This document shows positions 1-64,000 of a stretch of DNA of 64,000 bases, one piece after another (positions within the stretch are counted from its first letter, which is position 1; every line of letters begins with the position of its first letter). The translations under genes and the position numbers were made by a program. The notes beneath the pieces were generated by a model. That model did no database searches, had not been told where the DNA came from, and saw nothing but the letters and a program-made list of their open reading frames with translations. Origin of the DNA: Capitulum mitella (taxonomy: Eukaryota > Arthropoda > Thecostraca > Pollicipedomorpha > Pollicipedidae). The stretch spans positions 21,951,398 to 22,015,397 of the forward strand of contig CP099841.1 in the NCBI GenBank assembly GCA_030062745.1, in the 5' to 3' direction.

Positions 1-473
1 ACCTTAACCGAAAATACTCCAAAAGATGCGTGTAGCGCCCTCATTTACACTCAAGCTATCCGTGTTGCTCGAAATCTGATCTGTAGAAGATGAAAAAAAT
101 GTCTCCAAAGGTCAATGATCTGACATGGCGTCGACCCGAAATCCTCACTCAAGACGCCAGATGAATGGAAATTGTCTTATTCCACGTTTTAACCCCCAAA
201 CAAATACCGTTTCTCCTTCCGTTGGAAAAGTCGTACGGAATGTCCTGTGCGGGCCGAGAAAGTGTCCAAAGTTGACCTTCTTGGCCCTATTTGACCCCGA
301 ATATATTGCCCTAGGGTCATGAAAATTCTACACAACATAAATTGTTATAGTCCCACCCTTTCAATAAAATTTCGTGTTTCTAGCTCTTTCCGTTGCCGAG
401 ATCGGAGGGGGCACTTTTGCGCCCCCTTTCCAGTGCTCGTTAGCACGAAATCCCCTTCCACTGCGCGGGTTAA
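1..473 (-). mobile_element. TTAA-bounded non-autonomous element, family 2 (cut by window edge)
   Basis: On the minus strand the element begins at TTAA (470-473) followed by CCCGCGCAGTGGAAGGGG. It then reads through a G-rich block, a stretch like 'cacttttgcgcccc' in reverse, and AGGTCA-type half-sites. The same order of blocks is seen at 30320-30700 and 52986-53400, so this is a dispersed repeat and not a gene. The left part runs off the window. No transposase is encoded. The TTAA edge next to CCC resembles piggyBac-type ends, which is an inference from termini only. Confidence 0.6.
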
Positions 474-907
474 AATGCTACATTTGCCGGAAAATGCACT
501 TTGTTATTCTGTTAGCCTTTTCTATATTTTTCATTACTTAATGCACACACACTGCCGTGTACAAAGGGGTTGTTCGTTCCAAGAAGAAGCGCGGCCTAGG
601 CTCTTTACAGGAAATTTATATTGTTTTATATTATATTATATTACAGGGATGTCATCCTGAGATTAATTAAGATGTCGGTGAGCGAAGCTGGCCCTCGTTC
701 GTTTGGTTTCCTCTTCTCATGGGCGTGGTGTTTGGTATTCCCGTGGAACATCTCACACGGGTTGGTCCAATAGAGAATTTAACTGGCAGATGCAACTGAA
801 CATATATGCTATAATGAATTCGTTAAGCACAGGCAGAAACTGGGACGAAATGGAGTATGTTGTCTGTTTGCCGTCCTGTTTCATCTATGTGGCTTTTCAA
901 TCGTCCC
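474..907. other. unassigned AT-rich spacer
   Basis: I see no gene here. It holds a short run of TATAT-type sequence near 620-640 and otherwise ordinary non-coding sequence between a mobile element and a minisatellite. Confidence 0.4.
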
Positions 908-1044
908 TCTAGTCTGCTGGCTGTCCTGTCTTGTCTGTCTGGTCTGTTAACTATTCTGTCTGGTCTGCTTGCTGTCCTGTCTGGTCTGCTCGCTGTTATG
1001 TCTGGTCTGTCGGTTGTCCTGATTGGTCCATTGACCATTGTCTG
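908..1044. repeat. 21-bp minisatellite, array 1
   Basis: Units of 21 bp begin with TGTCTGGTCTG at 936, 957, 978 and 999, with more degenerate units on each side. Because 21 is a multiple of three, several frames stay open and give false 7-residue repeat peptides on both strands. The same unit recurs at about 6400-6640. Confidence 0.85.
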
Positions 1045-1256
1045 TCTTGCGAAGCTTATTTGCTGCTTTGCACTGTTTTGGTGCCTTGTTGCCAAAACAT
1101 CTGCCTTGGCAGCTGCCTTCTGATGCCAGCTGAGATCTCTGCGAAACTATGTCGACTGAAGAACGCCTGAACTATTTCTCTGATGCCAGAAACTGTTAGG
1201 AAACAAGTGTCGTGTTGGGATTTTAGATCCCGTCGCAAAGCATATATATATGCATA

Positions 1257-1574
1257 TATTGAAGACTAGGGCGTACTTTGCTTTTGTTAGCTTTTTATTT
1301 GTTTTTTCGATGTCTCGAACTATATGTTTTGCTTCATCATTCAGTTGGTGTAAAACTGAGCCGAATGAGCACATTTAGTATCACATTACTTTTGGTCGGT
1401 TTTATTTAACGTTTCGGATATAGCACTATCCATTTTCAAATTACAAAGCGACACTGCATTTTGATTACACTTAGGTTTCGAAATAAATCACATTACACGT
1501 TCGCTCCTCGGTTGCCACACTTTCGATATACACGCCACATCAACACAGTTCTGAACGGCCAAAAAACCCCATAC
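1257..1574 (-). repeat. Penelope-like element, left inverted arm (pLTR-like)
   Basis: Read on the minus strand, this arm is almost identical to 1873-2191 on the plus strand over about 318 bp; I noticed only a couple of mismatches. It contains a short open frame starting MCSFGSVLHQLNDEAKHIV and passing through DIEKTNKKLTKAKYALVFN, which resembles the N-terminal part of Penelope-like ORFs. It also has a hammerhead-like block at 1412-1440. Reading the minus strand, the endonuclease domain (1872 to 1602) is followed directly by this arm, which matches the partial tandem layout known for Penelope-like elements. Confidence 0.8.
1412..1440 (-). ncRNA. hammerhead-like ribozyme core (degenerate), left arm
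   Basis: This is the mirror copy of the block at 2009-2037, carried on the minus strand by the inverted arm. It has the same TTGAAAA box, GGATA/TATCC hairpin and GAAAC box. Confidence 0.4.
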
Positions 1575-1601
1575 CTGCTTTTGCCCGCATTTTCTGCAAA
1601 A

Positions 1602-1872
1602 TTATCCGAAGAGTTTCAGGGATACTCCGGCGTTTATTTGTTTGTTTAGTGCTGGGCTGAATTGTTTGATGTATAATGCTTCAAGGATATGGAGTTTGCG
1701 TCGGTCAGTTGTGGATGTGATGATTTCTGTGTTGTCTGTGAGCTGCTGTCTGGTGATGATGCTGCCGTGGGTAACCTGCATGTGTGTCTTTGGGGCTCCG
1801 TCTTGCAAGTGCATGGTGAGACGTCTCGAGAGTGTTGTTGTAGTCACACCAACGTAGTCTGAGTTGTTATGA
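1602..1872 (-). pseudogene. GIY-YIG endonuclease domain of a Penelope-like element
   Basis: The minus-strand frame reads SDYVGVTTTTLSRRLTMHLQ, then DGAPKTHMQVTHG, then RRKLHILEALYIKQFSPALN. In Penelope-like retroelements this is the C-terminal GIY-YIG nuclease, which nicks target DNA for reverse transcription: the YVG corresponds to the YIG part, the SRRL arginines follow it, and the E of LEALYIK is the likely metal-binding glutamate. The reverse transcriptase that should precede it is absent, because the inverted arm at 1873 starts immediately upstream. The piece is therefore a truncated copy and cannot move by itself. A telomeric or LINE origin is less likely, since LINEs of insects and vertebrates use other endonucleases. 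Identification rests on motif memory, not on a search. Confidence 0.8.
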
Positions 1873-2234
1873 AGTATAGGGTTTTTTGGCCGTTCAGAAC
1901 TGTGTTGATGTGGCGTGTATATCGAAAGTGTGGCTACCGAGGAGCGAACGTGTAATGTGATTTATTTCGAAACCTAAGTGTAATCAAAATGCAGTGTCGC
2001 TTTGTAATTTGAAAATGGATAGTGCTATATCCGAAACGTTAAATAAAACCGACCAAAAGTAATGTGATACTAAATGTGCTCATTCGGCTCAGTTTTACAC
2101 CAACTGAATGATGAAGCAAAACATATAGTTCGAGACATCGAAAAAACAAATAAAAAGCTAACAAAAGCAAAGTACGCCCTAGTCTTCAATAAAACTTGTG
2201 TCAAGGAAAATATTCTGCCCAAGTATACCAAAAT
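1873..2234 (+). repeat. Penelope-like element, right inverted arm with N-terminal ORF start
   Basis: This is the plus-strand mate of 1257-1574. The open frame starting at 2074 goes beyond the inverted repeat (which ends near 2191) and adds KTCVKENILPKYTKI, a motif typical of the region just before the reverse transcriptase in Penelope-like proteins. It then runs into AT microsatellite at about 2235, so the copy breaks off. A hammerhead-like block lies at 2009-2037. Confidence 0.75.
2009..2037 (+). ncRNA. hammerhead-like ribozyme core (degenerate), right arm
   Basis: The order is TTGAAAA, a small hairpin with stem GGATA/TATCC, then CCGAAACG. The hammerhead core is CUGANGA - stem II - GAAA, so this fits with two changes in the first box. 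Hammerhead motifs in the pLTRs of Penelope-like elements are established knowledge. Activity is doubtful given the changed first box and the weak stem II. Confidence 0.4.
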
Positions 2235-2450
2235 ATGCATATATATATATATATATGCATTATACACATACCATATACGTATATATGATATTTATAAATA
2301 TATATATATATATATATGTGCGTGTGTGTGTGTTTATACGCATTGTGTAATGTATATATGCTCGTTTTTCATTTTTCATTCATTCATATTTCATTTTTTA
2401 TTCATTCTTTAAATATATATATACATATATATGTATACATATACATATGT
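2235..2450. repeat. AT-rich microsatellite tract
   Basis: Long runs of alternating TA with a short (GT)n block near 2317-2332 and TATACA variants. It abuts the truncated Penelope-like arm. Confidence 0.85.
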
Positions 2451-2489
2451 ATGCAGCGGAAAGTTTTTGGTTGTACTGCTGGCAATCCC

Positions 2490-2592
2490 AGGCAGTTTAT
2501 TTGTTGTGAATTAGGACGTACAGCCTCTCGGTCCCAAACGTCTGCATCTTGAGTCAGTCTCGTATCACGTCGGGCGTCAGTCAGTCGTCTAC
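2490..2592 (-). mobile_element. SINE-like repeat, older copy
   Basis: The stretch TTAGGACGTACAGCCTCT...CGTCGGGCGTCAGTCAGTCGTCT matches 24004-24089, with several differences. The AC-rich tail of the younger copy corresponds here to a short decayed 'tttatttgttgtg'. The family is best read on the minus strand. No clear target duplication is visible. Confidence 0.6.
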
Positions 2593-2599
2593 AGTCTGG

Positions 2600-3440
2600 G
2601 ACAGAATGTCGCTCGGCTCCTGTCGTCCCAGGGCCGGCTCGGTCCCACCCCAGGCGACCCAGCGGATTAGCAGGTCACGGGTCACCGTGCCGCCGTTTTC
2701 CCGGGCTCGTCGACTGCCGACCACCTACAGTTCATCGGCCAAAATACTTCAGTTACAAAAACTTCGTTTCGCCGTTTGTCACTATAATTTGTCAATCCGT
2801 AATTGCTAACGTTGCAAAATTGGCTATTAGGCGGAAACATAAACAAGCGATTAAAAATTATTGGGCAGAAATTCCTGCGCAATGGAGGCAAGACACGAGC
2901 CGGTCCTTATCGGAAGAACCCACACCACTGGGCACGTTATCTGCGACGCGCTATGGTGGAACCGCTGCCAGACACGCAGACGGTGCGCGTGGTCGGGAAG
3001 ACGCTCGCCGCGCCGTCAGCGGCTGCCGCGTGAATCAATGCTCGGTGAGAATGCGCCGGCGCGCTCGATCGATTGCGTAAACGGTCAGCGCCAAATGGGT
3101 GGGCGAAGGAGCCAACTGTTAGGTGTCGGCGCCTTTGTGACCGGCGGCGGCCCGAACGTATGCAGTCAGGGCCGCATTAGGGCAACATAGCCGACGGTAA
3201 ATACCGTCATTTGTGCATTGCCACTCCCACAGAACACGGTTGATTTACGACCGGCGCGGGCGGCCCGCCCCGACATGCCACGGCTAATCGTGCTCAGGCG
3301 CGCGGCCGATCGTGGCGAGCCAGCCGAGTGACGCGGGCCGCTTCCCACGCCGTCGCGACCACTTTAGACGCCCCTCTGCCCTCTTCGCGACGCTCTAGCG
3401 CGCACTGGTCGGACTGCGGTTTGTCGGAAAACTTCTCTGG
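2600..3440. other. CpG-rich patch, no gene recognised
   Basis: Rich in CG, CGGC and GCGC. Several overlapping frames are open but none gives a recognisable protein. It could be a promoter-associated CpG-rich region or local GC-biased sequence. Confidence 0.4.
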
Positions 3441-4975
3441 GGAAAATTATCCGGGCGGATGATATTTATGCACAACTTTTTCGAGTATCACGGTAACTGA
3501 TTCTTTCACAAATGCAGCTGGCAATCAGGTTGTCGGATTGCGTCAGAAAATTTTCATCGGCGTCCTGCTTTTTAGCGATGTTATTTCATCGACAAAGTCT
3601 GCTTTCTATTGGCATCTAGCGCCAGGCCGAAGGATGGGCTCATCTTGTCCCTGTCAGCTGCGTGCCGTCAGCTGACGGTGAAAGACTTAGCGAGCGCGGT
3701 GTTTTTCCCAAGCGACGCGCGACATCATATATGGGGCCAGACTGAGAGCTATTGCATTCCAGTCTGACCAGACGAGGGATGCGCGGACAGGCGGAAATGT
3801 GGAGCAGCAAAATGCTACCTCAGCTGTTCACATATACCGCATTTCAGCTGAGCTTTACGGAAACAACGAATGCCCATTTCACCCTCCTAGAAGGGAGTGA
3901 TTTAATTTTCTTCATATTTTCAGATCTCACCTTCCTGTTGCCATCCTTCTGCTCCGGGCTGCATTTTCACTCAATGTCCCTCATCTCTCGTCCGTTTTCG
4001 TTTGCCCACTGCCTCGCGCCCGTGCCTCCGTCGTCAGGCCGGCTGCCGTCCGGGCGGGCCCGCTTCGGCGCCGTCCTCTGCGCCGCGGCCTGTTCACAGG
4101 CGGCCGGAAGCCGGACCAGCCTCTCAGTTAATCGGCCGGTCGGCTGGCGGCCTCGTCACGGCAGAGCGGACCGCTAATGCGGTCCCGGAGGCGGCTCCCA
4201 GGGGCGACCGGATAATGGGACAGGGAGCAGCGAGCCACACGTTCATCTGCCAACGGGATGAACCTACTCGTCCTGGTGTGAACTAGGAAATTTGGGGCCC
4301 CGGCCGAAACGTATCATAAAATTCGCATTGGCAGTCTTGCCCAGCATACGGGAAGTCATTGCGTCTCATATTTAGAAAAATGCTGCATACCAATGGAGCA
4401 GACATGAGGGGTAGGAAGTGTAATCATGCCCTGAAGTTTGCGTCCACGTCATCAGTGAACAGATATCTGTCTCCATTGATATCTGCGAACATCGGTCACT
4501 GCCTGCAGTTCCTGACAGTCGTAACCAACTTTGGAAATGGTCTGAAAAGAAGTGCCCGTCCCATTTGTTTGCATAGCAACCATTGATACCATCGACAATT
4601 CCAAGCAAATCAAGAAGCACGTTTTGGGCTACCATTGCTCGATATAGCTTGCGTCTTCGGAAAAACAACGTAATTTGATTTTTATACGGTTATCTTCCAT
4701 TTACAAGGTCATTTCTCATGAATGCCAGGCAATAAGTAGTTTTATTAGTCGCTAAAAGCTATCGTCATGGAATTACTGCTGACTAACTGCGAGCGGAAAG
4801 ACTCTCGGGACGTGATACGATCGAGGCGCGTTGTTGCGATCAACGTCGGATATCTCGGAAATGACACTGGGTCTCATGGCAGTAGGTCTTCCCAGCTGCC
4901 TTCTTTTCTTCTTCGCAAACTCCTCTGGATGTATTTCACTCACAGGGAGAACTGCACTGATTGATTTCCTGTCTA
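3441..4975. other. unassigned sequence with one small CpG-rich patch
   Basis: A CpG-rich patch lies at about 3990-4220. The rest has mixed composition. I recognise no exon, RNA gene or repeat. Confidence 0.35.
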
Positions 4976-5560
4976 AATTGGGTTGCCCGCCATCCGTGAG
5001 CCGGCCGGCAGTGACGGTGACTGAGCCGCCTGGAGGACGGCTCCGATGCCGGACTGATCCGCTGGGCCGCCGATCTCGGCGGACCGGATAACGTCTGTTT
5101 AACGCTCCGGCAGCGGCGCGCCGCCGGACATTGATCCCCGGGCCACTCGGCCGGCCGCGGCCCGACCCGCTGTGTATTCCGCGCCTGAGCCGGCCAGTGG
5201 CGGTGACTGTCCTCAGCGGGAAAGTCAGACGGCTGTCGACTTCCGGGCGGCGGTCGGCGGTCGGCGGCGGCGTCGACAGCTTGCCCGTCCCGGCGCGGCC
5301 CGGCGCCCGCCAGCCGCCGCCGCCCGGCCGGGCCCGCCGGCCGCCGCCGTGAATAAGTCAGCGCCGGGCGCGGGGCGATGGAGGGGACGTCAGACGGCGG
5401 CCGCCCCGCTCCGCCGGCCGGGACGTCTCGGAGCGCCGCCGCTCTGACGCCGGAGTCTCGGGAGACCGGGTCTCGGGGCGCAGCAGCCGGTCCAGCCCGG
5501 ACCCGATCGGTGGCAGACGCCGCTCCGGGACGGATGGCCGGCGACCCAGCAGACGACATG
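4976..5560. other. strong CpG-rich island
   Basis: Dense CGGCCGG and GCCGCCG sequence. A 207-residue minus-strand frame (4936-5559) is Arg/Pro/Ala-rich with no domain, as expected from chance in GC-rich DNA. A regulatory or first-exon role is possible but unsupported. Confidence 0.4.
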
Positions 5561-6000
5561 GCAGGGTGGCCTCAGGGTTTTCCACCGAACCTGCCGTCAG
5601 AGAGAGAGAGAGGGAGAGAATGACGCGATGGGGAAGAACAGCCTTGGTAAATGGTCTTATCGCCGTAATCTGCGACCAAGAGTCGCCATCTTTTTGATAA
5701 TGAAGTCAGGCAGAACACGGAACTGCTCTCTTGGCAGGCTGGCTCCAGAAAATGCCTAGGAACTTTCGTGATTATATCGGTGGACGACAACGTTGTGCCC
5801 ACGCGAGCGCGAATGCCTGCAAATTTGGATCGGCAAACCCGTTTTGCGAGAGCGACTCTATTTTGACCACGCTTGGCAGCGGCACTTCATCCGATCCACA
5901 GCCCCGATCTACGCGCGGGGCTGTTCTGTTACACGCAGAAAACAGGGATGCGCTCGACCCACAAGGCCCTTACCCAGGAGCAATGTGCACAGTTCTGGAG
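5561..6000. other. unassigned sequence with a short GA tract
   Basis: A short (GA)n run lies near 5598-5620. Nothing else recognisable. Confidence 0.35.
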
Positions 6001-6008
6001 TACCGAAC

Positions 6009-6090
6009 CGTTCCCACTGGCCCCGTTGATTTCGGCGTTCCGGCCGTTCCCACAGTTCCGGCAGTTCCTGCGGTTCCCACGAGTCCCCGA
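6009..6090. repeat. short repeat of about 9 bp (GTTCCNNCN)
   Basis: Repeats of GTTCCCACA/GTTCCGGCA type give a false peptide of VPTVPAVPAVPT on the plus strand. Confidence 0.6.
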
Positions 6091-6164
6091 TTGCGGCACG
6101 CACGACACTCGCCGCCCCCATTCGGCCTCAAGCCCGCCACCGTCTGCGTGTCTAGTCCCCAGGC

Positions 6165-6399
6165 CGCCATACTGTGTCGTGTCCGTCTGTTTGCCTGTCT
6201 GTCCGCGGCTGTTTGTCTGCGTGTCCGTCTTCCGTCTCTGTCCGTCTGTCTGCCTCTGTATATGTTTGCTTATATGATCCATACAGATGGCATAGACTGT
6301 ACAGATGCGTGGCGGTATGGCCGCCTGCACGTTGTCTGCCCCTCGGCTCTGTCTTTCTGTGAGCTGTTCTGTCTTGCCTCTTGTTTTGACATGCTGGCC
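6165..6399. repeat. TCTGTC-rich simple sequence
   Basis: Low-complexity CTGTCTGTCC sequence leading into the 21-bp array. No gene. Confidence 0.5.
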
Positions 6400-6640
6400 G
6401 CCTGTCCGGTCCATCTGGCCTCATGACTGCCCTGTCGTCGACTGTCCTGTTTGGTCGGCCGGTTGTCCTATCTGGCCTTTGGGCTGTCCTAACTCGTCTG
6501 TCTGATGTCCTCTTCGGTCTGCCGTCCGTCTGGTCTGCCGTGCATCCTGTCTGGTCTTCCGTTTGTCCTGTCTGGTCTGCCGTGCGTTCTGTGTGGTCTG
6601 CCGCCTGTCCTGTCTGGTCTACCGTCTGTCCTGTCCGGCC
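6400..6640. repeat. 21-bp minisatellite, array 2
   Basis: Clear 21-bp units start at 6548, 6569, 6590 and 6611 (TGTCTGGTCTGCCGT type), with degenerate units before them. The unit is related to that at 936-1040, about 5.5 kb away. Confidence 0.85.
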
Positions 6641-6903
6641 GGGCGTGCTGGGCTGGGTTCGGGCGGCGCCGCTCCGTGACGGAGCCGCCGTCGGCGGCCA
6701 TCCGCCCGGCCGGCGCCGGCTGCCTGTCTGCCGTCGGTCTGAGCGGCCGCGATAGCGCCCGCAGCCGTCGCGACCGGCTGGGCTAGACATTTCCGGAGGC
6801 GAGTCGACCGGCACGCGCCAGTCGGCGGTGGGCGTCAGACAGCCGGACGGTCCCTGCCCCAGCGCCGAGGCGAAACAGCCGGCCGATCTAGAGCACACTC
6901 AGA
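6641..6903. other. CpG-rich spacer between arrays
   Basis: GC-rich sequence with no recognised feature. Confidence 0.35.
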
Positions 6904-7119
6904 TGTTAGACAGCCGGCCGGCCTTCACTGCAGCGCGGATGCTACGCAGTCCGACAGCCTCCACTACAGACTCGACGTTAAACAGTCGGCCGGCTCCCAC
7001 CATAGATGCGATGTTAAACAGCAGGCCGGTCTCCATCACAGTGCGGATGTTAAACAGTCGGTCAGCGTCTCCTAAAGTTCTGTTGTTCAACAGCCGACCG
7101 TTGCTCAGTACAGCACGGG
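6904..7119. repeat. 36-bp minisatellite, six units
   Basis: Six units of 36 bp follow each other, most starting GTTAAACAG. The period is a multiple of three, so the plus strand reads as 12-residue repeats of the type MLNSRPVSITVR. The minus strand is also open. I treat this as a minisatellite, since no flanking coding sequence or splice context supports translation. Confidence 0.8.
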
Positions 7120-8190
7120 CCTGAAGAGCACCTCTGGTCCGGTCCCCGCCGCAGCTCCGCGGAAATCCTCGGCCGGTCTGCAGCGCAGCTCAGGTTCGAA
7201 ACAGACCCGCTGCTTCCGCCCAGGCTCAGAGCGAGCCAGGCTGGCCCGCACCATCGTCGGCTCCGCAAAGCGCTGCATGAAATATGAAGAGGCCGCGGGA
7301 CTGGCGACCGTGGCCCGATCCCAATCGTTCATCACTCGGACATTAATGTCACGGACCGCCCCCACCCTCGGCGCTCACGACGGGACGCGCCGGCCGCCGA
7401 CCGCCGACCGCCCCCTGGGGCAGGTAAACACCTCCGCCGCCGGCCGGATGGCGTGGTCGCCGCCGGCACCGGTCGATGCCCGCAGGCTACACTGTCGGCC
7501 AGAGTTGCGACAGGTCCTAATGTAATTAATGCTGGCCGGTCGGCGGCTGACGCGGCGGCGCGTCCGTCTGTCACCATCGCTCCGACCGGGGCCGACCGCC
7601 TCGTGACGCTCCGCACGGTGGCCCGTCAACGGGCGCGACACGGCCCGTGACGCCGGCTGTGACGCGTCCAGCGGTGCGCCTTGTAACTTGTCGCGTGACG
7701 TGGCGTGTCGCGTGGCGTTATGTCGCACGAGATACAAAAATGTGACTTCGGAATGGCTGGCTCGAGGCCGCTCCGTAAATCCAGAGAGATGTTGAACACA
7801 TGGATTTCGCCAGGCGTCGCACTAACATGCGCAGCATCTTAGTTAACATCTGAGTTACGTGATGGAAAACGAAATGTATTTGAAGTATAATTTTCAATGC
7901 GTATCGGAAATATGCTAACACATAAGTGTCCTGTTTGATACGGTCACGAGTACCAGGTAGGCTGGAAAGACTCGTGGAGCACTGTGTCCCCACGAGTACG
8001 AACTCTAACGTTGTCCACACAAGCTTGCTCCAAACACGGCGATGCCGTTTTTTTTCGCAGTGTGATGTATCTTCGCTGTCGTGGACTGACCGCAGTGACT
8101 TCCCCTAACACGATGTCACATTTTCTCTAGGACACGCCTCGTATATCCATTTGCCGTATGGGACAAACAAGCCCGTTTCTCTCTTTTCAG
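7120..8190. other. CpG-rich to unique sequence upstream of the dpr exon
   Basis: CpG-rich to about 7700, with 'gacgtggcgtgtcgcgtggcg' as local short repetition, then ordinary sequence. If the dpr-like gene has upstream exons, this is intronic. The first Ig domain (with its WxR-type core) was looked for by eye here and not found. Confidence 0.4.
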
Positions 8191-8318
8191 AGCCCTCTGT
8201 TGAAATCCTCGGCGGACCGGATCTCTACATCAACCGCGGCAGCAACGCCAACCTGACCTGCCTGATCAGGGGAGCGCACGAGAAGCCAGATAATGTCCGC
8301 TGGACGCACAACAGCAAG
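8191..8318 (+). CDS. dpr-like Ig protein, exon with first half of second Ig domain
   Basis: The exon encodes (x)PSVEILGGPDLYINRGSN, ANLTCLIRGAHEKPD and NVRWTHNSK. The ILGGPDLYI...G...NLTC block is characteristic of the second Ig domain of arthropod Dpr (defective proboscis extension response) proteins, cell-surface receptors that pair with DIPs in neuronal wiring. The Cys of NLTC is the B-strand half of the Ig disulphide, and the Trp of VRW is the core Trp. The acceptor TCTCTCTTTTCAG ends at 8190 and the donor AAG|GTATCG is at 8319. The exon enters in phase 1 and leaves in phase 0, which joins in frame to 9563. The real partner exon upstream is not in view. Confidence in the family is high; which dpr paralogue is unknown. 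Confidence 0.88.
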
Positions 8319-9562
8319 GTATCGTCGCGGCTCCTCCAGGTGGAAAGGCGACTGACTGCTGATATACAACCTAATGATGACCAGTGCTTACAGAGTCTCT
8401 CCTCGACGACTCTCTCTGTCAAGCCATCGCTTTCTCTCCTCTCCCCCTCTCTCGTGCTCTCTCATCTACTTATCTTCCTTTTCCTTCTCCAAACCTCTTT
8501 TCTCTTTCCTGACGATTCCACTGGCTGTAAAATGTCCATCGCCTCCCAAATAATACCCTCTCGTTCCCTTCCACTCTCCTCTCGAACGATGCGCTCTGGC
8601 TCCGAAATGCGTTCATCTTTTATCTGCGCCGAGTTGCGTTGATTGTGTTGACGCCGCGTCACGCCTCAGGCCTCCAATAAGGCAAACTTCTTCATCGCCA
8701 GCGCCTCGTCCAATCGCCAAACAAGCGAACCCCGGACGCAATTTTGGACCGACTGTGGAATTAGGGCCTGATTGATTTGTAAATATTAACGAGATACCAG
8801 GTTAGTTGCAGGTGGTCATGAAGCTTTGCCCCACAAAGCTGAGCTATGTTGATAACAGGGCTCAGACAGCTTGGGTTATGGTAGCGTTGGCTATTGAAGT
8901 CAGCCGCCTGTGTCGGCAAAAAATGCCCACAAATGACAACCAAATGACAACTCCGATAGTTTCGCGCGTAACTTTGATAACACAGCATAACTCATGATAT
9001 CCTCTTCCATCATGAGTCGAAGCGCAAAACAGTTTTGCAACGCAACCTTTGGTCGAAAAAGATGGTTGTAATGGAAAAAGATATTCAAAGCCTATAATCG
9101 AGGACGCAGCCAGGATTTTCTTAAAGGGGGCCTGAGCTCAGTGTGAACTAAAATCATACGAAAATCGCCTGCCGGGAAGACGACGTGCAATGGTTTCCGC
9201 AAAAACTGCGGGGCTTAGGGGAAGTCCGCCCCCCCCCCCCGGCTGCACCTGTGCCTATAATGACACCGGCCGTTTTTATCGCAATGGTTTTCTTTTAGTC
9301 CCAGCGCCCCACTCGCTTGACCTGCTGCAAAACTACCAGGGGTTGGTTTTCTACGGACTACTAGTTCAAGGGTCTGGTGAAGCTTGATCCCCACCCGAGG
9401 CGTCTGTCATAGGGATGGTATCGTGATACTAAAGTACGCTCAGCATGTGCAGTTTCAGCCATCACGACCACGCCGCCGACTCAGGATCTGGTTCATTTTG
9501 ACCCCTGGCTTCAACTGCTGGTGCGGTTTTACCGGACACTGAGGTTCTCTCACGTCCGGCAG
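8319..9562 (+). other. intron of the dpr-like gene
   Basis: It runs from GTATCG to CCGGCAG. It contains a pyrimidine-rich stretch (about 8395-8525) and a poly-C run at 9229-9240. The intron splits the Ig domain between the C and C' strands. Confidence 0.7.
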
Positions 9563-9734
9563 CTGGTGGAGTTTGACCCGTCCCGGAGCGGGGTCCGGGT
9601 CAAAACACTGCACGCGCCCCACCGCACCGTCAGCTACTTCAGCATAGAGCGGGCGCTACTATCCGACTCCGGCGAGTACTTCTGCGACCCGGACGGCCTG
9701 GCCCAGGCCAAGGTCATGGTCCACGTGTTGAGCG
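9563..9734 (+). CDS. dpr-like Ig protein, exon with second half of second Ig domain
   Basis: Translation in the frame set by the previous exon is LVEFDPSRSGVRVKT, LHAPHRTVSYFSIERAL, LSDSGEYFCDPDG and LAQAKVMVHVLSG. DSGEYFC holds the F-strand Cys that pairs with NLTC, and the VHVLxG ending is the usual end of the Dpr second Ig domain. The acceptor (TTCTCTCACGTCCGGCAG) ends at 9562; the donor AGCG|GTGAGT is at 9735, leaving phase 1 with the Gly codon split. The following exon, expected to encode a short stalk and a GPI or membrane anchor, was not recognised downstream. One oddity is CDPD where Dpr proteins commonly have C-x-PSN. Confidence 0.88.
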
Positions 9735-10092
9735 GTGAGTTTTGAACAGATAAATAGATAGCATTTAATTCTTTGGGAATTTTTCCCTTCCTTTGAAGAC
9801 AGAAATATAGCAGTTTTGTGTAAAAAACGCAGTTGTGAAACATACACAGGCGATTTTGCATCTTCGGTATTTATATCACAGTTGCAAAATTTCTCAAAAT
9901 GCCAGCCCCGGCTCCGGCTGCAGCCCCGACATAGATCTTTTGGAACACGCTGGGACACGGCATGACCTGATATGGAAACGGCTGGTCACCGCCCAGCATT
10001 TTTAATGTCCATATTTATATTATGCGTATTTTGTGAATTTACAAGAATTCGGACCTTTAAATTTGCCATAACGTAAGCACATCTGCCCATCA
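9735..10092 (+). other. start of the next intron of the dpr-like gene
   Basis: It opens with the GTGAGT donor and then carries AT-rich sequence. No exon is recognised. Confidence 0.5.
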
Positions 10093-10128
10093 ATGCCCAC
10101 AAGAAGCTTACAGTCTTCTTGTGGGCAT
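10093..10128. repeat. perfect 14-bp stem hairpin
   Basis: ATGCCCACAAGAAG (10093-10106) pairs exactly with 10115-10128 across an 8-nt loop. It sits at the edge of Penelope-like sequence, and part of it is repeated in inverted form near 10660-10715. Confidence 0.75.
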
Positions 10129-10146
10129 GTGAACTTGTACACTAAC

Positions 10147-10179
10147 ATCCGAAACATCCGAATTTCGGATGTTTCGGAT
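10147..10179. repeat. 33-bp perfect palindrome
   Basis: Two 16-nt arms (ATCCGAAACATCCGAA and its complement) meet around a single T. The arm contains the CCGAAAC block also found in the Penelope-like sequences here. Confidence 0.8.
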
Positions 10180-10182
10180 AGA

Positions 10183-10245
10183 AGTCAAGATAGAAATAAA
10201 AAATGTCCATCACTGCTAAATATGCGTTCATCTTTAATAATTTTT
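10183..10245 (+). repeat. Penelope-associated segment, copy X
   Basis: It is the first of three related copies of a segment of about 60-70 bp (GAAGTCAAGA-AGAAA...ATGCG-TCATCTT). The others are at 10585-10652 (inverted) and 11355-11425. Confidence 0.65.
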
Positions 10246-10399
10246 CTCTTTCTTTTCCATTTCTATTATATACATGTATATAACTTTACGATTATTTTAT
10301 CTTAAACGTCTTTTACGTATACATATATATATGCTAAAGATATTTAGGATGAAATGACAATAAACTCATTGTTTTTTAATACTTTATTGTTATTTCATC

Positions 10400-10419
10400 T
10401 TAAAGTTAATTAATATATA

Positions 10420-10505
<86 letters not shown>

Positions 10506-10506
10506 A
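10400..10506. repeat. (TA)n then (GT)n microsatellite
   Basis: A long alternating TA run switches to GT near 10479. It lies between inverted copies X and Y of the Penelope-associated segment. Confidence 0.9.
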
Positions 10507-10584
10507 GTGTATTAAGAATGTTTAAGGTGAAATAATAATAAACTGACATAAATAATGATAAAATAGAATGAGAAAGAAAAACAA

Positions 10585-10652
10585 AAGATGTTAATTATGA
10601 CTGCATCTTTAACATTAATGAGTTTTTTTTGTTTCTCTCTTGACTTCAGATG
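10585..10652 (-). repeat. Penelope-associated segment, copy Y (inverted)
   Basis: The minus-strand sequence aligns with both 10183-10245 and 11355-11425. With 11355-11425 it forms inverted arms around the endonuclease remnant, as in the first Penelope-like element. Confidence 0.65.
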
Positions 10653-10654
10653 TT

Positions 10655-10970
10655 TCGGATGTTCGTGCACAAAGTCACATGCCCCATAAAGACTGTAAAC
10701 TTCAAGCGAACCACGTGTGCTACGTCGGTCATACGACAACCACTCCGTCAAGGAGACTGATATGCCATCTCCAGTCCGGAGCACCACAGGCCCACACCAG
10801 AGCAACACATGGGGAAATCCTGACAAGACAAGACTTAGCTGACAACACCACACTGCTGGCCTACGAGCCGAAAAGGAAACGCCTGCAAACCATCGAAGCG
10901 TTCCTGATTTGTTAGGAACGGCCGGCCCTAAACACACAGGAAGACTGCCAGGGAATATTTACCCTGTGCG
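10655..10970 (+). pseudogene. GIY-YIG endonuclease remnant of a second Penelope-like element
   Basis: The plus strand reads HVCYVGHTTTTPSRRLICHL, QSGAPQAHTRATHGEILTR, QDLADNTTLLAYEPKRKRLQ and TIEAFLI. It lines up with the copy at 1602-1872 (YVGVTTTTLSRRLTMHLQ, THG, LEALYI). The domain's tail, ERPALNTQEDCQGIF, continues in another frame, so the copy is dead. No reverse transcriptase is seen upstream. The divergence from the first copy suggests a different or older subfamily. Confidence 0.75.
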
Positions 10971-11354
10971 ACGTGTTAGCAGGACTAACACACTAGGCTT
11001 TTCTTTTGTTTCCGCCGTAGTGAGATAAAGAAAACTTTTATTCAGACCTGGGTGCATTGTGCCACCAAACCCCTGACTAGGCCAAGTTTTACCTATGTGC
11101 GACCCATGGTCGTGCCACGCCGGCCCGTCAAAACCGATCTCCGACGGTCGCAGCAGGCGTTTTGTTTTTTTTAATATATAGAAGATGAACCTCTAATCGT
11201 AACACATGTTTTGGTAAGTGTATGCAATTTAAAAATTTGAACTGACGGACCTCGCTACAAAGGAGCGTTGTCTGAAAATGTCTGAAGGTAGACGAAACTT
11301 TACAACATGGACATATTTAAATGGCTGTGCCCGGAACAAGACCATGAAACGAAA

Positions 11355-11425
11355 TATCCAAAGTCAAGAGAGAAACCAAAAAATCTCATTAATGTTTAAT
11401 ATGCGGTCATCTTCAACAAGAAATG
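11355..11425 (+). repeat. Penelope-associated segment, copy Z
   Basis: AAAGTCAAGAGAGAAACC...GCGGTCATCTTCAACAAG matches copy Y in inverted orientation and copy X in direct orientation. Confidence 0.65.
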
Positions 11426-11884
11426 CCTAGAAGGACTGCACCCATAGCTTGTATATACATATACATATTTATATACGTATATGTATATGTATACTGAATG
11501 GTCAATTACTGTCGTCAATTTTTTTGCCAAGTCTCAGACAATGGCTGACTGCGCACACAGACAATAATCGCTGAAGTGATAGAAAGCAATGACAGTTTGG
11601 AATTTCAAGCTCAAGAAGCGAGCATTTTTGATGTCATCATTGTCCCAAAAATGTACAGCATGACTTTCATGTGTTCCATTAGAAGCTTTTATGCACGAGC
11701 CATAAAGCAATTCAGGCCTAACAGAGGTTCATGGATGGAGCATACAGAGGAAAACTGAAAAAGGAAAAGCTAACACAATTAACAGGTTCCAGCAGTAAAT
11801 TTTAACATTACGCTATTTCAAAGGATGCTGATTTAGTGGGGAAGCAGGCCTATGCCTCTTTACTTCTACTTTCCCACTCTACTT
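11426..11884. other. unassigned sequence
   Basis: It has short TATACGTATATG-type repeats near 11450-11495. No gene is recognised. Confidence 0.4.
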
Positions 11885-12690
11885 TTATTCTTAAGACATC
11901 CTTATGGACCACGGGACTTTTTCAGTCCTCAGCGACGCCCTTTGAGCCCTCGGTGTGCCTCTCTAGAACTTGGGGTACACTTTTATTTTAAGGATGTCTT
12001 TTAAGTCCTTGGGACATTTTCAGGTCTCAATGCGCTCCACCGAGGTTTTGGGCGCGCTCTTCTTTTCTAAGGCGTTTTTTTTTAAATTTCGAGAATATTT
12101 TCAGACCACAGGGCGTCCTTTGAGCCCTCGGGGGCACCCCGCAAGGGTATGAGCGCCCTGTTGTTCTTTAGGACGTGTTTCTATCCACTGGGACACAGTT
12201 TGACCCACAGGACACTAGGACCCAAGCACGCCGTTGGAATCCTCGGGGGAACTTCCAGGGACCTGGGCGCCCTTCTGTTCTTAAGGCGTTCTTTTAACCC
12301 TCAGGACATGTTTTTATATACCAGGTGCGCTCGTTGAGCCATTGGGGGTGCCCCTCCGGGTTTTGGGCGCCAAGATCCTAGAGCGTCCTTCTAGCCCTCG
12401 AAACATATTCTCAGACCACAGAGATGTCTTTTGAGTCCTCGGGGCGCCCCTCCGTGGCCTGGAGAGCCCTATGATCCTGAGGACGTTATCCTAGATCTCG
12501 GCAATGTTTTCAGACCACAGTGTACCCGTTCAACCCTCGGCGCAGGGAATCCTCCAGGATTTCGGGCGCCCGTTTGTTCTTCGGGGCATCCTTTTAGCCA
12601 TTTGGATGTTTGCATACCTCAGGGGCGTCCTTTGAGCTCTCGGGGGGGGGGGCTCTCTTCGGAATTAAGGACGCCCTTGGGGCTTCATGA
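11885..12690. repeat. degenerate satellite, about 100-bp period
   Basis: A block of the type 'TTAAGGCGTCCTTTTAGCC' recurs near 11892, 11991, 12067, 12170, 12281, 12380, 12478, 12580 and 12665. Each is followed by 'GGGACATTTTCAGACCACAG', a second 'GCGTCCTTTGAGCCCTCGGG' half, and 'TTTGGGCGCCC'. About nine diverged units are present, with internal half-unit similarity. Open frames here are by-products. Confidence 0.8.
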
Positions 12691-15115
12691 TCATTAAGTT
12701 CAGCTTAGTCGTTAATTCCCGTCTCATCCTCGGGACATTTTTAGAATTTTATGAGTTGCTTTTCGAGGCCTGGGGAGCAAAAATTTTAAGCTGGTGGGGC
12801 GCCGAAGGCGCCCTATTGCCAGTAAACGGCATTCCCGACAGGGGCGCCTTCGGCTCCCAAGGAGGATGCCATCAGGCCATAGCATCCCCCTTGCATACCC
12901 CACTGGTTCAATATATTAGGTTTTTGCTCGCGAAACAGACCGAATTTGTAAAGTTCTTACCTTTCTTTCTGATGTCAATGTATCAGGCTTCAACGTGAGG
13001 GCTACGTCATTGTGAAGTTCAATATCTTTGACGTAAAAAGGGCAAATGTAAGGGACTCAAATGCAAGATTACATGGCCCCTTTCCCCAACTACCATGACT
13101 TCCACAGCGCATTTTTAACCCATGCACATTCTGAGGTTGAAGATTTGTCTTACTTTTTGCTGTCATAGAAGGTGCCAGTTCTGTAATCCAGCTTATGCCA
13201 GCAAATCCAGTAATCCAGATCCAGTAATCCAGCAAATGCCAGCTTAGAATCAGAATGGTTCCAAGATTATGTTCAGGCCTAAGTGCCCTCAGCTGAAATA
13301 AATACATATATTGCGCAGCAAAGACGCAGCGAGGACAACTGGCTAGAAGCCTGTGCCATAACATTCAGTCTCTGGAAAAAGAACAATGTGACGGCACTAG
13401 TCTACGAAAATGAGAAATCCCCTCTCACCACCGCCAGAGAAAAAAAAACAGTGCCATGAAATATTCACCTGCATTACCTCGCCGACGTAATCCTGTTGCA
13501 CCAGTGCGGAAAATATGTGCAATACGACATATAAGGCCTAGGCGAAATAGTTGTCTGAACATGTCGCATTTTCGCCATGGTCGTAAAAGAACGTAATTTA
13601 TTTACTGAGTACATGCCAAGATAAATACGCTCTTAGTACCTGTTGCTTTCTTCAATGTCCAAGAACTAAGACTGAGCTGAGTTTTTTTGGAACGAGAAGG
13701 GCAGACAGCCAGGTAGAGCTCAGGAACATTTCTGTAAACACAGCTGGAAGTATTTGTGGGCTCCCTTCTACCAACATTGTGTGCTGCAATTTTCAGTCTT
13801 CAGATCCATGCAAATTGAAGTCTCACCTATGCGTACACTACCAGAGAATTGTTTTCATGGTCCATGTATTGTTAACGGATGTGGGCTCTCCTCGCCTTAT
13901 TTGTCTATCTTCTTGCTGCCTTGATACTTATGATTTAGCAGAAGCCAGGTGTTTGGGTTCTGATGCTAATAATTGTTAATGTTTGGTGTGCAGTGTGGCT
14001 ACATGTCTACACCTGCATGTAGCCTGCCAGGCTATAAAACTATCATATGTCCAGTTCCAGATATCATGTTGTAAGACTAAATATTTCAGCGTGTTTTACA
14101 TTCATTTTAGGTTAATTTGGCCGACGTCATTCATATGATTCTAAGAAATGTGGCATGTTATTGGTCTTATTTCTTGACTAGTCTGAGATGATGCAGTTTA
14201 TGTTTTGCTCAGTTTTACTACTTTATGCTTTACTTATACTTTGTTTTATAGTTGTTTATGCCCTTTCAGTTAATTATATTCCTCGATGTATCAGAAAATA
14301 TCCAGTTTTGCAGTTAGCTGCGTGGTTTTATTCCATATCCATATTTTGTTTTCATTCCTGGGAGACACGTCATATACCCATAGGCAAAACCTGCTTGAGC
14401 ACAGACCCCACTCTAAGCCCGCCGCGCCTAGGTTTAGGCACGGTTACTCAGAATTCCAACGCTAATTTATATGTTAATATACCTCGGATTAATATGGGAA
14501 ATCGACCAGAAGATAGTTGCATTTATAACTGGCAACCGAGACTAAGACCACATTCTTTTGTTTCAAGGCTTTTGTTAAAATACCAGAGACTGGTTCACAT
14601 GGTTTTGTTCAAGCACGGTTTTTTTGGTACAGCAATGATAGCCAACATATCTTTGGCATGAGCATTATGTTTCCTTCGGCATTTTGCTATGTTTACGAAA
14701 TAGCATAGAAGGAAAGCAATTTTAGGCCGGATGAGGCAAGTTTTTCTTGCAAAAGTTATGCCACAACGGAGTAATGAAACAATGAAGGGTCTTGTGGAAA
14801 CAAACAAGTTATATGAGAACGTAAAGACGACGATGTGATTCAGCGGTAATGAGAATGGAAAAGAAAGAATGCGTTATTACATTCCCTGCATTCACCGTCT
14901 TGATAAAGAGTATCTAGATTTTGCGAGAGCAGGCCAAAACGCGGACGAGAAATGACGTCGGAACGCAGGATATGCACCGTTCGACTGCCTTCATCGTCTG
15001 GCGGGCGTGGAGATTTACATGCCGGAATGGATGCAAATCCTGGCGTCGAGCCGTCCAATACAATTACGGGTCCGACTGCGCGGCTTCTTAGCGTCCAGCC
15101 GGCGGCCATAAATCC
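12691..15115. other. unassigned sequence
   Basis: A small hairpin GGGCGCC-GAA-GGCGCCC lies near 12796-12812, with a related inverted block at about 12840. The rest is ordinary AT-leaning sequence. Frames such as 14188-14661 show no recognised domain. Confidence 0.4.
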
Positions 15116-15420
15116 CGCTTTTCTGGGCCGGGCTCCGCCGGTCGAAATCGCCGCCCGGAGCCGACAGAGATCCATTCTTGGCCGTGCTCGAGGCGGTGGG
15201 CGGCCCGGCGGCGCCAGGCCACAGCCCCCGACGGCACCGGGCGCCGGTCAAATGCACGAGCGGCAATGTCTCCCCGCGGGGCAGTGCCGGCTAATTGGAC
15301 CGGTTTGGAGGCGGCCGGCCGCCGCCGCCGGCCGCCGGCGTCTGCTGTGATCGATGACTCGGCCGCGAAACTCGCTGACGAATTTGCGATTCGGCGGAGG
15401 GGCGGCGAGATAAAATCAAA
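15116..15420. other. CpG-rich island
   Basis: Dense GCCGGC and CGGCCG sequence, open in several frames without domain content. It could be a promoter or first exon; nothing decides this. Confidence 0.4.
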
Positions 15421-17575
15421 CGGCGATTGGCGCGTTTGTCTCGCGCTGCCGCCCACAGTTAAGGCGTAGGGACGGGAGGGTGCTCGTCAGGGCGGTGCGG
15501 TGCGGACCTTCTGCAGGCAGGACACTGATGCCAGGTCTTTCAGCATGGACCGGGGACTGCTGTATGCTGTTCATCGAATGGGCGGGAATATCTGGGAGCA
15601 GGTAATACAAGTGTGAAGAACTTGAGGGTCTTTCCGAACGTTCTTGATGACGAAAGTATGTAAGAGTTGCTAACTACCTTCAGACGTAACAGATGTTCTG
15701 TACATGCAAGCCAGTTTTATGGCTCACTTCGCAATAACATAAATTTGATTACTAGAATTTCAGCTGCGGTAGGTAGATTGGTCTAAAAGGGAACACGAAA
15801 AATTTTCCCTTTTTATCCATCAAATGAAATATTACTTAGCAACAGTAAGTCGAAAAAATGAAGCAGACTGTTCTTTGGTAGTTGCATAGTTCCTTTTTGT
15901 CACGCCATTCGGCCAGACATACGCATGCGCCTTCAAACATTGTGAAAAAAGCAATGCAAGATTAAAAAGCGTTATCGGAAACATTGGAAAATGTCTGATA
16001 AATAGTATAAAAATGTTACCCGACTCAGATGGCCTTGCGACGATGTCAGTGGTGCGATCTCGGCCAAAGAACGGACGTCTGCAGACGTGAAGAGCACTCC
16101 CGCGCGTCGTTACGGTTCCAGGGGCGGGCACAGTTCACGGCCGACCACCGTCGTTAGGTGCTCTTCAGTTGGCATGGCAACAGCTCGAGTCGACCGCGTA
16201 ATGTGCGTGATTGAAAACACAGGAGGTGCGTCGTCGCGCTTCGGGCCTTTTTACAAATTGGGACACAGAAGGATAGGCACAACTCATTTCCAGCGAACAG
16301 TAATTATTCAAACGGCGGCAAGTCGAAAATCACCCGAGATCGCTGCATGTGGTCATGTTATTTTTATGTTTTTTTCGAGTTTTTGTATTCCACTGTGATG
16401 TATACACATGCGCACATTTTTTAGCAATGCACGGATGTACTTTAATAAAACTCAACGGATAGAAGAAAATGAAAACAAAAAGGAGTGCATGTTGTATTTA
16501 CAATGTTCAACAGAAAGCATAGCTTCAGGAAGAACAAACAAGTTTGTTTCTGCGTAACAAAGATTCTTGTCTGCATCAGGCATGCTTGGGCTTTAAACAA
16601 TAATAATAAAGAACAACAGCTTTGGCTTTGGCCTATTTGGTGTTGGCTTCTTGAGCCGCCTCCATCTCCATGTCATTCAGCGCACCGCATTGTGAAATTT
16701 ACCGCACCGAAGCCGGCGCATGTTTCGCGATTAAATTATGCAATATTAATCCTATGGCCCTGTGCCGGTGCCTTAGCTGTTGCTTAAATGACCTCCTGTG
16801 CCCGCCTTGACTTTCATTTATAATTTATAGGGGAATGTCAAGGAGTCGGCCTTGTCAGTTACGTACCATTTTGCTTGGAAGAAAGGAGCTTGAGAGGGCT
16901 TCAAGCTCGGCAGCACAGTCTTCTGCTACCAGCCATTTGTAGAGCTGTGTTGTTACCATAGTTTCGGAAAGAAATAGAGGACACTTCATGTCCACGTAAT
17001 TTCGCTTGCGACCACTTACTGAGCAAAAAACAAGCATCTGCAGACGCCTTCCTGTTGTTTACCTACTCCACGACGTCTTGGTCTTCAGAACAAGCAGACT
17101 TACTTGAGTCTGTGTCTATATTAAGACAATAGGTGTCTCTGAATAGCGTCTATATCAAACGGGCCTGCCCTTTTATTACCTGGCACTTTCGGCTTAGAAT
17201 TTCCTTATTTGCAACAGCAACCGAGTAGGCGCCGTTTGAATAATCCAGCAACGAATCCTGGCGAACTTTCATGGTCATCAGATCTCACGAAAAAACCGGA
17301 ATGGTATAAATGGATCTCAATCAGATTTTTGCCTAATAAATTAATCCCGACTCCTTCTAGCCATTTTTTCCACCGGCGCCCTGCTTTCAAACATGCGGAT
17401 GCATGAGCAATTACGTTTTTATTGTTGGATTGTCTCGTCGCAGACAAAACAGCTGCGTTTTTATAGGACAAAGAAAAGGCGTTCGCAAAGATCGTACGTA
17501 GATCACCACTTCAAACCCATATTATCGAAACCCTCATGCATAACGCACCAGTCTGCAGACTGCAACTGGCCGTCG
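15421..17575. other. unassigned sequence
   Basis: No gene is recognised. An inverted pair TGAAGAGCAC / GTGCTCTTCA sits about 70 bp apart near 16086 and 16157. Confidence 0.4.
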
Positions 17576-18340
17576 TTTCAGGTGACCACCCGGCGGCGAT
17601 GCAGACTGGCGGAGCGACGGGCCGTCGGAGCCGGCCGGCCGTGGCCGCGCTCCTGCTGACAGCGGCGGCGCTGCTGCGGCGCTGATGACGCGCCGGCCGC
17701 CCTGCAGGGCCCCCGGCCCGCGCCGCCGTCCCGCTCACCGCAGCCCTCCATAAGTGGCAGCCGGCGCCGGCCCGCGCGGCGGGCTGACGGCCGCGGCGGA
17801 CGTAGCCCGCTGTACCCGCTCATCTGAGGACCGCCGGTCCGGTCCGTGGCCCGCGGAGAACGTCACGGTGCCCGGCGCCATCAGGCGGCGGCCCCTCATC
17901 AGGACCGGATGTCCTCAGACCGCGGCGACCGGTGGCCTGGACTGGTCAGACTGCGGCGGCTGAGAGCCGGCAGACTCCAGACTGCTGGTGCCCAGACCGC
18001 GGCGGTGACTGGCGTCAGACCCCGGCGCTGGCGACACGGGACTCCGGCGGAGCGCAGCAGCGCGTTTGTCAGCAGCACGGGCCAGGCCGCGGCCGAGAAT
18101 CGGCACGAGCCGGCGCTGCCGTTCGCCGAAGCCGTCGAGGGAGCCGCCGGTGCGGAAGCCGGCGGCGTGGCTAATGTCTGGCAGGAGCGCGGACTGATCG
18201 GAACTTAATGTCGAGCGGTGTCTGATCGGGCCAGAGCTGGATTAGACGCTGCCGCTCAGTCTTTCATACCGAGAATAGAGCGGCCCCGGCGTCCTGTCTG
18301 TGAACGCCGGCTATCCAGCGAATGTGCTGGTGGATATTGT
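17576..18340. other. large CpG-rich island
   Basis: The strongest extended CpG-rich stretch of the first half. Arg/Ala/Gly-rich frames are open on both strands with no domain. Candidate promoter region only. Confidence 0.45.
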
Positions 18341-19449
18341 TGTTCATCGGTGGCGACGAAAAAACCACGGCGCGCTGAGACGGTACAGCGAGCTCTCATA
18401 ATCGGGGATGACCGAAGCGTCTCTGTTTGTTGTCACTGGAGAAGCTGATTACTTTGCGAGCCATGAATGTGATGCACATGTAGCAATGTGGTGTTATATG
18501 TGTTTGAGCATGTTGACATGCTGAGTATTGCGAGAATCTGTGATTGATCTGTTAAATGCACGCATTTTTTCATGAAGCATCCTCGCTTCTGGTGGGTATG
18601 CTGCTGTTACATAGGACGTAACGCAATAACTCTCCTTTGCTGGTCGTTTTCGTATGGCATTTTTGTTCCATAACGGAAGGAACTCAACATCAAGAACACA
18701 TTTTCAAGATTTTGCGAGGGCTTTCAATTGCTAGGTGACGCGGTCCGCCGGCGCAAAAGGCTGCGGAAAAGACTTGCCTCGTGCTTCAATCAGTTTGCCG
18801 TTGTGGACTGGAACGGATTTAAAGCAGCTTGTAAGCCCTGTGACCATAAAATACAGGGCAAAACCCTATGCCGATTCACTGTCAAGCATGCACGAGCCTT
18901 TACTGGGCCTCTGCGGAACTATACTCATGTGAAAACCAAGTTGTCTCTAAAAATGTTATCACCAGAACGTTGCCAAAATGAGCGCTGAACTACATGCAAT
19001 AGTTTCATTTTATCAGACATTTGCTGTACATTTGCAACTGTTTTTACGACAAACGTTTGCAACTGCTTGGTGGCACTGCAGCAAAGAACTATAAAACTAG
19101 GAATTCAGGAATACCTTACTTGTGGGAAATCTAAAGGATGTCTCTGCTCTGAGTGCAGTTTAATGTTTCTTTTTCCGTTCCATTTGCTCGAAAAGTCTTC
19201 AAGCACAACAGACTCGGGTAAAATCGTAAACGAGCTTCGACGCACATTCTGTCGGCGTTCGGAGCGTTTTATTTGCGTTGGCAGGTGACCCAAGTTCGGG
19301 AACTGGCAAACACGATCGTCGCGGGAACAGCCCAACAGCCGCAGCCTCTCGAGGCCGAGTTCTTTATCCGGTTAGCGATGGAACGCGGGGAAGTCATTGG
19401 TGCGTTAAAGTATAGTTTGCGCAACTCAGTCCCACGAAAGGATGAGAAC
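18341..19449. other. unassigned sequence
   Basis: No gene, RNA or repeat recognised. Confidence 0.35.
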
Positions 19450-19566
<117 letters not shown>

Positions 19567-22500
19567 GGCCCGCATGTCTGAACACAGCATTGACTAAGGG
19601 CAGGGCACCTAGTCTGAAAACAAAAACAGGAGAAAGACTACATATACCCCATTTGTTGACAAATTATAATCAAGCATTCACGCGGACGCCTGAGGCCCCA
19701 TTCTCAGGTATGCAGGAGTAAGCAAGCTTCGTCGCACTAACCCCACATCACTGCACCTTTAGCACTGGATCGATTGCATTTGCAATGCTGAACTGACGAA
19801 GATTTCCGTTGTTGTGTTTTCTTGCCGACTGAGAAGTATGGTGAATGGCATGGATCGCACCTCGAGCGTAGCGGATATGACTTGACATGTTCACGCTGCC
19901 CGATGGTGTAACGGCGTGTCATTTGTATTTTATCGTCACATGTGAGGCTGTTGTTATAATTCGTTCAGTGTTACAATAAACCACAATTAGCTGGATTTTC
20001 GCAAGTGTAAACAGCATTCCTTAGTGACTGATTTGTGGGCAACCTAATGGCACACACGTTTCCAGCTGGCTGTCATAACCAATGCCGGTGCCTGTCGCAA
20101 CAGCACTGGCGAAGTCAGCGCCTCCGCCAACCTGTCCTGCGACAGGACGGAGCGGGATGGTTTCACATGCGACATGCGACCCGCCGCACCACCTGACAAG
20201 CGAGCGGCCGACAGTGGATCGGCAGCGACGTCGTGCCTCTCCGGACCTCGCCGGCCGTAGTTTTCCCGACCGATTTTAAAGTTTCAAAATCAATCGATGC
20301 ACCGAGACTACAGAGGAAGATAAACAAAATTTCAGTCTTCTGTCCTTATTATTGTAACAGGCTTTCGAGCATGAGGGGTGCGGACCTTTCGCGGCATTCC
20401 CATCGTTGTGCGGAGATGTCAAGCATATCTAGAGCATCTTATGCCTAGATATGCTTGAATACATAATAACAAAGGTATTGGCGTGTTAGAAAATGCAGTC
20501 TGCAAATTTTCCAAAACAGCAATGGTGTGACTTGTCGCGTAAATCCCTGGGGATGCCTCAACACTCTCTTCTGTCCACGTTACGTTGTTCTGGAACATGC
20601 AGCGAAATGTTCGTGTTAAGAAGCCATCCAGCATGTTGAGGCATGTTACGATGTTCTTCCGCTTAGTTACATTCGCTTTTGTTGTAAGAGCTCACCTCAT
20701 ACATCTCGGTCTGCTGACTGGGCGAAAGGAGGCTATGTCTTTTTTTTTAAGACATATAAAGACTTAATGAGGCGTTTGGTCCGTTTTTGGTCTAGCATTT
20801 GATCCGGAATAATGCTTTACATGTTGCCTCTCAGGCTCGCATTTTCTTAGTAAGCCATACACAAGATTTTTCCCCTTTCGTATTTTATATTGTGGGTGGC
20901 AAAATGACAAAATGACAGATTAGCAGGAGACACGGTCAGTAGCACGAAGAAGACATGTAAGGCACGCTGTGAGGCAACGTGGGCACAGAAGTGCAGAATG
21001 AGGTGCACCATCGCGCCATTTGCCAATACTCTTCTTCTGGCCACCGTTTGGCCCGATTCCCTGCCCCCCGCCCCCAAATATCACATTGCAGTTTCACATT
21101 AGTAACAATATTAGATGATAATGAAATGCGACACAGTCCTCGGCAAGCCGAGAGAACATCGTGTTTAACAAACAAAAAAATCCCATTTAATTAAGATCCT
21201 ATAGCTTCTGCGCTAGGCCCTAGAAACCTTCCGGCGCCTGTAGAGATACCTAGCGGACCAATGTGAAGGCGGTATGCTAACGGCGCTGTAAATATCTCTT
21301 GCTCCTCGGGGACATTTAACGCTTGTCAAGAGTTGAATTCGCAGGCGCCAATAAGCCTCTAGACGTCTTTGATGTCGACAGTCATTATCAATGATGTCTA
21401 AGATCTCAGGGACGACATCGTCGGGAAGAGAAACCAGACGGAGGTAACGAAGAGAGCAAGCGGAGCTGGCTGTCTGAAACTAGCACACAGAGCAGAGAAG
21501 CTTGAAAACGTCTCTGAATTAAGTGTTCCTTTGACTGCGTTTTGCAAACAACGGCAATGTGGAGCCAACGGGCAAACATCTCGCAAACATAGCCATAATT
21601 TAAGATAGCGCGGATTGGCTGACAGCCCGGGTGAGAGAAATAGCCAGAACCACAGAAACCTCTGCGGCAGAAACGACTTTACTGATACGCCGTGTCCTTA
21701 TCTCGAGGAGACGAACAAGGAGTGCTAATTAAACGTTCAGAGGACGGTCGGATGCATGCTAAAGAGAGGCTTACTGATCGTGAGCCTCAGCGATCGTTCT
21801 GGAACGCCATGCGTCGGCTCAAGTCGAGCGCCGAGTCCAATATTAGCTGGAGTCGGAAGTCCGGCAGATCGGTTGGAGCAGACAGATCACACCGCGCCTA
21901 AAAGTGTCGGATTCCTAACCGGAGGTGCCTGACGTACGTCGAACAACACCGTTCTCGGCATCCGACTGACAAGTGCGGTGCTTGCCGAGTCATTCTGAGG
22001 ACGTACTCAGCTCTGTGTATTTGGGGCCTGCATCATTTGAAATCGAAGGCAGTAGAAATTCGATTCTGCCAAAACAATAATGTTATTTTTTGAGGGTCTG
22101 CTTAAAACAAATGCATAAATTATTTGCACATAATAAACGGCGGAAATAGCTTGTGCACCTCAACTGAGCAAATTGTTTGTGCTTGATGAAAGGCCAGTGT
22201 AGTGCTTTTAAGGCCTATTGAAAGAAGAAGTGATGAGGCGTGCAGACTACAAAATTATATTGATAATGATCACGATGATGATGAGGCCAAAAAGGTCGTC
22301 AAGGAACGTTGTTACGTATATGAATCAATGTCATAAATCGGTGTCCAACAAAACATAGGTGTGGGAATTTGAAGCATTACCGTTGTCTACAACCAGCTTT
22401 GCATAATGCAAGGGTTTACGTTCCAAGTTTGCGTTATCCAATGTAAGCCTCGTTTTAGGGAGACCTAGAAAGCACCATTATCAGTCTCAATGGGGGGAAT

Positions 22501-23969
22501 AATTATGGAGGGGATGTGAGGCGTTTCTCACAGGTAGCCTGATAAAGGTACAGAGCCCGGCCATTGGCCTGTGTGACTAAAATACCTGACAGAAAACATT
22601 GGCTGTACGTTACCATCTAGTTCTCATCCGGCTTTTAACTGATGAAGTTCGACGGTTGGAAGCTCCCACCCATCATCGCATGAAATCGATGCAATACGCT
22701 GAGGGAATAACGCGAAAACCCCTCAAATACGACGCCTCAATATAGGCATATCAATGAAATTATGGGAACACGCGAGGTGGCATAGTAACCTTGTCACGAA
22801 AGGTACGAGGCACACTGAGAACAGATGAAACGTCAGTTGACGCATCAGTCCGTTATCACTGTAAAAATGACCGTGGCACGGCACATAGCACTAAGAGTCC
22901 GCATAACAGTGGGTGACCACATAACGTCCATCCCTGGTGCGCGATCGAGCCAAATACGTCACGATAATAGGTTTGACTACAAACATGTGATTCATTTAAA
23001 TGAAATGATTTACTTGGACATCCGAAATAAATTTGAGTCCCGAGCGAGTCTTATTTCGTGCTGTTGTTCCGTTCGACATGACAGTTTACATGGGCATTTG
23101 CATTAAATTTGAATCAAGAACGGGTCACGTATAGGTACATCACTCCATTCTGCGAAACTGTTGACAATGGGTAATTCGAATAACGATAGCAATTGATTGG
23201 CGATGAGCGCATGGCCGAAATCGAAGCGGGGACGGATTTCTCGTCATTTCTAATGTATCACGCACTTCAGGCTGCTGTCAGCCAGACTTGTGCTCGATTC
23301 CAGCGAAATCAGAGCCGAATCCGGATTCGCTTCCAGTTGGCCCGGAATTGGACCGGGAATCAATTCAGTTGGAAAATATGTTGAATAGGATTCGGGACTG
23401 ATTCGGTTAGTCTGTGCAAACACTGGAATCAGAAGTGAATCAAATGGCAAGATGTCCGATTCCATTTTAATCAGTGTAACCTACCACTGCTTTGGTGTCC
23501 CCCAAAAAACATATATAACCATTAACAGCCATGCATGCATATCCAATAAAGACTCTGAGGGCAGTTTTGGGCAGCTCCATGCCAATGGTCTGATTATTTT
23601 TGGTGGCATGGGCTGGACATTACCTGTCAGGAAGGTAGGCAGGTAACTGGGAATGAGGCTGTGCTCCAAAATATAGAACAATCAACATCAGATCAAAAGA
23701 TCTCCAACTCGAGGCAAGACAGTAAAGTAAAATAGCATAAACAGATATCACTGGTACGCTAGCTTCCTGGAGGACAGGGAGAATGTATAAGATACTGTTA
23801 CCACACATACCTTCATTTCTACCGCCTCATAGGGTAGAATTAGGGGCATTCGTCCCCCTGGTGACGAATGTCCATTGCCACTGACTTGAGGAATGTAGCA
23901 AGAACGCCAGAACTGTACGCCGTAAAGAGAACGAAACTACCTACTCTTGCCGCTTTAAGTCATAGATAT
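19567..23969. other. long unassigned stretch
   Basis: Mixed-composition sequence with no recognisable exon, RNA or repeat family. Short frames do not show domains. Confidence 0.4.
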
Positions 23970-24102
23970 TTGAGTGGTGACGTTTGTTTGTTTGTTTGTT
24001 TGTGGGTTAGGACACACAGCCTCTTGGGCTCAGGTGTCCAAAGTCTTGGGTCAAGTCCTGTGTCTCGTCGGGCGTCAGTCAGTCGTCTGTTGAGTGGTGA
24101 CG
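23970..24102 (-). mobile_element. SINE insertion with 13-bp target-site duplication
   Basis: TTGAGTGGTGACG occurs exactly at 23970-23982 and 24090-24102. Between them lie 107 bp that begin (plus strand) with (TTTG)n and end CGTCAGTCAGTCGTCTG. On the minus strand the insert ends in an (AAAC)n tail and contains GGACTTGACCC, close to a polymerase III B box. The perfect duplication and clean tail suggest a recent event. A decayed relative lies at 2490-2592. Confidence 0.85.
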
Positions 24103-26390
24103 AATATTATTATTGACTTCAGGCATGTCAAAACAGCGCCAGAACTGTGCATTGTAAATAGTGCGGAAACACCGTGCTAATATTCAGGTAATACTTCATG
24201 CTTACTTTTTTAGCTTGATTTCTTAAAAAATGAATATTATGAAAATGGTGAGAATTTTTATTTGCTTATGCCAACAATTTGTATTCAAATATTTACTGTT
24301 GCTGTTAAATACCATTTTAATTACCAATACCATTTATGCAAATAACTTCGCGCCGACTCGTACCGCGTTTGTGCCCTTGCGCGGGGTGAGTACGTGAATT
24401 TATATGATATATACATCGTCCTGCGTGAGGTGCGTCAAGTAATGGACGAAGCACATGACACACTGAGGAGTCTGCATGGTCATGATGTAAATTTGTGGCT
24501 TAGTTGGCTGCAGTCAGGGGTAACGTTTTGTGTTAATAATGAAAGGCGGAAGGAAGAGCCAAGGGCCTGATTACCTGACCTTCCCCCGAATGAGTTTGTG
24601 AACGGACTTAGCCACTTTATTTCGACTAAACTAACACTGATTTTCATTTTTAATGTTGGTTCATTATTTACCATCTACCAAGCTTTCTCTCCCCTTTGGA
24701 CAAATGATAGAAAATACTGAAGAAGAGGACCTGCCTTAATCATTTGGGGGGAGGGCAGATCCACAGTGGAAGACCACGCCTGCTGACAGAGGATAAATTG
24801 ACCCCTGGTAGTAGTAGGTTTACCTACCTAATTGCTGACATTTTGCTATTTACATGTGGTATGTATGTGATGTCTGTATGTATGTATGCATGCATATATG
24901 CATATATATATGATTTCTTATTGATTACATTAATCTATATAACTTTATGATTATACTGCATATGCAGTATTTGGTGGAATCAGATTCGGATTCGGAAACA
25001 GACAGTTTCAGCTGCATTGAATTGGTTTCGGAATCGATTCCTTTTGTAATTGGTTGCTTGGAACTGGATTAAGATTCGGAGTCATTCGCCTAGTTATTGA
25101 ATCGGAATCGCTTCCGGTCAAGTGGAACCAAGCACAAATTGCTGTCAGCTTACAACCTTCCTCTGCCGAACGGGGTCCTGATAGCTAAAACAGATGGATC
25201 ACTTGTGACCTATGTTTCCCATAAGGAAAATCTGTATGACGTTCGTCCTGGTTCGTTCTGCCATTTGCTCATGAGCCTCACAAGAGTGTAAGTGCTGACA
25301 CTGAAGTTGGTCATAATCAACATTCCGGGTACGCTGCACTTCATCTTACTATATGTCGCCCTTGTGACCAAGACGTCTGGGATTGGCCGAGTATGTAAGT
25401 GCATTATCGACTTAAAACGAAGTTTGCGAGGTCGAAAGATATGTTCCAGTAACGTTAGTTTTACAGGCTGGCAACACCAGTTTAACTTCGATATATTTCG
25501 ATGGAAACAGAATAACACTACACAGCATTCGTGCTAAATTTCATCGTTTTGGAACATATAGTCATTGATGCGAAACTACTTTACGTTTCTCTTCAAGACG
25601 ACATGTTGGAGGCCTCGGATACAAGGCGTACATTTGGACCAAAATGGATATCAAGCTATTTTTGCACCATTTATTGACATTTGTCATCCCAGACTTAACA
25701 CATTTCCACTAGACGTGTCTCTTCGGTTGTTCGTTTGTTAACATACATACAGTGCCATGACATCACTCCGGCAAACTTGTTACACCATGTCTCCGGCACG
25801 GTTTTCCGGCTGAAATATGACGCAGTGTGGCAGGCACGACGCCGGCAACGTTATCGTCCAGGACAACAAGCAGGCGGTCCACTAAAAATATTTTCAAATT
25901 AAATGCACGGTTACGCCCCGCCAGACAGTTAACAAGCACTGGATACAAATGGATGTTCCCCTCTCATGTGCCGGGCGACGACCGCCAGCGGGCGGCATGC
26001 TGCGGCTGCCACGGGATTTTTTTGCCGTGGGATTATATCTTTGACTGTATTGTTAACAGTCCTATGGCCAGGCACGCTATAGTTACCCAAAGACGATTTC
26101 AGTCAGGCACGTAGTCAGAACTTTCCGGGGAATGCCAAATTTTGTAATGTGCTACTGGCATATGGCAAAATTTATGGGAATAAGAACAATTTTATGTCAT
26201 TTACCTTATCTCTAACCCACAGAAAAAAACGTATAATGTTTTCTTTTGAAGTGTATATATGATCACTATTCTGTATTCCTGTAAAATTGCTAAATATGTA
26301 GTACAGAGCTCTCTTGGCTCAGGGGACCATGGCCCCCATGCTCCATCGCCCCTTGGCTACGTGCTTGATTCCAGGTGAAACCAAAGGTCA
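24103..26390. other. unassigned sequence with a TGTA/TA tract
   Basis: Simple repeats of TATG/TGCATA type lie at about 24855-24912. No gene is recognised. Confidence 0.4.
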
Positions 26391-27345
26391 GCTGAGGTCA
26401 ATTAAGATCAAAATTCTTAAGTGATGGAAACCGAAAAATTTAAAGTTTTGGGGTGATTAAGTGGCAAGTGGAACATTTTTCAGGGTTTAAGAAAGGCTAA
26501 TGGAGGTACATTGAGATCAAGACAAGTCATATGAGTTCCCCAACCGACAATCTATGACGCCGTTTGGTGCACCTGCCGCGAGAGCAATTAATAAGGTGTA
26601 CATGGCCAGGTAGAAATTTTCCTTTAATGGGACCTTATTCGCGCACATTATTTCTAGCACTGTTTTTGCACATTGCAGTGGCCCATTCAAGACCACAATA
26701 AATTCTTCACTGCATTTGTCAGGTCAAAAAGGATCATTGACCTCTAGTGACCTCGTTTTGCCCGTGCAGTGTAAAATAACATTGTTTTGGAACACAAGAT
26801 TGAAATTCAACATCTGTTTTAACCCCACAGAACTGCAAAGGACTAATTTAAGGCAAAAAACTGGTGGGGTTCGGGTTTATATTGGGTTTATAAAATGCAT
26901 CCACCTTGGTCGGTCATGACCCCAGCCAAGGTCACGGATGCTTTGATGACATGATGGTAGCACATATGAGGGGTTATGTTGCTGATAACGTCTGAGAATC
27001 GCAATGTCGTATGAAATCCGTTCAAGTCCAGGCTAAGTCTCAGAAAGTGGTTAAAATTAATCTGACTTCAGGTCATTGACCTGGAAATTTTCTGAAAATC
27101 TGAATATTCAAATTGTACCCTTTGTCATATGCCATAACTCCTGCAAGTTTTAGGAGTTCGGTCCGACCTCGAAAAAGTTAAAGGGAGTCAATTTTTTTGG
27201 GAGGTTGACCATCTTTAACCTATCCTAGTTCAGTGGCCTGACTCAATCCTTTTTTGGCGGAAAAGCCTGAGGGGATATTCAAACACCCTCCTGGTACGGG
27301 GCAGGTTGATGTTACTTGAGTCTTTGAGTCCCTTATCTGGATTAA
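26391..27345. repeat. AGGTCA-rich dispersed repeat
   Basis: Many AGGTCA/TGACCT half-sites and phrases such as 'aggtcattgacc' resemble the bodies of the TTAA elements at 30324 and 39938. I could not define the ends. Confidence 0.45.
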
Positions 27346-27349
27346 CATG

Positions 27350-28735
27350 GAGGCTCTATGCAGAGGAGGAACAAGTAACAGGTTGGGGGGAGGCAACCTG
27401 CCTTAATCCCTTTGCTAATGTGTATGGCTCATAAACATGGCCGTCTATCTGTACAACGGCGCGAGGACGTGGGGTGTCATTTGCAACATCACAAGGAGTG
27501 GAAATGAATTTCAACATATCTTGGCCAGATCCATATTGTTTTAGTACTTCAGTGAAATGGCCCCAGTCGACCGGATCGCATGCCTTTCTAAAATCGCATG
27601 CCAGAAGTAGGCCAAGTTTATTGTGCTCTTTACAATAGCATTTGAAGTCAAGAATAAGTCGGATGTTCTTCCCAGTAAAATGGCCTTTCATAAGGCCATT
27701 CTGATCTTCCAGCATACAACTCTGAAATACGCGTCCAATGTGCAGCTTCGGTAAATATCTTGTATGGAGCCTCCATGAGGCTTATTGGTCTCAGATTGCT
27801 CATGTGACGCTAGTCTTTGCCACACTTCGGAACCAATACAGTAAATGAATGTTTCAAGGCTGCTTTTGTCTCAGCAGCATCCTGAATTTCATGCAACGCT
27901 TGCCATACAGTTCCTTTAAAGTTTTTTTCCAAAAGCATCTGAAGAAGTCAACAATAAAGCCGCTGGGGCCCGGCGACGAGCCATTTTTAAGAAAATAAGG
28001 CTGTTCTTAGTTCAGTCTCGCTTAACACGCCTACGCAGAGTGACCTGTCCTGTGTGCTCAAGCAAGGTATGCTGCTGAAGAAGGTGCCGATCCTTCTGGC
28101 CGCGTTAACTGATCTTTGGAGTGCATATGTGCAAAATACGAGTTGCATCCATTGAACATATCTTCAGTCTTGTCCGATACCACAACTGCCGTTGTGCTGT
28201 GATGCAAGAACACCAGCTTGCATGAATTGTGAAAACCATCCTTTTTTCACACCACGGGAATACTTTGAGCCTTGTTCTCCAAACTGCCTCCATCGTGGTC
28301 TTGTCTGAAGCATGTTGCTGCGAGTGCGTGTAGTACTTGAATCACCCTTTTCTCCCTTCATTAGCTGCAACATTAAGCGCTCTGCATCCTCCGAAAGCCG
28401 GCAATTTACTGAGTCTCTAAATCTTTGTAGAGCTTCTGAGTTCTGGGTATTCACTTCTTTTAGAAGCATACGCAATGACCTCCCGCGAAGCACCGGCATC
28501 AACGTTTCTAGGATGCCTCACAATACATCTGGATGGTTGCTTTGTTCTAGCATTTCGCAATGCGATTTTTCATCGCCTCCGGAAGACTGTCCTTCATTGA
28601 GAAAGCTTTTATTAAACGTCAAATAAGATATTCCACGCGGGGTGTTTCCAATTTCCATTCGCATTGTATTAAGTCCGTGGTCGGTACATTTATCCAGAAT
28701 TTGTGAGCATGCACTACTTTTTGCGTGCAAGGAGT
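27350..28735 (-). pseudogene. LINE fragment: end of endonuclease plus start of reverse transcriptase
   Basis: Reading the minus strand from 28730: TDHGLN...NTPRGISYLTFNKSFLNE is the end of an APE-type endonuclease (SDH-like box followed by the 'WxFNNSLL' linker block). Next comes the linker WRQFGEQGSKYSRGVKKGWF. Then MSNLRPISLMEAPYKIF and QNGLMKGHFTGKNIRLILDF are reverse-transcriptase motifs, followed by LLLACDFRKACDPVDWGHF and a GLRQ block near 27400. Domain order fits an L1/Tx1-like LINE. The copy lies in several frames, lacks the catalytic YxDD part and the endonuclease core, and is therefore truncated at both ends. Host function is unlikely. Confidence 0.75.
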
Positions 28736-29508
28736 CATTGTTGATGAAAAAGAGTCTATTTAAGACTTCGAACGCGCATTGCTAGGCTCCAATGTGTATT
28801 GCCGTTGGCAATGATTCGGTTTCCTCCAAACATATACGACATTGTTCTCTTCCGCGAAACGTATAACAACGTTCCTGCGTTTGTTATGATTTTACGAACA
28901 ATTTTTACCGCATTGTCGGTCCATAACTAAATCAGATTGAGTTAATTAATCAAAATGAATGAAAACTGACCAGATCCAATTAAATCATTCCTCCACGACA
29001 CGGCACGTGGACGTGACGTGTGACGTGTGTCACGTGACGGCAGGACAATCATGGAGTCGATGCAAATTTTCTTTATGTCCCATTAAGTGGCCCAGAAGCT
29101 AAAAATGAACGCATAGAAAGTAGGCATTGGAGCACCAGAGTACTTTGACGGCCAATTGCAGCATATTCCATTACAACAGGTATAGATATAACACAATGAA
29201 ATTCAGTGCAGGGTTGCCATGGAACAGACGTCCCAGCAAATCAGAATATGTAAGGTTATATGCGTTGAATATGAGATCTAAAGAACACTGATGTCAGCTT
29301 TTATTTTGTTCTGGATAAGCCAAAATTGGCAACAAATGATATCGGACACTGTACGGGGCTCATGTCGCTATTAAATACTAATAACGCTATTATGATACTA
29401 AAAGCGCGCGTAGTATTAAAGCTGATAGGTAAGAACTTTCACCATCAGAGATCTGGTAGTGCGCTTGCAAACGGGACGTTCTTGATGAAGATCATTCTCA
29501 CGCAATCA
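28736..29508. other. unassigned sequence
   Basis: It includes a short local run of CACGTG/CGTGACG words near 28998-29040 (ACGTGGACGTGACGTGTGACG type). No gene is recognised. Confidence 0.4.
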
Positions 29509-29904
29509 TCATGAATAAGGCTGACGAGCCGTTTTTCGTGCATCGTAGAGTATCTTACAATGAATTATATGACAGGTTGTCTTCCTTGCTTGAAGACACT
29601 CACAAAGATCATCGGAAGCAAGACGAACCAGTGCATCCTCCTCGACCTGCCTTGGCAATGATGTATTGTACTCCGCAGCTACCATGCGGATCTCAAAAGT
29701 GAAGGATTGCAGAGTCATATCAGGCTGAATGCGCCGCATGTTTCCTAAGCTGAGAACCCTCTGATGCGCCATAACTGCTTCACAACGAGTGGTACCGATC
29801 TCTCCCTGACGACAAGACGCACCGCATCGGCTAACGTCATCGGAACGCTGGGTGCGATCCGGTCTTCCGTGGACTTGAGCATTCCCCGCTCCTGCTGCGC
29901 CCAT
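29509..29904 (-). pseudogene. possible Gag-like fossil of an LTR retroelement
   Basis: The minus strand encodes a segment with the pattern 'LQSFTFEIRMVAAEYN...LPRQVEEDALVRLAS.DL', which resembles the C-terminal part of the capsid region in Ty3-type Gag proteins. No polymerase or terminal repeats are recognised nearby, so it is at best an isolated broken remnant. The assignment is from pattern memory and is weak; an unrelated host or chance frame is possible. Confidence 0.35.
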
Positions 29905-30319
29905 GAAGAGTCCCGCTGACTTAGCAGTTTACCTCAGAAGGAACTCAGCTGCTCGCAAACTGTCAGAGGTGGCAAGGTCGGTATTGTTGACGGCTCTTTC
30001 GACCAGTATGAATCATTTTAAGGCTATAGGGTCAAGGAGAGAGGTTCTGATGGTACATTATTAGTGCATGGAAGATGGGAACATGGGAGGTTAACGGGGA
30101 GACGGAACAGATCTAAACAGACAGAGTACGGGTAGACCCCGCGGTGACCACTGGACATCAGAATCACCATCCAAATAGTAAAGTTGTTCGACAACTAACC
30201 TATTATTTGCTGGGTTTTATTAGTAGTTTCGACCATCCATGTATGTTTGTTTTTCTTTACACCGCCTTTGTTTTTCTCGTCAAAAATTGTTTCGCAGAGG
30301 AACCCTAGGTCTCCGACAT
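29905..30319. other. unassigned sequence
   Basis: Nothing recognised between the Gag-like remnant and the TTAA element. Confidence 0.35.
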
Positions 30320-31641
30320 TTAACCCGCGCAGTGGAAGGGGGTTTCGCGCTAACGCGTACTGGAAGAGGGGGGCACAAAAGTGTCCCCCCGATCTCGGGA
30401 GTGGAAAAAGCCAGAGATATGAAATTTATATGGACAGATTGGGGCTATAACGATTTACATTACATGCGATTTTCATGACCCTAGGTTAATATCTTCAAGG
30501 GTCAAATGGGGTGGAAAAGGTCAACTTTTGACACTTTCTTGGCCCATACACAACATTTCGTACGACTTTTCGAACAAAACGGGAAAAGGGTGTTTGTTTG
30601 ACTGTTAAAATACAAAATAAGACAACGTCCATTTATTTGACACGTCTTGACTGAGAATTTTGGGTCGAGGTCATGTCAGGTCATTGATCTATGGCGTCAT
30701 TTTTTCATCTTTTGCAGATAAGATTTGGAGCAACACGGGATAGCTTGAGCGTAAATAAGGGCGCTACACGTATCTTTTGGCGTATTTTCAGTGAAGGTAG
30801 CCAACATCGATACATTTGATCACTTCCAGTGTTTATATTTATATGCGCATGCATGTGTATATATGCATAAACATGTGAGTACCAATGTGCCGGACGTGTT
30901 TTTATTAGGGTCTTTGAATGCATATTTCATACAAATCGACACGTTGCAAAGCAAATCTGTACTAGGTCACAAAATAGTCATCCTTGACCTTTGATGACCT
31001 TGACCTGAAATGACCTTGGTGTATATAAGCGTATCCATGTGCACACACCTCTTCGAATGCATATCTCATACAAATTGAGATGTCGCAAAACAAATCTGGG
31101 CCAGGTCACAAGATATTTGACCTTGGCCTTTAACTACCCTGGCCTTCCCTGACCCTGGTATACATGAACGTATCAGTGTGTGCACACGTGTTTTTATTAG
31201 GGTCTTTTAGTGCATATCACCTACAAACCCGACATGTTGCAAAGCAAATCTGGATTAGGTCACAAGCTGTTTGGCCTTGACCTTTGATGACCTTGACCCT
31301 TACTGACCCTTGGCTTTGGTTTTGGTACATTCCATCACTTATGCCCGAATGGCGTCCCGTGATTGTGTTTAAAAGGTAATCTTAGGTAGCACGCTGGTTC
31401 TTTCACAAAGTTGCCATCTGTCAGCGACATCGGTCGTTTTCGTTACATTTGTCTGACTTCACTTGCTTCAAACTTCAAAAATTTTCGGCCGATTTCCAAT
31501 TTTTCTGCGTCAATCGACGAGTCGTTCAATTGTCATAAATGTCACAAAGCAGCAGCAACCAGCTCAGATCCGTTCTCGAGATATTCAAGAAAAACAGGTG
31601 GGGGGGGGCACAAAAAAAACCCTTTCCATTGCGAGTGTTAA
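30320..31641 (+). mobile_element. TTAA-bounded non-autonomous element, family 2, full length
   Basis: TTAA at 30320-30323 is followed by CCCGCGCAGTGGAAGGGG. The far end reads CCCTTTCCATTGCGAGTG before TTAA at 31638-31641, giving imperfect inverted ends of about 18 bp. The body of about 1.3 kb carries many TGACCT/AGGTCA words and three or so internal sub-repeats ('gcatatttcatacaa...gacatgttgcaaagcaaatctg', near 30915, 31055 and 31210). No protein is encoded. Copies lie at 1-473 (minus) and 52986-54355. Ends resemble piggyBac-like elements by TTAA target and CCC terminus; family membership is inferred. Confidence 0.7.
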
Positions 31642-32699
31642 ATCATTGCGGCGAAGGTCATAATGTCCACGGGCCGAATGGAAAGCGTTTTGGGGTAAAA
31701 TTGAGGACTTGCCATTTTAAGCACCAAAAAAAGATGCCTTTTTCTGAAGTAACCAGTGGCGTGCAGTCTACATGGACGTTCATTCTGTCGCGTCCGGTGC
31801 TCCTGGACATAGAGGAGACAGTCACTCCCGGTTCGGCTGCTGCTCCGTCGCTGTCACAGCAACCTCCCGTTCCAAACAGCGGCGCACAGATACGTCCGCG
31901 GACATGTTCGGTCGGCAGCGCCCGCCAGCGCCGGCCAGCGGCTGCGTCTGTGGCCTAATCAGGAGAAACATATCTGGTGGTGTCATGTGATTCCCTGCAA
32001 CTGAGGTGCACATTGATCCCACGGGAGAGCACAGGCGGACCGCCCGGTTTTCCGAACGCCGAGCGGGCGGGATGATGAAATGGCGCTGGGCATCTCACCT
32101 TCAGGAGTGGGCTCAGTTTTCTTTTAAGTTGGAGCTTGTCTGGCGTACTCATTTTTATCGAGCACGTGGGAAGCATGCAGTGCACGCGGGACCAATGGAG
32201 AGAACATCCCGATGATTTTCAGCACTCAAGATAATGCATGCGTGGGTGATCCAATCCATTTGGCAATGCTCCTCGCGGGAAATGAAGTGCTGTTGGAGGT
32301 AATACTCGTTACCCACCTTTTGAAGTGGGCAGAAAAGATAGCAGTAAATATGTTGCTTAGCAGAACTACAACTTCTCAGACCCAGGTACCTGGTTGCGTT
32401 ATCCATGATCGATGCTTAAAGTTCAAGAACACGCTGAATTTTCTAAGCTTAAATGTTTCTGCGCTTACTAAGAATGCCTTTTTTGCACGAAAGTTTGAAA
32501 CAATTAAGCACATATATTAGGATAATATACCATAGGGATTTTAGCCTCATTCCCGTATCAAGGGGTTCGGAACTTCTCTCAACGCCCCCGCCCCCCACCC
32601 CGCCGGATTGGTTTTCGCCAAGTCCGGGATTTTTTAATCGGCTTTGCAAAACTTTATTAAGTTTCCTGTAGATTTCTTGACATAACATTCTGAATTTCT
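31642..32699. other. unassigned sequence
   Basis: It has a short CG-rich part at 31790-31960 and a C-rich tract near 32583-32604. No gene is recognised. Confidence 0.4.
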
Positions 32700-33660
32700 G
32701 CCATTCCATTGTGGTTAGGGGCGAGGCCAGGTTAAGTTATTGGGACTCAACTCAAATCTTTTTTGGCACCGTTAAACGTACAAGAAAAATGACTGTCAAA
32801 AATGGTGTTTTGAAAATAAGACATAAAACTCTATATGAGTCCATAGGTAAATAAATGGGTGAACACCTAAAAACATGTTCGTTGGTTTGAGCACGTTTCA
32901 CAGCGTTACATAAAGGTCAAAAGTTAAAGTTAACATTTGGTTTTATGTACAGTCTTTTGGCACAAATATTCAAAATAAAAACTCCAAAATGTGTATGACT
33001 TAGAGTGCTATATTCCATTTGTGCTTCAAGTCTCAAGTCGATATGGAGTCAGGTCACGGAACTAAAATGTCCGCTCGCTTCAAATTCAAATGGTCTGACC
33101 AGACAGTCAAATCAAGTGAGGTGATTTTATGTCATTTGAGATATAGGTTTGTAAGTTGATCGGAATAAAATGCGGCCCTTAACAGTTTCCACTTTTCGTG
33201 TTCGTGGCACCGCGCTATGCAAACATTATACAAACAACGTAGTGCGACTTGTAGTTCGAAGTATAAAATGACTAGTACAAGACGAAAAAAGGCATTTGAT
33301 GTGTATGTTAAACCAGTTAAAGAGAAATTGTGGCCGATTTTTTTTCTTCTGCGCGCCCCCATAAATTTGTTCCAAAATTCTAAAGTTTTAGCCAAAGGGC
33401 AAAGTCAGTTAGCTCTCACGTTATGCCAACTGCATGCAAATCGGTCCATAAACATCGGAGTTATGACAAGTACCAAATATCCTCTTTCTGACCTTTTTGC
33501 CTCTGGTTCCCTCCCTTGCAATGGTTTAAAAAAAAATCCATAAAAATGCTGTTAACGTCACGGAGAATCGATTGTCATTTTATGTGGTAAAATCGAACGG
33601 GTAGTCGTCAGGACCTCAGTGGAGGAAAAATAGGTCCTCCTATCGGGAATGCGTTCAAGC
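32700..33660 (+). mobile_element. TTAA element, family 1, diverged copy
   Basis: Blocks such as 'gtgttttgaaaataagacataaaactctatatgagtcc' and 'aatcgattgtcattttatg' match 40180-40215 and 41035-41060 of the intact family-1 element in the same order. Clear termini are not visible, so the copy is old or truncated. Confidence 0.55.
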
Positions 33661-35174
33661 GTTATGCGCACGGGAGCAGGGTTGCGCAGGAAAGTAGCAA
33701 GCAGCTTGTGCAGAGAAATATGCAGCCAGCGTTCGCTTTGCAAACCAATTAATAATGACATGAAAATTGCTATGACGAAAGCGTCATACTGTAATTCGTC
33801 TTTCACTCAGTCCTCAGCCTGTCGCAGGGAACAACTGGCTGCCCCGCCCCCTTCCCCTCGAGAGACGCCCTGTCCGGAAACAATTCGTACGGATGTGATG
33901 ACAAGGTGTTTCGGAGAACGCGGCTGAATAGATTCCATGTCTTCAAATTGGGTTCTGTTGAAACTCCCCGGATCTCATCTCCGCGCGCCATGCAATTTAA
34001 AGAAAAGAAGTTGCAATCAAATAAACGATTCTGCTTTGAAGCAAAGGCATAGTGCTGTTTAGGAGTCTGATCTGATCAGTTTCATATTCCATTCCTTTTA
34101 CTCATTTCGGTAAAGCAAGCATTTTTCTTCAAGTAAAAGCTCTTATTTCAAATTCGGATATTTTCTTTTGAAACACACAATGCCTGATACTGGATATGAG
34201 TGCAGATAGTCCGGTGTCACCCACTACCTCAAAGCATTTAGTTATTTAGCCGTCTCGTCATGAGAACAAACCGTGAGTTTACACAGAGCTAGTTCTTTCC
34301 GGAGGCGCTTGGAAGCGTCCTTGTCTACGGGGGGATTTACATTTACTGCATAAATCGGGCGGTGCCCAGCTGGCAAAGTCCAATCAGCCACTGCGCATCA
34401 GAGACCTGGCAGCCAATGGCGCCAGCCTTGCGAACAGTCGCTCGTGTGTGGCAGGTATGGCAACACACTTGCAGTTTACTCCGGGATCCTTTCAGATCCG
34501 TCACAGATATTCCAAAACCGTCCTGGAGGGTGGAAAACACCATCCCACCGCCCGCCGGCGTACGAAACAAGCGTAAAATGTGCGTCATTTCACCACACCA
34601 CCAATCTCCGCATCAAAATCGGATGGTTCCTGGATCTCATGGCCATCACATCATGCCACCGTTCGAAACCAAGACGAACTCTTCTTTGTGTGCTTAAGTA
34701 GACGGAGGACCGCTGTCTGTTTCAGCGGAAAAATAAAAGTGTTTACAGTTGAGGCACGGGGCAGACATGTACCAAGTTTGAACTGAAGGAGCCGTAATCA
34801 TCAGCTCATTGCAGATTGATGCACTTGATACTTTATCATCATGATACTCTTCGAGAACCCCATCAGCTGTGAATAGCTCTTTGTTTTTTTTTTTAAACTG
34901 AAGGACATGCAAGCTCACTGCGTGATTTAGTTCAGGCTCGGTCACAACTCCCAAAATCAAATACACGAATGTTGTGGCGGGGTGAGATGTACGGCCTTCA
35001 GTCCACGTGTCCTTGAAGTGTGGAACAGATAGAATATTACAACTGGATGATGAATAAGAAAATGTCTATGTTGTTTGTTTCAGTGACTGTGTTGTTTGTT
35101 TCCGAGTTGGGCAGTCACCGTGGACCGACTTACCCGCTGGCGGACAGCGGGTGAGTCATTCCCATCTTTCCCCC
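33661..35174. other. unassigned sequence
   Basis: No gene, RNA or repeat recognised. Frames at 34362-34701 have no domain. Confidence 0.35.
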
Positions 35175-35602
35175 GTACAGCGGATGGACCGTGCCAGAGT
35201 AGGTCCCATCTGGGCAGCGCTGGGCCGCTCCAGAGCCGGTCCTATCTGCTCAGTAGGTGGGCTTCTCCAAAGTCGGCCCTATCTCCCCTGTTCAGTGGGT
35301 CGCCCGTTCCAGAGTCGGGTCCTCTTTGGACAGCGGGTGGACCGCTGCAGAGTCGGTCCTATTTGGACAGCGGATGGATCGCTGCAGAGTTGGTCGTATC
35401 TTGAGAGAGGGTGACCGCTCCAGAGTCGGTCCTATCTCCTCCGGTACAGCGGGCGGACCGCTGCAGATTCGGTCCTATCTGGACAGTGGGTGGACCGCTC
35501 CAGAGCCGGTCCTATCTCCTCCTGTACAGCGGGTGGATCGCTCCAGAATCAGTCCTATCTGGACAGTGGGTGGACCGCTCCAGAGTCGGCCCTATTTCCA
35601 AC
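35175..35602. repeat. 37/43-bp minisatellite with alternating unit lengths
   Basis: About eleven copies of a CCAGAGTCGGTCCTAT block occur. A basic unit is 37 bp (GACAGCGGGTGGACCGCT...), and alternate units carry an extra 6 bp (CTCCTC type), giving a higher-order period near 80 bp in the later part. It yields false SGWTAPE/QSRSYL repeat peptides. Confidence 0.85.
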
Positions 35603-35844
35603 GGACGACCCGCGAAGGCCCGAGCGCCATATTTTATGTAAATCGATGGCGGCTCGGCGCGGCGGCCGCGGCCGATTTCGGCGCCCGGCTCTGCCCGCAT
35701 TGTGTATCAAATTCGACGGTCGGCCGAACGCTGAAATGCGGGGACCATCGATCTGTGGCTGATGCACACAGCCGCCGCCGGAGGCCGCAGCGCTGCCCAG
35801 CCCGCGAGGCCCAGCTGGACAGTTCAACCGTCAGAGCTGGCGCG
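35603..35844. other. CpG-rich spacer
   Basis: GC-rich sequence joining two minisatellites. No gene is recognised. Confidence 0.4.
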
Positions 35845-36080
35845 GCCGCCTCTGGCGACGTCACCAGAGGTGGACGCGGCCACCTCTGACGACGTCACCA
35901 GAACTGGACGCGGCCGCCTCTGACGGCGTCACCAGAGGTGGACGCGGCCGCCTCTGGCGACGTCACCAGAGGTGGACGCGGCCGCCTCTGACGGCGTCAC
36001 CAGAGCTGGACGCGGCCGCCTCTGACGGCGTCACCAGAGGTGGACGCGGCCGCCTCCGATGGCGTCATCAGAGTCAGCTG
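35845..36080. repeat. 34-bp GC-rich minisatellite
   Basis: About seven units of 34 bp, each with GCGGCCGC (or GCGGCCAC) and GACGTCACCAGAG. Within a unit CAGAGG and CCTCTG flank the GC core, so each unit can fold on itself. Confidence 0.85.
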
Positions 36081-39000
36081 TGTCCGCCGCTGATTAAGAT
36101 GGCCAGAGTCCAGTATGATGGGTCCTTGCCGACAGCATTCTGGTCAGGCACGTACATGCGGCGGACAAAGATCTTATTCGAATTTGATCAGACTGTGACT
36201 CGTGTTATCATCAAATACGTCATGCAGCTCAGTCCTCTTCCAGCGTCACCAGGATTGGACACGCCTGACCATGACGTAAAGGTCACCTCTTCTTGATGTG
36301 GTTTCTTAAAGAACGTCCATCAAGAAACCTGGTTGCATCTTTATTTTTTTACGCTGTTGGGTAGTGTCCAACGTCAAATGCTTCCAACAGAAATTATTTC
36401 CCTCGCATTGATTATTGAATCACCATCTAATGTACATATACTCAATATATTAATGAGGTACACTATTAAGGACGTGGAATACATGTACCTACGACAGATA
36501 ATAAGAGAGACCACCCATGGATCCGTCTATAACCATCGACAACATGTTCAGAAGTTGCAGTGGCAGACCACTTTTTTCCACACTTCATGACCTACTTCAG
36601 TTTGTAATGTCTCTGACGTCACTGTTTGACCTCCGACTGCAGAAGCTTGAGCCAGGGATCTGACGTCGTGTTCCTTCTCCTTTTCACATTTTTCATGACC
36701 GCCTTGTTCTATACAGCCTCGATTTTGCGATTTTCCATGACTGGCACACAAAAGGAGTGCATACATACATACATAAGGATCATACATACGGAGTGCACTA
36801 CCAAACAGTCGATGGTAATGATTAAGTCCCAACCTGTGACCCACACCCACTTGAAAACAATGAACACTCTTTTCGTCATCTATATTAGCGGCTTAACTTT
36901 TCACACGTGACACCGTCTCGTGCATGCTGGATATCCTGTGGCGTTCATAAAACCATTGCTCGTTTTTTGTATTATGAATTCGAACGTCGCCTCGCTGCAA
37001 AATAACAAAAAAAAACGGACCCTGAAGCTGCCCGGAATGTCATCGCTCAAAAAAAATCGTCAGCAAATGAATGGTGTAACTATATTTCTGAACGACAGAT
37101 ACCACAGCCAAACTCGTGGAATATGCTGCACTGAGTTGTGCGGAGGTCGCCTTTAGAACGGTTTTCCCACTAAAGACGTGTTTTGCAATTCTTGTTTGAA
37201 TAAAACTTCGTGTTATGAGCAAGCCTAGAGAGCCGGCTTTCGAGCTGTGTTCTGTTTCTTATTTGCCTCATGTTAATAACACGGACTTTAATTTACTTCT
37301 TTCTTTCAATAAAGAAGTTTCTGTTTTCATCCTTTAGGCTGTTTTACTCGAACAGCGTCTCGACAGCACCATTTTGCCCACGTTTCCCGAACTGTTTAAG
37401 CCAAATGTGTACGACTTTTTTGAATCAAAGACCATCGCCAGGTTTCTAAAGCACGGAAGTGTTTTGCAGCCTGAAGGTAAAACAGCACGCTGAGAAAGTG
37501 GCTATGCCGATTTCATCTGGGTTTCCATTTTTGCACAATCGTGAGGGATTTTAATGCACCATCATAGACACTAAATCAAGTGTTATATGTCGCGTCTAAA
37601 TGGTATTAGCGACGTTGTATCGTTATGCACTCTTCCTTTCCTCTCTTCACTACACTGACATCATTATCTAAGATCATTTGAAGAGAACGGTCGTAGGAGA
37701 AATCCATCGACACATGGTCCAAGTTGTAACACCACGGGAGTAACATGCGTATTAACTGAATCATGTTTTGAATGGTAACTAACTGAAAGAGATAAATTTC
37801 GACTGGCGACTGATATGTGAAAGACATACTTTTCTTGTCAATACAGGTATCAAGTTATGTTCACGACAGCTCCTTCAAACCAACAGTCTAAGTGATTAGT
37901 AAACCCGCGCCCACTGGCAGTGAGCACAGTGCACAAGGGTTGTCGACAACCCTCCCCTCTCTAACCCGCGAAAGGGTGTTCGCACGATAAAACATAAGCA
38001 CACCCTTGGAAATCTCGTGACAAGTAGAGTTTGAAAGGGGTGTCATTTTTATTTTCGAATGATATGTAAGCCCTTTTCACCCAATATATGTCTTCTCATA
38101 GCAGGCTTCATGGACCCAAGAAACGGCCTGGATCTCAAGGACTGTGATGAACTAAGTCTAAGGCAAGGTATCGACGGACAGGTAAACGTCCGCAGACGCC
38201 ATTACTCATCTAATGCCTCCAATTTGTTGAGTATTTACGCGGGGAAGTGAATAAGAAACGCAACAATTTTCGGCGACACAGAAACGCGGGTGTTGGCGGC
38301 AAACGCAAGATGACGTTATTGGGTACTGGTGCTAGCGTTCCTGTATTCTGGTGAAATAAGCCTTACCATTGAACATTTCTTCATGCTAATAGTTAACGTC
38401 ATGGTATTTTATATGTGATGCATAACACAATTCAGTAGCTATCGTTCTATACAGCTGGCGGGGTTTTATACGCGCAAGGCCATTTGTTTTCAAAATATGC
38501 ATTGATATCATTAAAAAATCTCATTCATCGCTGATTTTGAAGGCGGTGCATTTTGGCTCGCTATAGTTATTGGTGACTTCACCTCAGGCCAGTGGTCTAA
38601 AGTTAGTGATATTTTGCTTTATAACGATCATTGGAAGGTTCCATCCTCTCACACTGAAAAACGTCGTAAAAATGCCGCCAGTTTCCAAAAAAACGATGGC
38701 GTGCTTTGAAAACGGGCTTATCCTTTGGTCAGTGACTCCGAATTTTAAAAAAAAATCTAAGATGTCAGATATGTTGGACCTTTCTAGACCTCTGATACCA
38801 CAAAATTTTGTTTTAATGTCTTCTTTCTCGAAAAAAATTATATGGAGCTAAACGTTCTTGGACATGGACAGTGATAAAAAATGATTAGGAAAAAAACACG
38901 CAGAGTTCTGTGGAGCCGTCTTTATTTGTTCTCTCACAATATTTGAAAAAAAATAGAAAGAGCTGTCAACTACAGCCTCTGGTCACAGCTCGGCGCTGGT

Positions 39001-39283
39001 TAAATGCAGAGAAATTAGGTGAAGGCAATTTTACATCGATTACGACTGTGGCACCAGACTAAACTTCAAAACGGCCATGCTTAGCGGAGTCATACCCCTA
39101 ATGTTCAGTTGTTTCAAAAGCATCTGTCATTCAACAGCTCCAGTGTTTACCCTCGCCGGGCGAGGAATCACTTTGCAACTCTCAATGAGGTTTTTCTTTA
39201 GCTACCAACGACAGGCCCTCTTCATTAGCTTGAAGTTTCCCATACGGACCTAACATCTTTCCTGCATCTTTTCCTTAAATAGA
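36081..39283. other. long AT-leaning unassigned stretch
   Basis: It has a short (CATA)n run near 36759-36775. No exon, RNA gene or repeat family is recognised. Confidence 0.4.
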
Positions 39284-39334
39284 TAGATATATATATATAT
39301 ATATATATATGTGTTTATGTATACATATATATAT

Positions 39335-39364
<30 letters not shown>
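39284..39364. repeat. (TA)n-rich microsatellite
   Basis: Alternating TA with short TG and TACA interruptions. Confidence 0.9.
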
Positions 39365-39365
<1 letters not shown>

Positions 39366-39933
39366 ACTACAAGACCATGCCAGGATACTGAATTATGACG
39401 GTATTACTGAGGGTCAGCAAACTGTTTTAAGTTCCGATACAGTACTTCTTGGGCATATGTCTGAAAACACTGGAGTTTTAAAGGCCAGTCACCTGTTCAA
39501 GGTCAAATGGGGCCATCAACCTAACATGACATTTAAGTACCTTTGACCAGAGTGCAATGGTAACTGTTGTTGTTGATCTAAGTAATGCCAATTATTTTCA
39601 ACCTCCTTGATAACTCCAGTCAACTTTAGTCTGTAACATCAACTCTAATCTTTGACAGACATCATTTTCGGCCTGGCAGGATAACCTATGCCGAAAATGA
39701 TGTATGACCTTTCATTGAGCTGACCTTGATCTCGAGAGCAGAACACTGACCGGCTACAACGACTAACCAATTCTGACATCGGGTCGCTACAAAAAAAAAT
39801 AATCATTATAATAATATGTGGTTTCTTGGATGAAATTCTATAAAATCACTACCATGACAGGGGAGACGAAAAACGGCAAGTACCCTCCTCTCCTATGACC
39901 CGAAATGTCGCGCGATGACCTTAAGGGATCCAA
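39365..39933. repeat. AGGTCA-containing sequence before the family-1 element
   Basis: It contains TCAAGGTCA at 39497-39505 and other half-sites, and looks like the body of a related repeat. The ends are not defined. A short pair 'catcattttcggc' / 'gccgaaaatgatg' near 39660-39702 forms a hairpin. Confidence 0.45.
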
Positions 39934-41160
39934 TTAACCCTATTCCCGGCAGGTTGAGATGGCTGAATCCACCCCCTCGGGTTTTTTGCTTGCCAATTCC
40001 AGGCTTCTTAACGCAGCTTTACGAAACTTGGTGACTTTTCCTAGCTATTCTTATCTACGCACTATGACAGACTTTCACAATTCTACTTTGCTCAGGAGCG
40101 GAGCCAAGCAACGTTTTTTGGACGCACCTCAGGCCATTTTTGGCCATGTTGAGGGGAAAAGAAAAATGTTTGCCAAAAACAGTGTTTTTAAGATAGAACC
40201 TAAAACTTTATATGGATGTATAGCTAAATAGTTGGGCAATATGCACACAAAATTATGTTTATCTGAGGTCACTTTACAAGGTAAGGTCAAGGTCAAAAGT
40301 CAAAATTTGCTTTTTTGCGATAATTTCGGCGCCATTTTTTCAAATGCCAAATTCGGAAAATATATGACGTAGAAGGGTGCCCTCTGCTTGTGTACCAAGT
40401 TTCAGCTTGATATCAGGTCGGGTCACGGAGCTATGACCTAAAATGTCACTGCGTGTACCCTACATCGCAATTGCCATAAAATTATTTTTTTGGAATAGAG
40501 TGAATTCAAATGATTGAAAAGCGTTTACAGATAATATAAAATGCACACGAGATCATTCCAAGTGACCCCGAGGTCACTGGAAGTCATTTAAGGTCAAAGG
40601 TCACAAGTTGATCTCAAGAACGTGTGACCATGACAGTTCCCCTTTTTCATGTCCCTGGCACCGCCTATGCTAACATTATACAAACATTGTAATGCGATCT
40701 GTACTTCTTTAGCATAGCATGACTAACAGAAGCCAAAAAAGTGTTTTTACCTTTTTTGTTCATTCAGTTATTAGGAAACTAATCCTCCTATTTTTAAAAC
40801 CCTGTGAACGCCCATGAATTTTCTAAAAAAATTCAGATTTGTGTACCCATGGTAAAAGCCTCATCCATAATCTCTCGATTCATGCCAGTTTCATTGAAAT
40901 TGGTCAATAAACAACGGAGTTATAAGAAATCCAAAAGTACCCCCTATTTTGGCATTTTTGCCCCCCCCCCCTGTATTTACAAATTTCAAAATTTTGAAAA
41001 TATCTTTTTATAAAAGTGTAGTTCACTTCACGGCAAATCGATTGCCGTTTGCTGCGATGAAATCGGACGAGTAGTTCTCGAGATCTCGGGGGGGGGGGCC
41101 GAATCCGCCCCCCCTGCCGGGAATCGACCGTACCGTCTAGCCCTCCGGGAATAGGGTTAA
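39934..41160 (+). mobile_element. TTAA-bounded non-autonomous element, family 1, intact ends
   Basis: The left end is TTAACCCTATTCCCGG (39934-39949), and the right end (41145-41160) is its exact complement, so a perfect 16-bp inverted repeat includes a TTAA duplication. The element is 1219 bp between the TTAAs. The right end has an inner second copy of the CCCGGCAGG block. The body carries TCAAGGTCA (40287-40295) and a DR1, AGGTCAAAGGTCA, at 40591-40603. No transposase is encoded. The termini are the kind piggyBac transposases use (TTAA target, CCC start), so mobilisation in trans is likely but inferred. Confidence 0.8.
40591..40603 (+). promoter_or_regulatory. DR1 nuclear-receptor motif inside a TTAA element
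   Basis: AGGTCA-A-AGGTCA is a perfect direct repeat with one base spacer, the type bound by RXR/USP- and HNF4-class receptors. The family-1 copy at 51307-52650 keeps a changed version near 51955. Binding in vivo is unknown. Confidence 0.5.
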
Positions 41161-42615
41161 ATACTTCTAAATGAGAAATAAACGCACTACGCGCTAGTGG
41201 TTGTTTCGCTGAATCTGTCTTTATTAGCGCAGTGATGGGAGGTAGGGTGGCAACGGTTCCCTGGTTCCGCGACGTTGGTGAAAATCACGGCGTCTGGTGA
41301 GGGCCTTTCTTGTTTATTGTTTACAGATCAACATCGACATTTCCTCGCTTCTAGATTGTCCAAAAGCAATATCAGGCTATTTGGCAATGCTACGCCACGT
41401 TCATGGCAGAGGAAAGGTCATTTCGACGCAAAGACGGGGAAGCCCGGCAGTAATGGCTCCTTTTGCAACCGCCTTTATTGTCAGTGCCGGTCAGAAAAAA
41501 CGGAGTCAGCATAAGGAGGCCACTGTTATTCCGTGGATCTGATTACTGCCGAAAAAAAAGTACGCCAAATACTCAAAAACCAAATCATTTTTACAGCACT
41601 CTTTGCCTACATGTAAATTCTATGTTTGGTTTTCGGGTAAAAAAATTTTCATATGGCATTCACCGTCATCACTGGGTAACCTCAGGGTTCCCGTCTTCTG
41701 ACTTACCTGGAATCTTTTCCTATCGGCATCAGTGGCGAATGCATGTAGCGCAATATTCCACGAATACTGTCTAATAGTGCACAGCCTGTCTTGAAACATC
41801 TTTCTGAACCATTCAGGAATCAGTTATCCCGTGTCCACCTTGACTGATAATAATCTGTTTGGCAATATAAAGTTGGAGCGGAACCTTATTCATGCTCCTG
41901 GTTGTCCGACACATAACAAAATGAGCCATAAAATAAGAATCTGCAACAATGAAAATCGGAGAAGAAGGAATTTACAAAACATGGTGTTGAAGAGAACGTA
42001 CTTCTATGATGAATCAATCAGGATACGGTATTTGTTGGTAAAGAAGTAGAACAATATCACGCGTTCTAAGCGTTCCGTGCAACAGCACGGGGACGTCGGA
42101 GGGGCGGTGTGCAACAATTTTCATTCTACAGCGATGGTTTACAATTCGTCTATGCCACTGTACAGCATGCCATGCTTTTGATTTATAACAGATTGTTTAC
42201 AAATTCAGGCGCTGGATGTCTTTAATGAAAAATATATGATTTTCATGTTTCTGAGCATGTTAGCTTAAAGACTCGGAAAAAGGAACATCAGACAGGTAGT
42301 TGACTGATTCACGACTCAGAAGCTAAATCAGGGATTAAAAACTGATCACCCATTTAAACACCAGCAGATTGCAACAAAAGACACCAGTTTTTTATACTGA
42401 CAGTAGCGGCTATATCGTGGTTTCAGCAGGATCAGATATCACGTCGAACATCAGCAATAATCCCTCGGATAACGACACGGCCGAAAGAAGCCATCTGACA
42501 TCTGCGTAATGGCGACAGGACGGAATGATTATTGTTGTGGAATCGCCGAGTCAATAAGGTCAAGAGAGATTGTTCTATTAGGCATTAGGCCAAGAGTATT
42601 CGGCCTCATTTCCTA
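41161..42615. other. unassigned sequence
   Basis: No gene, RNA or repeat recognised. Confidence 0.35.
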
Positions 42616-42649
42616 CGCTGACACTCTCATGTGCCGCATGCGACCAACC

Positions 42650-42690
<41 letters not shown>

Positions 42691-42990
42691 CCTCTCATGT
42701 GAGTGGAAATGGCGTCGACATTGAAAAACGGTCAGCATTTCTGCTCCCCTGCTTTGGCAAATGCTATAGGGCCGGTTCGTCATCTGCAGAGGGCGTCGCG
42801 AGTTAGAAGCTCGCTTTCTGCGCTGACACCCTCATGTGCTGCGTGTGGACCACCAACATCATGTCAGTGGAAATGGCGTCGACACTGAAAAACGGTCGGC
42901 ACTTCCGCTACCCCTCCATCGTCGGATCCTAGAGGGCCGGTTCGTCATCTGCAGCGAGCCTCGCGAGTTAGAAGCCCACGTTGGCTCGCA
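42616..42990. repeat. two-unit tandem repeat with a (TA)n insertion
   Basis: CGCTGACAC.CTCATGTGC followed by GTGGAAATGGCGTCGACA, CGGTCNGCA, GGGCCGGTTCGTCATCTGCAG and CGCGAGTTAGAAGC occurs twice, starting at 42616 and 42821. The first unit is lengthened by a TA run at about 42650-42690. Confidence 0.75.
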
Positions 42991-44479
42991 GAGTGCCAGG
43001 AGCAGCCTCTCCATTTTGGGCCAGAGAGGGAGCTGTCTAAAAGCGCCGCCATTCTATTAGTCAACAGTAAGAGTTTTCGACAAAGAATCGTGAGTTCGTG
43101 ATCGATTTTGAAGGTAAATCTTTATCGTTGAAAATCTGTACCAGTCCCGAAAAATGTCATGCGAAAAGCCATTGTTTCTCAAGCAGAGGCTATTGGGGAG
43201 CTGCCCTACTTTCGAGTAATGGAGGGGGAGCGTTCTCCCACTATCTCGAGGACCAGTCGACGAATTGGTGTGATTCAAACGGAGATCGACGACCATTAGC
43301 CACATGGTCCTGGATGGCCCCATTCGTTTACTTCAATGCCAATGATGGTTGGTGTCGCAAGTCAGGTCAACGGCCCGGATTGGACGCTGACTGCGAACTG
43401 CCTTTAATGGACATTAACTCGCAAGACGTTTTCAATAGTTCCTGGGATCAAATCATCATGGCGACGAGGGGAAAACTGCTGTTGCTACATTTTCCTATGG
43501 CCAGATAAGACTTGCTCGCCTTTGGTCTTTAATCCAATGGCGTGTAAGCCATGCTGCAAAAATAGGATATGGATGGGAGGAAAATTTGTATATTTATTAA
43601 ACTTGTAGCGCATACATGATTCATGATTTGTTGTCATAATGACCTGGCCTTTGATTATGGCCAAAATTCAGATATACTGTCGATTAAAAAAATGAAAATT
43701 TGATGCAAACTGCTTCTGTCGTTCTGACGTTATGTCGATGAGCCATGACGGAATGTGGTGGGGTTAAAAAAATATGACGTTTCTAAATGGCATGTAGAAA
43801 ATCGAATGGAGAAAAAGTCTTCAGAAAGCGCTAGTGAATGTCCTTTCGGAGCTTTTAGCCTGGTCCCACCGGGACCTTGCTGCAACAAATCGCGCTTTCA
43901 GATGACATTAGCCGGCGGCGGTCTTCGTGCAGTGTCGGCTAGGAGCAGGCACCGGGGCGACATCTGTGCGGCGGAGCGTGAACTACTCCCAGTCGATGGC
44001 GGCTCCGTTGACAGGCAGTCGAAACCCGTTGTTACTTCAGAACGCGCGGCTTCACAGCATAAGTCTTCGGTGCCATTGCAGGGCATGTTTCGGCTCAGTC
44101 GTCTCGAACGGAAAGCTCTCAAGCATCTTAGGATCAGTGATATTTTCTCCATCTGTGGTTTTATTTTTTCGCACGACGGTCCATAGGTTTTGAACCTGGT
44201 GTTCGCATGTTCAAGAATAATTTTTCGTAACGAAAAGATTCGTTACAAACCATGGGAACATTCACATTTCCATCAGGTTAACTTGCCAGTAACTGCGGTA
44301 ATGAAATGATCAAACTGGGTGCCTCCTGGACCATTTCCGACGATCTACGCCTCAACAGTTAGTCTCCGAATCTTCCTCATCAGTCACAGTGGTCCCCAGT
44401 TTTTTTTTCCGGTCGACGATTTCACTCCCAGCCATCTCCGGTAGTCTCTGACCCTGACCCGGAAGATCGTATCGCAGGC
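42991..44479. other. unassigned sequence
   Basis: Overlapping frames are open at 43098-43508 on the plus strand, but I recognise no domain and see no convincing splice context. It may be a decayed mobile sequence. Confidence 0.35.
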
Positions 44480-44578
44480 AGCCGAGCTGCCAAAGTCGCG
44501 CGCGATGGAATGCCATCCGGCGGGGTCTAACGCGATGGAATCTCAAATGGCAAGGTCTAACGCGATGAAATATTAGAT
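44480..44578. repeat. short tandem repeat of about 30 bp
   Basis: Three units of the type CGCGATGGAAT...GGCAAGGTCTAA. Confidence 0.7.
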
Positions 44579-44639
44579 GACGTAATTTCGCACTGCAGAA
44601 CCTCAAGACGGCACATCTTCGGGCTCTGATGCATTTTGA

Positions 44640-45060
44640 GTGCGAGGGTATCGGCAGAGCTAAAAGGGAACCGGCCGGCACCACCGACCGGGTGGCGGTG
44701 ACGAACGGGCGCGGCTGGAGCGGCGGCCGCCGGCGGTGACCCCCGCCCTCTAATGGATCCGGCCGGCGTCCGCGGCCGCGGCTCGGAGAGCGAGCCGACA
44801 AAAACGCCCGGTCCGGCGGCGCCGCCGGTGAGAGCCGACGCGGCTGGCGCGCCGCCCGTCCGCGCCCCGTCGGAGCGGGCGCAGCCGGCGAGCAGACAGT
44901 CCTCCCGCCCCGCCGATGAGCGCCGTCAGACGCCGCATCACGGCGGCAGTCGCGCTCACCGACGTCGGCGGACGGACACCACGCCTCGGCGGAGATGTTC
45001 CACGGTGCCGCGCCCTGTGATGTCTTCCGGCGGCATCAGTGGGGCGTCGCAAACGTCAGA
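44640..45060. other. CpG-rich island
   Basis: Dense CGGCCGGC, GCGCCGCC and similar. Both strands are open with Arg/Pro/Ala-rich translations. Possible promoter or first exon, unproven. Confidence 0.4.
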
Positions 45061-45579
45061 CTGCCAACGGTTGGGCGGGACATTCGGGATCACATCACCG
45101 CCAGGCGGTGTCTGGACAGCACTACGTCCCCGGATGTCGTCCAGAACACAAATGGTTTGCAGCGGCCCGAGGCACAGGTAGCCATGTCCCCGTCGACTAA
45201 GCTGTATTGCGACATCCTCACCGATGTGCCGGTGTCGTGTTCTTTAAATCGTGTCCCACGCGACGTGCTCAACTGATGTACCACCAGGTACCTCGCTGCA
45301 CGTTCGCGTCTGATATTTACCCGCGAATTATGCTTCGCCCATTTTCGGGCGTGCGACAAAACAACCCACAAATAAATCAGCCGCACAGACGTTTTCAAAG
45401 ACGAACTCTCTTTTACGTTGCATGACGCGCGGTACTTGCGATACACGGAAGGCAGCATTAAACATTAATGCATCACACCCTTTTCGCAATTAGCTAAAAG
45501 CAGCCGAATTTGAGGCAAAGTGCATTTACCATGTGTAGCGTCGGAGCAAAACAGTCCGTCAAAAGGCATCAAATGGCAC
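45061..45579. other. unassigned sequence
   Basis: A minus-strand frame of 122 residues (45090-45458) has no recognised domain. Confidence 0.35.
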
Positions 45580-45725
45580 AATCTTAATTGCGTGTGTAAG
45601 TGATGTTTTTCCATTTCACTCCACCATGCTGATAATTCAACCTGATAACGTTGCCATGCTCGTAACCTTAATTGCACGTATGTAACGTTTTTCCACTTAA
45701 CTTTACCATGCTGATAACTTAAGGC
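45580..45725. repeat. tandem duplication, about 80 bp
   Basis: CTTAATTGC.CGT.TGTAA.G...TTTTTCCA.TT.AC..(T/C)ACCATGCTGATAA occurs twice. Confidence 0.65.
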
Positions 45726-45815
45726 GTAGCCCACTACGGAACTAGCAGCCTGGTGTCTATGTTTTGCCAAAAGTTTCGGTGGTCAAGGTCGTGTATGTCC
45801 TCACTTCTCTCCATG

Positions 45816-45847
<32 letters not shown>
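45816..45847. repeat. (TA)n microsatellite
   Basis: Pure alternating TA run. Confidence 0.9.
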
Positions 45848-45849
<2 letters not shown>

Positions 45850-46051
45850 TGTTGTAGATTTACATTCATCATTGACCAAGGTTGCAAGACCCTTGAAAAA
45901 TAAAATAGCATGAAGTGAAAATAAAATCTAGATAAAAAGTTAACCTGTTCGATATGAGAAAATGCTGAGCGTAAGCAAAGTTATGTTTATAGCATCTAAA
46001 GGCACCATTCCACTCCTGCCTGACTGATGTAACACGTTAAAAGTTAAAAGC

Positions 46052-46108
46052 CTCGCAAACAAAATTCTTGGTAAGCTACCTTCAGACAAAATTCGTGGTA
46101 AGCTACCC
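46052..46108. repeat. 27-bp tandem duplication
   Basis: ACAAAATTC.TGGTAAGCTACC occurs twice in succession. Confidence 0.7.
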
Positions 46109-48481
46109 GGCGGTGGTTCCCAAAAGTGCAATCGCCCTCAAACCGTGCTCAATATGCGGACTGCTCTGACGAGCACCGGCCCAGCGCTGGACGTGAGATT
46201 GCCGGCCAGGATACGAGTTGGCCGACGTGCCGGAAGACACGACAGAGCCGGCCACGAATTTCTGGCACCGAGCCTGAGCGGGGATTACTGCTGCTCGCAG
46301 GACCGTCTGGAAAATGTGCCCAAATGGACTGTCTGAGCCGACCGTGAACTGAAGCACTTAGGGAACGCCATCCGGCTTCCGAGCCAATAGCAGATAGGCT
46401 GGGCTTATGAAATGAGGGTCCGCCATGACGTTCGTTGTTCAATTGCTGGCGGAAAAACTACGGAGCGCATGCTGCGGACTACCTGAGAAAGCCTGCGTTA
46501 TTCTGCCGATCGTGTAGCGATATTTGAGCAGTCACACTCGGTTAGGACTCGCTGTGAAGAAAGGGCAGTACCGTAAGAAACTAAATTAAAATTTACTTAC
46601 TTCAGAAGGTGGTTTGGGCGTAACACCTGTTTAACCAGCGTGGAGTTTCGGTTGGTTAAATTTGCCTAAAATATCGCAAATGAGTGGCACCCAGCTACGC
46701 ACAAGTATTTAGATACACATCTACGTACAACACGAGCAAACCAAAGAGGAAGGGAGAACGATGATGTAAAAGTATAGCGCCAAAAGCTGGTCTACGGCTG
46801 GTTGAATGCGTAACACAGCAATTTATTCCAGCACCTCATGAGAGCTTTTTCTGTTTCACTGGCAGTCAGAAGGGTGATTGAGATTATATGCATCATGGGT
46901 GTAAAATCTCGTAGAGGGTAGGCAAGACGTCAGTCCTACCATTCTTGAAGCATTTTTTCATACGCACTTTATAGTGTGACATAAAAAAGTTACCTAAAAA
47001 TGCCTCTGGCGACAGTCTTTTAAGTACATCATCTCCACGTCCAAAGGCTTAGTTTGCTGTTGTCCCAGCCTCTCCATACGCTGATGACGTTGTCGACTTC
47101 TGAAGGAAAGTTTGGGGACGCAAAGAAAGAATTCGTCGTTTCTTAAACGTTACTAGTTTTAGTGAACATTGCAAACATTGATAGGCGCAACTAGCAAATG
47201 ATTATCAATGGCAGGCAAGGAAGTATTGTTCACATACTTGGCGGAGTTCATGCGTTTGAATGGCGTCGATTATTCCAGTTGGAAAAGCTAGCAGTCTGAC
47301 TACTGATATGAAAAAGATTATCCAGTTGGTCATAAATCAGAGGCCAGATTTTGATGGTTCATGTAACACTTAAACGTGTTTTCCCTGGCAGTAAATGGCA
47401 TCATAACCATCAATCATGACAATCGAGTGGTGATTTGCTGTGCTGGTGACGCAGGCCAGGTGTTTCACGACGTCGCGGACCCCGACGTCGGTGTGACATC
47501 CTGCATAGGACCTGCCTGCGACCGGGCAATCCCCGGTCTGCGTAATGATCAGGGCTGGTATTCCATAAGTAAAAAAACTGCTGAGAGAAAATAATACTGG
47601 ATCAAGCACGCAAAAACGCCTATTGAAAATAATCTCATCGAAATACGCTCTGCAAGCAAAGTGCGCGCATCCAAAAATATTTCGCATTTGAAGGAAACCG
47701 TGCAAAAAAAGATGAAGCATTCGTTTTTTGTGAATTATCCTTGCTGGAGTCGGAATGGTCCGTCATGCTGTCATCAGTAAAGTCAGTCTGTAATTTATTT
47801 TTTCTGCGTTGACCTTGATTACTCACATGGAACCTCAAGTGCGGACATTTGTACCAAGGTCTTAGTACGTAGAAATGACTAGGCTCTGCCGCATGGCTAA
47901 AAGTCAAATATGATATCCAACACAAGAAAGGAAAAACACGTCGGACATCTATTGTGGCGTCTCTTATCACTGGCGTGACGACGAAATTTGATAAATGATT
48001 ACTATCAAAGCCCATTGACCTGTCTCCGTACTGCTAAAAGTGACCTATGACATTCTTAAAATGTAACACAGCCAGGGATGGGAAAGCTTCGTTTTTTTCC
48101 AATATCCAAATGCTGGAGAGATTTGCGGCGAGCTTAGGATATGCAAATCGATGAAGCAACAAATGTGTTTGAGTAGGGTTGGTCAGAGCATTTTAGACGC
48201 TTTAGAAATTTTAGGAATCGCACAGTGATGAATCCCGCTGAATTTGCCAAAGAGACCAATCCATAAAACGTAATTAAATGTTTGACATCACGGGTTTGAG
48301 GACGTCCGTATGATAGTAAAGCTTTATGTAGTTACGAAAACTCCCCCGGGCGATCTCCATGCACACATAAAACAGTGATGACACCGTGTCCAAGGTGGAC
48401 TTCATAACCCATAGACTGAGTCACCCGTCTGCATTCACGCTTTCTTTGCAAGCGACATAAACCGCAATGATTCACACGTGA
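46109..48481. other. unassigned sequence
   Basis: No gene, RNA or repeat family recognised. Confidence 0.35.
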
Positions 48482-49130
48482 GGCCACAAGACCTGCACTG
48501 ACCGCCTCGTCCTATCGACCGCCGGCAAAGCCCTGGAGTTCATCGCCGCCGCCGCTTCTCAGCTTGACCCCTCTCGAGTCTCGGGCCGCCCTGCTGCGGC
48601 GCCTTTCACCGCCCCAGATCACCGATGGACGTTCTTGCCGCCATCACATCACCTCGCGCGTTACATCCGACTTCGGCCGACCTCGTCCGTCGCCCGGGGC
48701 CCCGTGACCCGAGACAGCGCCGCCGACCGCGCCGAGATTGCCGCCTTCTCCACGACCGCGCCGGAAACGAGCGCCTTCTCAGCGGACACACCGCAACGCT
48801 GGCGGGCCGCCTGCTGCGGACGGTGTCAAGGTCCGGCTGCTCCTCACGGTCACGGTCACGGTCACGACCGTTGCGGACGGTGCCGATCGAGGTCCGGCTG
48901 CTCCTTACGGTGACGGTCAGGTCTGTTGCGGACGGTACCGGTCGGGGTGCGCCTGCTCCTCACGGTCGCGGTCGGCCGGCGGCGGCCCGGCAGCGGCGGC
49001 GGCTCTCGCTACACGAGCCGACACGCCGTGTACAGGTTCGTGGTGACCGAGAACAGGAGCAGGGCCGGCGCCGCCGCCTGGCCCACTCCCCCCGTCTGCA
49101 TGGCGGCCGGGTGCTCTCCTGGAACCAGCG
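48482..49130. other. CpG-rich island with long open frames
   Basis: The plus strand is open from 48482 through 48913 in one frame, beginning GHKTCTDRLVLSTAGKALEF. This lacks any domain I know. GC-rich sequence is often open by chance. A first exon of an unknown gene is a possibility. Confidence 0.35.
48803..48975. repeat. GC-rich tandem repeat, 54-61 bp units
   Basis: GGTCCGGCTGCTCCTCACGG...TTGCGGACGGT recurs three times, with an inner (ACGGTC)n run in the first unit. Confidence 0.7.
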
Positions 49131-50999
49131 GTTCACCCAGTCAGCCGGGAGCGACGTCAACTGTGGACAAACGGACCACCGCGCTGGCCAATTTATCCAC
49201 TTATCACACAGTCGTAAGAGCGCGCAGTGATACATTCAACAGGTCAGCTGAGGATGACACCACCATCACAACAGGGCAGCCCTGTATAATCCCTTCTGTA
49301 GGTCATTAAACCAGTGGAACTACGGATCCGCTGGACATATTTAATTTATCGCGTTTGCAAAATGCAGGCAAGGTCACAGTGTTTGTTTAAGCTCCTTTCA
49401 GACGGTAAACAGTCTTAAAAGAATGAATAGGTAAACCCTGGCGGGGCATAGCAGCTTGTTTCTAAAAGAAATATGGCTATCAAGATTTAGTGGCAAATTT
49501 TCACCACTTTTAGTACTTTTCTTCCTAGTTCGTCACGGAGACAGTTCGCGGGACAAGACGTCTTATCTCTATAAATAAACACCAGGTTGATTTTGGTGCT
49601 CTGTTGGCTAATAAGCTGTACGCATGTCAAACACTAACAACAGGAGACAGCATCCCTAGCCCAGCCGAACCTGACTTCCTAGCGCAGTGCGGCATTTCTC
49701 GCCGCGGCGGCCCTCCAACTTTCACCGCACGAAGATCATCTCGACACAGCTTTCCAATCGGCCTTGTTTTGCCGGCCGGGTCATTCCGGCAACAAGTGCC
49801 ACTCATCATCCGGCGAGCGCGTCGACTTTTGGCCGCCGCCCCACTGCGGAAACCAACAAACAATTTCGCGCGAAAATCCGCCGTCGTCCGTCGTCGGCAG
49901 AAGGGACGGAAGCGGCGAAGCGGCTCGCCAGGCCGCGGCCAGTTTCACACGGATACTGAGCTTCCCGTTGAGCTGAGTTAGCTCAGCTAAGTCCTAATGA
50001 GCCCCAGCGGCCCCCGTCCTATGTTGCGTGAGATTTGCGACCATGGGCGCATTCAAGAACAGTGGAGACCAAAGAAGGTATTTTGGTCGTAGTTTCACCC
50101 TGTGTGTGCAGTTCGTTTTTGACCGTCATTTTGGTCCGGACGATGATGTGCAGGGCAAAGCTTAACACAATTATCACAGCTGGCAAGTAAACACACACAG
50201 AAAATAGTCGCATTTAGCACGGCTGAGTCTAAGTGGCAGCCGTAAACTCGCGACACTATCCAGGGGTCAGTAGCGACCGGTCCCGAGCGGCCAACTGACG
50301 GCACGCCTGTTAATAAACCATGACCGCTGCTCTGTTATCGCTTTGTGCTAGCATCGATGACGCGAAGGCGTGATTTTCAAATTTAATCTTCATGGATACT
50401 GACAACCAAAACAGAATACTGCCATGTACGGGATCGATGCACGGCAAGAGGCCTTGGACGTGACCGACTGGCCGAAAACCTGAGGACGCCGCGCGGCTGC
50501 GGAGCTGCTTAACAGGGCTGACCTGGCCACCGGCCGGCTGCCACTCCAATTACCAGCGTCTGGAGGACTGCGACGACGCCATTTCGGCTGCAGTTGCTCC
50601 TGCACGACTTAAATGGTCCATTGCAGCGCCGGCACTTAAACTTAAGCTAGTTGCGCTGCCGCATTAGCAGAAAGTTCAGAGTGGTTGCGGAAAAATTCAG
50701 CCGCAAAAATGCTGGTGGCAGCTGTGTGCTTTCGTTACCATGCAGTCTACCCATGAAAATACATTATCCCTGGCCATGATCAGAAATGTGACTTAGTTTG
50801 CAAATAATTTTTAACGAATCCCAGTTGTTTAAAACAACAAAAAAAATACTCAGTGCTCTGTTGCAGACAATACTGCTTAAACAAGTACAAGTAAACATTA
50901 ACCGGCCGCCGTGGTGCTCTTTCCCAGAGACGCCGCCATGGGGGGCATTTTGATCCCTCCTAAAATCCAAACTAATGGTGACTGAAGACTGAGCGTGGT
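49131..50999. other. unassigned sequence with a moderate CpG patch
   Basis: The patch is at about 49680-49960. No gene is recognised. Confidence 0.35.
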
Positions 51000-51302
51000 G
51001 CTCTTCGATAGCTTCATTCTTGATCTTTCTAAAACCACTCTACTTGGTCTAATTTGCTGGTTACATTTTTGGTCAATTTATGTCAAATGAAGGCACATTT
51101 TGACTGATGACCACTTTTTGTCAGTTTGGTGGCTTTGAGTGCCATAGAAATCCGAATGTGTTTCAAATATTTTCTTCATATCTATCTGATACGATGTAAC
51201 ATGAAAGACACCCGAAAGTCTGTGGCCGATGATGGCCTTGTCAGGCCACAGTTCTCGCTGATTGTGTATTTTTCGATGCGCGACAAAGCGGTAAACGCCG
51301 AA
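51000..51302 (+). repeat. dispersed repeat related to 61960-62300
   Basis: 'CACTTTTTGTCAGTTTGG' and the following 'CATAGAAATCCGAATG...CTTCATATCTATCTGATACGATG' align with 62199-62290. Confidence 0.55.
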
Positions 51303-52654
51303 TTAAACCCCCTTCCCGGCAAGGGCTAAATCTGCGCCCCCTCGCGTTTCTTGCTTTTCATTTCAAGGGTTTCTGACGCAGTTTTGCGAAACTCAGTTAC
51401 TTTTCCTAGCTGTCCTTTCTTCGTACTGCAACAAAATTTCGTAGTTCTTCTGCGCTTAAGTGGGGAGTCAGGCAACGCTTTTTGGAGGCACCTCACGCGA
51501 TTTTTGGCCCTTCTGAGGGTAAAAGAAAAATGGCGGCCAAATATAGCGTTTTTAACATAGAACCTAAAACTTGATGTAGGTGTATAGGTAAATAGTGGGG
51601 CAACCATGCAAATATAATTTTGTTAATTTGAGACCTTTTCAGGAGATCAGGTCATGGTTGGAAGTCAAAATTTGGTTTGACAATAATAATTTTGGCGTTT
51701 TTTTCAAATGCCAACCCGGAATAAATATATGACGTAGAAGGGCGCCCTCCATTAGTGTAACAAGTTTCAGGTTGATAGCAGGTCGGGTCACAGAGCTATG
51801 GTTTAAAGTGTCAGTGCGCGTACCCTATATCACGGTAACCGTGAAATGAAATTTTAGAAATAGAGTGAATTGAAATGATTGAAAATGTTTTCAAACAAAA
51901 TGAAATGCACTCAACATCATTCCATGTGACTCTAAGGTCACTGGAGGTCATTTAAGATCAAAGGTCATAAACTGAGCTAATGAACATGTGACCATGAAAG
52001 TTCCCCCTTTTCATGTCCTTGGCATCGGCTATATTGAAATTACATAAACAGAGCAGTACGATTTGTACTTCTTCAGGACAACATGACTGAAAAAGTCAAA
52101 AAAGCGTTTTTTTCTCTTTTTTGTCCATTTAGTTCTTAAAGGTAACTCTATTTTTAACTATTTTTAATTAGTATAATTATATATATGTAATAATTATATA
52201 TATAATACTTTATTATATAGTAATATATATAACAATTTCAATTATTATCATCAAAAACATTTATAAAATTTATTTATAACTGTTTTTGAAACTTTGTAAA
52301 CGTCTTTGAATTTTCTCAAAATTTAGCATTTTTGGACTAATGGCAAAAGCCCCATTCATAATCTTTCGATTCATGCCAATTTTATCAAAATCGGTAAATA
52401 AACAACCGAGATATAAGAAGCCAAAAATATCCTCGTTTTGACTTTTTTGCTCCCTGTATCCACCCCTTTCAGTATTTCGGAAACTTCTTGTTATGAAAAT
52501 GTAGTTCACATCATGACAAATCGATTGCCGTTTCTTGCGATAAAATCAGATGTGTTGTTATCGAGATCTCAGACGGGAGGGGGGGGGGGCGAATCCGCCT
52601 CTTCCTCCTGCCAGGAATCGGCCATACCGTCTAGCTCTCCGGGAATAGGGTTAA
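51303..52654 (+). mobile_element. TTAA-bounded non-autonomous element, family 1, second copy
   Basis: The left end is TTAA (51303-51306) then ACCCCCTTCCCGG, and the right end is CCGGGAATAGGG-TTAA (52651-52654), identical to the right end of the first copy. The body follows that at 39938-41156 block by block, with an AT-rich expansion at about 52155-52265. It is 1344 bp long and encodes no transposase. Confidence 0.78.
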
Positions 52655-52675
52655 GCTGCAATGTGTCAAGAAGTA

Positions 52676-52840
52676 CAGTACGATTTAAAAATAATCTGCT
52701 TGAGACTTTCTATTTTCATTTTATTATTATTTTTTGCGAAGGTGCAGTACGTTTCAGAAACGTAAGTTAAATCGTTCAAAAGATGTTCAAGAAAAACTAC
52801 CTGGGGGTCAAATTGGGCCTCATGACAGGTTGGGTTAATC
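52676..52840 (+). repeat. dispersed repeat related to 62950-63090
   Basis: 'GCAGTACGTTTCAGAAACGTAAGTTAAATCGTTC' here matches 'GCTGTAAGTCTCACAAACGTAAGTCAGATCATTC' downstream, and both continue into a '...TACAAGAAA/TTCAAGAAA..GGGGGTCAA' block. Confidence 0.55.
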
Positions 52841-52985
52841 CATAAAGTGCCGTGGGGCCAATTTCATCCCGCCAGTGGTTTTCCAATGACAACTCAAGAA
52901 CGAATAAAGACAGGTCAATGAAATTTGGGTAACCTTCGTATAACTGAATGACACATCGTTTGGTGTCCACCTTTTTGATCTTGCT

Positions 52986-53652
52986 TTAACACGCGCAATG
53001 GAGGGTGGATTCGCGCTAACACGCACCAGAAGGGGGGCACAAAAGTGACCTCCCTCCGATCTCGGAAACGGAAAGACCTAGACATGATGTTTTATAGGTA
53101 GGGTAGGGCCATAAACATTTACATAATGCGCTATCTTCATGGCCTTGGATTAATATCTTCAAGGTCAAATGAGGTCGAACAGGTCAATTTTGGACACTTT
53201 CTCGGCCCGTACAGGATATTCCGTACGACTTTTTGAACGAAACGGAAAAAAGTGCGCTCCTTGAGGCTTAAAGGGTGGAATACGACAATTTCCACTCATT
53301 TAGCATCTTGACTAAGGATTTCGGGTCAGGGCATACCAGGTCATCGGGCTAAGGCGTCATTTTTTTCATTTTTTGCAGATCAGATTTCAAGCAACACGAG
53401 ATATTGGTGTAGCTTGTAAATAAAGGCGCTAAGCGCATCTTTTAGCGCATTTTCAGAGAAGATAGCCAACACCAATACCTTTGATCACTTATAGTATTTA
53501 CTAACCTCTGTATGGTCAAAAGAAGTGAAACAAGGTCATTGACCTCGGATAAAGTTTTTGTCCCCATGTTGGTTTTATGTTAACAGTTTCCGATAGGGTG
53601 ATTTCGTTAAAATGAACTCAGCTATGCGATTTGATTGCTATAAAACGTGAAA

Positions 53653-53698
<46 letters not shown>

Positions 53699-54355
53699 TA
53701 TCAATGTGCGTACGCCTGTTTTTTTATTTGGGTCTTTGAATGCATGTTTCATACAAAGCAACATGTTGCAATGCAAATCTGCACTAGGTCACAAAATAGT
53801 AAGTCTTGACCTTTGACGACCTTCACCTTCACTGACCCTGGTATATGCAAGCGTTTCGATGTACGCACACGTTTTTTATTAGGGTCTCTGAATGCATATT
53901 TCATACAAACCGGCATGTTGCAAAGCAAATCTGGATTAGGCCACAAAATGGTTGACGTTGACCTTTGATCACCTTTGCCCTTACTGAACCTGGCTTTGGT
54001 CTTGGTACATCCATCACTTGTGCCCGAATGATGTCGGCTGATTATGTTCAAACGGTAATCTTACGTAGGATGCTAGTGCTTTCGCCAAGTTCCTGTTCAT
54101 CAGCGGCAACCGCCATTTTCGTTTCCTTGATTTGATTTGATCTGATTTCCTTTTTGGTTTAATTTTGGTTTTATTTTTGTTGGTTTGACTTTTTTATCAG
54201 TTTCCAAATATTGGCGTCCGATTTTCAATTTCTTTGCGTTAATCGACAAGTTATTCAATTGACATAAATGTCACAACGTAGCTCCAACCGTTCTCAAGAC
54301 TTTCAAGAAAAACAGGTGGTAACACAAAAGTGCGCCCTTCCAGTGCGCGTGTTGA
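52986..54355 (+). mobile_element. TTAA-bounded non-autonomous element, family 2, third copy
   Basis: TTAA at 52986-52989 then CACGCGCAATGGAGGG; the right end CCCTTCCAGTGCGCGTG is followed by TTGA (54352-54355), one base off TTAA. Internal order matches 30320-31641, including TCAAGGTCA at 53159-53167 and the 'catgttgcaa.gcaaatctg' sub-repeats. A (TA)n run of about 42 bp lies at 53655-53696. Confidence 0.7.
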
Positions 54356-54359
54356 AGGT

Positions 54360-55450
54360 CAGTGAGCTAGGTCAGGTCGAAGTCATGTCAGCGATCCGTG
54401 AAACAATAAGGCAGAAAAAATAAGACAGACTTTAAAAAGTTGCCAGAAACCGAGTTTTTGAAATCAAGACAAACAGACGGCGTGAGTATACAGATAGCTA
54501 TCTAAAAAAATACAAAAATAGTTTTGGGGGACATGAGGTTAGATCATCAGGTCAGATCAAGGCCGAAAGTGAAAAATAATAACTTCATCTCTTGAGTTTA
54601 AATCATGAATTGTAAGACTCATCGCAAGGTCTCTTAAACGTCTACAAAATTTAAGGTCAATATCAGGTTAGGTCAGGTCATGTCAGGTCAGGAGAGCAGA
54701 AAATATGACCTTCGGTACACAGTTAGTGTGATATCAAAATGGACTTTTGCATAATTTGGTGCCACGAGGGGAATGAATACAACCCCTATCGCCTTGAAAC
54801 GTAAGTGAAGGTCACCGAAAATGACCTTCATGCGTTTGTAGGTCAAAAATCAAGTCGTTACTTGGGATCGGGCCACCATTATCGATCAGCCTGTGATAAG
54901 CAGAAAAAACTGGGCTTCATATGTGAGATTCAGTCTGTACCTCACGAGTATTTTCCTGCTTTGAGACATTGTCGTGCTGCCTTGTACAATATGTCACAGT
55001 AAGCTACGGACAACGATCTCAAGGTCAAATAAGGTCATTCGAGGCGCAGCAGGGTAGCAGTTTTGGGTTTTTATGTTGAATCATGCGTCAAAACCATTCA
55101 AAGCGATATTTCAGCGCATTTCGCCAGCAAAGGGAAGACGGTCAACTTCAAGGTCAATTTGCGCCATGGCCTTACCTTGACCTTGACATTACAGCACAGA
55201 GTTGCGTTACTCTGTATGTTTTCTTTGGTTCAGTAGCACTTTTAGTCCCCTTACTGTGATCAGTTTGTCACTAGAGGACCAAAACGAGGACCTCTACGCA
55301 AAATGCGCAAGACCATCATTTTGACCTCTTTTGGGTCACCTGGAGGGTCAAGAATACAAGACAGATGCATACATTTCAAACGATTTTGAAGTAGAAGGAT
55401 GGGGCTTTATACTGGTGAAAACCGCGTCTCTGTACGTGGTTTCGTTCGCG
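54360..55450 (+). repeat. AGGTCA-dense repeat region
   Basis: Half-sites are close-packed, including a (AGGTC)-type run at 54665-54690 and TCAAGGTCA at 55019-55027 and 55148-55156. Ends are unclear. No coding signal. Confidence 0.5.
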
Positions 55451-55893
55451 AGTTAGTCGGGGGAGGGTGTCGAATTGATCCCCAGCACTAAACGTAGTAG
55501 AAAAGTCTCAGCGCTTTACGGGTAAATGTGTCCTTCTCTTCGGAGAAGTAAATACCTACATTGGAAACCTTTCGACGTCAACGTCCGATAAAGCGTCGAA
55601 TGTATCGCTCCATGTCTTTTTTATCACTATGACTGAAAAGAAAAAGTTTTCAAAAACATTACGAAAAACAGACAAAAACGTAACGGCTAAAAACTTGCAC
55701 TAATATAGCGCACACTAACACAGCAAAAACTAACAGGAGGAACTTTGGTTAGCACGTTGCCGGTGCCCACACCTGACATAATTTAAGAGCTTCCTCACAG
55801 TCAGGCTGGACGAAGCATTCGAGCCACAGAGTTGTCTCTTCCGAACTCGCTGACAGCTGATGGCTTGTAGCTGGCAGTCCCCGTCTCCTCTGT
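55451..55893. other. unassigned sequence
   Basis: Nothing recognised. Confidence 0.35.
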
Positions 55894-56054
55894 TCCTCAT
55901 ACCATACGAATTTCTTCTCCGTTCCCGACCAGAGAATTCTAGCCCTTTATATCCACGTATTCCTCCCGTTGTGGTTGTCCTTGTTTCTAGATAGACAACA
56001 TTCCCACTACCTTTGTCTCAGGACAGAATAGCCACTGTACAAACTTTTTGTCTC
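55894..56054 (+). repeat. direct repeat of about 160 bp, copy A
   Basis: It matches 56408-56566 in order: TCCTC..., TTATATCC, TTCC(T/C)CCGTT, GGTTGTCCTTGTTTCT, CATTCCCAC and TTTGTCTC. Both contain a TATA-like TTATATCC. Two similar repeats about 350 bp apart could be an old tandem duplication or small terminal repeats; I cannot decide. Confidence 0.6.
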
Positions 56055-56407
56055 CCAACAGGCTTGTCTCCCGCTCCCCGTCTTAGAACTGACGAGTCCT
56101 CGTCCGGCGAAATCCCCTCCCCAGCGCAATGATGCGACCCATCGGCAGTCGACCCGGCCCACGCGGCGATGATAGCCTGTTTACCAGCGTTTCGTCCCAA
56201 ACCGTCGAGCCGCCGTCGTCAGCGCCGGAAACTTCTCTCGTCAGCCATCACGCGGGGACTTGGCAGCCGTGCTCAGTTGCGTCTGGAGAGGGCAATCGTC
56301 CTCAGCTTACCTGGTCCGTGACCGGACAACTTCCCCCAGCTCTCACCAGGTCTGGACTGAACGACTGGCCTGGATCATCTGACGGATCTGAGATCATCGG
56401 ACCTGTC
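56055..56407. other. CpG-rich segment between the direct repeats
   Basis: The plus strand is open from 56129 without a known domain. Confidence 0.35.
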
Positions 56408-56566
56408 TTCCTCGTGCTATACGAGTTCTGCTCCAATGGAGATCAGAGAAGACGGGCCTCTTATATCCGCTTGTTCCTTCCGTTCCGGTTGTCCTTGTTT
56501 CTTGATAAACACCATTCCCACCACGTTTGTCTCAAAGAAGAACAGTTACTGTTCCCCTTTGTCTTA
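56408..56566 (+). repeat. direct repeat of about 160 bp, copy B
   Basis: Mate of 55894-56054; the best-kept part is GGTTGTCCTTGTTTCT followed by CATTCCCAC. Confidence 0.6.
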
Positions 56567-57119
56567 GAGTATACAATGCTTCTGCTTCTTTTATTTCAGA
56601 ATTGAAAATTTCACAACAAATTCCTTAGTTCGCCGTGTCTCAGAAGGACCCGAGAAAGACTAGAGATTCCAGACGAAGAATGGTCAAGTCCCCAAGCGAG
56701 CCTAGACTGGGAAGCTGCAGACAACTACTAGGATCGTCTGTCTAAGTTGCAACAGTCCCGGCTTATTGGTCGTGCGTTTATCGTCACGAGAGACCGGCCA
56801 AACAAAGCAGATGGGTGCCGATATGTACGGAACGCACACTCAACGACGAAGCAATCTTTCAGACCTTCCTCTCGTTCAAGCACTCAAGACGCAAACATCA
56901 AATTGTACGTAGAAAACGTCTAGAATGTGCATACAGGCAAAAGCAAAATCACGATTGAACCTGGATAAATTCGTACTTTCGAGGCGTACTCATTGGAAAT
57001 CGGTCAGTTATTTAGCTAGTTCGTTAATGAGTTGCCTCAACTTTCCAGTGGTGAACCGATCGACTGCTTGCTGGCTTGTGTCCGGTGTTTGCGAGCCGAC
57101 CTGTTCATTATTCAGCGCC
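56567..57119. other. unassigned sequence
   Basis: No gene recognised. Confidence 0.35.
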
Positions 57120-57480
57120 TCGTTGTCAACCTCGCGAGGGCCGGTGCGCCACCCTGACCCGGCTGGGGGCGAGGGACGACCTCGGCCCAGCCGCTGGCGC
57201 CGGCCCGACCCGGAATTAGCGGCCATTTGTCACCGTCCAGCCGCCGAGCAGGCGCCGGCCCGCAGCGAGCAGCGAGAGCGCCCGTCATCGGACAGAGAGC
57301 AGCACGGCCAGGCGGGGAGAACAGGGAGGACACCGATCATCGGGGAGCAGCGGTGGTCAGGCGAGGAAAAGAGGGGGACAACTGAGCAGCGGTGGTCAGG
57401 CGGGGGGACAGGGAGGGCACCGATGATCAGAGAGCAGCAGGATCAGGCGGACGGACGGGGGAGGTATCGGAAATTTGGAC
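57120..57480. other. CpG-rich region with short minisatellite
   Basis: From about 57290 to 57450 units of roughly 40-50 bp recur: GAGCAGCGGTGGTCAGGCG followed by G-rich sequence. The 194-residue plus-strand frame (56925-57509) passes through it and is low complexity. A donor-like AGGGTAAGTGCC lies at about 57783-57794, so a 5' exon is conceivable. Confidence 0.4.
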
Positions 57481-59640
57481 AGGGTGGACGAGGACACAAA
57501 AGAAGCTGACGGGTAAGCGAAGTGAAAGAGCAGAGAAACTCGGCGGAAAGGAACAAACAGGAACTACCAACTGGGGCTGAAATAGTTCATGGTAAACATG
57601 ACTGGACCAGGTCGGAACGATATGAGGTCTGTCTGCATCGTTCCGAGGAATTCCAAGGAAAGTATAATAGTGATAACATACATAACGTCGGCTATGTACG
57701 GAACATAAAACTTTTGACCGCGGAAGGAAGTTCAGCAAAAGGAACGCAGTGACAGTCACGACAGATACAACCTGCAGGAAGACAGGGTAAGTGCCTGCAG
57801 ACTCTACGACGTCAGCTGCCATTGAATCCCCATCCCTGACTAGGAGTCCGGATGCTCTCTCCATGGGGCGAGAGCCAGCTGAACACTCGGGACGATTTCA
57901 GACGAGGCGGAGCGGCCTCTGGCAGCAGTGTCCTGTGACAGGCGATAGGACACGGTGTCAGAATGTTATCGTTTTCGCTGCGGAGCAGCCGGGGCGAGTG
58001 AGCCGCGTGAAATTCGGGGCCGAGTCCGGCCAGCGCCACCGCTGCCGCCGACGGCCTCAGAATTGAAATGGGCTCTTCAGTCAGGACCGACGCGACGAGT
58101 CGTGCGTGAACCCTCACCCTTATCTTCAGCGCAGGCTCCAGTGAAGATGACATTTTAATATTTATATATTTGGTGGACTACGCTGATTGGCTGTTGGAAA
58201 AGAGGAACTTACGTTCAATGGAAGTTTGGTTTTTGCTTAAACACAAATGAATGTACTTCTCACGCATTATACAAAATGTTAGATTATAACTACCGGAAAC
58301 GGTACGCCATTAATCTCGTTTTAAATGGATTTCTCCATTCATTTCGGTAAATAAGCTCTGTTTTTATCGATCTGACGCAGACAGCTCACTTTGAAACTAT
58401 TTCATTTAATGGGACAGCTCTCTTGGCCATGATGCACCGATTAAAAAAAACTTGTGTGCCTGGAGATAGCATGATAAAAGGAAGTCAAGTGAAGTGAAAT
58501 ATTCCGCTTCAATTTCTATTCCCTCGTTGAAACAGTAGTGATAAAATGCAAAATACGGAACAAAAAATGGAAGAATTGTCAACTTTCAACAACACCCAAG
58601 ATGCCTAGCATTTTTAATCATCACAGATCTTATCCCTTGTTCGGATTGGATCAGCTGGGATAGCAATTTTTCCTTGTCTCAAAACAGCCACGTGATCAGT
58701 TTTGCGGAACTGCTGACCGTTATTGATAGACGTCATGGTAACACTATTTCCCGGTTTCCTTTCTGGTGATTCGTTCCCAGCCACTCTGCGGCTGGAGGCG
58801 ACCGGGGATGCTGATCTTGCATGCTTTGAATTTTAAGTATCAAAGACATCGTCAAACTTCCAAAGGAGACGATTTCAGGCAGCACCACACTTGTTTTAAA
58901 CGCTGCCACGAATATTTTCCTGCAGTTCCCTGCATCTACCAACAGTACATGAAGATGTCACAAAGGAAACAATAGATGCTATTCTCATATTGCTTGTCAA
59001 ACGGCACATCGATGATCGACGTACGACGAGGGTCAGTACAGCCGACGAGCTCGCCAGGCAAATTCAACGTTACGGACCATTAAAACTGCACAAAACATTG
59101 AATGCGCGACACCACTGTCTCATTACTGGACAGGACCGGGATCACAGGAAGATACACAAAACAAATACTTGGTCAAAAATCCCTGTCACCAACCAAAACA
59201 CCACTTCATTCGCATAAACAACGCATTTCTTTGGAACGCGTTTTACCTATCACAACGAATTAAATCAACGCCAAGTAGGAACAACAAGCAAACGGAGACA
59301 GCGTTTAACTCGGCACCGCCTGAGTAGTGTCAAGCAGGGCACCCCTTTGGTTTGTCGTGAACAACTTCTGAATTTTGGAACCAGCTCGACCAATCTTTCA
59401 ACACCTATTCATAGGTCGATTTTACATATTTTGATATCAAAACCATTTCCATGCTAGCCCAGGTCCTGGGTATATGACGTCATAAGTGAATCTTTGCATG
59501 AATCTTTTTGTCTCTTCGGGTGGTACCACGACCATGATACGACCACGACCACGACCATTTTTATGATATCCGTGAATATAATGCACAATTTATTTGGATT
59601 TGCCTATGACACAGTCCCCAAAAGGATATACAACCGCAAC
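57481..59640. other. unassigned sequence
   Basis: No gene, RNA or repeat family recognised. (CGACCA)-type simple sequence lies near 59525-59560. Confidence 0.35.
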
Positions 59641-60577
59641 TCGGCAACATTAGAGGTCATGTTAGGTCATATGACAGTTGTACTGATTTGCATTGTGGGT
59701 GATAGAAGTTGTTGCCGCTCACCTTCCTCATCGTTCAAGCTGGACAAGCAAATCTATATGCTCCTCCTAGCAAGGTTCACAAAATGCAACGTGACGTCAT
59801 GTCAGGTCACACCATAGGTAGATGTCAAAACGTAATGAAATACAACATTGTCTGTGGGAGATCGTTCAGTAGCAGTAGAGAGCAATTATTGTTCGTGGTC
59901 AGAAAAAGAAAAAGGCTTTCTTCCCTGACTTGGCTTGACCTTGGCTCAATTAAGAGCAGATAGAGCAGATTTAATTATCACAAGATGTCATTTCATTTCT
60001 GCACTTGACACCGTTAAGAATCCCAGCGAGTATTTATTGCTCTTTGTTCGGAAGGATAATCCAGCCTTGTCTGATCTGACCTGAACTGATCTTGACTGGA
60101 TGAAAAGTAAGTTATGCAGAATTGATCATTAGAAGGTTTCACTTCCGTCCTTTTTGTCACGTGGACAAAATGGCTGCGAGTAAGCATTAATCTTTGTCAT
60201 GTAGAGTGAGGCCAATATTTCGCCTGGCCTAGGTTGACCCCGGTCCGAGATTTTTATAACATTTTGGCATGTCTCTGATCCAGAAGATCGTGACCTTTCG
60301 TTTGATACCCAGTTGAAGGCTCTAAGATCAGTATTACCGATGATATGATGTGCGAACCGGTGTTTTCGACATCTTGTTATTTTTAGTTCACCTTTGACAT
60401 CATCAGTCCTGTGACCAGGACTGACATAATATTCTCTGAACGCAAGACTCAGGGCTCTCGGCTGGTGGCAGACCTGTTCAGATCCGACGGTTAGATACTG
60501 AGATAACAGAGCAGTGTTCTTTTTGACATACCCCGGCGGCTGCGGTTACAAAAACACCCCAGGCGCTGACGGGTTAA
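59641..60577 (-). mobile_element. AGGTCA-rich repeat ending in a TTAA terminus
   Basis: The right edge reads CCCCAGGCGCTGACGGG followed by TTAA (60574-60577), that is, a minus-strand start of TTAA-CCCGTCAGCGCC. This again has the TTAA-CCC form but a different sequence from families 1 and 2. The left end was not found, so the boundary is approximate. A hairpin TCAGTCCTG-TGAC-CAGGACTGA lies at 60403-60424. Confidence 0.4.
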
Positions 60578-61959
60578 GATGGCCTGCTTTAACGTTTGTT
60601 GCGTTTCGGGCGGTTTAAGGGTGACTGCAGTGCGTGTGTTTCAGGCCTACTGCAGCCCGTATTCAAATAAATAGCACCGTAAGGCAGGCAGAGAGGCGGC
60701 AATCCATTCAAGTCCCGTGCTGTTACTGGATCGATGTATGCGCCCCGGACCTCGCACACTGCGTATTATAAAATTTTGCAGCTCATGTAATGATGAATGA
60801 CTCGCCGCATACGAGCTCACAGTTTCTGGGGTGAAAGATGCTAATGCCAGAAGACAGGGCGCAGCTGCCGCACTTAGAGGCAAGTTGGCTCTTTTCATCT
60901 TGCCTCCCAGCCCCGCCGTTAAGATTGCAGCCGCCGGGGACCACGCATTTCCTCGCGCAACTTGGTGTGGGATCGCAGCGCCGCTACGCCTTTCTCGGAC
61001 TTAATCAGGCGGGTTTTCCGAAGTGGGTCAAATTGGGTCTCTGGTCCGGTGGCGAAGTCCGCTGCGAGGGATCCTCCGGATTCCGGCGGAGTGTTTGCGT
61101 TTCGTAACCGGCCTTGGGAAAAAGGCAATAAATGGCAGGGTCGCGTCGAGCCACGTTGAGTCAATTCAGGTCCCGTCAGGCTGTGTCCGCTGACGATGAG
61201 TCAATGCGTCAAGAATGGCCACGCAAAGTTACGCCGAGTCGCCAGCGACCCTTCAAGGCAGCGTCGGGTCGCGTTAGTCCGCACAGTTTTCGTCCTAATG
61301 GCGCCCAGACATGGGTCCTCACGTTGGCAACACTAGCTCAGGCCAGCGTTTTACGATGCGGGACATGTGATGAAGGTTAACGTCAGCAATGTCATGTCTA
61401 GTCAGGGCCGGACGAGTCTCACCATCGACGTCAGTTCGTGGGACGTCACAGCGATTGCTCTGACCGTAATGTGCCACTGTTGGTAGACCTCGACTCATAT
61501 CTCACAAGAAACGGCAATCTGACACAATTCGGCCCTTGACGGCCATTGCGAAAAACCACGTTGTGCATGTACACTACATACACCTAGTGCTGCCTCCAGT
61601 GCATGCATGCCTGATGCGAGCAACGCTCCACATTGGTTGCCTGTAAAATTTCCCTCACCGTGTCCTCCAAGGTAGCGCTGAAAAATACGATCGCTGGACC
61701 AAAGTTGTCAGGTCCCTAGCAGGCCGTTGCCGTGGCCTTGGCACGGATACGTGGCTTCCGGAAATGGTTGCACGTCGTCGGCAGCAAAATGTCCAGTTGG
61801 GACCGTGATTGCAGGTGAAGCTTCTGGCACGAGGCTGTAGTGCTATAAACATTACCGTTCAAACATTTGAATAAAGCAATGAAGTCGACATCAAGTTTAC
61901 AGCATTACGACCAACATTTTAGCGGCATTTCTATTCCTCTAAGTTTTTTTGGGTGTTTC
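60578..61959. other. unassigned sequence
   Basis: Moderately GC-rich at 60840-61380. No exon recognised. Confidence 0.35.
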
Positions 61960-62300
61960 TTAACCCGACCCGTCATGGTGTTCTTTCTCGCACACGTCTT
62001 CATGAGGGGATCACTTTGACCCTCCTCTTCATAAAATACAACCTAATGTTGTCTGGGGACTAAAAAGTGCACTTTCCTGTAGCCTGGTTCTTGTTCTTTC
62101 TGAGAGCGCCCTATATAGCCTGCTTTGTGCGTTATATATTTGGCCAGGTCAGGTCACATGGTGGCATGCTATGGTCAGTGTTATGGCTTAGGTTACCGTC
62201 ACTTTTTGTCGGTTCGGAGACTTGGATGTCTTAGAAACTCAAATACAGTTTATATATTACCTTCATAAATATGTAAACGATGTCAAGTAAAAAGCATGCA
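61960..62300 (+). repeat. dispersed repeat related to 51000-51302
   Basis: It starts at TTAACCCGACCCG (from about 61961), again a TTAA-CCC edge, and shares the 'CACTTTTTGTCGGTTCGG...CTTCATAAATATG' block with 51000-51302. Confidence 0.5.
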
Positions 62301-62758
62301 AAAGATATCCGAGCTCATGTCAGGGCACGCCTCTTGCTGGGATTATGCGCCTTTTGACGAGCTGCGGGGCTGTGGCCGCGGGATTTTAAGCATTTTTTCT
62401 GCCCACTTCTTATTAACAGGTGGCCAGGAGAGCTCCCGCCCCAAAGCAACACGACGCAAAGCACATGACGTCAGTTTCCAGGGCAATAAAAACTGTAAAC
62501 CAAAAATAATAATACAAGTCGTGGCATTCCCTGTCAAGAAAGGATGAAAAAAAAACAGAATAAAAAACCTATATACAACATATCGCACATATTAGTATGT
62601 GTTAATTAATACGAGGGAAAGTAGTTTCAGCCAACAAGCTGATGGCTGTCCACTAAACCATTCCCATAAACTGAAGTTCAGTGTTACTCTAAACCAATAT
62701 TAGTAACTCACGTCCTGAAGTAGGCAGGAACACTCGTGGCCCTATTCATTGCAGGCCG
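62301..62758. other. unassigned sequence
   Basis: Nothing recognised. Confidence 0.35.
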
Positions 62759-62850
62759 ATCACTGGGGCAACCCTCCGGAACTAAGCAAGGCTCGTTGTT
62801 CGGAGGGCCACCCTAGCGTCGGTAGGTGTAGCGGTGGCCTAAATAAGAAG
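62759..62850 (+). ncRNA. two consecutive hairpins (possible structured RNA or SINE head)
   Basis: CCCTCCG pairs with CGGAGGG in the first hairpin, and GGCCACC pairs with GGTGGCC in the second, immediately following. The first loop contains GGAACTAAGCAAGGCTCG, loosely like the internal control region of 5S rRNA (GGAAGCTAAGCAGGGTCG). It is far from a complete 5S gene. A 5S-derived SINE head or an unknown small RNA are the alternatives. Confidence 0.3.
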
Positions 62851-62949
62851 CCGCACAGTGCCCATGCACGCAACTCATACATGATAAAAGCCAAGCCACA
62901 GACTCTCTCACATCCACAGACAAACGATTTCAACCTTGTATCTGTTAAG

Positions 62950-63095
62950 TCAAGGTTCGATTAAAAAACAGCTGCAGAATTGCTGACCATTTTTGGAAAG
63001 GTGCTGTAAGTCTCACAAACGTAAGTCAGATCATTCCAAAGATATACAAGAAATATCAGTTGGAGGGTCAAGCTAATCCCAGATAACGAGGTGCA
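62950..63095 (+). repeat. dispersed repeat related to 52676-52840
   Basis: Shares 'CACAAACGTAAGTCAGATCATTC' type sequence and the following AAGATATACAAGAAA block. Confidence 0.5.
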
Positions 63096-63369
63096 TTGAT
63101 TCTTATATGTCTTACAGGTCTTACATTAGTTTCGTGTACTTCTTCATTTCCAGCCCCTTTTCTCTGAACTATGTAAGAGGACCTACAACAATTGAACTAG
63201 AAGGCAGACACTTTTCAAGAAAATGTTATGTAGCCACCTATCCACATCAGTGACGTCAAAACCGTCAGCTGCTGCGCTGCCAGTTTACGTCCGTAGATAC
63301 TCCTGGTCTGCGGCCTTCAGCTAACAATGACACAGACTCCTGTACGAATCGGCTCCATGGACGCCTAGT
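63096..63369. other. unassigned sequence
   Basis: Nothing recognised. Confidence 0.3.
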
Positions 63370-63462
63370 CGGCCCCCTGTACACTGGAGTCTGCTCCCTA
63401 TATGTTGCAGTCAGCTCCCTGTACGCTGCAATCGGATCCCTGTACATCGGAGTAGGCTCCCT
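63370..63462. repeat. 21-bp tandem repeat, about four units
   Basis: GCTCCCTGTACGCTGCAATCG-type units, starting near 63370. The minus strand gives a 7-residue YREQTPV/YRGPT false repeat. Confidence 0.75.
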
Positions 63463-64000
63463 GAATCTGAGAAGAGCTCGGATCTCCGCTACGCAATGCA
63501 GCCGATGATGATCTTGTTCACGTTACATTGCCATAGTCCATTTGTTTGTGGGCTCAGCAGTGGACAGCGCTGCCCGAGACGTTCATGGAGTGACGCTTCT
63601 TGCCTCTGTCCTAGGCAGTTATCAGAAATAGTCACTGAAATGTGACGTTGGAAGGGATGTTGGGATGGCTTCATTGGTAAGAAAGCCGTACAATGTCCGT
63701 TGCAGTGGAGAAAGGGGTGAAAACCACACAGTTTTTTTGTAATCTTACCAAAGTAATAGGTTGTTATCTTCTGAAAGCAAAAAGGCAGGAATGCTTTTGC
63801 CATATGCATTCGATAAATCATAACAAAAGACAATAGAATGCGATTTTCTTAAACAAATGGTATATTGAATAAAACCTGTAAAATCAATGCACGGTTTTCC
63901 AGAAATATAACATGCCTGGGAATACTCAGAATTGGCAACTGAAGCGGTATTCGCGGCTACGATTTGCGTAAGACTCCCGATGACTTAAAGCACCACTACC
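63463..64000. other. unassigned sequence
   Basis: Nothing recognised up to the window end. Confidence 0.35.

Follow-up and report, generated by a model that had tools for sequence, protein, structure and literature searches.

In the extracts of PMC5494300, the Drosophila EcR-USP pair activates reporters that carry DR1, DR4, DR5 and other repeats, DR4 is the most efficient for the LdEcR-USP pair, and EcR-USP reporters in yeast are driven by an AGGTCA DR4. The DR4-type ecdysone response elements in those extracts and in the excerpt of PMC8435907 consist of two direct AGGTCA half-sites with 4 bases between them, as do sites in two families of TTAA-bounded elements, A and B, that lie in the 64 kb stretch of DNA analysed here (the window). 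A published reporter site, AGGTCACAGGAGGTCA (PMC5494300), and a pair from element A2, AGGTCACTGGAGGTCA, differ by one spacer base. The ecdysone-element sites in these two excerpts were function-tested, whereas the A and B sites are known here from sequence alone.

Two further described systems come close to these families. According to the excerpt of PMC1785376, Alu of primates is, like A and B, a dispersed non-autonomous element with consensus direct-repeat hormone response elements (DR2 and DR4), and about half of the consensus human DR4 motifs sit in Alu. Alu is a retroposon in which DR2 arose mainly by CpG decay, whereas A and B appear to be DNA transposons with several DR4 pairs; for several Alu sites that excerpt gives ChIP evidence that receptors are recruited, whereas the A and B arrays were read from the genomic letters only. 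The piggyBac superfamily and its truncated or non-autonomous derivatives, as presented in the excerpted part of PMC10813416, resemble A and B in their TTAA ends and in short inverted repeats that begin with CCC or CAC, and differ from them in that no transposase was recognised in the A and B copies examined. Among the literature titles searched, with most subscription journals outside the coverage, we found no description of half-site arrays in TTAA elements.

Family A is represented by A1, A2 and A3, all on the + strand. A1 (39934..41160) has TTAA at both ends and a perfectly inverted 16-bp terminal repeat, TTAACCCTATTCCCGG, present at both of them, and ATTCCCGGCAGG from its 5' end recurs within its 3' end. 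A2 (51303..52654) also has TTAA at both ends and is 76.8-77.1% identical to A1, and A3 (~32541..33685, ends by eye from the alignment) is an old copy that is 60.7% identical to A1 and decayed at both ends. Family A is dispersed through its 477 Mb genome. A search of the assembly (477 Mb, 16 contigs) with A1 listed 47 matches including A1 itself, with 40 scored of 10155 candidates. Among the matches listed were at least 40 other long ones with 87-91% identity, 29 of 40 of them spanning the whole query (1-1227), and six short ones, five of which fell on a self-complementary stretch at query ~1158-1191.

Family B includes B1 (30320..31641, +), with TTAA at both ends and half-site-rich internal units of ~139-154 bp, and B2 (52986..54355, +), which is 69.3% identical to B1 overall and has TTAA at its left end and TTGA in place of the expected TTAA at its right. 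The start of B1 and the end of B2 agree with those proposed in an earlier reading made from the sequence only. B3 (1..473, -), the 5' part of a third copy that continues past the window edge with one end in the window, is 80.3% identical to B1; this copy was absent from the sequence-only reading. The terminal inverted repeat of B, TTAACMCKCGCARTGGAA, is imperfect, and a second, inner copy of it lies near the B1 5' end. That reading had described protein-less families with a common TTAA-CCC terminus. TTAA-type inverted ends were found in both A and B and no protein was recognised in the scanned frames; the terminus itself does not occur at every B end, with TTAACCC starting the 5' ends of B1 and B3 and TTAACAC read at the left end of B2 and the right end of B1.

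Family C, a third TTAA family, consists of C1 (50898..51306, +) and C2 (61960..62389, +), which are 62.6% identical and carry 0 and 2 AGGTCA sites, respectively. The right end of C1 and the left end of A2 are one and the same TTAA, as expected from insertion at TTAA. Elements of families A and B are 1.1-1.4 kb long, with ends placed by eye on the sequence and counting limits 1-4 bases wider for the half-site shuffle and lag tests. Window self-BLAST (E up to 1e-4) gave no match between A and B, and the term clan, which had been applied to the families, is supported no further than the TTAA target they have in common.

TTAA ends together with a short inverted repeat starting CCC or CAC, both found in A and B, are the features of piggyBac-type elements. 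Ten of the longer stop-free frames, all from A1, A2, A3 and B1 (all three listed for A1, five of the ten listed for B1, and one each from A2 and A3), had no Pfam match at the cut-off. Matches below the cut-off in the scanned frames were weak (L13e, E 0.013; ANAPC3, 0.052; OB_DEPS-1, 0.12), no stop-free frame that overlaps A1 is longer than 126 aa, and Rfam and tRNA searches found nothing. One exon, which we take to be dpr-like, has a weak match to the immunoglobulin-type Pfam family Ig_3 (E 0.0003, under that family's own cut-off), which hints at an arthropod host.

Folding of the element ends gave a mixed picture. Set against 200 shuffles each, the B1 5' end folds better than 199 and the A1 3' end better than 192; the B1 3' end, the 5' ends of C1 and C2, and 52770-52838 did not stand out against shuffles. 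With four of six folded ends unremarkable, subterminal G-run/C-run hairpins were discarded as a common feature. The module GTTCTCGAGATAT adjoins G-runs near the ends of A and B and elsewhere. In viral contigs, the A terminus was found in five and an AGGTCA array in one (L006), and none was found with the B terminus. These six viral loci, with 2 to 6 AGGTCA sites against 2.2 to 4.9 expected, were read as chance.

The window as a whole is rich in AGGTCA. Counting both strands, it has 101 sites against 28.1 (sd 5.7, maximum 41) in 100 dinucleotide shuffles, and the earlier proposal that half-sites be counted against shuffled sequence thus returned a density well above the controls. Element bodies had been described as full of the motif. 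For A and B this was borne out against 200 dinucleotide shuffles of each element (A1 7 vs 0.45, A2 4 vs 0.47, A3 3 vs 0.48, B1 13 vs 0.67, B2 9 vs 0.49, and the 474 bp of B3 2 vs 0.20), and the few sites in family C depart from the description. Ranked among the hexamers of each element, AGGTCA is 1st of 840 in B1, 3rd of 780 in A1, 3rd of 860 in B2, 6th of 845 in A2 and 16th of 781 in A3.

More half-sites lie beyond the named elements than within them, which, like the scarcity in family C, speaks against the earlier reading. Inside A, B and C lie 41 of the 101, and 60 lie outside; one of the 41, at 54356, abuts B2, and moving it out brings the outside count to 61. With A, B and C removed, AGGTCA still ranks 18th of 2080 hexamers, at 60 sites against 24.4 expected. 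Three dense outside stretches, picked by eye from the half-site list, hold 29 sites together: 26300-27100 with 8, 54357-55500 with 15 and 59600-60300 with 6. The second, beyond B2, is the densest in the window (shuffle mean 0.86) and includes DR4 pairs at 54675 and 55022. Further DR4 pairs lie in the segment 26385..26753, at 26385 (+) and 26738 (-), and, again outside the named elements, at 59654..59669 (+). Self-BLAST (E up to 1e-4) gave no link between these dense stretches and A or B, or among the stretches themselves.

The half-sites are paired as DR4, a finding new here and absent from the sequence-only reading. In the window, 10 of the 27 perfect same-orientation AGGTCA pairs with spacers of 0-20 have a spacer of 4 (binomial tail 2.4e-7, or 5e-6 corrected for 21 spacings), with the reservation that all spacing counts come from one 64 kb window and that pairs in one array are not independent. 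When partners with 5/6 or better identity were admitted, 16 of the 101 sites had one at a lag of +10, and 17 had one at -10; for the remaining lags the median was 1 and no count exceeded 7. The +10 excess holds in both groups of sites: 8 of the 41 in A, B and C have such a partner, and so have 8 of the 60 elsewhere. Among the 900 hexamers that occur 30 times or more once tandem repeats are masked, the lag-10 fraction of AGGTCA, 0.158, is the highest (mean 0.012, sd 0.021); CCCCCC and AGAGAG have a stronger lag, at distances other than 10.

Half of the ten perfect DR4 pairs lie in A or B. An array in A1 (40571..40603, +) reads AGGTCA-4-AAGTCA-4-AGGTCA-1-AGGTCA, and its counterpart in A2 (51935..51967, +) reads AGGTCA-4-AGGTCA-4-AGATCA-1-AGGTCA. 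A check for intact sites had also been suggested; the array with its 10-bp steps is indeed present in both copies, each departing at a different site, as if one older array had lost a different site in each. B1 carries an array of perfect half-sites spaced DR4, DR0, DR4 (30985..31016, -), a DR4 pair in another internal unit (31278..31293, -) and a further pair at 30668..30683 (+); the internal units that hold the pairs at 30985 and 31278 are homologous (31278..31293 corresponds to 30985-31000), and these two pairs hence are not independent.

This phasing suggests dimer sites rather than isolated monomer sites. The sequence-only reading had proposed an extended half-site of FTZ-F1/ERR-type monomer receptors, TCAAGGTCA, inside or beside the elements. 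All five positions that it gave are exact, and five more were found on the other strand (30995, 31288, 39721, 47810 and 55178), making 10 in the window, four of which are within A or B elements when both strands are counted. The sites at 40287 (A1) and 53159 (B2) are indeed inside; that at 39497 is ~440 bp left of A1, and those at 55019 and 55148 are outside the elements, 0.7-0.8 kb right of B2. The TCA extension (TCAA-type context) accompanies only 10 of 101 half-sites and lag-10 pairing is the stronger signal, and monomer sites were dropped as the headline.

We read A and B as non-autonomous TTAA-target DNA transposons which, from their anatomy, were probably mobilised by piggyBac-type transposases encoded elsewhere. 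Receptor binding at their half-site arrays is plausible from the DR4 arrangement, and it is possible, as a tentative assignment, that the binder is a dimeric DR4-type host nuclear receptor such as EcR with RXR/USP. The explanation we favour, which joins piggyBac-type mobilisation, DR4 receptor binding and a benefit to the element, is held as a working preference and with reserve. Three observations were counted against it: a 10-bp step is one DNA turn and another cooperative binder on one face would give the same step; many half-sites turn over; and family C has spread although it carries few of them. Chance or base composition, for which no supporting point was found, would be an extremely improbable source of the pattern, given that 100 shuffles of the window never exceeded 41 sites, which refutes the density part for the window, and that AGGTCA tops the 900 hexamers at lag 10. 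Rather unlikely, yet the stronger rival, is that the half-sites are functionless, inherited low-complexity modules, a GGTCA-rich stretch having been multiplied by internal duplication and by copying between elements. The internal units of B bear the same half-sites, as such copying would have it. Slippage, however, would copy the spacer too, whereas 8 different spacers occur among the 10 DR4 pairs, and no BLAST match joins the segments in which the pairs lie (A, B, 26.3-26.8 kb, 54.6-55.1 kb and 59.6-59.7 kb).

Retention between copies bears on the same alternative from both sides. Of the 19 half-sites in A1 and B1, 7 have intact counterparts in A2 and B2, where the rate for all hexamers would give 3.8 (tail 0.067; 3 of 7 from A1 to A2 and 4 of 12 from B1 to B2). 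In the opposite direction, 7 of the 12 half-sites in A2 and B2 have intact counterparts in A1 and B1, where 2.4 would be expected (tail 0.004). Compared with hexamers of equal composition without CpG, the tails are 0.064 and 0.007, respectively, and pooling both directions gives 14 of 31 against 6.2 expected, at a nominal P of 0.0013 in which the same 7 sites are counted twice. Half-site retention leans above that of other hexamers, short of proof, which argues against inherited modules; comparison with the old copy A3 gives no more than background (A1 to A3 1 of 6, A2 to A3 0 of 4), in favour of inherited modules, and numbers against B3 are small (1 of 3 from B1 and 1 of 3 from B2). A further alternative, which we regard as unlikely, gives hormones no part: the helically phased GGTCA motifs would be binding sites for the transposase that mobilises the elements or for some other protein of the chromatin. 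In some other DNA transposons, repeated subterminal motifs are bound by the transposase or by a chromatin protein. A lag of 10, about one helical turn, would suit such a binder, as would the concentration of the motif in the elements and in dense stretches that are perhaps further elements. The sites run throughout the element body, however, and not just near the ends, C has few of them, and the terminal repeats of A and B differ, making a single transposase not obvious.

Under the favoured explanation, a piggyBac-type transposase encoded elsewhere would mobilise A and B in trans, while a DR4-type receptor dimer would occupy their half-site arrays. The receptor might open the chromatin of the element in tissues with active transposase, from which the element would gain, and with every new copy host genes would acquire a candidate hormone response element as a neighbour. 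The broadest version, that in one arthropod several unrelated TTAA transposon families each gained DR4 arrays because receptor binding aids movement, seeding very many ecdysteroid-type response elements genome-wide, strikes us as distinctly improbable. If the arrays do bind a receptor, successive insertions could rewire a hormone network in this lineage one copy at a time. Such rewiring has been argued for Alu and retinoid receptors; here, if true, DNA transposons would be the vehicle and DR4 the code.

The densest of the half-site stretches that we examined lies directly to the right of B2, a TTAA-bounded element of family B, where window positions 54357-55500 hold 15 copies of AGGTCA. BLAST matched this stretch neither to families A and B, whose TTAA-bounded elements carry such nuclear-receptor type half-sites, nor to family C, a third TTAA family with few of them; the ends of the stretch were not found. 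A GTTCTCGAGATAT-like motif adjoins G-runs close to the ends of family A and B elements (31572, 41074, 52557 and 54290), and also at 55444. Phrases resembling this motif are present in mollusc repeats.

Close to the 3' end of A1, a family A copy, lies a self-complementary G-run/C-run stretch (window ~41091-41124, A1 positions ~1158-1191), which in a genome search had five opposite-strand matches in other genomic copies among the matches listed. Family B has a third copy, B3, on the minus strand at window 1-473, truncated by the window start and 80.3% identical to B1.

Positions 52731-52838 look like the right end of an additional TTAA element, the putative end terminating in GGGTTAA at 52838, and 52731-52811 is related to 62990-63071 within the window (78%). 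Two minisatellite arrays, with periods of ~37/80 and 34, occupy 35177-36073. Near the window start, a 318-bp inverted repeat (1257-1574 versus 1874-2191) has arms that are 99.4% identical, suggesting a young foldback element.
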